Assembly (NCBI GenBank): GCA_026786005.1
Contig: JAJAYW010000206.1
Span: 1-44,648 of the forward strand
Direction: 5' to 3'
DNA length: 44,648 nucleotides
Source: Lysobacter sp.
Lineage (GTDB): Bacteria > Pseudomonadota > Gammaproteobacteria > Xanthomonadales > Xanthomonadaceae
Shown here: piece by piece, positions 1 through 44,648 of the stretch
Layout of the letters: every line of letters starts with the position of its first letter
How positions within the stretch are numbered: position 1 is the first letter of the stretch
Program-made: the position numbers and the translations under genes
Notes under the pieces: model-generated
The model's input: the letters and a program-made list of their open reading frames with translations, nothing else
The model's database searches: none
Told to the model about the DNA's origin: nothing

Positions 1-57
1 CCTGGGCGCGATGAGCTTTTCCGGTAACGCCCCATCGCGCCCAGGTGCGCTCCTACA
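1..57. repeat. REP-like palindromic element, family A (left end cut by window edge)
   Basis: CCTGGGCGCGATGAGC...CCCCATCGCGCCCAGGTGCGCTCCTACA; same element as 27736-27805, 31543-31612 and 39899-39977. Confidence 0.85.
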
Positions 58-126
58 AAGCCCGCAATGCCCAATTTCGGCCATCGCCTATAATTCGTGG
101 CTTGTGTATCCGCAACGGAGCCAATG

Positions 127-684
127 ATGCTCAACGACATCAAGAAAGATGCCCAGACCCGCATGACCAAGAGCATTGACGGCCTGCGCCATGACCTGAC
201 CAAGGTCCGCACCGGCCGCGCCTCGCCCGCGCTGGTCGATCATTTGAAGGTGAACTATTACGGCTCCGAGATGCCGTTGTCGCAGGTGGCCAGCGTTGCC
301 GTCTCCGATGCGCGTTCACTCACGATCACGCCGTGGGAAAAACCGATGGTGGCCGCGGTCGAGAAAGCGATCATCGCTTCCGACCTGGGCCTGACGCCCA
401 ACACCTCCGGCACCGTGATCCGCATCAACCTGCCGGCGCTCACCGAGGAACGCCGCAAGGAATTGTCCAAGCACGTGCATGCCGAAGGCGAGAATGCCAA
501 GGTCGCGATCCGCAATGTCCGCCGCGATGCCAACCAGCAGGTCAAGGATCTGCTGAAAGACAAGAAGATCACCGAGGACGAGCAGGGCCGCAGCGAAGAC
601 GACATCCAGAAACTGACCGACAAGTCGATCAAGGATGTCGACGACGTGGTCAAGGCCAAGGAACAGGAATTGATGGCGGTTTGA
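127..684 (+). CDS. frr: Ribosome recycling factor
   Basis: MLNDIKKDAQTRMTKSIDGLRHDLTKVRTGRASPALVDHLKVNYYG...; RRF family; start at 124 or 127. Confidence 0.97.
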   Translation: MLNDIKKDAQTRMTKSIDGLRHDLTKVRTGRASPALVDHLKVNYYGSEMPLSQVASVAVSDARSLTITPWEKPMVAAVEKAIIASDLGLTPNTSGTVIRINLPALTEERRKELSKHVHAEGENAKVAIRNVRRDANQQVKDLLKDKKITEDEQGRSEDDIQKLTDKSIKDVDDVVKAKEQELMAV

Positions 685-688
685 AGGC

Positions 689-796
689 GGGGAGTGGGAA
701 ATGGGAAGTAGGGAGTGGGAAAAGCAGAATCGTCAACTGCCACAACATCATTCCAATACCCGGCTCCGACTCCCTACTCACTAACTCCCCACTCCC
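689..796. repeat. Inverted pair of G-rich tandem arrays, family G7, site 1
   Basis: Left arm GGGGAGT GGGAAAT GGGAAGTA GGGAGT GGGA (689-720); right arm CTCCCTACTCACTAACTCCCCACTCCC (770-796). Confidence 0.8.
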
Positions 797-802
797 AGCC
801 TC

Positions 803-1540
803 ATGAATATCCCGCGCCACCTCGCCGTCATCATGGATGGCAACGGCCGATGGGCCGAGCGGCGCAAGCGTCCACGAATCATCGGCCATCGCGCCGGCGC
901 GCGCGCGGTCAACATCTGCATCGACTTCTGCCTCGAGCATGGCATCGAGGCGCTGACGCTGTTTGCCTTTTCCAGCGAAAACTGGGGCCGTCCCGAAGAT
1001 GAAATCGGTGCATTGATGAAGTTGTTCATGAATGCGCTGGACCGCGAAGTGGACGAACTGCATCGTCGCCAAGTGCGCATTCGTTTCATCGGCGATCGTG
1101 AACGCTTCAGCGACAAGATCCGCGCGCGCATGACCAGTGCCGAAACGCAGACGCGCGATAACTCAAGACTCACGCTCACCATCGCCGCCAGTTACGGCGG
1201 CCGCCAGGACATCGTGCTGGCGACGCGCGCGCTGGCCGAAGAGGTGGCTGCGGGCCGCTTGCAACCCGATCAGATCGACGAAGCCGCGGTCCATGCCCGG
1301 ATGGCATTATCCGACTTGCCCACGCCCGACTTGTTCATCCGCACTGGCGGCGACCATCGCATCAGCAATTTCCTGCTGTGGCAGATGGCGTACACCGAAC
1401 TGTGGTTCACCGAAACATTGTGGCCGGAGCTAGATGCCGCCACACTGCGCCGCGCACTGGACGATTACGCCCAGCGCGAACGCCGTTTTGGCCTCACGGG
1501 CGCGCAGATTGCCGCTCAACCTGATCCGGGCACTGCATGA
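803..1540 (+). CDS. uppS: Isoprenyl (undecaprenyl) diphosphate synthase
   Basis: HLAVIMDGNGRWAERRKRPRIIGHRAGA...; cis-prenyltransferase signature. Confidence 0.96.
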   Translation: MNIPRHLAVIMDGNGRWAERRKRPRIIGHRAGARAVNICIDFCLEHGIEALTLFAFSSENWGRPEDEIGALMKLFMNALDREVDELHRRQVRIRFIGDRERFSDKIRARMTSAETQTRDNSRLTLTIAASYGGRQDIVLATRALAEEVAAGRLQPDQIDEAAVHARMALSDLPTPDLFIRTGGDHRISNFLLWQMAYTELWFTETLWPELDAATLRRALDDYAQRERRFGLTGAQIAAQPDPGTA

Positions 1541-2373
1541 CCAGACTTCGCGTCCTGACCGCGTCGATCCTTGCGCCGCTGGCGATCGCGGCGATATTGT
1601 TTTTGCCGACGCCGTGGCTGGTCGCGCTCACGGCCGTGATGTTCCTGGCCGGAATGTGGGAATGGTTTGCGCTTGCGGAAATCGATGACACGCTGGCACG
1701 CACCATCCTGCTGGTCGCCAACCTGTTGCTGATGGTGGCGCTGGTGTGGGGATCGCAATCGGCGACGGGCGGCACGCTGGTGTTGTTCCGCATCGCAACG
1801 GTGGTCGGCGTGATCTGGTGGTTGCTGGCCGCGCTTTGGTTGACGCGCTACGATTTCGCTTCCGATCACGACACGCATGCACGTGCTTTCAAGCTGGCGG
1901 CGGGCACGCTGGCGATTATCCCGGCATGGTGTGCGCTGGCGCTGATCCATGCCGAGCAACCTAATGGACATCGCTGGCTGCTGGTGGCGCTGGCCATCGT
2001 CTGGGCGGCGGACACCGGCGCGTATTTCGCCGGGCGCGCCTTCGGTAAACACAAACTCAGTCCGCGCATCAGTCCCAACAAGACCGTGGAAGGCCTGGGC
2101 GGCGGCATGCTCGCCGGTTTGACCGCTGGCGTGCTGGGCGGCTGGATCGCGGGAGCCAGCCTGCAGCAGTTGCCGCTGGTGGCGCTGATGGCATTCATCG
2201 TCGTGCTCTTCTCGGTGATCGGTGATCTGTTCGAGAGCCTGCTCAAGCGTCATGTCGGCGCCAAGGATTCGGGCAACCTGATTCCCGGACACGGCGGCAT
2301 CCTGGATCGCATCGACAGCGTGCTGGCCGCCCTGCCCGTGTTCGCACTCGGGAAGGCCTGGCTGGAATTTTGA
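1537..2373 (+). CDS. cdsA: Phosphatidate cytidylyltransferase
   Basis: C-terminal SPNKTVEGLGGG...VIGDLFESLLKRHVGAKDSGNLIPGHGGILDRIDS signature. Confidence 0.95.
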   Translation: MTRLRVLTASILAPLAIAAILFLPTPWLVALTAVMFLAGMWEWFALAEIDDTLARTILLVANLLLMVALVWGSQSATGGTLVLFRIATVVGVIWWLLAALWLTRYDFASDHDTHARAFKLAAGTLAIIPAWCALALIHAEQPNGHRWLLVALAIVWAADTGAYFAGRAFGKHKLSPRISPNKTVEGLGGGMLAGLTAGVLGGWIAGASLQQLPLVALMAFIVVLFSVIGDLFESLLKRHVGAKDSGNLIPGHGGILDRIDSVLAALPVFALGKAWLEF

Positions 2374-2389
2374 TGCACTCGGTCGAGAT

Positions 2390-2490
2390 CGTAGGGTGGA
2401 TCTGGACCCACCATTGCGCAGCAAACAAGCGTGCTGGCCGAAACCATGTCGCCCGATCTCAAAGCAGTGGGTCCAGACCCATCCTGCGTA
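2390..2490. repeat. Inverted repeat, family C (GTAGGGTGGRTCTGGACCCAC)
   Basis: Left arm GTAGGGTGGATCTGGACCCAC; right arm is reverse complement of CGCAGGATGGGTCTGGACCCAC; lies between cdsA and dxr. Confidence 0.75.
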
Positions 2491-2499
2491 ACTTCGCCC

Positions 2500-3675
2500 A
2501 TGAATAACGTCGCCGTACTTGGCGCGACCGGGTCGATCGGCACTTCGGCGCTCGATGTCATCACCCGCCATCCAGACCGCCTGCGAGTCAGCGTGCTGGC
2601 GGGCGGACGCAATGTCGACGCATTGATCGCGTTATGCCGACAACATCGTCCCGACCACGCGGTCATCGCCGACGCGGCATCGTTCGCCAGCCTGCGCGAC
2701 GGTTTGCGCGCTGCCGGGCTCAAGACCGAAGCACATCCGGGCAAGGAGGCCATCGATACGCTTGCCGGCGGCGACGCCTGTGACATCGTCATTGCCGCCA
2801 TCGTCGGTGCCGCCGGCCTGTCATCGACGCTCGCCGCAGCGAAGGCCGGCAAACGCTTGTTGCTGGCAAACAAGGAATCGCTGGTGCTGGCCGGCGAACT
2901 GTTGATGGCCGCTGCGCGCAACGCGGGCGCCGACATCATCCCGATCGACAGCGAACACAACGCGATCTTTCAATGCCTGCCGTCCGCCGATGCCTGCGCG
3001 GGTCTGCGCAGGATCGTGCTGACGGCGTCCGGCGGACCGTTCCGGGGTCGCACGCGCAGTACGTTGCGCGACATCACGCCGGAACAAGCCATCGCCCATC
3101 CCAAGTGGTCGATGGGGCCCAAGATCTCCGTCGATTCCGCAACCCTGATGAACAAGGGTCTGGAAGTCATCGAGGCGCATCACTTGTTCGGGCTGCCGGG
3201 CGAGTGCATCGATGTGCTGGTGCATCCGCAAAGCCTGGTGCATTCGCTAGTCGAATTCGTCGATGGATCGACGCTCGCGCAACTCGGTTTGCCGGACATG
3301 CGCACGGCGCTTGCAGTCGGTTTGGCTTGGCCGCAGCGGATCGCATCCGGCGTCGAGCGGCTGGATCTGCTGGAACACGGCCGACTCGAATTCGAGGCGC
3401 CGGATCTGGCCACCTTCCCCTGCCTGCGACTTGCCTACGAAGCCTTGGCGGCGGGCGGCACGACGCCGGCGCTGCTCAATGCACTCAACGAAACCGCTGT
3501 TTCAGCGTTTCTTCAGGGGCGGATAGGCTTCCTAGACATTCCTGCACTTGTTGAAGCAGGCCTTGCAGCGCTTCCATCCACACCCGCCGCTTCGCTGGAC
3601 GTGCTGCTCGAGGCCGATACATCCGCCAGGCATTACGCCGAACAAGCCATCATCCAGATGACGGCAAACCGATAA
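2500..3675 (+). CDS. dxr: 1-deoxy-D-xylulose 5-phosphate reductoisomerase
   Basis: [21 protein letters not shown]...; NADPH-binding motif and [11 protein letters not shown]; the longer ORF start at 2431 reads through a repeat. Confidence 0.96.
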
Positions 3676-3718
3676 GTGACCATCGCGATGAGTGCCTCTA
3701 CTGCCAGGTGTGGATCCA

Positions 3719-5077
3719 ATGTCTGACGTCTTCGGTTCGATCTGGTGGTTGATTGTCAGCATCGGCGTGCTGGTGACGTTCCATGAATTTGGTCATTTCT
3801 GGGTGGCGCGGCGCTGCGGCGTGAAGGTGCTGCGGTTCTCGATCGGCTTCGGCAAGGCGCTGTGGTCGCGGCACGGCAAGGACGGCACCGAATACGTGAT
3901 CGCTGCGATCCCGCTCGGCGGCTACGTCAAGATGCTGGACGAACGCGAAGGCGACGTTGCACCTGCCGATGTCAGCCATGCCTTCAACCGGCAATCGGTG
4001 TGGCAACGGATCGCGATCGTGGCGGCCGGCCCGATCGCGAACCTGTTGCTGTGCGTGACGCTGCTATGGGCGATGTTCGTGGTCGGCAGGCCCGACTTCG
4101 CGCCGACGATTGGCCGCGTCGAAGGGATCGCTGCCGAGGCAGGTTTTCGCACCGGCGACACGCTGCTGAAGGTTGGCGAGCGCGACACGCCCACGTGGAG
4201 TGAAGCTGCCATGGCGTTGACGACGGCTGCCATGGATCGTGCGCCCATCGCCGTGCAGGTCAGGAACGTCGATGACGACATCGTGACCCGTACGCTCCCG
4301 CTGTCCAGGCTGCCGGCCTCGTTTGAAGAGATGCGCGCGATCCAGATCGTCGGTTTGTCGCCACGCCACTACACCTTGCCGGCAGTGGTCGGCAAGATCG
4401 AAGCCGGAACAGCGGCCTACGGCATCCTCATCGAAGGCGATCGCATCACCGCCATCGATGGCGCCAGCGTGTCCTCGTTCGACGACATCGGACCGCTCGT
4501 GCAGACACTGGGCCGCAGTGGCGGCGAGGGCATGGTGGAGGTCGAACGCAACGGCGAGCGTCTTGCGCTGCCGCTCCAGCCCAGGCAACGCACCGAACCG
4601 GATCGCGGCACCTACTGGGCGCTAGGCATCGCGCCGCAAGCACGTACCACGGTGCCGGAATACGACGCGATGCTGCGCTACGGCCCCATCGCCGCCATCC
4701 CGGTCGCGCTGCGCGAAACCGGTACGATGTTCCGCGACTCCGTCGCCATGATCGGCCGCATGTTCAGCGGGCGTGCATCCGCCAAAAACGTCTCCGGGCC
4801 GATCACCATTGCGCGTTATGCCAATGCGTCCGCGCAGCTTGGCCTCGCATGGTTCTTGAACTTCCTGGCCCTGCTGTCGCTCAGTCTGGCCATCATCAAC
4901 CTGATGCCCATACCCGTCTTGGACGGAGGCCACCTGCTGTATTACCTTATCGAGTTGGTCAAAGGCAGCCCATTGAGTGAGCGAGCGATGGCTGCCGGCC
5001 AGTTCGTCGGTCTGGCCCTGTTGGCCAGCCTGATGGGCCTGGCGTTCTACAATGACATCCTCGGGCTGGTGCGCTGA
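3719..5077 (+). CDS. rseP: RIP metalloprotease RseP (site-2 protease)
   Basis: HEFGH (HExxH), PDZ region, NLMPIPVLDGGHLLYY motif. Confidence 0.95.
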   Translation: MSDVFGSIWWLIVSIGVLVTFHEFGHFWVARRCGVKVLRFSIGFGKALWSRHGKDGTEYVIAAIPLGGYVKMLDEREGDVAPADVSHAFNRQSVWQRIAIVAAGPIANLLLCVTLLWAMFVVGRPDFAPTIGRVEGIAAEAGFRTGDTLLKVGERDTPTWSEAAMALTTAAMDRAPIAVQVRNVDDDIVTRTLPLSRLPASFEEMRAIQIVGLSPRHYTLPAVVGKIEAGTAAYGILIEGDRITAIDGASVSSFDDIGPLVQTLGRSGGEGMVEVERNGERLALPLQPRQRTEPDRGTYWALGIAPQARTTVPEYDAMLRYGPIAAIPVALRETGTMFRDSVAMIGRMFSGRASAKNVSGPITIARYANASAQLGLAWFLNFLALLSLSLAIINLMPIPVLDGGHLLYYLIELVKGSPLSERAMAAGQFVGLALLASLMGLAFYNDILGLVR

Positions 5078-5159
5078 TGGCTGTATTTCGATGGCCCTCG
5101 TGTTTCATAAGCCATTTGCCGCGCACTCCGCCCTGCCGACCTCACCTACGGACGTACTA

Positions 5160-7553
5160 ATGACGCGAACCCCCACTCGCCGCCTGCTCACGCTCGCCCT
5201 CGCCGCCGCCATCGCCTTGCCTGCGTGGGCGCAGACGGCCGAACCGTTCACCGTCACCGATATCCGCATCGACGGCCTGCAGCGCATCTCGGCCGGCACC
5301 GTGTTCACCTACCTGCCGATCGAGCGCGGCGACACCGTTGATCAGACGCGTTCGGCCGAAGCGATTCGTGCGTTGTACAAGACCGGCTTTTTCGAGGATG
5401 TCCGCCTGGATCGCCAGAACGGCATCCTGGTGGTGACTGTCACCGAGCGTCCCGCGATCAACACGCTGACCGTGACAGGCAACAAGGACATCAAGTCCGA
5501 GGAATTGCTCAAGGGCCTCAAGGATATCGGCTTGGCCGAGGGCGAAACCTTTGACCGGTTGAGCCTGGATCGCGTCACCCGCGAGCTCAATCGCCAATAC
5601 AACAACCGCGGCAAGTACAACGTCGAAATCTCGCCGACGATCGCGCAACTCGACCGCAATCGCGTGGATGTGACCATCACGGTCAAGGAAGGCAAGGCTG
5701 CCAAGATCCGCCACATCAATCTGGTCGGCAACGAATTGTTCACCGACAAGGATCTCACCGACAGCTGGGAGTCGAGCAAGACCAACTGGTTGTCGTGGTA
5801 CAAGCGCGACGACCAGTACTCGGCGGAAAAACTCTCTGGCGACATCGAGAAACTCAACTCGTTTTATCTTGATCGTGGCTACGTCGATTACAACCTCGAT
5901 TCGACGCAGGTCGCGATCAGCCCCGACAAGCGCGACATGTTCCTCACCGCTGGACTGACGGAAGGCGAGCAGTACAAGATCTCGACGGTCACCGTCAGCG
6001 GCGATACGGTGTTGCCGAAAGAGCAGATCGAGAAGCTGGTGTATGTCAAACCCGACCAGATCTTCTCGCGGCGTTTGCTGGAACTGAGCACCGAGTCGAT
6101 TACCGCGGTGCTCAGCAACATCGGTTATGCGTTTGCAGCGGCCAACCCGATTCCCAGCATCGATCGCGAAAAGCGCACCGTCGGCATCGACATGCAGGTT
6201 GTGCCAGGCCCACGAGTCAACGTGCGCCGCATTGTCTTCAAAGGCAACAGCCGGACGTCCGATGAGGTGTTGCGCCGCGAGATGCGTCAGTTTGAAGGCT
6301 CCTGGTATTCGCAGGCGGCGATCGACCGTTCCAAGATCCGACTGCAGCGCCTCGGATTCTTCGAGGAGGTGAATGTCGAGACACCGGCGGTCGTCGGCAG
6401 CAATGACGAAGTCGATGTGGTGTTCGACGTCAAGGAAACGACGTCTGGCAGCTTCCTGGTGGGCGTTGGATACTCGCAGTTAAGCGGCGTCACCGCATCG
6501 ATCCAGCTGTCCGAAAACAACTTCCTCGGCAGCGGCAACAGGGTGTCGGTCGCAGCACAACGCAGCTCGTACCAGAAGAGTTACAACTTTTCATTCGTCA
6601 ACCCTTATTTCAATGACAGCGGCATGTCACTGGGCTACAACCTGTCCTGGCGGGAGTTCGATTACGGTAACTTCAACGTCGCGCAATATTCGAGCAATAG
6701 CGGTTCCGCGTCTGTAGTAGCTGGCCTGCCGATCACCGAATACGACACGGTGTCCGCGTTATTCGGTATCGACAGCAACGAGATCCTGGCCTTCCGAGGT
6801 TCATCGCCAGATGTGATCGTGGATTACCTAGATGCCCTCGGCCATCGCACTTTCCATGCTTGGCGCGCACAGCTGGGTTATTCGCGCGATACGCGCAACA
6901 GCGCGCTGACGCCGACCTACGGCACCTATCAGCGGATCGGCCTGGAAGCGACCCTGCCCGGCTCGACCGCCGAGTACTACAAAGTCGAATACGAATTCTC
7001 GAAATTCTGGCCGCTGAGCCCTTCGCTCGTGCTCAACACCAGTCTCGACCTGGGCTATGGCGATTCCTATGCCGATCCCCGCTCGGTGACAGTCATCGAA
7101 CCGGACAGCCCGTTCGATTCCGACAATCTGCCCGAATCGCGCGTCGTGACCGCAGATGGCCTGCCTTTCTTCGAGAATTTCTACGCCGGCGGCGTGACTT
7201 CGTCGGGACGCGTGCGTGGGTTCGCTGACAACACTCTTGGTCCGCGCGCATCGAGCGGATTCGGTTTCGCGCAACCGATCGGCGGCGCGCTTAAGACGAT
7301 CGGCACGGTTGAGATGTTCTTCCCGCAGTTATTGGACACCAATGCTGCGCGTATTTCCGCCTTCGTCGATTTCGGCAACGTGTTCAAGGATGTCGACAGT
7401 TTCGACGCAAACGAGTTACGGGCCTCGGCGGGCGTGGCCTTGTTGTGGCGCGCGCCGGTGGGACCGATCACCATCAGTTATGCGTTGCCGATCCGCGAAT
7501 TTGACGGCGACGAAACCGAGCGCCTGCAGTTCACTTTCTCTGGCGGCTTCTGA
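5160..7553 (+). CDS. bamA: Outer membrane protein assembly factor BamA
   Basis: Signal peptide, POTRA repeats (FTVTDIRIDGLQRISAGTVFTYLPIERGD...), C-terminal Omp85 barrel. Confidence 0.96.
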   Translation: MTRTPTRRLLTLALAAAIALPAWAQTAEPFTVTDIRIDGLQRISAGTVFTYLPIERGDTVDQTRSAEAIRALYKTGFFEDVRLDRQNGILVVTVTERPAINTLTVTGNKDIKSEELLKGLKDIGLAEGETFDRLSLDRVTRELNRQYNNRGKYNVEISPTIAQLDRNRVDVTITVKEGKAAKIRHINLVGNELFTDKDLTDSWESSKTNWLSWYKRDDQYSAEKLSGDIEKLNSFYLDRGYVDYNLDSTQVAISPDKRDMFLTAGLTEGEQYKISTVTVSGDTVLPKEQIEKLVYVKPDQIFSRRLLELSTESITAVLSNIGYAFAAANPIPSIDREKRTVGIDMQVVPGPRVNVRRIVFKGNSRTSDEVLRREMRQFEGSWYSQAAIDRSKIRLQRLGFFEEVNVETPAVVGSNDEVDVVFDVKETTSGSFLVGVGYSQLSGVTASIQLSENNFLGSGNRVSVAAQRSSYQKSYNFSFVNPYFNDSGMSLGYNLSWREFDYGNFNVAQYSSNSGSASVVAGLPITEYDTVSALFGIDSNEILAFRGSSPDVIVDYLDALGHRTFHAWRAQLGYSRDTRNSALTPTYGTYQRIGLEATLPGSTAEYYKVEYEFSKFWPLSPSLVLNTSLDLGYGDSYADPRSVTVIEPDSPFDSDNLPESRVVTADGLPFFENFYAGGVTSSGRVRGFADNTLGPRASSGFGFAQPIGGALKTIGTVEMFFPQLLDTNAARISAFVDFGNVFKDVDSFDANELRASAGVALLWRAPVGPITISYALPIREFDGDETERLQFTFSGGF

Positions 7554-7580
7554 CATCCCACTTCGACGGAGCGCTGCGGC

Positions 7581-8636
7581 ATGACGTCGATCACGGCTGA
7601 AGAGCTTTCGAGTCGTTTCGGATTGCCGCTGCGCGGGGATGCAAGCCTGTCGGTTGGCGGTGTCGCGACGCTGGGAAGTGCAGGTGCGGGCCAGCTGACC
7701 TTCCTCGCCAATCCGCGCTATCGCTCGCAACTCGCCGGCACCAGGGCGTCGGTCGTGGTTTTACGTGCGGAAGATGCTGCGGATTGTCCGACGACGGCAT
7801 TAATTGCCGAAGATCCTTATTCTGCTTTCGCCAGGATCGCGGCGCTGTTCGAACAAAAAACGGCGCCTGCTGCCGGCGTGCATGCCAGTGCGGCCGTCGA
7901 TCCATCGGCCGCGATTGATGCAACCGCCTCCATCGGCCCCTTCGTCTCAATCGGCCCCCGAACCCGCATCGACGCGGGCGCGATCGTGGGCCCCGGCTGC
8001 GTCATCGGCGAGGATTGCCATATTGGCGAGCACAGCGAACTGGTCGCGCGCGTCACCCTGGTCACCCGCGTCATGCTTGGCAAGCGCGTGCGCATCCATG
8101 CCGGCGCCGTGCTCGGCGCCGACGGGTTCGGACTGGCCATGGATGGCGGCCGCTGGCTGAAGGTGCCGCAGCTCGGCGGCGTGCGGATCGGCGACGATTG
8201 CGAAATCGGCGCGAACACCACCATCGATCGCGGCGCGCTCGACGACACGGTACTCGAGGAGGATGTCCGTCTCGACAACCAGATCCAGATTGGCCACAAC
8301 GCCCACATCGGCGCGCATACCGCCATGGCGGGCTGTTCGGCGGTTGCCGGCAGCGCACGGATCGGTAATTACTGCCTGATCGGCGGCGGCGCGGGCGTGC
8401 TCGGGCATCTGGAGATCTGCGATCGGGTCGTCGTCACGGCCATGAGCCTGGTGACCAGTTCGATCCGCGAGCCCGGCGAGTATTCATCGGGCACGCCTTT
8501 GATGGACAATCGCAGCTGGCGCAAGAATGCCGCGCGTTTCAAGCAACTCGATGCGCTGACCCGGCGCGTGACTTCGGCGAGTTTGCAATCGGCAAGCACG
8601 CAAGCCGCGGACAAACCTGCCGCGGACAAGGAATGA
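7581..8636 (+). CDS. lpxD: UDP-3-O-(3-hydroxyacyl)glucosamine N-acyltransferase
   Basis: LpxD N-terminal domain plus left-handed beta-helix hexapeptide repeats; position between bamA and fabZ. Confidence 0.95.
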   Translation: MTSITAEELSSRFGLPLRGDASLSVGGVATLGSAGAGQLTFLANPRYRSQLAGTRASVVVLRAEDAADCPTTALIAEDPYSAFARIAALFEQKTAPAAGVHASAAVDPSAAIDATASIGPFVSIGPRTRIDAGAIVGPGCVIGEDCHIGEHSELVARVTLVTRVMLGKRVRIHAGAVLGADGFGLAMDGGRWLKVPQLGGVRIGDDCEIGANTTIDRGALDDTVLEEDVRLDNQIQIGHNAHIGAHTAMAGCSAVAGSARIGNYCLIGGGAGVLGHLEICDRVVVTAMSLVTSSIREPGEYSSGTPLMDNRSWRKNAARFKQLDALTRRVTSASLQSASTQAADKPAADKE

Positions 8637-8638
8637 GA

Positions 8639-9094
8639 ATGAGTGCTGCCGTGACACTGCCGATCGACACCGACCGCATCCAGGCGTTGCTGCCGCATCG
8701 TTATCCCTTTCTGCTGGTGGATCGGGTGACGGAGTTCGAACCCAACAAGCATCTGCTGGCCTACAAGAACGTGACCATCAACGAGCCGTTTTTCCAGGGC
8801 CACTTCCCGGAACATCCGGTGATGCCGGGTGTGCTGGTGATCGAGGCACTGGCGCAGGCGGGTGGCTTGTTGACGCAGCTCTCGCGTGACAGCGATACCG
8901 CGAACAAATTGTTCTACCTGGTCAAGATCGACAACGCCAAATTCTCCAGGATGGTGGTGCCCGGTGATCGACTTGAACTCGACGTTACGCTGAAGCGCAA
9001 TATCCGCAACATGGCGATCTACCACTGTATCGCGCGCGTCGATGGCGAGCAGGTGGCCTGCGCGGAAATCCTCTGCGCCGAAGTCAAGGGATAA
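8639..9094 (+). CDS. fabZ: 3-hydroxyacyl-ACP dehydratase FabZ
   Basis: [14 protein letters not shown]...[26 protein letters not shown]; start 8633 or 8639. Confidence 0.97.
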
Positions 9095-9097
9095 GCC

Positions 9098-9904
9098 ATG
9101 GCCGAGGCATCGACCTCGCTCCAATCGGACAAGATCCATCCAACGGCTGCAATCGCCGCAAACGTGCAGCTGGGCGCAGGCGTGCAGGTCGGCGCGTTTA
9201 CGTCGATCGGCGCCGACGTCATCGTCGGCGACGGCACTCATATCGGTTCGCATTGCAGCCTCGATGGGCCGATGCGGATCGGGCGTGATAACCGCATCCT
9301 CGGCCATGCCGCGCTCGGCGGCGAGCCACAGGACAAGAAATTCCGCGGAGAACGTAGCGAATTGGTCATCGGCGACCGCAACACCATCCGCGAGTTCGTC
9401 ACCATCAATCGCGGCACGGGCGATGGCGGCGGCATCACGCGTATCGGCGACGACAACTGGATCCTCGCCTACGCGCACATCGCGCACGATTGCACCGTCG
9501 GCAACCACACCGTGTTTTCCAACAATGCGACGTTGGCCGGCCATGTCGAGGTCGGCGATCACGTGATCCTCAGCGGCTTCACCGGCATCCACCAGTTCTG
9601 CCGGATCGGCGCGCATGCCTTCATCGGCATGGGCGCGCTGATCAATGGCGATGTCCCGCCGTTCGTGATGGTCGCCGCCGACCAATACGGGCGCCCGCGC
9701 GGCATCAACAGCGAAGGCCTGAAACGTCGCGGTTTCGACAGCGATCGCATCGCGGCGATCAAGCGTGCGTACCGTGCTTTATATGTCTCCGGCGCATCCC
9801 TTGGCGACGCCAAGTTGAAACTGGCGGAACTGGCACGCGACAGCAATGACGTGCGTGACCTGCTCGACTTCATTGAGCGTGGCGAGCGGCCGTTGTTGCG
9901 ATGA
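9098..9904 (+). CDS. lpxA: UDP-N-acetylglucosamine acyltransferase
   Basis: Hexapeptide repeats with [45 protein letters not shown]. Confidence 0.97.
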
Positions 9905-11088
9905 GTGGCGGGAATCGGGACTCCCCCATCCGCATCGCCCTGGTCGCCGGCGAAAGCTCCGGCGACGTGCTCGGCGCCAGCCTGATCGAACAACTGCGCC
10001 TGCGTTATCCCGAAGCGCAATTCGCCGGCATCGGTGGCGACGCGATGCGTGGCGCGGGACTTGAGACCTGGCACGACGCCGACGATCTGGCCGTCATGGG
10101 CCTGGCGGAAGTGCTGCGTCATTTGCCGCGTTTACTCAAGCTGCGCAGCGCATTGCGCCGACGCGTGTTGCGATGGAACCCCGATGTCTTCATCGGCATC
10201 GACGCGCCGGATTTCAATCTGGGCCTGGAACGCTGGCTGAAACGCCGTGGTATCCGCACCGTGCATTACGTCAGTCCGTCGATCTGGGCATGGCGCGAGA
10301 ATCGTGCGCAAAAAATCGGCCGCAGCGCCGATCGCGTGTTGTGCCTGTTCCCGATGGAGCCGCCGCTGTATGCCCGGCACGGCGTCGACGCGCGTTTCGT
10401 CGGCCACCCGCTGGCCGACAGCATGCCACTGGAACCCGATCGCAGTGCAGCCCGCGCGCTGTTGGACATTCCGATGCACGCTCCGGTGTTGGCAGTGTTA
10501 CCCGGAAGTCGCCTGGGCGAAATCGCGCGCATGTTGCCGGTCTTCCTCGCTGCCGCAGCGCGCGTGGCAAGTCGAATATCCAATCTTCGTGTATTGATTC
10601 CCGCTGCCAACGAACAATGCGGGACTGCGATTCGTGACGAACTGCAACGCCATCCCGACATCGCCACGCAGGTCATCGTACTGGACGGCCACTCGCACGA
10701 TGCAATGGCCGCCAGCGATGTCGTGCTGCTGGCCTCGGGCACGGCTGCGCTGGAAGCCCTGTTCGCAAAACGTCCGATGGTGATCGGGCATCGCATCGCG
10801 CCCCTCACATATCGCATCGTCACCACACTCGGATTGCTGAAGACGCGTTACGTGAGCCTGCCCAATATCCTTGCCGGCACGGAACTGGCCCCGGAATTGC
10901 TGCAGGACGATTGCACCGCCGAAAAACTCGCTGCCGCCGTGCTGCACTGGTTCGAACAGCCCGAAGCCTCGGCGGCATTGCGTCCGCAATACCGGGCAAT
11001 TCATGAATCGTTGCGAAGCGATTCCGCATCGCGCGCGGCGGATGCCGTCGCCCAGGTGATCGATACGCCTGCGGGTTCGTTGCGATGA
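9901..11088 (+). CDS. lpxB: Lipid-A-disaccharide synthase
   Basis: [21 protein letters not shown]...FAGIGGDAM...; [12 protein letters not shown]. Confidence 0.96.
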
Positions 11089-11834
11089 GCGGCGGGACTG
11101 GGGACTCGGGACTGGGAACTCGGGAAGCGCAGCGTCCCCTGCTCGTTGCGCGCATGGCCGAAGACGACATCCCAGACGCGACCGTTTTCGCGCGTCCCGA
11201 GTTCCCAGTCCCCAGTCCCGCCCCCATCCACATCGCAGGGGTCGATGAAGCCGGGCGCGGGCCGCTCGCTGGGCCAGTCTGCATCGCCGCGGTGGTGTTC
11301 GATTCGGCGCAGCCACGCATCAATGGCCTGGATGATTCCAAGCGGCTGTGCGCTGCGCGCCGCGAATTCCTGTACGCCCGCATCGTCGATCGCGCGTTGG
11401 CGTGGCATGTCGTGTTCATTGATGTCGAAGAAATCGACCGCATCAACATCTATCACGCCACGTTGCTGGGCATGCGTCGCGCACTCGAGGCCGTGGTTCG
11501 ATTGATCGGTGGTGCCGGGACCTGTGTCGCGCGCATCGACGGCAACGCCCTGCCACGCGGCCTGCCTTGCCATGCGGAAGCGTGGATCGGCGGCGACGCG
11601 CGCGATCGTTCGATCATGGCCGCGTCGATCCTCGCGAAAGTGTCGCGCGACCGGCTGATGATCGACTTGCACCAGCAGCACCCGCAATACGGTTTCGATG
11701 CCCACAAGGGCTATGCATCACCGGCGCATCTGGCCGCGTTGAACGAGCACGGTCCGTGCCAGCATCACCGTCGTAGTTTCGCACCCGTGCAGCGCGCCGA
11801 AAACATGAATCGCGAATTGCTGTCTTGCACATGA
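11085..11834 (+). CDS. rnhB: Ribonuclease HII (annotated N-terminus lies in a repeat; true start uncertain)
   Basis: [53 protein letters not shown]; first ~45 aa of ORF encoded by repeat DNA. Confidence 0.93.
11094..11219. repeat. Inverted pair of G-rich 7-nt tandem arrays, family G7, site 2
   Basis: Left: GGGACTG GGGACTC GGGACTG GGAACTC GGGAAGC; right arm read as reverse complement: GGGACTG GGGACTG GGAACTC GGGA. Confidence 0.9.
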
Positions 11835-12026
11835 ATGTCGCCGACATCTGTCATGCAGACCAATAGCAGATGCGATTCGCTCGCAATGGCGTGAAAATCG
11901 CGCTGCATCCTGTCGATGTGACCGCGCGCCATCCTCGCCGACCGGCGACTCGCGGTCCCGCTCCTGACCGGCACGGGAGATGTCCATGAATCTTCGCGCC
12001 CTCGCGCCATCCGAACCGCCGCTGCC

Positions 12027-12610
12027 GTGGATCGTCGGGGGCGCCGTTCGCAGCCACGGACGCAGATCAGTCCGTTGCATCTCGACCATGCGCGTGTCGT
12101 TGACTTCAACGCACTGCTGCACGAACTGCACCCGGACGTGGTCCATGTGGATTCCAAACGACTGGACGCGCTCGCTGACTGGCTGCTGCGTCTTCCCGAA
12201 GATGATGCCCGCCAAGTACTGGATCGTCGCCTGACCCGTTTGCAGCAACTGCGGGCCGTGCTCGATGACACCGATTGGGATGCCGACCCCGCCACGCGCG
12301 CGCGGCTGGCCAAACTCTTCGCCTATCTCGACAACCACGACGACCTGATCCCCGACAGCACGACGCGTCTGGGCCGCCTGGACGATGTCTTGCTGGCCGA
12401 GCTTGCATGGCCGGCCTTCGCCGACGAAGCCGACGACTATGCCGACTAATGCGGTTATCGCCTCGATGCACACCCCACCGGCGCGCCGGAGGATCGCCGG
12501 CATGCGTGGATCGCGGATCGACTGGCCGAACTCGCCGTGCAGCGGCAACGGTTGGCCGTGCGCAATAGCCACTACGCCGCGGTGACGGCAGAGACGTCGT
12601 TCCGGGTCCG
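12027..12610 (+). pseudogene. DUF1232 (YkvA-like) family protein interrupted by an in-frame TAA at 12447-12449
   Basis: ...FAYLDNHDDLIPDSTTRLGRLDDVLLAELAWPAFADEADDYAD* followed in the same frame by CGYRLDAHPTGAPEDRRHAWIADRLAELAVQRQRLAVRNSHYAAVTAETSFRVRWR; family call from remembered motif; ends approximate. Confidence 0.5.
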
Positions 12611-12630
12611 CTGGAGAGCAGCGCTCGCTC

Positions 12631-12663
12631 CGCTGCTGCAAGCCCTCCCCGCCAGGGGAGGGT
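12631..12663. repeat. Short palindrome, CCCTCCCC-GCCA-GGGGAGGG type
   Basis: AAGCCCTCCCCGCCAGGGGAGGGTGGCTGGGG between the DUF1232 remnant and dnaE. Confidence 0.5.
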
Positions 12664-12801
12664 GGCTGGGGATCGGCTCCAGAGACCATCGGATTTCGGA
12701 TTCAACACGGTGTTGTGAACACTTGCGCATTCGCCGCGCTGTCAAGCCTTGCCGCGGTCCGGAGGGCTAGCTACCCTGCAGGTTGACCTCGCGTCGCCAG
12801 C

Positions 12802-15800
12802 ATGTCCGCACGATTCGTTCATCTCCATTTGCATAGCGAGTATTCGCTCGCCGACTCGACGATCCGCATCCCGGAACTCGTGCAGCGTTGTGTCGCCTTG
12901 AACCAGCCTGCGGTCGCCATGACCGACCGCAACAACCTGTTCGGCCTGGTCAAGTTCTACAAGGCGGCGGAAGCGGCGGGCATCAAGCCGATCGCCGGCG
13001 CCGATGTCAGCTTTTCCGAAGGCAAGGACCCGGCATCACGGCTCACGTTGCTGTGTCGTGATCGCGCCGGTTATCTCTCCCTCTCGCGATTGCTGTCCCG
13101 CGCATGGATGGAAGGGCATCGCCACGACGGCGTCGCGGCACATGCAGACTGGCTGCGCGATGAGGATCTCGGCAGCCTGTTCGCCATCGCCGGGCGCCAC
13201 AGCCTCGCTGGCCAGCTTGTCGCCGGCAATCGCCACGAACATGCCGGGCAGTGGCTGGCCGACATGCAACGCGTGTTCGGTGACCGCCTGCATCTGGAAA
13301 TCACCCGCACGCAACGCAATGGCGAAGACGTGTTCAATAGTTTTGCCTTGGGCGCCGCGGCGCAACGTGGAATTCCGGTCGTCGCCAGCAACGACGTGTG
13401 CTTCCTCGATGCGGAAGGATTCGAGGCGCATGAGGCGCGCGTCTGCATCGCGTCGGGCCGCGTGCTTGAAGATCCCAAGCGCCCGCGAGAGTACAGCCGC
13501 GAGCAATTCCTGAAATCCGCCGATGAGATGGCGGCGCTGTTCGACGATGCGCCGGATGCGATCGACAACGCGGTCGATCTCGCCAAACGCTGCAATTTCG
13601 AGCTGAGCCTGGGCAAGTATTACCTGCCCGCCTTCCCCGTCCCCAGCGACCACACGCTGGAAAGCTGGATCCGCACGCAGTCGCGCGAAGGCCTCGCGGC
13701 GCGCCTGGAAAAACACCCACCCGCCGCGGATCGCAGCCGCGACGAGTACGAACAACGCCTCGACCTCGAACTGGGCGTTATCAACGCCATGGGTTTCGCC
13801 GGTTACTTCCTGATCGTGGCCGACTTCATCAACTGGGCCAAGGACCGCGGTATTCCGGTCGGTCCCGGACGCGGCTCGGGCGCCGGTTCGCTGGTGGCGT
13901 GGGCGCTGGGCATCACCGATCTCGATCCGATTCCATATGACCTGCTGTTCGAGCGCTTCCTCAATCCAGAGCGCGTGTCGATGCCCGACTTCGACATCGA
14001 CTTCTGCATGGACCGCCGCGATGAAGTCATCGATTATGTGGCGGCGAAGTACGGCCGTGACCGGGTCAGCCAGATCATCACCTACGGCACCATGGCGGCT
14101 AAGGCCGTGGTGCGCGATGTCGGCCGCGTGCTTGGCTATCCGTACGGGCTTGTCGATGGCATCGCCAAGCTCATTCCGCTAACGCTCGGTGTCTGCCTGG
14201 ACGATGCGCTCGGCGAATCCGATGCGGCGCGCAAGAACCCGGAACTCGCCAGCGCGGAGCTGATCGCGCGCTACCGCAACGAAGACGACGTGCGCGACCT
14301 GCTCGATCTGGCGCGACAGTTGGAAGACCTCACGCGCAACGCGGGCAAGCACGCCGGCGGCGTGGTCATCGCGCCCGCGCCGCTGTCGGAATTTTGTCCG
14401 CTGTTCGCCGAACACGACGGCCAGGGGCTTGGCCGCCATCCGGTGACGCAATTCGACAAGGATGATGTCGAGACGATCGGCCTGGTGAAGTTCGACTTCC
14501 TCGGCCTGCGCACGCTGACAATCATCGATTGGGCGGTCAAGGCGATCAACGTGCGGCGCGCGGCGACCAGCGACGCATCTAATGAAAGCCGGCCCCTGGA
14601 TATCACCACGCTGCCGCTTGACGACGCACGCAGTTACGAATTGTTCGCACGCGGCGAAACCGTGGCCATCTTCCAGTTCGAGTCGCGCGGCATGCGTGAA
14701 CTGGTCAAGCGCGCTCGCCCCGATCGCTTCGAGGACATCATCGCGCTCGCGGCGCTGTTCCGTCCTGGCCCACTCGGATCAGGCATGGATCGCGACTGGG
14801 TGGATCGCAAACACGGCAATGCCGTCGTCAGCTATCCGCATCCATTGCTGGAAACCGTATTGGCGCCGACCTATGGCGTGATCGTGTACCAGGAACAGGT
14901 GATGCAGATCGCGCAGCTGCTGGCCGGCTATTCGCTGGGCGGCGCCGATCTTCTGCGACGGGCGATGGGCAAGAAGAATGCCGTGGAAATGGCCAAGGAA
15001 CGCGCCAAGTTCGAGGCCGGCGCGGCGGCGCGGCAAGTCGACCCGCGCAAGGCCTCGGCAATCTTCGATTTGATGGAGAAGTTCGCCGAATACGGCTTCA
15101 ACAAATCGCACTCGGCCGCGTATTCACTGGTAGCGTACCAGACCGCGTGGCTGAAGACGCATTACCCGGCCGAGTTCATGGCCGCGGTGCTGTCCAGCGA
15201 CATGGACAACACCGACAAGGTGGTCGGGTTCCTCGAGGAAACCCGCGCGATGGGTCTGACGATGCTTCCGCCGGACGTCAACGCCTCCAATTACATGTTC
15301 GAGGCGACCGACGAACGCACGATCCGTTACGGTCTCGGCGCCGTGAAAGGCGTCGGCCGCGGTGCCTGCGAGGCGATCAGCGGCGAACGCGAGCGTGGCG
15401 GCGCATTTGTTGACCTGCTGGAGTTCTGCAAGCGCGTCGAAAGCAACAAGCTCAATCGGCGCGCGCTGGACGCACTGGTCAACGCCGGGGCGCTGGATGC
15501 GCTCGGCAAGAATCGTCCCTCACTGCTGCTGCAATTGCCCGAAGTGCTCAAGGCCACGGAACAACTCGCGCGCGAACGCGATGCCGGCCAGGTGTCGTTG
15601 TTCGGCGGGTCGAGTATCGATGCGCCGGAGATAGACGTGGTGTTGCCGGAAACCGGCGATTGGTCGCTGGCGCAGAAGCTCGGCCACGAACGCGACACGC
15701 TCGGTTTCTATCTTTCGGGCCATCCACTGGATCCGTATCGTGACGAGTTGCAGACACTCATCGGCAGTGACCTCAGCCAACTCGACCGCATCTGGAACAA

Positions 15801-16344
15801 TCGCAACGAGGACGAGCGCCGCGGCTGGCGCCCCGAAAAAACCGTGGTGATCGCCGGCCAGATCGTCGCCTTGCGCAAGAAAGGCGACAGCCAGGCGTTC
15901 GTGCAACTCGATGATGGCCGTGGCCGCATCGAATGCGCCTTCTTCGCCGAAACCTACCTCGAGTACGCGCAATTCCTCACCCGCGATCGCATCCTGGTGA
16001 TCGAAGGCGGACTGCGCGAGGACGAATTCAGCGGCGGCTTCAGCCTGCGCGCGCGCCGCTGCTGGGATTTCCGGCAACTGTGTCCGCAGGCCGCGCAACG
16101 GCTGTCGATGCGGCTGGATTTGCGCGTCCCCGGCACCTACGAACGCGTCGAGGCATTACTGGCCCAACACCGTCCCGGCAGCACGCCGATCCGGCTTGAT
16201 CTGGTGCGCGATGGGGCGGCGGGAACGCTTGATCTCAACGGCGGTTTCGGCGTGCGCGTGGACGCGGACCTGGCGGGCACGTTGCGCACGCAGCTTGGCG
16301 TGCATTCGGTGAAACTGGCCCTGTCGAAGCCTTGGGTGAATTGA
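12802..16344 (+). CDS. dnaE: DNA polymerase III subunit alpha
   Basis: 1180 aa; PHP domain FVHLHLHSEYSLADSTIRI; GPGRGSGAGSLVAWALGITDLDPI; PDFDIDFCMDRRDEVIDYV. Confidence 0.98.
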   Translation: MSARFVHLHLHSEYSLADSTIRIPELVQRCVALNQPAVAMTDRNNLFGLVKFYKAAEAAGIKPIAGADVSFSEGKDPASRLTLLCRDRAGYLSLSRLLSRAWMEGHRHDGVAAHADWLRDEDLGSLFAIAGRHSLAGQLVAGNRHEHAGQWLADMQRVFGDRLHLEITRTQRNGEDVFNSFALGAAAQRGIPVVASNDVCFLDAEGFEAHEARVCIASGRVLEDPKRPREYSREQFLKSADEMAALFDDAPDAIDNAVDLAKRCNFELSLGKYYLPAFPVPSDHTLESWIRTQSREGLAARLEKHPPAADRSRDEYEQRLDLELGVINAMGFAGYFLIVADFINWAKDRGIPVGPGRGSGAGSLVAWALGITDLDPIPYDLLFERFLNPERVSMPDFDIDFCMDRRDEVIDYVAAKYGRDRVSQIITYGTMAAKAVVRDVGRVLGYPYGLVDGIAKLIPLTLGVCLDDALGESDAARKNPELASAELIARYRNEDDVRDLLDLARQLEDLTRNAGKHAGGVVIAPAPLSEFCPLFAEHDGQGLGRHPVTQFDKDDVETIGLVKFDFLGLRTLTIIDWAVKAINVRRAATSDASNESRPLDITTLPLDDARSYELFARGETVAIFQFESRGMRELVKRARPDRFEDIIALAALFRPGPLGSGMDRDWVDRKHGNAVVSYPHPLLETVLAPTYGVIVYQEQVMQIAQLLAGYSLGGADLLRRAMGKKNAVEMAKERAKFEAGAAARQVDPRKASAIFDLMEKFAEYGFNKSHSAAYSLVAYQTAWLKTHYPAEFMAAVLSSDMDNTDKVVGFLEETRAMGLTMLPPDVNASNYMFEATDERTIRYGLGAVKGVGRGACEAISGERERGGAFVDLLEFCKRVESNKLNRRALDALVNAGALDALGKNRPSLLLQLPEVLKATEQLARERDAGQVSLFGGSSIDAPEIDVVLPETGDWSLAQKLGHERDTLGFYLSGHPLDPYRDELQTLIGSDLSQLDRIWNNRNEDERRGWRPEKTVVIAGQIVALRKKGDSQAFVQLDDGRGRIECAFFAETYLEYAQFLTRDRILVIEGGLREDEFSGGFSLRARRCWDFRQLCPQAAQRLSMRLDLRVPGTYERVEALLAQHRPGSTPIRLDLVRDGAAGTLDLNGGFGVRVDADLAGTLRTQLGVHSVKLALSKPWVN

Positions 16345-16360
16345 GCTCTGCCGTTCCTTC

Positions 16361-16384
16361 TCTCCCTCCGGGAGAAGGGAAAAA
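16361..16384. repeat. Partial copy of family B palindrome (CCTTCTCCCTNCGGGAGAAGG)
   Basis: CCTTCTCTCCCTCCGGGAGAAGGGAA between dnaE and accA. Confidence 0.6.
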
Positions 16385-16438
16385 ACGCGTCCATACGGCC
16401 TCAGTTAGACTGCCCAATCTCCTGTTTCCGCTAACCCG

Positions 16439-17398
16439 ATGAACCCCAACTACCTCGATTTCGAGCAACCCATCGCCGACCTGGAAACCAAGATCCAGGA
16501 AATGCGCCATGCCAGCACCGCCCCGGCGGTCAACATTGATGCCGAAGTGCACGCGCTGCAGGACAAGCTGCGACTGCGCACGGCGCAGATCTTCCGCGAC
16601 CTGACACCTTGGCAGGTGTCGCAACTGGCGCGTCATCCGGCGCGTCCGTACACGCTCGATTACCTGCGCGTGATCTGCGACGAGTTCCAGGAACTCGCTG
16701 GTGATCGTGCCTTCGGCAACGATGCCGCCATCGTCGGTGGCCTCGCACGCATCGATGGCCGCAGCATGGTGGTCATCGGTCATGAAAAGGGTCGTGATAC
16801 CAAGGCCAAGGTGCGGCGCAATTTCGGCATGCCGCGACCGGAGGGCTATCGCAAGGCGCTGCGCCTGATGAAACTCGCGGAACGTTTCAAGCTGCCGCTG
16901 CTGACCTTCATCGACACGGCCGGTGCATGGCCCGGCATCGATGCGGAAGAGCGCGGTCAGTCGGAAGCGATCGCGCGCAACCTGCTGGAAATGGCCGAGC
17001 TGAAAATTCCGGTGATCTGCACGGTGATCGGCGAAGGCGGCTCCGGCGGCGCATTGGCGATCGGCGTCGGAGACCGCACGCTGATGCTGGAATACAGCAC
17101 CTATTCCGTGATCACGCCCGAAGGCTGCGCGTCGATCCTGTGGAAGACGGCGGACAAGGCCAAGGATGCGGCCGAGCAGCTGGGCCTCACCGCCAAGCGC
17201 CTGCTCGATCTCGGTTTGATCGACAAGGTCATTCGTGAACCGATCGGCGGCGCGCATCGCAACCCGAAGCAGATGGCGACGCGATTGAAGGCTGTTCTGC
17301 TCAACGAACTCGACACGCTGGAACAATTGCCGATCGAGGATTTGCTGGAGCGGCGATACAAGCGTCTCCGCGGGTATGGCGCGTACGAAGCAGCTTGA
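16439..17398 (+). CDS. accA: Acetyl-CoA carboxylase carboxyltransferase subunit alpha
   Basis: [22 protein letters not shown]...; [27 protein letters not shown]. Confidence 0.97.
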
Positions 17399-17403
17399 TC
17401 CCT

Positions 17404-17542
17404 CTTTCCTTCTCCCTTCGGGAGAAGGTGCCCGAAGGGCGGATGAGGGCGCAGGAATGACTCGCATGGAAACTCCTCTTGATAGTCACCGTCCCACCCT
17501 CATCCGGCGCTACGCGCCACCTTCTCCCGGAGGGAGAAGGAA
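17404..17542. repeat. Inverted pair of family B elements
   Basis: CCTTCTCCCTTCGGGAGAAGGTGCCCGAAGGGCGGATGAGGG ... CCCTCATCCGGCGCTACGCGCCACCTTCTCCCGGAGGGAGAAGG. Confidence 0.9.
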
Positions 17543-17563
17543 TAACCAGCCACTCCCGATTCG

Positions 17564-18865
17564 ATGATCAGCCTCGATCCATTCCTATTGAGTCGCCTCC
17601 CATCCTCGGCACGGTTGTTGATCGCGCTGAGCGGCGGACTCGATTCCACCGCACTGCTGCATTGGCTCTCGCAATACCGTGGCATCGACAAGGCCCGCCT
17701 GCATGCCATGCACGTCCATCACGGCCTGCATTCCGATGCCGATCAGTGGGCAGCGCAATGCCAGCGGTTCTGCAGCGTCATCGGCGTACCGATGCAAATC
17801 GTCAACGTTGATGTCGCACGTGATGGCGGCGAAGGTCTTGAGGCTGCGGCACGCAAGGCACGCTACGCCGCTTTCGCGACTGCAATGAACGACGACGATG
17901 TTCTAGTCACCGCGCATCATCGCGACGACCAGGCAGAAACCTTCCTGCTGCGTGCGCTACGCGCGTCCGGGCCCGACGGGCTGGCATCGATGCGTCCGTG
18001 GCGGCGTTTCGGCAGCGGCTGGCATTGGCGGCCTTTGCTGGATGTGCCGCGTTCCGGACTGTTGGCGCATGCGCGGGAACATGGGCTCGCGTGGGTCGAC
18101 GATCCCAGCAACGCCGACACGGCGCATGACCGCAACTTCCTGCGCCAACGCGTCATGCCGCTGTTGCGCGAACGCTGGCCGCAGGTCGATGCCGCCTTCG
18201 CCCGCAGCGCGGCGCTCAGTGCAGGCGCCGTCGAACTGCTGGCAGACGAGGACGCAGACGCACTGGCATCGGCGCGCACGGCCGACGGGCACGCGTTGTC
18301 CACCGATGCGCTGAAACAGTTGCCGGTCGCACGGCGCGCCCGCGTGTTACGCCACTGGATCGCGGCGCTTGGATTGCCATCGCTGCCGGCCGAAGGTGTC
18401 GCGCAGATCGAGTCGCAATTGCTCGTCGCGCAACACGACACGCAAGCCGAATTCGCATGGTCCGGCGCAATCATCCGGCGTTGGCGCGACGTGCTGCATG
18501 TGGATCTCGAGCGGGATCCGCTGCCCGCCGACTGGCGTATGGAATGGGATGGAACATCGCCACTGCGTTTGCCCACCGGCGATGTACTTCGGCTCGAATC
18601 ACTGGTGGCATTCGAGGCATGGCATATCGTCCACGCACGCCAGGGCGGCGGGCGCATCGTCCTGCCCGGCCGCGATCATTCGCATAGCCTCAAGCACGTC
18701 TTGCAGGAACTTGGCGTGCCACCCTGGCAGCGTGAGCGGTTGCCATTGCTGTCGGACGCATCCGGCGAACTGCTGGCGATCGGCGATCTTGCGTATTCCG
18801 CCGGTTTCGATGCGTGGCTGCGCCAGCACGACGCGCGGGTGGCGTGGATCAAGGCCGGCGATTGA
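17564..18865 (+). CDS. tilS: tRNA(Ile)-lysidine synthetase
   Basis: [20 protein letters not shown]-loop; [27 protein letters not shown]. Confidence 0.95.
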
Positions 18866-18896
18866 CCCCCACCGTCGCGCCCCGCAAACTTCGCCC

Positions 18897-19154
18897 ATGG
18901 CACGCAAATCGACTGTTGAAACCCAAGCCTCGCCGGTCGCGAATTTCGAGCGTTCGCTGGATGAACTCGAAAATCTCGTCGAGAAGATGGAACACGGCGA
19001 GTTGAGCCTCGAGGAATCGTTGGCCGCCTACGAGCGCGGCGTCGGCCTGTACCGTCGTTGCCAGCAGGCGCTGGAACAGGCCGAACTGCGCGTGCGCCTG
19101 TTGAGTGATCCACAGGACCCGGCGTCGGCGGAACCGTTCCAGCCCGATGCCTGA
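18897..19154 (+). CDS. xseB: Exodeoxyribonuclease VII small subunit
   Basis: [50 protein letters not shown]. Confidence 0.95.
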
Positions 19155-19162
19155 GCGCGACG

Positions 19163-20059
19163 ATGCCTGACTACGGCGTGCTTCAGCCGCGCTTCGATGC
19201 ATGGCGCGCGCGTTCCGAAGCGACGCTGGAGCGCATTCTTCCGCCAGCCGATGAATCCCCGCAACGCCTGCATGCCGCCATGCGCCATGCCGCACTCGAC
19301 GGCGGAAAGCGCATGCGTCCGTTGCTGGTGTACGCGACGGGCACCGCGTTCGGAATCGACGCATCGAAACTGGATGCGCTCGGCGCTGCCGTGGAATTGA
19401 TCCATGCCTATTCGCTGGTGCACGACGACCTGCCTGCGATGGATGACGACCGCCTGCGTCGCGGCAAGCCGACCGTGCATGTCGCCTACGACGACGCGAC
19501 CGCAATCCTGGCTGGCGACGCGTTGCAGTCGCTGGCCTTTGAACCGCTCGTGCATTCGGATTTCGATGACGCGATCCGGATCGCGATGCTGCGTGAACTC
19601 GCAGTCGCCGCAGGTTCGCGCGGGATGTGCGGTGGGCAGGCGCTCGATCTCGCCGCGACCGGCGATGACAGTTCCATCTCCGCCCCACAGCTCGAACGCC
19701 TGCATGCCATGAAAACCGGTGTGTTGTTGCGCGCTTCCGTGCGGATCGGCGCACTGGGGGCGCGCGTGGATGCCGCGACTACCGAGCGACTCGATCGCTT
19801 CGCCGATGCACTCGGCCTCGCCTTCCAGATCCGTGACGACCTGCTTGACGTAGAAGGCGACAGCGTCCTGCTCGGCAAGACCGTCGGCAAGGACGCAGCG
19901 CAGGCGAAGGCGACATTTCCTGCGTTGCTCGGCATCGGAGCCTCTCGCGCGCGACTGCATGAACTCGCCCGCATCATGGAAACCGCACTTGCGCCCGATG
20001 GTGAACGAATGGCCGCGTTGGCCGCATTGGGCCACCGCGTCATCGCGCGCGACCATTGA
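19163..20059 (+). CDS. ispA: Polyprenyl (farnesyl) diphosphate synthase
   Basis: AAVELIHAYSLVHDDLPAMDDD first Asp-rich motif; FQIRDDLLD second motif. Confidence 0.94.
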   Translation: MPDYGVLQPRFDAWRARSEATLERILPPADESPQRLHAAMRHAALDGGKRMRPLLVYATGTAFGIDASKLDALGAAVELIHAYSLVHDDLPAMDDDRLRRGKPTVHVAYDDATAILAGDALQSLAFEPLVHSDFDDAIRIAMLRELAVAAGSRGMCGGQALDLAATGDDSSISAPQLERLHAMKTGVLLRASVRIGALGARVDAATTERLDRFADALGLAFQIRDDLLDVEGDSVLLGKTVGKDAAQAKATFPALLGIGASRARLHELARIMETALAPDGERMAALAALGHRVIARDH

Positions 20060-20098
20060 CCCGAGCTTGCGCAATTGTGGGTGCGCGAATGAAAGTTC

Positions 20099-20197
20099 GT
20101 AGCCCGGATATCCCCGGACTTGATTTGGGGCATCAGGGGCTTTTCGTAACGTCACCAAGATCCCCGGGTGCGGCCTGTGGCCATACCCGGGCTACGC
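20099..20197. repeat. Inverted repeat, family D (GTAGCCCGG...CCGGGCTAC)
   Basis: CGTAGCCCGGATATCCCCGG ... CCCCGGGTGCGGCCTGTGGCCATACCCGGGCTACG. Confidence 0.75.
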
Positions 20198-20222
20198 ACT
20201 TGCTGCCGTGATCCGTGAGAAG

Positions 20223-20244
20223 CAGCGGAGCAAGCTCCGCTCTA
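20223..20244. repeat. Short palindromic repeat, family E (AGCGGAGCAAGCTCCGCTCTA)
   Basis: AGCAGCGGAGCAAGCTCCGCTCTAC; half-copy CAAGCTCCGCTCTACT at about 35567-35582. Confidence 0.55.
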
Positions 20245-20321
20245 CACAAGCAACAGACTGCTGACCGCATACCGCATGGTTTGCCGTTGTACTTGCCGAC
20301 ACGCGGCCGCGCTGCGTTCGG

Positions 20322-22208
20322 GTGGAGCAGATGCTGCGAAAGATGGTGCTTGCGTTGCTGTCATGGATCGACGCCGTGATGGCGGCATCGTCCCAGGGCT
20401 TCGTCGATTCGTGGAGCAGGCTAGAGCGCGGCTATCGGAGGCCGTTCTCGCGTGCAGCGCGTCGCCTGAAGTTCGCCTTCTATCCGTTGCTGGCCTGCGC
20501 CGCGCTGCTGTGGCTGGGCTGGGACTGGTCGCATGCGCGTTCACTGGATGCCGCAGAGGATGCGATCTTCGACAAGGTCATCAAGTGGCGGCCGCTGGAG
20601 CCGAAACCGTCCGGGCGTGTCGTGGTCGTCGAAATCGACGATTGTTCGATCGAGTATTTCCGCATCCAGAACCAAGGCGGCTGGCCCTGGAGCCGGCAGC
20701 GTCATGCCGACCTGCTGGACGTGCTCGACCGCGCTGGCGTAAGTGCAGTGGGATACGACGTGTTGTTCCCGGAAGCGTCGCAGCAGGATCCGATCGGCGA
20801 CGCCACGCTCGAAGCCATGGCCGAAGGTGGCGCGGGCCGTTTCCTGTTCGCAGCCTCGCGCGCGCACGTCGATTTCGATGCCGGTGCGCCATTGCGCGCA
20901 TCGGCTGGTCCCTCGGCGTTCGCGCTGCGACCCAGGCCGAAGGACAACCCGCCGGTTGCGGTGCTGTTGCCATACGGCGAGGCCATGACCGAGCACAGTG
21001 CGATCACCAACATCACCCGCAACGAGGATGGTGTGCTGCGTGACATTCCGCTGCGTGAAAACGTCGGCGACTGGGCGCTGGCGTCGCTGCCGCTGCAGTT
21101 GGCGATCGTCACCAGCAAGCGTTCCGCGCGCAGTTACCACGCCTCGGTGCGGCCGAACTGGCGCCGCGACAGTCGTCTGCCTTTCGTCAGCGCGGCCGAT
21201 CTGCTGGCCGATAAACCCGTGTGCGAAACACGCGCTCCGCTGCCGCCATTGCGCGGCCGCGTGGTGCTGGTCGGCCATACCGCGCAGGGCCTCAACGATG
21301 CCAAGCCGACACCAGTCAACGCGATGATGCCCGGCGTGGAAGTCATGGCAGAGGCCACCGAAGCGCTGGTCGCCGGCACGGCGATCGATTCGCCTCCCAC
21401 CTGGGTCAAGTACGTGCTCGCCGCCATCCTGGTATTGCTGACCGTGTTCGCCTTTTTCCGCGGCGAACCTGCCAACGACATCGACTCGATCTTCCTCGCC
21501 ACCAATCTGCTGCTGTTGTCGGTATCGTTCGTCGGGCTGACGGCGTTTGGATATTTCTTCGACATCTTCGCCAGTGTCGGCTTCGTCAGCTTGTGTTTTG
21601 GCCTGTGCCGGCTGTATGCGGGCGTGCAGCGCGGGCGCGCCGTCGGCAACAACGACTTCCTGGCGGGATTCGATCCGGACGTGGACCGCTGGCTGGTAAT
21701 GGCGCGGCTGCGATTCGCGTCCCATGCCGAACTGGACGCGCAGTCCGCAGCCCGGCGTCGGCGCGAATACCGCCGCCGGCTGCGTCGTTTCCTTTACGCC
21801 GGTCGCGATGCAGTGATGCTGGAAGGCGTGGTCGAGCGCAAGAGCTGGCTGCATGAAACCCTCGACGACATGACAGTGCTGGTATGGAAAGGGGTGGATG
21901 AAGCGGCTGCCCGGCGCACTGCACAACACGATCTGGATGCGCTGTACATCCACCTGAATGAACACGATGGCCGCCTGGATGACGATGGCGTGGTGAAGGT
22001 CTGCGTGGTCGCCGCGCAGATCGACGACGGGCGGGATGCCTCGGATCGTGGCGAACGCCTGCGCTTGCGTGAAGTCCTCGGGCGCGTGTTGAATTCGCCG
22101 GGGGAATGGCCGCTGTCGGGAGCAAACACGTTTAATGCCAAGGAGGGTTTGAATAATCGAGGCACTGTCCGCGATAGACGCAAGGGACCGCGCACGGATG
22201 TCGTCTGA
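20322..22208 (+). CDS. CHASE2-like sensor membrane protein with uncharacterised C-terminal domain
   Basis: N-terminal TM, extracytoplasmic region (VVVVEIDDCSIEYFRIQNQGGWPWSRQRHADLLDVLDRAGVSAVGYDVLFPEAS), then a TM cluster; no recognisable cyclase/kinase motif after it. Confidence 0.75.
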   Translation: MEQMLRKMVLALLSWIDAVMAASSQGFVDSWSRLERGYRRPFSRAARRLKFAFYPLLACAALLWLGWDWSHARSLDAAEDAIFDKVIKWRPLEPKPSGRVVVVEIDDCSIEYFRIQNQGGWPWSRQRHADLLDVLDRAGVSAVGYDVLFPEASQQDPIGDATLEAMAEGGAGRFLFAASRAHVDFDAGAPLRASAGPSAFALRPRPKDNPPVAVLLPYGEAMTEHSAITNITRNEDGVLRDIPLRENVGDWALASLPLQLAIVTSKRSARSYHASVRPNWRRDSRLPFVSAADLLADKPVCETRAPLPPLRGRVVLVGHTAQGLNDAKPTPVNAMMPGVEVMAEATEALVAGTAIDSPPTWVKYVLAAILVLLTVFAFFRGEPANDIDSIFLATNLLLLSVSFVGLTAFGYFFDIFASVGFVSLCFGLCRLYAGVQRGRAVGNNDFLAGFDPDVDRWLVMARLRFASHAELDAQSAARRRREYRRRLRRFLYAGRDAVMLEGVVERKSWLHETLDDMTVLVWKGVDEAAARRTAQHDLDALYIHLNEHDGRLDDDGVVKVCVVAAQIDDGRDASDRGERLRLREVLGRVLNSPGEWPLSGANTFNAKEGLNNRGTVRDRRKGPRTDVV

Positions 22209-22281
22209 TCGTTTTTTGCGTGTTCCCCGTTTTTTTTAACCGCTGCGCTGGTTTTTAACCGTTCGGACCTGGAGTACAAGC

Positions 22282-23622
22282 ATGCGATCCACTTACAGCG
22301 CATTGGCAACCCTTTTGACTCTGTTCGCGCTTGGCGGCATTGCCTTGGCCGCGGACAAGACCGCGGAGATGCCGGCGGTGGTCCACAAACCCTCGGTCGA
22401 CGTGCATAGCGGTCCCGATTTCAGCGCGCCCACCATCGCCAAACTCAATCGCGACGCCCCGGTGAAAATTGCAGGGCAGCAGGGACTGTGGTTCCGCTTG
22501 AACATGCCTGCGGGCAAAGCCGGTTACGTGCGCGTCAACGATGTGCGGATGGCGTATTCAGGCAAGGAAAATTCCGACGCCAACATGCGCGCGCTGTTCA
22601 CCGGCAAGGCCGGCAAGGGCCGCGTGACCGAGACCGCAAGCGTGCGCGGCATCGATGAAAGCGATCTGCAATCGGCCGGATTCAATGCCGTGCAATTCGC
22701 GCGCCTGGAATCCTATCGGCTGACGCCGGACGCCGCCGCCGCGCACGCGCGCGCCAGTGGCTGGGTCGACAGCACCGTACCCTACGCGACCGAAGCACGG
22801 CCGGTCGCCGCTGGTGGACGTAAGCAGGCCACCCAAAGCGAGAAACGCGGTGGCCTCTCCGCAGCACGCGGATTGCTGTCGCGGATCGGCAATCTTGGCG
22901 GTGTGCTGGGCGCGGCTGACGCCGTCGTGCCGAAATCCGAACAGGAACTCACCGCGGAAGAACTTGCGCTCGGTCCGGAAATCGCTGGCCGCATCCTGGG
23001 CGCCGCACCGCTATGGAAGGACGATGCCGCGCAACGCCGGGTCAACCAGATCGGACGCTGGCTGGCCTCGCACACGTCACGGCCAGAGCTGCCGTGGACG
23101 TTCGGCATCATCGATTCGTCGGAGGTCAACGCGTTCGCAGCGCCCGGCGGCTACGTGCTGATCACGCGCGGCCTGTACAACCTGCTCGCCGACGATGGCG
23201 AAGTGGCAGCCGTGCTCGGTCACGAGATCAGCCACGCAGTGCAGCGCGACCATTACGAGGTAATACGCAAGCAGGGGATGACCTCGGTCGGTGCCGACAT
23301 CGCTGCGTCGCAGGTCAACGTCGGTGGCGGCATCGTCGGCGGTTTCGCCAAGGATTACGTCAAGAAGCACGGCGCCAAGATCGCCCTGACGCGGCTGGAT
23401 CGGGAGGCGGAATTCCGTTCCGACGAGGCCTCTGAAATCTACCTGGCGCGCACTGGGTTCAATCCGCTGTCGATGTACATGGTGCTGCAAAAGATGACCG
23501 CGCTCGGCGCTGCCTCGGCAAAGCTTGCCCAGATGTACAAGACCCATCCGCCGCTGGACGATCGCCTCGACCGCATCGATCGTCGCGGCTATGCGGGGCT
23601 GGAGCGTTATACGCAGCGTTAG
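22282..23622 (+). CDS. Secreted M48-family metalloprotease with N-terminal SH3-like domain
   Basis: Signal peptide MRSTYSALATLLTLFALGGIALAA; SH3-like VDVHSGPDFSAPTIAKLNRDAPVKIAGQQGLWFRL; HEISHAVQRDH zinc motif. Confidence 0.88.
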   Translation: MRSTYSALATLLTLFALGGIALAADKTAEMPAVVHKPSVDVHSGPDFSAPTIAKLNRDAPVKIAGQQGLWFRLNMPAGKAGYVRVNDVRMAYSGKENSDANMRALFTGKAGKGRVTETASVRGIDESDLQSAGFNAVQFARLESYRLTPDAAAAHARASGWVDSTVPYATEARPVAAGGRKQATQSEKRGGLSAARGLLSRIGNLGGVLGAADAVVPKSEQELTAEELALGPEIAGRILGAAPLWKDDAAQRRVNQIGRWLASHTSRPELPWTFGIIDSSEVNAFAAPGGYVLITRGLYNLLADDGEVAAVLGHEISHAVQRDHYEVIRKQGMTSVGADIAASQVNVGGGIVGGFAKDYVKKHGAKIALTRLDREAEFRSDEASEIYLARTGFNPLSMYMVLQKMTALGAASAKLAQMYKTHPPLDDRLDRIDRRGYAGLERYTQR

Positions 23623-23828
23623 GCAGCCATGAAAATTATTCTGATTTTAATTGTCTCGTTCTATCAACGAACAGTACTTTGAAGTCACGCACTGCCTCGT
23701 CGCCGGGGAGATCGTGCTTGATCCACAAGCATTGTCCTCGGTATTCCCCGCTCCGCTGATCCCAGCCACCATGGCAAAGGCTGCAAACCAGTGACGCGGG
23801 CACTACAACCGCAAAGAAGGAAGACACC

Positions 23829-24215
23829 ATGCGAATCGCCAAGCAAGACGTACCAGTCAGGATCGATGCGCCAGGCGCCGTAGCCCGGCAAAAGACGAAT
23901 TTCGGCGACGCAACCGGGTACGGCATGATCAGCGGCGAGTATTTTTCACTCGGCGCCGGTACGGATATCTCGCCCCTGCTCCAGGGACTGGAGGGCGACC
24001 TGTGCCAGTCGCCGCACTGGGGCTATGTATTGCAGGGCGAACTCATCGTCACCTACGCAGACGGCACCCATGAAGTAACCAACAGTGGTGACCTGTTCTA
24101 CTGGCCACCCGGACACACAGTCAAAGTCGGCGCAGATGCCGAGGTCATCCTGTTCAGTCCGCAGCACGAGCACAGTAAGGTCATCGATCACATGCTGGAA
24201 AAAATGACCGGCTGA
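23829..24215 (+). CDS. Cupin-domain protein
   Basis: HWGYVLQGELIVTYADGTHEVTNSGDLFYWPPGHTVKVGADAEVILFSP. Confidence 0.75.
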   Translation: MRIAKQDVPVRIDAPGAVARQKTNFGDATGYGMISGEYFSLGAGTDISPLLQGLEGDLCQSPHWGYVLQGELIVTYADGTHEVTNSGDLFYWPPGHTVKVGADAEVILFSPQHEHSKVIDHMLEKMTG

Positions 24216-24230
24216 GATGGCCCGTAGTTC

Positions 24231-24361
24231 CGTAGGGCGGGTCTCGACCCGCAGCTTTTTTGTCGGCCACAACACGACCGCTACAGCCACGACTTCCCGG
24301 CATCATCCGCGGACCAGAAAATCCCAACCTCCGTAAAGGCGGGTTGAAACCCGCCCTACGT
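24231..24361. repeat. Inverted repeat, family C (GTAGGGCGGGTYTCRACCCGC)
   Basis: CGTAGGGCGGGTCTCGACCCGC ... GCGGGTTGAAACCCGCCCTACG. Confidence 0.8.
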
Positions 24362-24405
24362 CTCTGGACCGCTTTGTTTACGTTGGCCGTTACAGCGAAC
24401 GTCAA

Positions 24406-24430
24406 CCCATCCCTATCCCACCCTCCCCTT
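24406..24430 (-). other. Predicted G-quadruplex motif just downstream of the DUF1501 gene
   Basis: Minus strand: AAGGGGAGGGTGGGATAGGGATGGG, five G-tracts with loops of 1-3 nt. Confidence 0.65.
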
Positions 24431-24447
24431 GAAGGCAGGGCCAAAGC

Positions 24448-25641
24448 TCACGCGGTCAGGTTCTCCAGCGGCCGGACATCGCGACTGCCCGGGAAGATGC
24501 TCGATTCCATTGCGCTTTCGCTCACCCCAAGATGCGTGCGCAATACGCCCTTGAACATCGCACGCATGTCGGTGGTGGTGCGCAAATCCCGGCCTTCATG
24601 CAGATCGCCCGCACTCAATCCCGGCCAGTCGCCTGCGATTCGTCCGCCGCGCACTGCGCCGCCAGCCAAAAAAGCCAAGCCGCCGCTTCCATGATCGGTG
24701 CCGCCAGTGCCATTGGCCTCCACCGTGCGGCCAAATTCGCTGACGATCGCGACCACGGTGCGCGGCCAGATCGTCTGCGCGCCGTCGTGGAAGGATTTCA
24801 GCGCGGCGTCGAGTTCGGCGAGCTTGCGGCCGAGCAGACCGACCTGATTGCCGTGGGTATCCCAGCCCGAGTCCTCGACGAAAGCGATACGCGGCCCATC
24901 GGCGGCGGACATGAAACGCGCCGCGGCGGCGGTCATCTGCGGCAGGCGTCCGCCGCGCTGGTTTTTTCCATGGGCGTTGTTGCCCGACATTCCCTCACCC
25001 ATTTCCTCCAGATCACCGGCGGCGACGCGCGCAAACGCGGCGGCCAGTGTTGCGTCGGCCGCGTACAGCGGTTGCAGGCGCTGCAGCAGGATCGGATCGA
25101 TCGCCTGCGGCAACGGCGGCGACCAGGTACTGACATCGCCACCACCGCGCAGGATCAGCGGCATGACATTGGCGACCGCCAGCCCCTCCGCGCCAGACAG
25201 ACTGCTCACACAGCGATTGAGCCAGCCCGAACCACTGCCGCCCGGTTGATCGGTGCCGTTCTCAAGGCAATCCTGCGCATCGAAATGCGAGCGCTGGCGG
25301 TATGGCGGCGCGATCGCGACCACCGGCAGCAATTGCTTGCGCGCATACAGGTCGGCGCTGAAGGCCAACGCCGGATGCAGCGCGAAGCTGCCGTCGAGTT
25401 TGTACGCTTCGCCTTGCGCGGCGCCCGGGCTGTGCGCTTGCGCGAGCGCGCCGCGCAGCCGTGCGTAGGCCGGATCGGCATACGGCTGCAACGCATGCAG
25501 GCCATCGAGGCCGCCGCGCAACAGCAGCACCATCAGGCGCGTGTCGGAGGCTGCAGTTGCGGCCAGAGCAAAACGCGGCAGCAACGTCAGCGTGGCGGTT
25601 GCACCGGCGGCGGCGAGGAATTGACGGCGGCTGAAGTTCAT
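24448..25641 (-). CDS. DUF1501 domain-containing protein (Tat signal-like N-terminus)
   Basis: MNFSRRQFLAAAGATATLTLLPRFALA; LMVLLLRGGLDGLHAL; FVEDSGWDTHGNQ; SEFGRTVEANGTGGTDHGSGG. Confidence 0.9.
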   Translation of the reverse strand: MNFSRRQFLAAAGATATLTLLPRFALAATAASDTRLMVLLLRGGLDGLHALQPYADPAYARLRGALAQAHSPGAAQGEAYKLDGSFALHPALAFSADLYARKQLLPVVAIAPPYRQRSHFDAQDCLENGTDQPGGSGSGWLNRCVSSLSGAEGLAVANVMPLILRGGGDVSTWSPPLPQAIDPILLQRLQPLYAADATLAAAFARVAAGDLEEMGEGMSGNNAHGKNQRGGRLPQMTAAAARFMSAADGPRIAFVEDSGWDTHGNQVGLLGRKLAELDAALKSFHDGAQTIWPRTVVAIVSEFGRTVEANGTGGTDHGSGGLAFLAGGAVRGGRIAGDWPGLSAGDLHEGRDLRTTTDMRAMFKGVLRTHLGVSESAMESSIFPGSRDVRPLENLTA

Positions 25642-25642
25642 T

Positions 25643-27154
25643 TCAAACCCTCCACTGGAACGCGGGGCTGGCCAGCAGCAGCGCCATGCCGTGCTGCGGC
25701 GATTCGGCGCGGCGCAATGCCGTGGCGGTTTCGGCATCGAGACCGTTACCGAGTGCGTCCTGCGCCATCTGCAACAAATCGAGTCGTGCCGTCGGCACCC
25801 GTTCGGCCAATGCTTGCGACACCTGCACGCGCTTGAACAACGCGTCAGGGCCGCTCCAGTCATCGGCCGTGTCCGCGAAGCCTGCCGGCGAACGAGGCGT
25901 GAAGGGAGGTTGGCCAAGTTGTCGCAGCAGTCCGACGATGCGCTCGGGATACGCGCCGCCATCGACCCGGGTCGCGCGCAATGCCGACACCACGAAATCA
26001 TCCGGCGTCTTGAACTTGCGGGCGTTGGTGTCCCACGCCTCGGGACTGCCGATCAGCACGCCGTACAGCGCAGGCAGATGGCCGTCGCTGTCGCGATACG
26101 CCTTGGCCATGCGTGCGACCAGCGCCGGCGGCGGCTGGTCGGCGACGAAATGCCGCGCCAGCTTGAATGCGAGATGTTGCGCGGTGGACGGATGCTTGGC
26201 CAGGTCGGCCAGCATCGCGCGGCCCTGCTCCAGGCCGCCCTCGGCGTAGCGCTTGCCGAGCAATGTGCGCGCGCCGGGCTCGTGGGCGATGTCGCGGAAC
26301 ACGAACGCCTTGGCGATACCGCCATCGCGATAGTCGCGCGGCAGCGGCGTGCCCCAGCCGGTGATGGCGCGCGCCAGTTCGGTGACGTCGTCTTGGGCGT
26401 AGCCGCCATCGACGCCGAGCGTGTGCAGTTCGAGGATCTCGCGCGCGAGGTTTTCGTTGAGGCCGAGCTTGCGCTTGGGTTGCGGATTGTTGCCGCCGCG
26501 TCGCTGCAGCCCGCGCGCGCCGCGGGTCGCGAACGTCGAGCCTTCGCCGATCGACTGTGCGTTGTCGAGGTAACGCAGCATGCCCGGATGGGTTTCCACC
26601 GCCAGCAGCAGGTCGGCGAAGTTGCCGAGCACATGCGGGCGGATCGCCTCGCGTTCCATCGGCGCGGCGTACAACGTGGCCGGACGCTTGTCGACCGAGA
26701 TCGCGAAATGGTTCGACCAGAACCGCACCAGTCGTTCGCTGAATCCTGCCTCGGTCATGGTCGCCTGGCGATAGCGCGCGGCCAGTTCGGCGGGCAGGTC
26801 GGCGCCGAAACTCTTGCGGAAGGTGGAAACGAATTGTTCGACGACATCGTCATCGCGCGCATCGCGGCCCTGACCCTCCATCGTCATCGAAGCATCGTCT
26901 GCTCGCTGGCGCCGCGTGCATAGTTCGGCAAACCGTTCGCGCTGGAATTGCGCTTCGCGTCGCAGATATTCGCTGCTGGCCGGCAGTCCGGCGAAGCGCG
27001 CAGGTGCGGCGGGGTCGATGCGTAGCTGCGCCAGCAGCCAGTCGCGCGGATCGCGTAGCTGCGCGAGTTCTCCGGGCCTTGCGCCCATGCCGAAGCGGTT
27101 TGCCGCGCTGGCGGCTTCGCCTGCACCTATCGAACGTGCACTCATCGAATTCAC
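25643..27154 (-). CDS. DUF1800 domain-containing protein
   Basis: AANRFGMGARPGELAQL...; NENLAREILELHTLGVDGGYAQDDVTELARAITGW; adjacent to DUF1501 partner. Confidence 0.9.
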   Translation of the reverse strand: MNSMSARSIGAGEAASAANRFGMGARPGELAQLRDPRDWLLAQLRIDPAAPARFAGLPASSEYLRREAQFQRERFAELCTRRQRADDASMTMEGQGRDARDDDVVEQFVSTFRKSFGADLPAELAARYRQATMTEAGFSERLVRFWSNHFAISVDKRPATLYAAPMEREAIRPHVLGNFADLLLAVETHPGMLRYLDNAQSIGEGSTFATRGARGLQRRGGNNPQPKRKLGLNENLAREILELHTLGVDGGYAQDDVTELARAITGWGTPLPRDYRDGGIAKAFVFRDIAHEPGARTLLGKRYAEGGLEQGRAMLADLAKHPSTAQHLAFKLARHFVADQPPPALVARMAKAYRDSDGHLPALYGVLIGSPEAWDTNARKFKTPDDFVVSALRATRVDGGAYPERIVGLLRQLGQPPFTPRSPAGFADTADDWSGPDALFKRVQVSQALAERVPTARLDLLQMAQDALGNGLDAETATALRRAESPQHGMALLLASPAFQWRV

Positions 27155-27247
27155 TCCTGCGGGCGCTCGAGAGTGAAAACGCAGAACGGCCGCGACGGTT
27201 GACGTCGCGGCCGCTCAATCGAAACAACGCTTACGGTTGTGCCGCGC

Positions 27248-27643
27248 CTATTTGAACAGGCGCATCGTCATCGGGTAACGATAGGTCTGGCCGTCATAGG
27301 CCTTGAACCCCGCGATCAACGTGCACACGATCCACACCAGCGCCAGGATCAGCCACACCGGCAACGCAACGATGATGCCGATGCCCAGCGTGAAGATCAC
27401 CAGCATCACCGCGGCCGCGGCGTAGATGAACATGCTCAGGTTGAAGTTGATCGCTTCCTTGGCGTGCTCCGCCGCGAACGCGTACTTGTCGCGCACCACC
27501 ATCCACACCACCAGCGCGCCCAACGCGCCGGCGATACCAGCGACCCAACTGGTCAACAAGGCAGCGGCCAACGCCGCGAAATGCGCGCCTGCCGCCCATT
27601 GGCGGTCGCTCAGGCTCGGGGAAGTCGTCTGCAAGGTTTCCAT
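27248..27643 (-). CDS. DUF4870-type small membrane protein
   Basis: METLQTTSPSLSDRQWAAGAHFAALAAALL...EAINFNLSMFIYAAAAVMLV. Confidence 0.75.
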   Translation of the reverse strand: METLQTTSPSLSDRQWAAGAHFAALAAALLTSWVAGIAGALGALVVWMVVRDKYAFAAEHAKEAINFNLSMFIYAAAAVMLVIFTLGIGIIVALPVWLILALVWIVCTLIAGFKAYDGQTYRYPMTMRLFK

Positions 27644-27735
27644 TGATCGGCTCCTCCGGAAACATTCCGGTTCAAACGAATAATGGGGCTTGCTTGCGCC
27701 CGCACAAGCCAACTTTCGACCTACGCCGCCACTTT

Positions 27736-27805
27736 TGTAGGAGCGCACCTGGGTGCGATGGGGCTCTACCGGTAAAGCCACATCGCGCCCGGGTGCGCTC
27801 CTACA
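27736..27805. repeat. REP-like palindromic element, family A
   Basis: TGTAGGAGCGCACCTGGGTGCGATGGGGCTCTACCGGTAAAGCCACATCGCGCCCGGGTGCGCTCCTACA. Confidence 0.9.
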
Positions 27806-27814
27806 GGTTAGGGA

Positions 27815-29182
27815 TCACTCACCCGCCACGGTCATCTTGCCAACCAAAATCGAACCGGTGCGGATGTGCGAGCGCGGATCGACGTCGCTGCCAACGGCTT
27901 CGATCGCCGCGAACATCGCTTTCAGGTTGCCCGCGATGGTGATGCCGTCGACCGGGTACGAGATTTTTCCGTTCTCAATCAGGAAGCCGCCCGCGCCGCG
28001 TGAATAATCGCCGGTGACGTTGTTGACGCCCTGCCCCATCAAATCGGTGACCAGCAGCGCACGCGGCAATCCGGCGACGAGTTCGTCGAAGCCACCGGCA
28101 TTGGCCGACACCTCAAGGTTATGCACGCCGCCCGCATTGCCGGTGGTCTGCAGCCCCAGCTTGCGTGCCGAATAGCTGCCCAGCACGTAACGCTGCAGCA
28201 CGCCTTCCGCAATCAGTGGCGATTCGTGTGTCGCAACACCTTCTGCATCGTACGAGGAGGAACGGAATCCACCTTGCACGAACGGTTGCTCGTCGATCCG
28301 CATCCACGCCGGAAAAATCTGCTTGCCGGCGTGATCGATCAGGAAACTTGCGCGGCGGTAAAGCGCGCCGCCGGATACCGCGCCGAGCAGATGACCGATC
28401 AGCGAGCGCGCGAGATCAGCCGCGAACAACACCGGCATCTCGGCAGTGGGCAGCGAGCGCGGCTGCAAGCGCGCCACGGTGCGTTCCGCCGCGCGGCGTC
28501 CAACCGAAGCCGCCGCTTCCAGCCGATCAGACGACAACGCCGTCGTGTACCAGCCGTCGCGCTGCATGCCATCACCGCGGCCAGCAATCAGCGCGCAGCC
28601 GATGCTGTGTTGCGTGTCGCGTTCGCGGCCGACGAAGCCATGCGTGTTGGCGTAAACCGACAGGCTCTCGCCGCTGCCGACCGATGCGCCATCGGAATTC
28701 TCGATGCGCTTGTCGAACTCGCGGCCGGCGTTCTCGCAGGCCAGTGCCAGATCGATGGCGCGATCGGCTTCGATGGCCCACGGATGCCACGAATCGAAAT
28801 CGCGGATGTCGGTCGCCATCAATTCCGCATCGGCCAGGCCGGCAGCAGGATCTTCCTCGGTGAATGTCGCAATTGCGCACGCTTGCGCGACCGTAGCGTC
28901 GAGGCTTTCCTCGCGCAAATCAGCGGTGCTGGCACTGCCCTTGCGATGGCCGAAATACACTGTGACGGCGATACCGCGATCGCGAGTGGATTCGACCGTC
29001 TCGACCGCGCCCATGCGGACGTTAACGTTGAGGCCGCGTTCTTCCGAGCACGCGACTTCGGCCTGGGTCGCGCCATGCGCCTTGCAGCGATCGAGCAAGC
29101 CCTGTGCCGTTGCGGCCAAGCGGTCGAGTCGCGCCTGGCTGTCGTCGGCTGCTGTTGCTACTGGAATGGAAACTGCGTTCAA
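27815..29182 (-). CDS. pmbA: Metalloprotease PmbA/TldE
   Basis: TldE-like: GLNVNVRMGAVETVESTRDRGIAVTVYFGHRKGSASTADL; DLMGQGVNNVTGDYSRGAGGFLIENGKISYPVDGITIAGNL. Confidence 0.94.
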   Translation of the reverse strand: MNAVSIPVATAADDSQARLDRLAATAQGLLDRCKAHGATQAEVACSEERGLNVNVRMGAVETVESTRDRGIAVTVYFGHRKGSASTADLREESLDATVAQACAIATFTEEDPAAGLADAELMATDIRDFDSWHPWAIEADRAIDLALACENAGREFDKRIENSDGASVGSGESLSVYANTHGFVGRERDTQHSIGCALIAGRGDGMQRDGWYTTALSSDRLEAAASVGRRAAERTVARLQPRSLPTAEMPVLFAADLARSLIGHLLGAVSGGALYRRASFLIDHAGKQIFPAWMRIDEQPFVQGGFRSSSYDAEGVATHESPLIAEGVLQRYVLGSYSARKLGLQTTGNAGGVHNLEVSANAGGFDELVAGLPRALLVTDLMGQGVNNVTGDYSRGAGGFLIENGKISYPVDGITIAGNLKAMFAAIEAVGSDVDPRSHIRTGSILVGKMTVAGE

Positions 29183-29235
29183 TGCTTTATCCTTCGGTTG
29201 AAGCGGATTTAATCAAAACAGGATCAAGCAAGGCT

Positions 29236-29396
29236 GGATCAACCTCTCCGTCGTCCCGGCGCAAGCTGGGATCCATTTTGACCTTGATCTTCAGCGCCAA
29301 AGCGAAGATCAAGATGGGTTCCAGCTTGCGCTGGAATGACGAGCAGGAAGATCGGATCGACCTCTCCGTCATCCCGGCGCGCAAGCCGAGATGACG
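29236..29396. repeat. Inverted repeat with an extra direct half-copy, family F
   Basis: CTCCGTCGTCCCGGCGCAAGCTGGGATCC... GGTTCCAGCTTGCGCTGGAATGACGAG ... CTCCGTCATCCCGGCGCGCAAGCCGAGATGACGAG. Confidence 0.75.
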
Positions 29397-29435
29397 AGCC
29401 GAAAATCAGGCCTTGCCCAATCACAAACGGATGCG

Positions 29436-29996
29436 ATGACCATGCGTGGAAAAGACGAGGGCAGCGGTGAATTCCTCGGCCCAAGCCGCAGCGAGCAGCG
29501 GCGCGGGGCGCTGGAAGTCTTTGAACTCGGTGAAAAGCTGGTGGTACTGAGCGCCGCGCAACTGGCGAAACTGCCGTTGCCCGAAGACCTGCTTCAGCAC
29601 ATCGAGGACACCCAGCGCATCCCGTCGCAAATTGCGCGCAAGCGGCAATTGCAGTTCCTGGCCAAGCAGCTGCGGCGCGAAGACGATGAAACGCTGGACG
29701 CTATCCGCGATGCGCTGGATGCTGGCGGCGATGCGTCGCGTCGCGAAACCGCTCAACTGCACCAAGTCGAGGCGTGGCGTGATCGGCTGCTGGCCGATGG
29801 CGACGCGGCGCTGACCGAGTTGCTGGACAAATATCCATCCGCGGATCGGCAACGCCTGCGCCAGTTGGCGCGCAATGCCGTCGAGGAACGCAATCGCAAC
29901 AAGCCGCCGCATGCGTTTCGGGAATTGTTTCGTGAGTTGCGGGAGTTGCTGGGAGAGGGGAGAGGGGAGACGGGAGAGGAAGGCGAAACCTCGTAA
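29436..29996 (+). CDS. darP: Ribosome-associated protein DarP/YjgA
   Basis: [67 protein letters not shown]; beside pmbA. Confidence 0.92.
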
Positions 29997-30029
29997 CCCG
30001 GCACTCACGTCTCCCGTCTCCCCTCTCCC
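29951..30029. repeat. Inverted pair of G-rich 7-nt tandem arrays, family G7, site 3
   Basis: Left: GGGAGAG GGGAGAG GGGAGAC GGGAGAG (29951-29978); right arm reverse complement: GGGAGAG GGGAGAC GGGAGA. Confidence 0.9.
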
Positions 30030-30040
30030 GTTCCTCGGGC

Positions 30041-31483
30041 TCACGCCTGAGTCCCGCCAACAGTAATCCCCTCGATCAGCAACGAAGGCTGGCCCACGCC
30101 CACCGGCACGCTCTGCCCGTCCTTGCCGCAGACGCCGACGCCTTCGTCAAGCGCAAGATCGTGGCCGATCATTTTCACTTTCTGCATCGTCTCAGGGCCG
30201 TTGCCGATCAGCGTCGCGCCCTTGACCGGCGCGGTGATCCTGCCGTCCTCGATCAGGTAGGCCTCGGTCGCGGAGAATACGTATTTTCCCGACGTGATAT
30301 CGACCTGCCCGCCGCCGAAATTCACCGCGTACAAACCCTTCTTGACCGAACGAATCATCTCTTCGGGATCGTGTGGGCCGGCCAGCATGTAGGTGTTGGT
30401 CATGCGCGGCATGGTCAGGTGTGCGAACGATTCGCGGCGGCCGTTGCCGGTGGGCGCGACACCCATCAAGCGCGCGTTGAGCGTGTCCTGCATCAAGCCG
30501 ACCAGCACGCCGTCCTCGATCAGGGTGTTGCATTGCGTCGGCGTGCCTTCGTCATCGACGTTCAACGAACCGCGGCGGCCCGGCAGCGTGCCGTCATCGA
30601 CGATGGTCACGCCCGGCGATGCGACGCGCTGTCCCATGCGCCCTGCATACGTGCTGGTGCCCTTGCGGTTGAAGTCGCCCTCGAGGCCATGGCCAACGGC
30701 CTCGTGCAGCAACACGCCGGGCCAGCCCGCGCCCAGCACCACCGGCATGACGCCTGCCGGTGCATCGATCGCTTCGAGATTCACCAGCGCCTGGCGCAAG
30801 GCTTCGCGCGCCCACGTTTCCGGTTTTCCGCCACCCAACAATTCGACGTAGGAATAGCGACCGCCGCCGCCGCCGTGTCCCGATTCGCGGCGACCGTTCT
30901 GTTCGACGATCACCTGCACGCTGAACCGCACCAGCGGCCGCACGTCGGCGGCGAGGACACCGTCGCTGCGCGCCACCAGGATCGTGTCGACCCCACCCGC
31001 CAGACTGACCGTGACCTGCTGTACCCGCGGATCGGCGGCGCGCAGCAACTTGTCGATCTTGCGCAAGGCTTCGACCTTGTCCTCGTTGCCGAGCGCATCG
31101 ATCGGATCGACCGGCGCATACAGCGCGCGACCATCACCGGGCACCAGCGCACGCGCGACATGCGCACTGCCGTCGCGCGCGATTGCACGCGCGGAATGCG
31201 CCGCCGACAGCAACGCTTCGGCATTGATGTCATCGGAATAGGCGAAGCCGGTCTTCTCCCCCGAAATCGCGCGCACGCCGACGCCCTGTTCGATCGAATG
31301 CGCCCCGTCCTTGACGATGCCATCCTCGACGCTCCAGCTTTCGCGGCGTGCATGCTGGAAATACAGGTCGCCGAAGTCGATCCCCGGCCCGAGCAGCGTG
31401 CCGAATGCACGATCCAGTCCGTTGGTGTCGAGGCCGCTGGGGAGCAGCAGGCGGGATTGCGCGAGGGTGAGGGATTGGGTCAT
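30041..31483 (-). CDS. tldD: Metalloprotease TldD
   Basis: [53 protein letters not shown] zinc motif. Confidence 0.96.
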
Positions 31484-31542
31484 GTGGAGTTCGATTATTT
31501 CGTTGAAGAGTTGATGACTGGCGGTTCGTTTCTGCACGTTTT

Positions 31543-31612
31543 TGCAGGAGCGCGCCAGGGCGCGATGGGGCGTTACCGGGAAAGCCACATCGCGCCCAGG
31601 TGCGCTCCTGCA
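31543..31612. repeat. REP-like palindromic element, family A (terminal variant)
   Basis: TGCAGGAGCGCGCCAGGGCGCGATGGGGC...GCCACATCGCGCCCAGGTGCGCTCCTGCA. Confidence 0.9.
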
Positions 31613-31658
31613 AAGGCACATGCCTGACCATACAAACATGCGGGCTTCGGCGATCGAA

Positions 31659-34600
31659 TCAACCCGAAGGCACCGCTTCCCGCACGGTCACGCGCGACTG
31701 CTGGCGTCCAATCACCTCGACCTTGGGATCCTTCCACGGCCCGGTGACCCGATAGGTCTTGGCCGCCATCTGCCCAAGCGGCTTCCTCAACACCGCATTG
31801 GCCGCCGCGCCGATCGCGGCGCCGACCGGGCCACCTGCAATCGCGCCAACGGCTGTCAGCAGGTTGCCGGCCTTGGGCCGCACTTCGATGGTCTGATCGA
31901 ACTGCTGCGCACGCAGATCAGCGGCGCCGCGGATGCGGATTTCCGCGGCCGGGCCGTCGATGACCAGGTCGTCGCTACGGGCGCGGCCATTGCCGAAACG
32001 TATGTTGCCGCTGATGCGGTTGAAGGCGAATCCCTTGTTGAAGAAATCGCGAAAATCCAGGGTCAGACGCCGCGGAAGTTCGGCCAGGCTGAGCAGGCCG
32101 AGAACGCGGCCGGCGCCGGGTTCGATCTGGACCAGCCGGCCCTCCTTCGCCACAAGATTCAATGTCCCATCGAGCTGTTCCAGCTTGAACGCCGCCGGAC
32201 TGCCGGGCCAGTTGGCATCGAACTTCGCCGTGCCCTTGCCGCCTGCAAGCCGGCCGCCGAAACCGAAACCCGTCAGCAATGCGCCGAAGTCGTCGCTGTC
32301 GATCGCCACGCCCAATCGCGTCCGCGCGGCAGTGCCGCGGCCGAGCCAGTCGCCGTTGAGATCGATGCGCTGTTTGGGCGCACGCAATTGCAACTGTTCG
32401 ATGCGCATGCCGCCCGCGACCGGACGCGTGCGCAATTTCGCGGTGCCGAACGCGGCAGTGCCAAAGCGGAAATCGGCCACGTCGATGGCCAGTGGTGGAA
32501 TCTTGCCTGGGTCCAGCTCGTCCGTGACCGGAGCCGCCACCGCCGCGATGCGGTCCGCTTGGTTGCCTGTAACCGGCGTCGCCGATCGCCAATGCAAACG
32601 CTCCAGGCGTCCTGCGATCGCAGCGCCATCACCCTGCGGAACCATCAACGCGCCGGCGAGCGAGTCGCCTTGCAACTGGATCGCCGTGCCGTTGTTGGCG
32701 GCCGCAACCTGCAACCGCGTGTTGCGGAATGCGCCCCCCAGCAACAACAAACGATCGGCGGTGACATCGATCCGTCGCAACACGAGGCCGCTGCCCTTTC
32801 CGTTACTGCCCTTGGCGTCGCCACTCTTTGCAATTCCGATCCAGCCGATGGCATCCAGCGTCGCCGCACGCCCGGTCGCGATCAATCCGGACGCGGGCGC
32901 CGGTTCGTTGACACTGCCCGCGCCGAGCACGGCACGGATGCCGGTCTGGCCGTTGCTGCTGCGCGCGCGCACGGCCATCAGGTTGCCGAGCGCGACTCTC
33001 ACTTCACCCGTGCCGATCGGCAACGGGATGTCGACCGTCGTCGGCAAGGCCGCGCCTGCGGATTTGTTGAGGGGCGCTGGCAAGGTGAGTGCCGTGCCGA
33101 CCAGGTTCGAGCGTAACTGCACGCGGCTCGGCGTTTGCTGCGCGACACTGCCTGGATTGCCGGACTTGGGGATCGCCAGTGCCACCGTCCACGTCGAGCG
33201 TCCATCCAGATGCGGCTTGAGCCATGCCAGGGTCGGTGCGCGATCGATCAGGTCGTCGGCGGCAATCGTCGCATCGAGTTCGGCCTCGAAGCCCTGGCCC
33301 TTGTCGCGCGCATATTCACCGGCCCGCAGGCTCAAACGACCGGGTTGATTGTCGTGACGCACCGCGAGTTTCTCGGCGCCGAACCCGCCGCGGCCGAAAT
33401 CGATGTTGCCTCGGACATCACTGAAGGTGAGCTTGAGGTCGCGGTCAACCAGTGTTGCGCCGAGTAACTGGACGTTGCCATCGAGTGTCTGCCGTGGAGC
33501 ATCGCGATACAGAGGCTGGTTCAATTTCATGTCGACGTTCGCGGGGCCACGCGCATCGAGCCTGGCCAGCGTCGCCGCGTTGGTTTTCTGCAGCGGACTC
33601 TGTTTGAGCAACGCCAGCATTTTCGCCGCGTCGCCACCGCCTTGTGCATCCACGGTCAATTCGGCCCGCGCAAAATTCGGAATCTCCGCGTGCATCGCAC
33701 GAACGCCGACGCCGGCGATCACGCCCTTGCCATCGAGCGTCATGCCATTGTCGATGAACGCGACATCGGCTTCGATGGCATCAAGCGCGGGCCAGTCGGG
33801 ATGGAACTTGATGTTGCCGCGACGAATCGTGGCAATTGCCTCGGAGCGCCCGTTGCCATCACGGAACGGCCAGTCGTCGAGATCGCCGGAAATCATCGCG
33901 CGGCCGTCGTGGAGCGTGCCGCTGACCAATGCCGCATCCAGCCAGCGGATCAGGTTCGGTGACATCCGATGGCGCACCCACAACGTTTTCGCTGCGGCGA
34001 ACGAGAGATCGCCCAACGATGCGGCGAGATCGATCTGTGGCCGCGTGCCATCGCCCTGGAACAGCAGGCCGCCACGCAGGTCCGCGCTGTAACTGGATCC
34101 CGCCAGTCGCAACGCATCCGTGCCGACGCGCCATCCCGCGCCTTCGCGCCAGCCTGCAATCGCGCCGGTCGCATTGATGTCATGGGCCGCGCCAAATCCG
34201 CGCGGCCAATCGAGACGAAGCCTGGCAGCGGAGTCGAGTTGCAGTGAAAACCCTTCGCTATCGCCATGCAACTCGCCGCCGATGCCACTGATCCCCGGCG
34301 CATCGCCGACCGCGGCAAAGGCGACCTGACGCAGCACACCATCCGCGCGCATGCGGCCACCCTGCACGCCTGCAACCGTGACGCGCTCGAGATGCGCCGA
34401 GGGCCTGGCCTGCGACAACCACCGACGCAGGCCGGGATCGAGTTGATCGCTCAGCGCAGCCACGGCCAGCAGCGGGCCGGCATCGATGCTGTGGGCAACC
34501 AGCGCGTAACGGCGGCCGCCCGCGACGATCAAGCCATCCATGCTTTGCGTGGTCTTGTCGGTCGTGATGCGCATCCGCGGTGCATCGAAGCGCCAGCCGC

Positions 34601-35513
34601 CGTCGACCGTCTGCCAACGCGCACGCGTTTCGACCTTGTCGAAACGGGCACGTGCAGCAACGGTCGTCGTACTCCCGCCCGCACCTTGCAAGACCAGATC
34701 ATCCAGTTCTGCATCGACCGTGATGTTCGCGATCCGGTGCGCACTCAATTCGCCCCACGCCTGTGCGCGGCCGCTGCCGCTCTGCGCCGCGACACCTGCG
34801 AACCGCAGCAACGGCGACCACGCGGTCAGGTCTGCCTGCCGTGACCCCGCGTAGACCCGTCCATTGCCGCGTTTGCGATCGAAATCCAGCACCGCATCGA
34901 TCGGCGTCGCATCGCGCGCGATCACCCCGCGCACACCGGCGCGCACACGATCGCCATTGACCTGCATGCGCAGATCGATGTCCGGAAGCTGCACATCGAT
35001 GCCCATCGACGGCGCGATGATCGCAAGCTTGCCGTCGATCACCTGCAGTTCGCCCAGTCCTTCGAGCGTTTGCAACGGGTCGGCGCCTCGCTGTTGCTGC
35101 CCCGGCAGGCCGCGGACGGTCCAACGCCCGTCCGCGCTGCGCTCGAGCGTCAACGACAGGCCGCGCAAGCGCAATTCGGTGAACGAACGGCCCGGCAGCA
35201 GGCCCGCGTATTGCGCCACCAGGATTTCGGCTGCGCCGATCGGCACCGCGTTGCGACCCGCACCGATGCGCAGTCCGTCCAGCCGCAACAACGGTCCGCG
35301 CCGCGTCCAGGCAGTTTCAACACGATCGAACGCGACCGGCCGACCAGCGCGTTCACTGAGCCACGCCGCGATCTTGTCGGGATGACGCTCGGCCATCGGC
35401 AGCAACTGGCTGGTGACCGCCGCAACCAGCGCCATCAGGATCAGGACCGCAGCGATGCCGTACCACACGCCGCGGTGCAGCAGGCGGGCTTGCCGGCGGA
35501 AAAGAGTGGGCAT
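31659..35513 (-). CDS. yhdP: YhdP family (AsmA-like) envelope protein
   Basis: 1284 aa, N-terminal TM ([21 protein letters not shown]), [34 protein letters not shown]-terminal [46 protein letters not shown]. Confidence 0.9.
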
Positions 35514-35534
35514 CAGGCGGGCACGTCCGTGGTC

Positions 35535-35637
35535 GGGACGCGGGGCTGGGGATTGAGGACTAGGGACAAGCTCCGCTCTACTAAATCAAAAACGACCGGG
35601 ACTTTCCCAGCCTCCAGTCCCCAGCCCCCAACCCCCG
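35535..35637. repeat. Inverted pair of G-rich 7-nt tandem arrays, family G7, site 4
   Basis: Left: GGGACGC GGGGCTG GGGATTG AGGACTA GGGACAA; right arm reverse complement: GGGGGTT GGGGGCT GGGGACT GGAGGCT GGGAAAG. Confidence 0.8.
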
Positions 35638-35642
35638 CTCTT

Positions 35643-37127
35643 TCAAAGCAGTACGACATCGAACTGCTCCTGCAAATACTGGTCGTCCGGCTGGAAGCGG
35701 ATGGACTTGCCGAGGAATTCCTCAAGCTCGGCGACCGCGGCGGATTCCTCGTCGGTGATGCGCGCGACCACTTTCGGCGATGCGATCACCAGCAGCCGCG
35801 CCGCCTCGAACTGGCGCACGGCGCGGGTGATCTCGCGGAAGATTTCGTAGGTCACTGTCTCGCTGGTCTTGAACGTGCCGCGGCCGCCGCATTCCTGGCA
35901 TGGCTCGGACAATTGCCGCTCCAGGCTTTCGATGGTGCGCTTGCGCGTCATCTCCACCAAGCCCAACGGCGAGAAGTCGTAGACAGTGGTCTTGGCGTGG
36001 TCCTTGACCAGCGATTTCTCCAGCGTACGCAGCACCTGGCGGCGATGTTCGGCATCGGCCATGTCGATGAAGTCTATGATGATGATGCCGCCGAGGTTGC
36101 GCAGGCGCAGTTGCCGCGCGACCGATTGCGCGGCCTCCAGGTTGGTGCGGTAGACGGTCTCCTCGAGGTTGCGCTGGCCGACGAACGAGCCCGTGTTGAC
36201 GTCGACCGTGGTCATCGCCTCGGTCTGGTCGATGACCAGGTAACCGCCGGATTTCAGCGGCACGTCCTTGAGCAGCGCGCGCTGGATTTCATCCTCGACG
36301 CCATACAGGTCGAAGATCGGACGCGCGCCGCTGTAGTGCTCGATCTTGTCGTCCAGTCCCGGCATATATTGCGCGGCGAACGCGCGCAACTTGTCGCAGG
36401 TCTCGCGCGAATCGACCTTCACTTTTTCCACGTCGCGACGGATCAAATCGCGCACCGCGCGCAACGGCAGGTTGAGGTCCTCGTACACGCAGATGCCGAC
36501 GCGCGATTCCGTGGAACGTTGCTCGACCAGCGCCCAGGCGCGGCTCAGATAGCCGATGTCCTCCGCCAGCGCCTCCGCCGACTGGCCTTCGGCGTTGGTG
36601 CGGACGATGTAGCCGTGTTCGCCGCTGTCGGCCAGTTCGGACACGATCGACTTCAAGCGCGCGCGTTCGCTTTCGTCTTCGATGCGCGCCGAGACGCCGA
36701 CCACATTCGACTGCGACAGCAACACCATGTAGCGCGACGGAATGCTGAGTTGCGTGGTCAGTCGCGCGCCCTTGCCGCCGATGGGGTCCTTGACGACCTG
36801 GACGATGATCTCCTGTCCTTCGCGTATCAGCTCGCTGATCGGTTTTGGCGGCGCGGACGGCAATTCGGTGCCATCGCCTTGCGAACTCGGCACCGGCGCG
36901 GCCTTGAAGATGTCGTTGGCATGCAGGAACGCGGCGCGATCCAGGCCGATCTCGACAAATGCCGCCTGCATCCCCGGCATGACCCGCTGCACGCGACCCT
37001 TGTAGATGTTGCCGACCACGCCGCGCCGCCAGCCGCGCTCGATGTGCAATTCCTGCAGCATGCCGTTCTCGACCACGGCGACGCGTGTCTCGCGAGGGGT
37101 GACGTTGACCAGGATTTCTTCGGTCAT
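35643..37127 (-). CDS. rng: Ribonuclease G
   Basis: MTEEILVNVTPRETRVAVVENGMLQELHIERGWRRGVVGNIYKGRVQRVMPGMQAAFVEIG; GGYLVIDQTEAMTTVDVNTG; CQECGGRG. Confidence 0.96.
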   Translation of the reverse strand: MTEEILVNVTPRETRVAVVENGMLQELHIERGWRRGVVGNIYKGRVQRVMPGMQAAFVEIGLDRAAFLHANDIFKAAPVPSSQGDGTELPSAPPKPISELIREGQEIIVQVVKDPIGGKGARLTTQLSIPSRYMVLLSQSNVVGVSARIEDESERARLKSIVSELADSGEHGYIVRTNAEGQSAEALAEDIGYLSRAWALVEQRSTESRVGICVYEDLNLPLRAVRDLIRRDVEKVKVDSRETCDKLRAFAAQYMPGLDDKIEHYSGARPIFDLYGVEDEIQRALLKDVPLKSGGYLVIDQTEAMTTVDVNTGSFVGQRNLEETVYRTNLEAAQSVARQLRLRNLGGIIIIDFIDMADAEHRRQVLRTLEKSLVKDHAKTTVYDFSPLGLVEMTRKRTIESLERQLSEPCQECGGRGTFKTSETVTYEIFREITRAVRQFEAARLLVIASPKVVARITDEESAAVAELEEFLGKSIRFQPDDQYLQEQFDVVLL

Positions 37128-37142
37128 GATGGGAGCAACCGC

Positions 37143-37333
37143 TGTTTTTTTGCCGCTGATTTACCCGGATTAACGCGGATAAAACTTGGAAATGCCTTAT
37201 CCGCGTTCATCGGATTTGATCCGCGGCGAAATCTGCTCATCGCACGTCTGTTTTTTGCCGCTGATTTACGTGGATCAACGCGGATAAAACTCAAGAATGC
37301 TTTATCCGTTTTCATCCGACCTGATCCGCGGCC
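37143..37333. repeat. Two direct copies (period ~105 bp) of an ~85-bp stem-loop repeat
   Basis: GTTTTTTTGCCGCTGATTTACCCGGATTAACGCGGATAAAACTTGGAAATGCCTTATCCGCGTTCATCGGATTTGATCCGCGGC and a close second copy. Confidence 0.88.
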
Positions 37334-37914
37334 ACATGTGCTTGTCCCACATCCATTCCGAATTCCCGAAACAGCCGCGCAGTCTCGAACAATGGCAAGC
37401 CCATCACGCCCGAGTAGCTGCCCGCGAGATGCGTGATGAATGTCGCGGCCAAACCCTGGATCGCATAGGCGCCGGCCTTCCCTTCCCATTCGCCGCTCGC
37501 GAGGTAGCGCTCGATGTCTTCATCGCCAAGCGTGGCGAACGTCACTTCAGAAACCGACACCGCCTGCACTTCACGCGACGCCGAAACCAGCGACACCGCT
37601 GAAATGACCTGATGGGTTTGTCCCGACAAGCGACGCAACATCGCGGCAGCGTCCGCCGCGCCGCGCGGCTTGCCGAAGACTTCGTCGCCCAGCACCACTT
37701 CGGTGTCGGCACCGAGCACGACGGCATCGCGCACGGCCATTACCTGCAGCAGACCCGCACCGGATTTTTCCCGCGCCACGCGGCGCACGTAATCTTCGGG
37801 CGGTTCGGCGGGGTCGCGTTGTTCGGGCACGTCGAGATCGAGCACGCCAAACTCCAGCCCGAGGCGGGTCAGCAATTCGGCGCGGCGAGGGGAGCGCGAG
37901 GCAAGATGCAGCAT
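37312..37914 (-). CDS. maf: Maf family nucleotide pyrophosphatase
   Basis: [73 protein letters not shown]. Confidence 0.95.
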
Positions 37915-38063
37915 TGTCCGAGGATAACCCGCACCTCCGTGATCAAGCCCGCCGCGGGCTAAACCGCATCCAGTGTCACTGAGGGCCAATAACCCCGCCA
38001 CGGCTCACGGCACGTTAACCGCACACCGAACACCCTTCCCCTCGATGTCATCCGGAGCTTTCC

Positions 38064-38807
38064 ATGTCGCGATTTTCCGTCCGCCCCCTGTTGCTTGCCA
38101 CCGCCCTCGCCTCGAGCCTGATCATGACCTCAGCCTGCGCACAGAATGCCGCTCCCGGCGGCTATGCGATCCCCGCCGATGGCACGTTGTTGTCGGTGTC
38201 CGCGCAAGCCGAATCAAAGCGCGTGCCCGATGTCGCCACGATGTCCACCGGTGTCGTCACGCAAGCAGCCGATGCCAACACCGCGATGCGCCAGAACGCC
38301 GAGCAAATGGCCAAGGTGGTCGCCGCGATCAAGGCCGCGGGTGTGGCCGAACGCGACATACAGACCAGCGGCATCAGCCTCAATCCGCAGTACCGCTACG
38401 CCGAGAACCAACCACCCACGATCAACGGTTACCAGGCCAGCAACACGGTCAACATGAAGGTGCGCGACATCGGCAAGCTCGGCAAGGTGCTCGACACGCT
38501 GGTGGCGCAGGGCGCGAACCAGGTCAACGGGCCTAGTTTCGAGGTCGACAAGCCGGACGAGGCGTATGACGAGGCGCGGTTGTCGGCGCTGAAAAAAGCC
38601 GAGGCGCGTGCGAAAACCTACGCTGATGCGATGGGCCTGCGCGTCCGTCGCATTGTCAGCATCTCGGAAGGCGCCGGTTTCCAGCCACCCATGCCGATGA
38701 TACGGATGCAGGCGATGGATGCGATGGCGAGCAAGGAAACCTCGGTGTCGCCCGGCGAGACCACGCTCAGCGCCAACCTCGATGTCGTCTTTGAGTTGGG
38801 AAAATAA
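38064..38807 (+). CDS. SIMPL (DUF541) domain-containing periplasmic protein
   Basis: Signal sequence; LLSVSAQAESKRVPDVATMSTGVVTQAADANTAMRQNAEQMAKVVAAIKAAGVAERDIQTSGISLNPQY. Confidence 0.9.
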   Translation: MSRFSVRPLLLATALASSLIMTSACAQNAAPGGYAIPADGTLLSVSAQAESKRVPDVATMSTGVVTQAADANTAMRQNAEQMAKVVAAIKAAGVAERDIQTSGISLNPQYRYAENQPPTINGYQASNTVNMKVRDIGKLGKVLDTLVAQGANQVNGPSFEVDKPDEAYDEARLSALKKAEARAKTYADAMGLRVRRIVSISEGAGFQPPMPMIRMQAMDAMASKETSVSPGETTLSANLDVVFELGK

Positions 38808-38808
38808 A

Positions 38809-38988
38809 ATGAGTGCCCCCGAGAAAACAACGCCTCCGGCTACCAATCCCAAGGCCGGACACAATCCGGGCTATGCGGAACCACAACCGCGCGACAAGGA
38901 GGACGCGCGTAATCCGGAGCCGGAACACAAACGCAATCCGGACGACGGCGGGCTGACGCGCGAGCCGGAGAAGACACCCGGCGCGTGA
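38809..38988 (+). CDS. Small charged, low-complexity hypothetical protein
   Basis: MSAPEKTTPPATNPKAGHNPGYAEPQPRDKEDARNPEPEHKRNPDDGGLTREPEKTPGA directly after the SIMPL gene. Confidence 0.5.
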   Translation: MSAPEKTTPPATNPKAGHNPGYAEPQPRDKEDARNPEPEHKRNPDDGGLTREPEKTPGA

Positions 38989-39015
38989 AGAACACGTCCC
39001 GCGTCGTTACAAACC

Positions 39016-39042
39016 GACCCGCCATGTGCGGGTCTCTTTTTT
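39016..39042 (+). terminator. Rho-independent terminator
   Basis: GACCCGC-CATGT-GCGGGTC followed by TCTTTTTT. Confidence 0.8.
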
Positions 39043-39200
39043 GCAATTCCATTCGTCACGTATTCCGCACCGGTCGTCCGCCGACCATTGCCGAACCGCT
39101 GCATCCGGCGCAGCGTGGAATCACGGCGTCGCCGACCTCCAACCCCGTCGGCGGCGTCCATGCGTTGTTCCTGTCGAAGGTCAATCAACGGAGGTGGGTC

Positions 39201-39872
39201 ATGGTGCGTACTCAACGTTCAAGCTTTGGATTCCCGCATCTTGCGCAACGTCCGGATGCGGGCCGTATCGCCGGCATCTCCGCAGCAATCGCGATCCACG
39301 TCCTTGCATTGATGGTGTTGCTGGCGCCGATGTCACCTCCGCCGGTCACAGCGCTTGAAGATCGCCATACACCGCCCGATCTACCCCGCACACCTGTAAC
39401 ACCGCCTCCCCGCCCTGAGCCCGTCCCGGTCGTCAGGAATGCAGCCCCTAGGCCACAAACCGCTGTGCAACCACGGCAATCCGCAACGCCGGTCATCGAC
39501 AATGAAGTCATCGTCGATAACGGCAACATCGCTGTCGAAACAGCAACGATATCGACTGAGACAATCGACGCAGGGTCTGTGGTGTCCATGCCACTTGCCG
39601 GTGCCTATCTTGAATACGCCAACGCGCCACCACCGGTGTACCCGCGCGCCGCCCTGCGCGACCGCCTGACCGGAACGGTGATGCTGGAAGTGCTGGTGGA
39701 TATCGACGGCCGCCCGCTCGACGTGAAAATCGCGCAAAGCAGCGGCCACCGCGAACTCGATCGTGCTGCGCTCGAGCATGTCCTCAAACGGTGGACGTTC
39801 CGTCCCGCAATGAAGAACGGGCAAGCGGTGCAAGCGACAGGTCTGGTGCCGATCGCGTTCAATCTGCGCTGA
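39201..39872 (+). CDS. Energy transducer TonB family protein
   Basis: Single N-terminal TM, Pro-rich linker, C-terminal PPPVYPRAALRDRLTGTVMLEVLVDIDGRPLDVKIAQSSGHRELDRAALEHVLKRWTFRPA. Confidence 0.92.
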   Translation: MVRTQRSSFGFPHLAQRPDAGRIAGISAAIAIHVLALMVLLAPMSPPPVTALEDRHTPPDLPRTPVTPPPRPEPVPVVRNAAPRPQTAVQPRQSATPVIDNEVIVDNGNIAVETATISTETIDAGSVVSMPLAGAYLEYANAPPPVYPRAALRDRLTGTVMLEVLVDIDGRPLDVKIAQSSGHRELDRAALEHVLKRWTFRPAMKNGQAVQATGLVPIAFNLR

Positions 39873-39898
39873 CGCTCCCCGATAACCAACCGACTTCC

Positions 39899-39977
39899 TG
39901 TAGGAGCGCACCTGGGCGCGATGAGGCTTTATCGGTAGTATCGGTAGAGCCCAATCGCGCCCAGGTGCGCTCCTACA
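39899..39977. repeat. REP-like palindromic element, family A, with 9-nt tandem duplication in the loop
   Basis: TGTAGGAGCGCACCTGGGCGCGATGAGGCTT TATCGGTAG TATCGGTAG AGCCCAATCGCGCCCAGGTGCGCTCCTACA. Confidence 0.9.
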
Positions 39978-39985
39978 ATGTGCAC

Positions 39986-40768
39986 ATGTCGTGGTCATCG
40001 ATCGAATTGCCGGGCGCCGAAGTTTCAATCGCGCCGGATTGGCTGCAACCGGAACAGGCCGATGCGCTGTTTGCCGATTTGCGCCAATCGGTTCCATGGG
40101 GCATGCACCGGATCAAGCTGTTCGGGCGCGAAGTCGATTCGCCGCGGTTGAGTTGCTGGATCGGTGATGCCGATGCGGGTTACACCTACTCCGGCACGCG
40201 CTTCGAGCCACATGCGTGGCCGGAAGCGCTAGTGCCGATACGCGATCGCCTCATCAACGAAATCGGCATCGACTTCAACAGCGTGCTGGCGAATCTTTAT
40301 CGCGATGGCGCGGATTGCATGGGTTGGCATAGCGATAACGAAGCGGCGCTTGGATCGCAGCCGGTGATTGCGTCGTTGAGTCTGGGTGCGGTGCGGCGGT
40401 TTGTTTTCAAGCGGCGGAGCGAAGATCAAACACCGAACCCTCACCCGCCCTTCGGGCACCCTCTCCCGCTGCGCAGGAGAGGGGAAACGGCACAGCTGCA
40501 CCCTGGCGCTCCGTCGAGCAGGAGGAGGGAAACGGCACAGTCTTGTGGCCAGGCTTCAGCCCCTCTACTGCGAAGTGGGAGAGGGGTTGGGGTGAGGGTG
40601 TGTGACAGGACCAATGCATCCGACAGCAAGCGCACTCTGGAACTGCCGCATGGCAGCCTGCTGGTGATGCGCGGCGGCACCCAGCGCAACTACCGGCACG
40701 CGTTGCCGCGCACTACCAAGCCGACAGGCGCGCGGATCAACTTGACGTTCCGGCGAGTGCGGGGCTAA
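39986..40768 (+). CDS. alkB: AlkB-family 2OG-Fe(II) dioxygenase with repeat-encoded internal insertion
   Basis: VLANLYRDGADCMGWHSDNEAALGSQPVIASLSLGAVRRFVFKRRS...LELPHGSLLVMRGGTQRNYRHALPRTTKPTGARINLTFRRV. Confidence 0.9.
   Translation: MSWSSIELPGAEVSIAPDWLQPEQADALFADLRQSVPWGMHRIKLFGREVDSPRLSCWIGDADAGYTYSGTRFEPHAWPEALVPIRDRLINEIGIDFNSVLANLYRDGADCMGWHSDNEAALGSQPVIASLSLGAVRRFVFKRRSEDQTPNPHPPFGHPLPLRRRGETAQLHPGAPSSRRRETAQSCGQASAPLLRSGRGVGVRVCDRTNASDSKRTLELPHGSLLVMRGGTQRNYRHALPRTTKPTGARINLTFRRVRG
40434..40606. repeat. Inverted pair of family B elements inside alkB
   Basis: ACCCTCACCCGCCCTTCGGGCACCCTCTCCCGCTGCGCAGGAGAGGGG ... CCCCTCTACTGCGAAGTGGGAGAGGGGTTGGGGTGAGGGTGT. Confidence 0.85.
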
Positions 40769-41463
40769 CGCTTTGACGACTTGTGTTGCGCGTCGCTGCG
40801 TTCATGCGCCTCGCCGGTGGTCAGGGTCCAGCCCGCCACGTCATGACCGATCCTGCCCAGTGCCTGTTCGAAGGCCTGCGACACAGCGGCGACATCGGCG
40901 CCGGTGGCCGGGACTGCCTGCAGGAAGGTGCGGGAATCGACCACGTCGTGGTCGGGGGCATGCAGCAGCTTGATGTTGAGCTCGACCGTTGCCGCCGGCA
41001 CTGCGGCGCCGGCATAGTCGGCCTCGAACCGGCGCAGGTCCATGACCAGTTTGTAATCGGCGGCGATGCCGCTGCCCTGGCGTGCGACCGCGGGAATGCG
41101 CCCGGAATCCTCGAGCGCGCGCAGCACCGTATCCATGACCTGGTCGGTCGGGGTCTTGGCCCAGCCGGCGCCCTTGTAGACCTGCAGTTCACCCGGCGCA
41201 GGCCGGACCGCGATGCGCAGGCTATCGAGCGTGCTCGCCGCAGTCGGGCGACTCAGCGACAGCTGCCATTTGACGCTGGGCCAGGCCGGGTCGGCCTGCA
41301 CCCGCGCATCCGGCGCGTAGATCGTGGCCGCTTGCTTCTTGCCGAGCAGCGAGCAACCGCCGAGCAGCAGCGCGCCAACCACGAGCGCCCCGGCAACACC
41401 ACGCAGCGGCCACGCACCGGCGGCGATCAGTGGCGAGCTGTGATAACGGAGAAGCTTGCTCAT
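40765..41463 (-). CDS. ABC-type transport auxiliary lipoprotein (PqiC-like)
   Basis: Lipobox LLLGGC; DARVQADPAWPSVKWQLSLSRPTAASTLDSLRIAVRPAPGELQVYKGAGWAKTPTDQVMDTVLRALEDSGRI. Confidence 0.85.
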   Translation of the reverse strand: MSKLLRYHSSPLIAAGAWPLRGVAGALVVGALLLGGCSLLGKKQAATIYAPDARVQADPAWPSVKWQLSLSRPTAASTLDSLRIAVRPAPGELQVYKGAGWAKTPTDQVMDTVLRALEDSGRIPAVARQGSGIAADYKLVMDLRRFEADYAGAAVPAATVELNIKLLHAPDHDVVDSRTFLQAVPATGADVAAVSQAFEQALGRIGHDVAGWTLTTGEAHERSDAQHKSSKR

Positions 41464-42386
41464 TTTGGTTCGAACTCCTTGGGCGCATCGCGGCCCAGAA
41501 TGTAGCCGGCCGGGCCGCCTTCGAGACGGTCGGTGACCTGGCGTAGATCGCGGATCAGCAAGCGCAGTTCGGCCAGCGTCGGGCCGAGCTGCGCCAGGCC
41601 ATCGTTGGCGAAGCTGCTGATCGCGGCGCGGTTCTCGTTGAGGATCTTGTCGGCGCCGCCGGCCGCGGAATCCATCTTGCTCAGCGTGCCGTCGAGCTTG
41701 TTGATGAGCTGGGGAAGTTCTTGAACCAGCTCGCGATCGATGTCCTCGATCGCGCGGTTGGTGGTGGCCAGTGTTTTCTCCAGCAACTCGGTCGACTTGC
41801 GCGCGTTGATGATCAGTGCGCGCAGGTCTTCGCGCTGGTCGCCGATCGCGCCGGTCATGCCTTCGATGCTTTCCAGCGTATTGGCCATGCGCTTGACGTT
41901 CTGCTCGCTCAACACCTGGTCCATGCGATCGACCAGGCGGCTGGCGGTGTCGGCGATGTTCTGCAAGGCCGATGCTTCGGTCTGGATCACCGGAATCTCG
42001 CGCTTGTCGACCGACACCAACGGTGGCGCGGCCGGGCTGCCGCCGGTCAGCTGGATGAAGCCCGGACCGGTGAGGCCGTCCTGCGACAGCTTGGCCTTGG
42101 TGTCGGTCTTGATCGGTACGTCCGCTTCCAGCCGCACCAGCGCGATCACCTTGCGCGGATCGTTGGGCACCAGGTCCAGGCTGTCGACGGTGCCGACGTT
42201 GATGCCGTTGTAGCGCACCACGCCGCCTTCCGACAGGCCGGTCACCGCTTCGTTGAACACGACGTGGTAGTCGCGGAAACTTTTCTCGGACGAGTAGTTG
42301 GCGGCCCACAACGCAAACAGCAGCCCGAAGATCGCGACCGCCAGGGTGAAGGCGCCGATGAGGATGTAATTGGCTTTGGTTTCCAT
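41460..42386 (-). CDS. mlaD: MlaD/MCE family protein
   Basis: METKANYILIGAFTLAVAIFGLLFALW; FNEAVTGLSEGGVVRYNGINVGTVDSLDL. Confidence 0.92.
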   Translation of the reverse strand: METKANYILIGAFTLAVAIFGLLFALWAANYSSEKSFRDYHVVFNEAVTGLSEGGVVRYNGINVGTVDSLDLVPNDPRKVIALVRLEADVPIKTDTKAKLSQDGLTGPGFIQLTGGSPAAPPLVSVDKREIPVIQTEASALQNIADTASRLVDRMDQVLSEQNVKRMANTLESIEGMTGAIGDQREDLRALIINARKSTELLEKTLATTNRAIEDIDRELVQELPQLINKLDGTLSKMDSAAGGADKILNENRAAISSFANDGLAQLGPTLAELRLLIRDLRQVTDRLEGGPAGYILGRDAPKEFEPK

Positions 42387-42388
42387 GG

Positions 42389-43228
42389 TCAGTTCCCTTC
42401 GCGGCGCGGGTCTGGCGGTTGCTTGCTCTTTTGCATGGTCTTTTGCGCGGCGCGCGCGCGCGGTCCGTGGAAATATTCCTGCACCCAGGGGTGCTCGAAT
42501 TTCTCGACCTCCTCAATCGGCGCAGTGATCAAGACCTTGCGGTCGGCCAGCACCGCAACCCGGTCACAGATAGCGTACAGAGTGTCGAGATCGTGTGTGA
42601 TCAGGAACACGGTCAACCCCAACGCGCGTTGCAACGTCAGGGTCAATTCATCGAAGGCCGCCGCGCCGATCGGATCCAGGCCCGCGGTGGGCTCGTCGAG
42701 GAACAGCAACGGCGGATCCAGCGCCAGCGCGCGCGCCAGTCCTGCGCGCTTGCGCATGCCACCCGACAGTTGCGACGGCAGTTTGTCGAGTGCCTCCGCG
42801 GGCAGCCCTGCCAGTTTGACCTTCAGCAATGCAAGTTCGTAACGCAATGAATCCGACAAGTCCGGGTGATGCTCCTTCAGCGGCACCTGCACGTTCTCGC
42901 CGACGGTCAGCGACGAGAACAGCGCGCCGTCCTGGAACAACACGCCAGTGCGGCGTTCGATGTGGTTGCGGTCGGCGGGTTCCTGCGAACGGGCATCGAC
43001 GCCCAGCACTTCGATCTCGCCCTCGTCGGGGATGCGCAGGCCCAGGATCGAGCGCATCAGCACCGATTTGCCGGTGCCCGAACCGCCGACCACGCCGATG
43101 ATCTCGCCGCTCTTGACGTCGAGATCGAGGTCTTCGTGCACGACCTGTTCGCCAAACCGGTTGCTCAGGCCGCGGACGCGGATGATCGGCTTGTCCGTGT
43201 CGGATGTTGTTTGTTCGGTCGTCGGCAT
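42389..43228 (-). CDS. mlaF: MlaF-type ABC transporter ATP-binding protein
   Basis: Walker A GGSGTGKSVL; LSGGMRKRAGLARALALDPPLLFLDEPTAGLDP. Confidence 0.95.
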   Translation of the reverse strand: MPTTEQTTSDTDKPIIRVRGLSNRFGEQVVHEDLDLDVKSGEIIGVVGGSGTGKSVLMRSILGLRIPDEGEIEVLGVDARSQEPADRNHIERRTGVLFQDGALFSSLTVGENVQVPLKEHHPDLSDSLRYELALLKVKLAGLPAEALDKLPSQLSGGMRKRAGLARALALDPPLLFLDEPTAGLDPIGAAAFDELTLTLQRALGLTVFLITHDLDTLYAICDRVAVLADRKVLITAPIEEVEKFEHPWVQEYFHGPRARAAQKTMQKSKQPPDPRREGN

Positions 43229-43230
43229 AC

Positions 43231-44349
43231 TTAAAAATCCATATGCATGAACCAGATCGCGAACAGCGCGTCCAGGATGATCACCAGCGAAATGGTCTGC
43301 ACCACGCTTGAGGTCGTGCGTTCGCCGACCGATTGCGCGGTGCCTTCCACCTGCAACCCTTCCAGGCAGCCGATCAACGCTATCACCACGGCGAACACCG
43401 GCGCCTTCGACAACCCGATGAAGAAATGCCGTATCTCGAACGTGTCCTGCATGCGGCCCAGGTACTGTTGTGGCGGGATATCCAGGCTGAAGGCGCCGAC
43501 GGTGAGGCCACCGGCCAGGCCGGCCATCATCGCGATGAAGGTCAGCAGCGGCAGCATCACCAGCAACGCGATCACGCGCGGGATCACCAGCAGGTCAACC
43601 GGATCCAGACCCAGCGTGCGGATCGCATCGATTTCCTCGCGGCTGACCATCGCACCGATCTGCGCGGTAAACGCGCTGGCGGTACGGCCTGCCAGCAGGA
43701 TCGCGGTCAGCAGCACGCCGAACTCGCGCAGGAACGCGATGCTGACCAGTTCGACGACAAAGATCTCGGCGCCGAACTCCTGCAGGATGGTCGAGCCCAG
43801 GAACGCAATCACCGACCCGACCAGGAACGAAAGCAGGGCCACCAGCGGCACCGCGTCGAGGCCGACCTGTTCCATGTGGTAGACGGTCGGTGTCAAGCGG
43901 AAGCGGTGCGGTTCCTTGATCATGCGCGCCATCTTGGCCAGGGTTTCGCCGAAGAAACTAATCAGCGCCAGGGCCTCCTTCCAGTTGTCCTGGACGGTGA
44001 ACCCCAATCGCCCCAGCGCCGCACTGAAGCCGTACTCGCGCTTGCGCTTGGGCCGGTCGTCGGCCACGTCCTCGATCGCCGAGACCAGTTCGCGGTGGTG
44101 GTCGTCGAAGACGAATTCGTTGAAGGCCAGGTCGCGGCGGCGCGCGTAGCGCTTGAGCAGCAACACGCCCAGCGTATCGAGCTGCTCGACGCTGCCGGCG
44201 TCGACGATGGTGACGCCCTCCGGCGCGTCGCGGAGTTGCGCGCTGAGCGCGGTGGCGTGTTGCAACGTCCAGCGCCCGGACAGGCGCAGTCTCGACCCAT
44301 CCTTGGCGTCGACGGTGGCGCTGGGAACGTGGTCGTCTGCTGCGGGCAT
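43231..44349 (-). CDS. mlaE: MlaE-type ABC permease with N-terminal STAS-like domain
   Basis: STAS-like LSGRWTLQHATALSAQLRDAPEGVTIVDAGSVEQLDTLGVLLL; permease GRTASAFTAQIGAMVSREEIDAIRTLGLDPVDLLVIPRVIAL. Confidence 0.93.
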   Translation of the reverse strand: MPAADDHVPSATVDAKDGSRLRLSGRWTLQHATALSAQLRDAPEGVTIVDAGSVEQLDTLGVLLLKRYARRRDLAFNEFVFDDHHRELVSAIEDVADDRPKRKREYGFSAALGRLGFTVQDNWKEALALISFFGETLAKMARMIKEPHRFRLTPTVYHMEQVGLDAVPLVALLSFLVGSVIAFLGSTILQEFGAEIFVVELVSIAFLREFGVLLTAILLAGRTASAFTAQIGAMVSREEIDAIRTLGLDPVDLLVIPRVIALLVMLPLLTFIAMMAGLAGGLTVGAFSLDIPPQQYLGRMQDTFEIRHFFIGLSKAPVFAVVIALIGCLEGLQVEGTAQSVGERTTSSVVQTISLVIILDALFAIWFMHMDF

Positions 44350-44486
44350 GCAAGTCCTCGGGACGCGAGGGTACAGCGTAAACAGTTTTGGGTGAGCAGG
44401 CTTGTCACGGCGCCGAGCCTGCATCGGCTGCGCTGGTCGCAAACGCGTGCGATCCTGTGCGCCCTCCGGCCTGGCCCAGGACAGGC

Positions 44487-44648
44487 ATGTCGATCTTCAC
44501 CCCCGCCAGCGAGCGTTACGCGGCCCGCATCGATTTCGTCGTCGACATGGCCCAGCGCCTGCACGCCTACGGCACCACCGCGCAGCGGCTGGAAGGGGCG
44601 CTGATGGCGGTGGCGCACAAGCTCAAACTCGATTGCGAAGTGTGGTCG
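44487..44648 (+). CDS. Threonine/serine exporter (ThrE-like), 5' end only
   Basis: MSIFTPASERYAARIDFVVDMAQRLHAYGTTAQRLEGALMAVAHKLKLDCEVW; runs off the window. Confidence 0.65.
   Translation, partial: MSIFTPASERYAARIDFVVDMAQRLHAYGTTAQRLEGALMAVAHKLKLDCEVWS

Follow-up and report, generated by a model that had tools for sequence, protein, structure and literature searches.

The facing arrays and their genes

The window is a stretch of 44,648 nucleotides from Lysobacter sp. (assembly GCA_026786005.1, contig JAJAYW010000206.1, positions 1-44,648 of the plus strand). Direct reading of this DNA reveals facing G-rich heptamer arrays at four gene junctions: frr–uppS, lpxB–rnhB, darP–tldD, and rng–yhdP. 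The flanking genes (frr, uppS, lpxB, rnhB, darP, tldD, yhdP, and the RNase E/G gene, rng) were assigned by Pfam. Each element consists of a G-rich arm and an inverted, C-rich arm, located as follows:

689..719, plus strand: G arm of element 1, GGGGAGTGGGAAATGGGAAGTAGGGAGTGGG, followed by an AAAAGC inner box, 4 nt past the frr stop (682-684)
765..796, minus strand: C arm of element 1, with the uppS start (803) 6 nt further on
11094..11124, plus strand: G arm of element 2, with ACTG/ACTC units, 5 nt past the lpxB stop (11086-11088)
11196..11225, minus strand: C arm of element 2, in frame within the N-terminal extension of the rnhB frame (11085-11834)
29951..29974, plus strand: G arm of element 3, with AGAG/AGAC units, within the 3' end of darP (stop 29994-29996)
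30004..30029, minus strand: C arm of element 3, its outer edge 11 nt from the tldD stop (30041-30043, minus strand)
35535..35564, plus strand: G arm of element 4, read on the plus strand, on the yhdP side
35606..35637, minus strand: C arm of element 4, its outer edge 5 nt from the rng stop (35643-35645, minus strand)

These four sites had been described in a sequence-only reading of the window, and all were recovered by an independent inverted-repeat search: element 1 at 696-720/765-789 (76%), element 2 at 11091-11126/11187-11222 (83%, with a sub-arm at 93%), element 3 at 29951-29976/30004-30029 (92%, with a core at 100%), and element 4 at 35542-35564/35606-35628 (78%). The arm-to-arm agreement described for every site is imperfect at sites 1 and 4. 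The units are GGGAGTG, GGGACTG/C, GGGAGAG/C, and GGGGCTG; by direct reading, GGGAATC is absent from all four window sites. The sequence-only reading also placed each pair close to a stop codon. This is accurate for the outer edges, which lie 4, 5, 11, and 5 nt from the stops of frr, lpxB, tldD, and rng, but the darP G arm sits inside the darP frame and the lpxB–rnhB pair inside the rnhB frame.

These overlaps touch two coding regions. At darP, some of the last codons come from the G arm of element 3 (29951-29996). Element 2 (11085-11230) lies within the open rnhB frame, with both arms inside 11085-11834, and in three regions from relatives (L081, L082, and L084) the C arm is likewise in frame ahead of a GVDEAGRG motif. 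Judging by these frames, translation of rnhB may take in part of the element 2 palindrome as extra N-terminal sequence.

Other facing repeats are present in the window. Inverted repeats of the form (TG)TAGGAGCGCRCC... at 27736-27805, 31541-31614, and 39899-39977 make up a palindrome family separate from the heptamer elements, and they are close to the REP given for the Xanthomonas axonopodis RAYT (GTAGGAGCGCACCTGGGCGCGAC, PMC2817692). REP-like facing repeats with heads GTAGGGYGG or GTAGCCCGG and arms 55-86 nt apart were found at 2390-2488, 24231-24360, and 20093-20201. Further facing families lie at 17406-17542, 40459-40585, 29237-29353, and 37148-37287 (TTCCTTCTCCC.., CCCTCTCCC.., GTCGTCCCGGCGCAAGC.., and TTATCCGCGTT..); in relatives, similar-looking repeats sit at darP–tldD in place of the heptamer element.

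Polarity and anatomy of the element

Under a strict definition of an array (at least three GGG tracts spaced 6-8 nt), the window contains three facing, no divergent, and no tandem pairs, against means of 0.01, 0, and 0.015, respectively, in 200 dinucleotide shuffles; the C arm of site 1 is too degenerate to be counted under this definition. A pattern search of the window's own genome returned 10 facing and 0 divergent places, a count that takes in overlapping registers and one poly-G artefact. In 1.42 Mb of relatives' DNA, grid-sampled from five genomes and picked regardless of known pairs, we found 122 arrays, whose adjacent pairs were 31 facing, 0 divergent, and 6 tandem. Summed over 120 genomes of the family, pattern counts were 776 for the facing arrangement and 18 for the divergent one (the reversed control), both inflated by overlapping registers and poly-G artefacts. 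The orientation claimed from the window, with the G arm on the left and the C arm on the right, holds in the window's own genome and in the sampled relatives. It should be noted that contigs C40, C123, C127, C151, and C166 of the window's own assembly (G000) carry long poly-G runs, often at contig ends, that raise simple G-run counts and are probably assembly artefacts.

Arrays that appear to be single point the same way: a decayed inverted partner was detected on the inner side of 40 of 90 and on the outer side of 2 of 90, in a set that takes in stretches selected around known pairs. Logos and a 14-copy alignment gave the layout of an arm, which runs from an outer GGC(C) edge through about four heptamers to an inner box near GGCAAAAGCGG and is mirrored on the opposite side. 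The inner box follows the pattern G-N-AA-N-AGC-G, and a variable centre lies between the two boxes. The window's own genome shows a fainter box, present in 13 of 29 arms; the background rate, taken from relatives, is 15%. Elements are about 80-140 bp long. One of 108 bp has many matches in each genome, frequently on both strands, with identities of 72-80%.

Any element that ends in terminal inverted repeats displays a single polarity, so the polarity seen here needs no special function; on this anatomy, it is the ordinary signature of the terminal inverted repeats of one element of about 105 bp. Recent transposition of one master copy was considered and rejected, as trimmed spacers were mostly unrelated between loci, yet one type does have many diverged full-length matches. 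No target-site duplication or recent whole-copy insertion was identified.

Occupied and empty gene ends

Placement at gene ends was confirmed in the relatives: with a simple gene model, 21 of the 50 G-arm outer edges that face a gene 3' end lie 0-10 nt past the stop, and no inner edge comes within 15 nt of a gene 3' end. The larger distances are partly due to genes missed by this model. Some species have the element at a given orthologous junction and others lack it, and hardly anything else separates the stop from the next start. Among the junctions read, frr–uppS is occupied in 3 and rng–yhdP in about 11, and the same junctions carry unrelated facing repeat families in other species. A scan of genome contigs with LpxB gave two loci, too few to be of use. 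Separately, contig C140 of the window's own assembly (region L285) carries another darP, 76% identical, and the end of an rng gene, 95% identical, so this assembly probably contains DNA of a close relative; on C140 the element is absent from both the darP–tldD and the rng–yhdP junctions.

Scattered occupancy, and the replacement of the element by unrelated facing families at the same junctions, are what one would also expect of selfish or neutral slippage-prone repeats, devoid of function, that pile up where insertions harm least. This reading is compatible with the copying part of the explanation that we prefer and denies only its functional step. We hold it to be a rather unlikely one, for reasons that come from the behavior of the arms.

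Both arms change type together

In the window's own genome, arm similarity is 0.74 within loci and 0.57 between loci (p = 0.001), as the sequence-only reading had proposed, and this was its strongest part. The same excess was seen in genomes G017, G006, and G057. In G012, G016, G022, and G078, whose unit types hardly vary across the genome, it did not reach significance. The agreement extends to orthologous junctions. Relatives yielded 26 elements at the orthologues of the window's four junctions; with arm boundaries set by eye on the G/C tracts, their arm similarity was 0.644, compared with 0.494 when right arms of the same locus were shuffled among species (p = 5e-5); shuffling among loci within a genome gave p = 0.0025. 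Mirrored unit order between arms was not significant (p = 0.085); the arms are therefore not exact copies, and unit order was rejected as a sign of recent copying.

Two loci were then followed through 13 congeners of G006: locus A, next to lpxB, and locus B, which is lpxB–rnhB. At locus A the units are of the ATT, AAT, ACT, ACC, or ACG type, with left and right in agreement, and the overlap of left and right types is 0.788 versus 0.237 in shuffles; at locus B the types are AAT, ATT, and ACT, and the overlap is 0.705 versus 0.302 (shuffle p-values at both loci ignore the relatedness of the 13 congeners). The spacer of locus A alters along with the unit type, and the flanks remain 93-98% identical between species. 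The centre of locus B, which contains the rnhB start, remains alignable through the type changes. A-C type mismatches persist at locus B in several species.

Type changes were therefore also counted on a flanking-gene tree, which requires a minimum of 7 for locus A and 5 for locus B, the latter including a loss in G184; the types are spread over this tree with about the randomness of shuffled labels. The 7 or more at A and about 4 at B amount to about 11 independent type changes. After these changes, both arms are of one type in nearly every genome, the exception being G184, whose elements have decayed. Unit types are also common to several loci within a genome. Neutral slippage acting on each arm alone would not hold the two arms to one type through at least about 11 changes, and it would have to be combined with a copying process.

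Hairpins and G-quadruplexes

The four sites are predicted to form strong RNA structures (fold z-scores of -4.4 to -6.6), and a folding model that permits G-quadruplexes (G4s) prefers the full hairpin at all four sites on both strands. It is thus conceivable that selection on an RNA (or cruciform) hairpin holds the arms complementary, the units drifting and compensating changes following, without any copying machinery. Besides the strong hairpins, such selection would account for the agreement of the arms through type changes and for the placement directly past stop codons. We nevertheless find it unlikely, since one type change would need about 8 parallel substitutions (4 units in 2 arms) despite flanks that are 93-98% identical at locus A. 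Nor does hairpin selection alone predict types common to several loci in a genome, and the A-C mismatches persisting at locus B speak against it as well.

A second possibility is that the G4 is the selected entity, with a G4 in nascent RNA or DNA acting at gene 3' ends and the C arm resolving it. Arms with four tracts are the modal class in the sampled relatives (at least four tracts in 131 of 168 paired arms), and in vitro G4 formation has been reported for oligonucleotides of the related repeats (Rehm et al. 2015, PMC4692102). Contrary to what had been stated, not every G arm in the window fits the G4 pattern: with one loop of 10-11 nt, site 4 fails to match the usual G3 N1-7 pattern on both strands. 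In addition, genomes G026 and G124 have the same facing heptamer layout with units that lack GGG, such as CCGGTAG and GGTAACC, although some arms mix in GGG units, and GG-only units, by their composition, cannot make ordinary three-layer G4s. With the hairpin also beating the G4 in the folding model, we judge selection on the G4 improbable. A nascent G arm could possibly fold into a G4 before the hairpin forms, and a G4/hairpin switch, as proposed in the sequence-only reading, is conceivable, but the lasting feature looks like the mirror symmetry rather than the quadruplex shape.

Two known kinds of structure were rejected. Intrinsic terminators were set aside, as a scan of sites 3 and 4 showed no excess of terminator-like sites around them and only one weak match overlapping element 4. 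A known structured RNA was dismissed because no Rfam family matches the elements.

A model for the heptamer palindromes

From their anatomy, polarity, placement, presence/absence, and joint arm change, we conclude that the four window elements represent copies of a non-coding palindrome dispersed in genomes of the Xanthomonadaceae. The explanation that we favor, with moderate confidence, is that of REP/BIME-like palindromes dispersed at gene 3' ends, with arms kept alike by copying or conversion and transcribed as strong hairpins; its mechanism is inferred and its function putative. Against it weigh the mostly unrelated spacers, the failure to find target-site duplications or recent whole-copy insertions, the non-significant mirroring of unit order, and the four genomes whose arm agreement was not significant. 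Copies would spread or be exchanged between gene 3' ends that tolerate an insert, as REP/BIME do. Slippage would alter the number of units within an arm, and gene conversion or strand switching, acting inside an element as well as from copy to copy, would give its two arms a common unit type. In the transcript, the arms would pair as a strong 3'-end hairpin, possibly protecting or delimiting the upstream mRNA. G4 formation by the nascent G arm may occur, but it would not be the conserved property.

A more speculative variant, to which we give little credence, invokes a process in trans, dedicated to these elements and run by some recombinase, nuclease, or other factor with a sequence preference drifting between lineages, that would rewrite or swap whole palindromic cassettes at fixed gene-end landing sites. 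Both arms would then switch unit type at once while the flanks, and sometimes the centre, stay.

Heptamer repeats are abundant in an important bacterial family. With joint arm change, an architecture that survives the loss of GGG, and a conserved inner box, the palindrome rather than the quadruplex moves into focus. The element is now defined, with orthologous sites both filled and vacant, which makes its function (at mRNA 3' ends) and its mode of change (copying or swapping) directly testable.

Comparison with known repeats

REP/BIME elements, which are associated with RAYT (IS200/IS605-like) transposases (PMC2817692), share many traits with the heptamer elements: both are short, dispersed, palindromic, and intergenic, occur as facing doublets with a variable centre, and have sequence types that differ between species. 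In contrast, the GT(A/G)G head and adjoining compact, GC-rich palindrome of REPs are lacking at all four elements, whose arms are tandem heptamer arrays, and typical REPs occur in the same window as a separate family.

The closest known repeats are those of Rehm et al. 2015 (PMC4692102), who described GGGAATC/GGGANTN heptamers in two Xanthomonas genomes, Xcc and Xac. Their arrays have 2-26 units, with four preferred, are mostly intergenic, lie on the sense strand no more than 50 bp from stop codons, and are under-represented between divergent genes. Oligonucleotides of these repeats formed G4s in vitro, and a competition between stem-loop and G4 was considered possible. The same study counted 70 (Xcc) and 75 (Xac) convergent pairs; the repeats and their facing arrangement are thus already published, contrary to the supposition in the sequence-only reading that facing pairs were undescribed. 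Literature searches on the unit sequences, and on any inverted-repeat family that might already bear a name, returned only this study and a typing paper. The main text of Rehm et al. describes no inner box, using none of the terms aagagc, conserved motif, and spacer, and no mention of joint arm switching was found in it. Arm co-change across species, the inner box, and an architecture surviving GGG loss would appear to be new relative to the published repeats.

Like the repeats of Rehm et al., the window elements have 7-nt G-rich units, with four preferred, near stop codons, and they form convergent pairs. Unlike them, they have AGAG, ACTG, AGTG, and GGGGCTG units, to which relatives add ACC and GG-only units, and they fall outside the published definition (at least two tandem GGGANTN with at least one GGGAATC). 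The window's own genome does carry (GGGAATC)2 on contig C56, and relatives bear AAT/ATT types at the junctions orthologous to those of the window. For these two reasons, the window elements are best called a variant of the heptamer family of Rehm et al. rather than members of it by the published definition.
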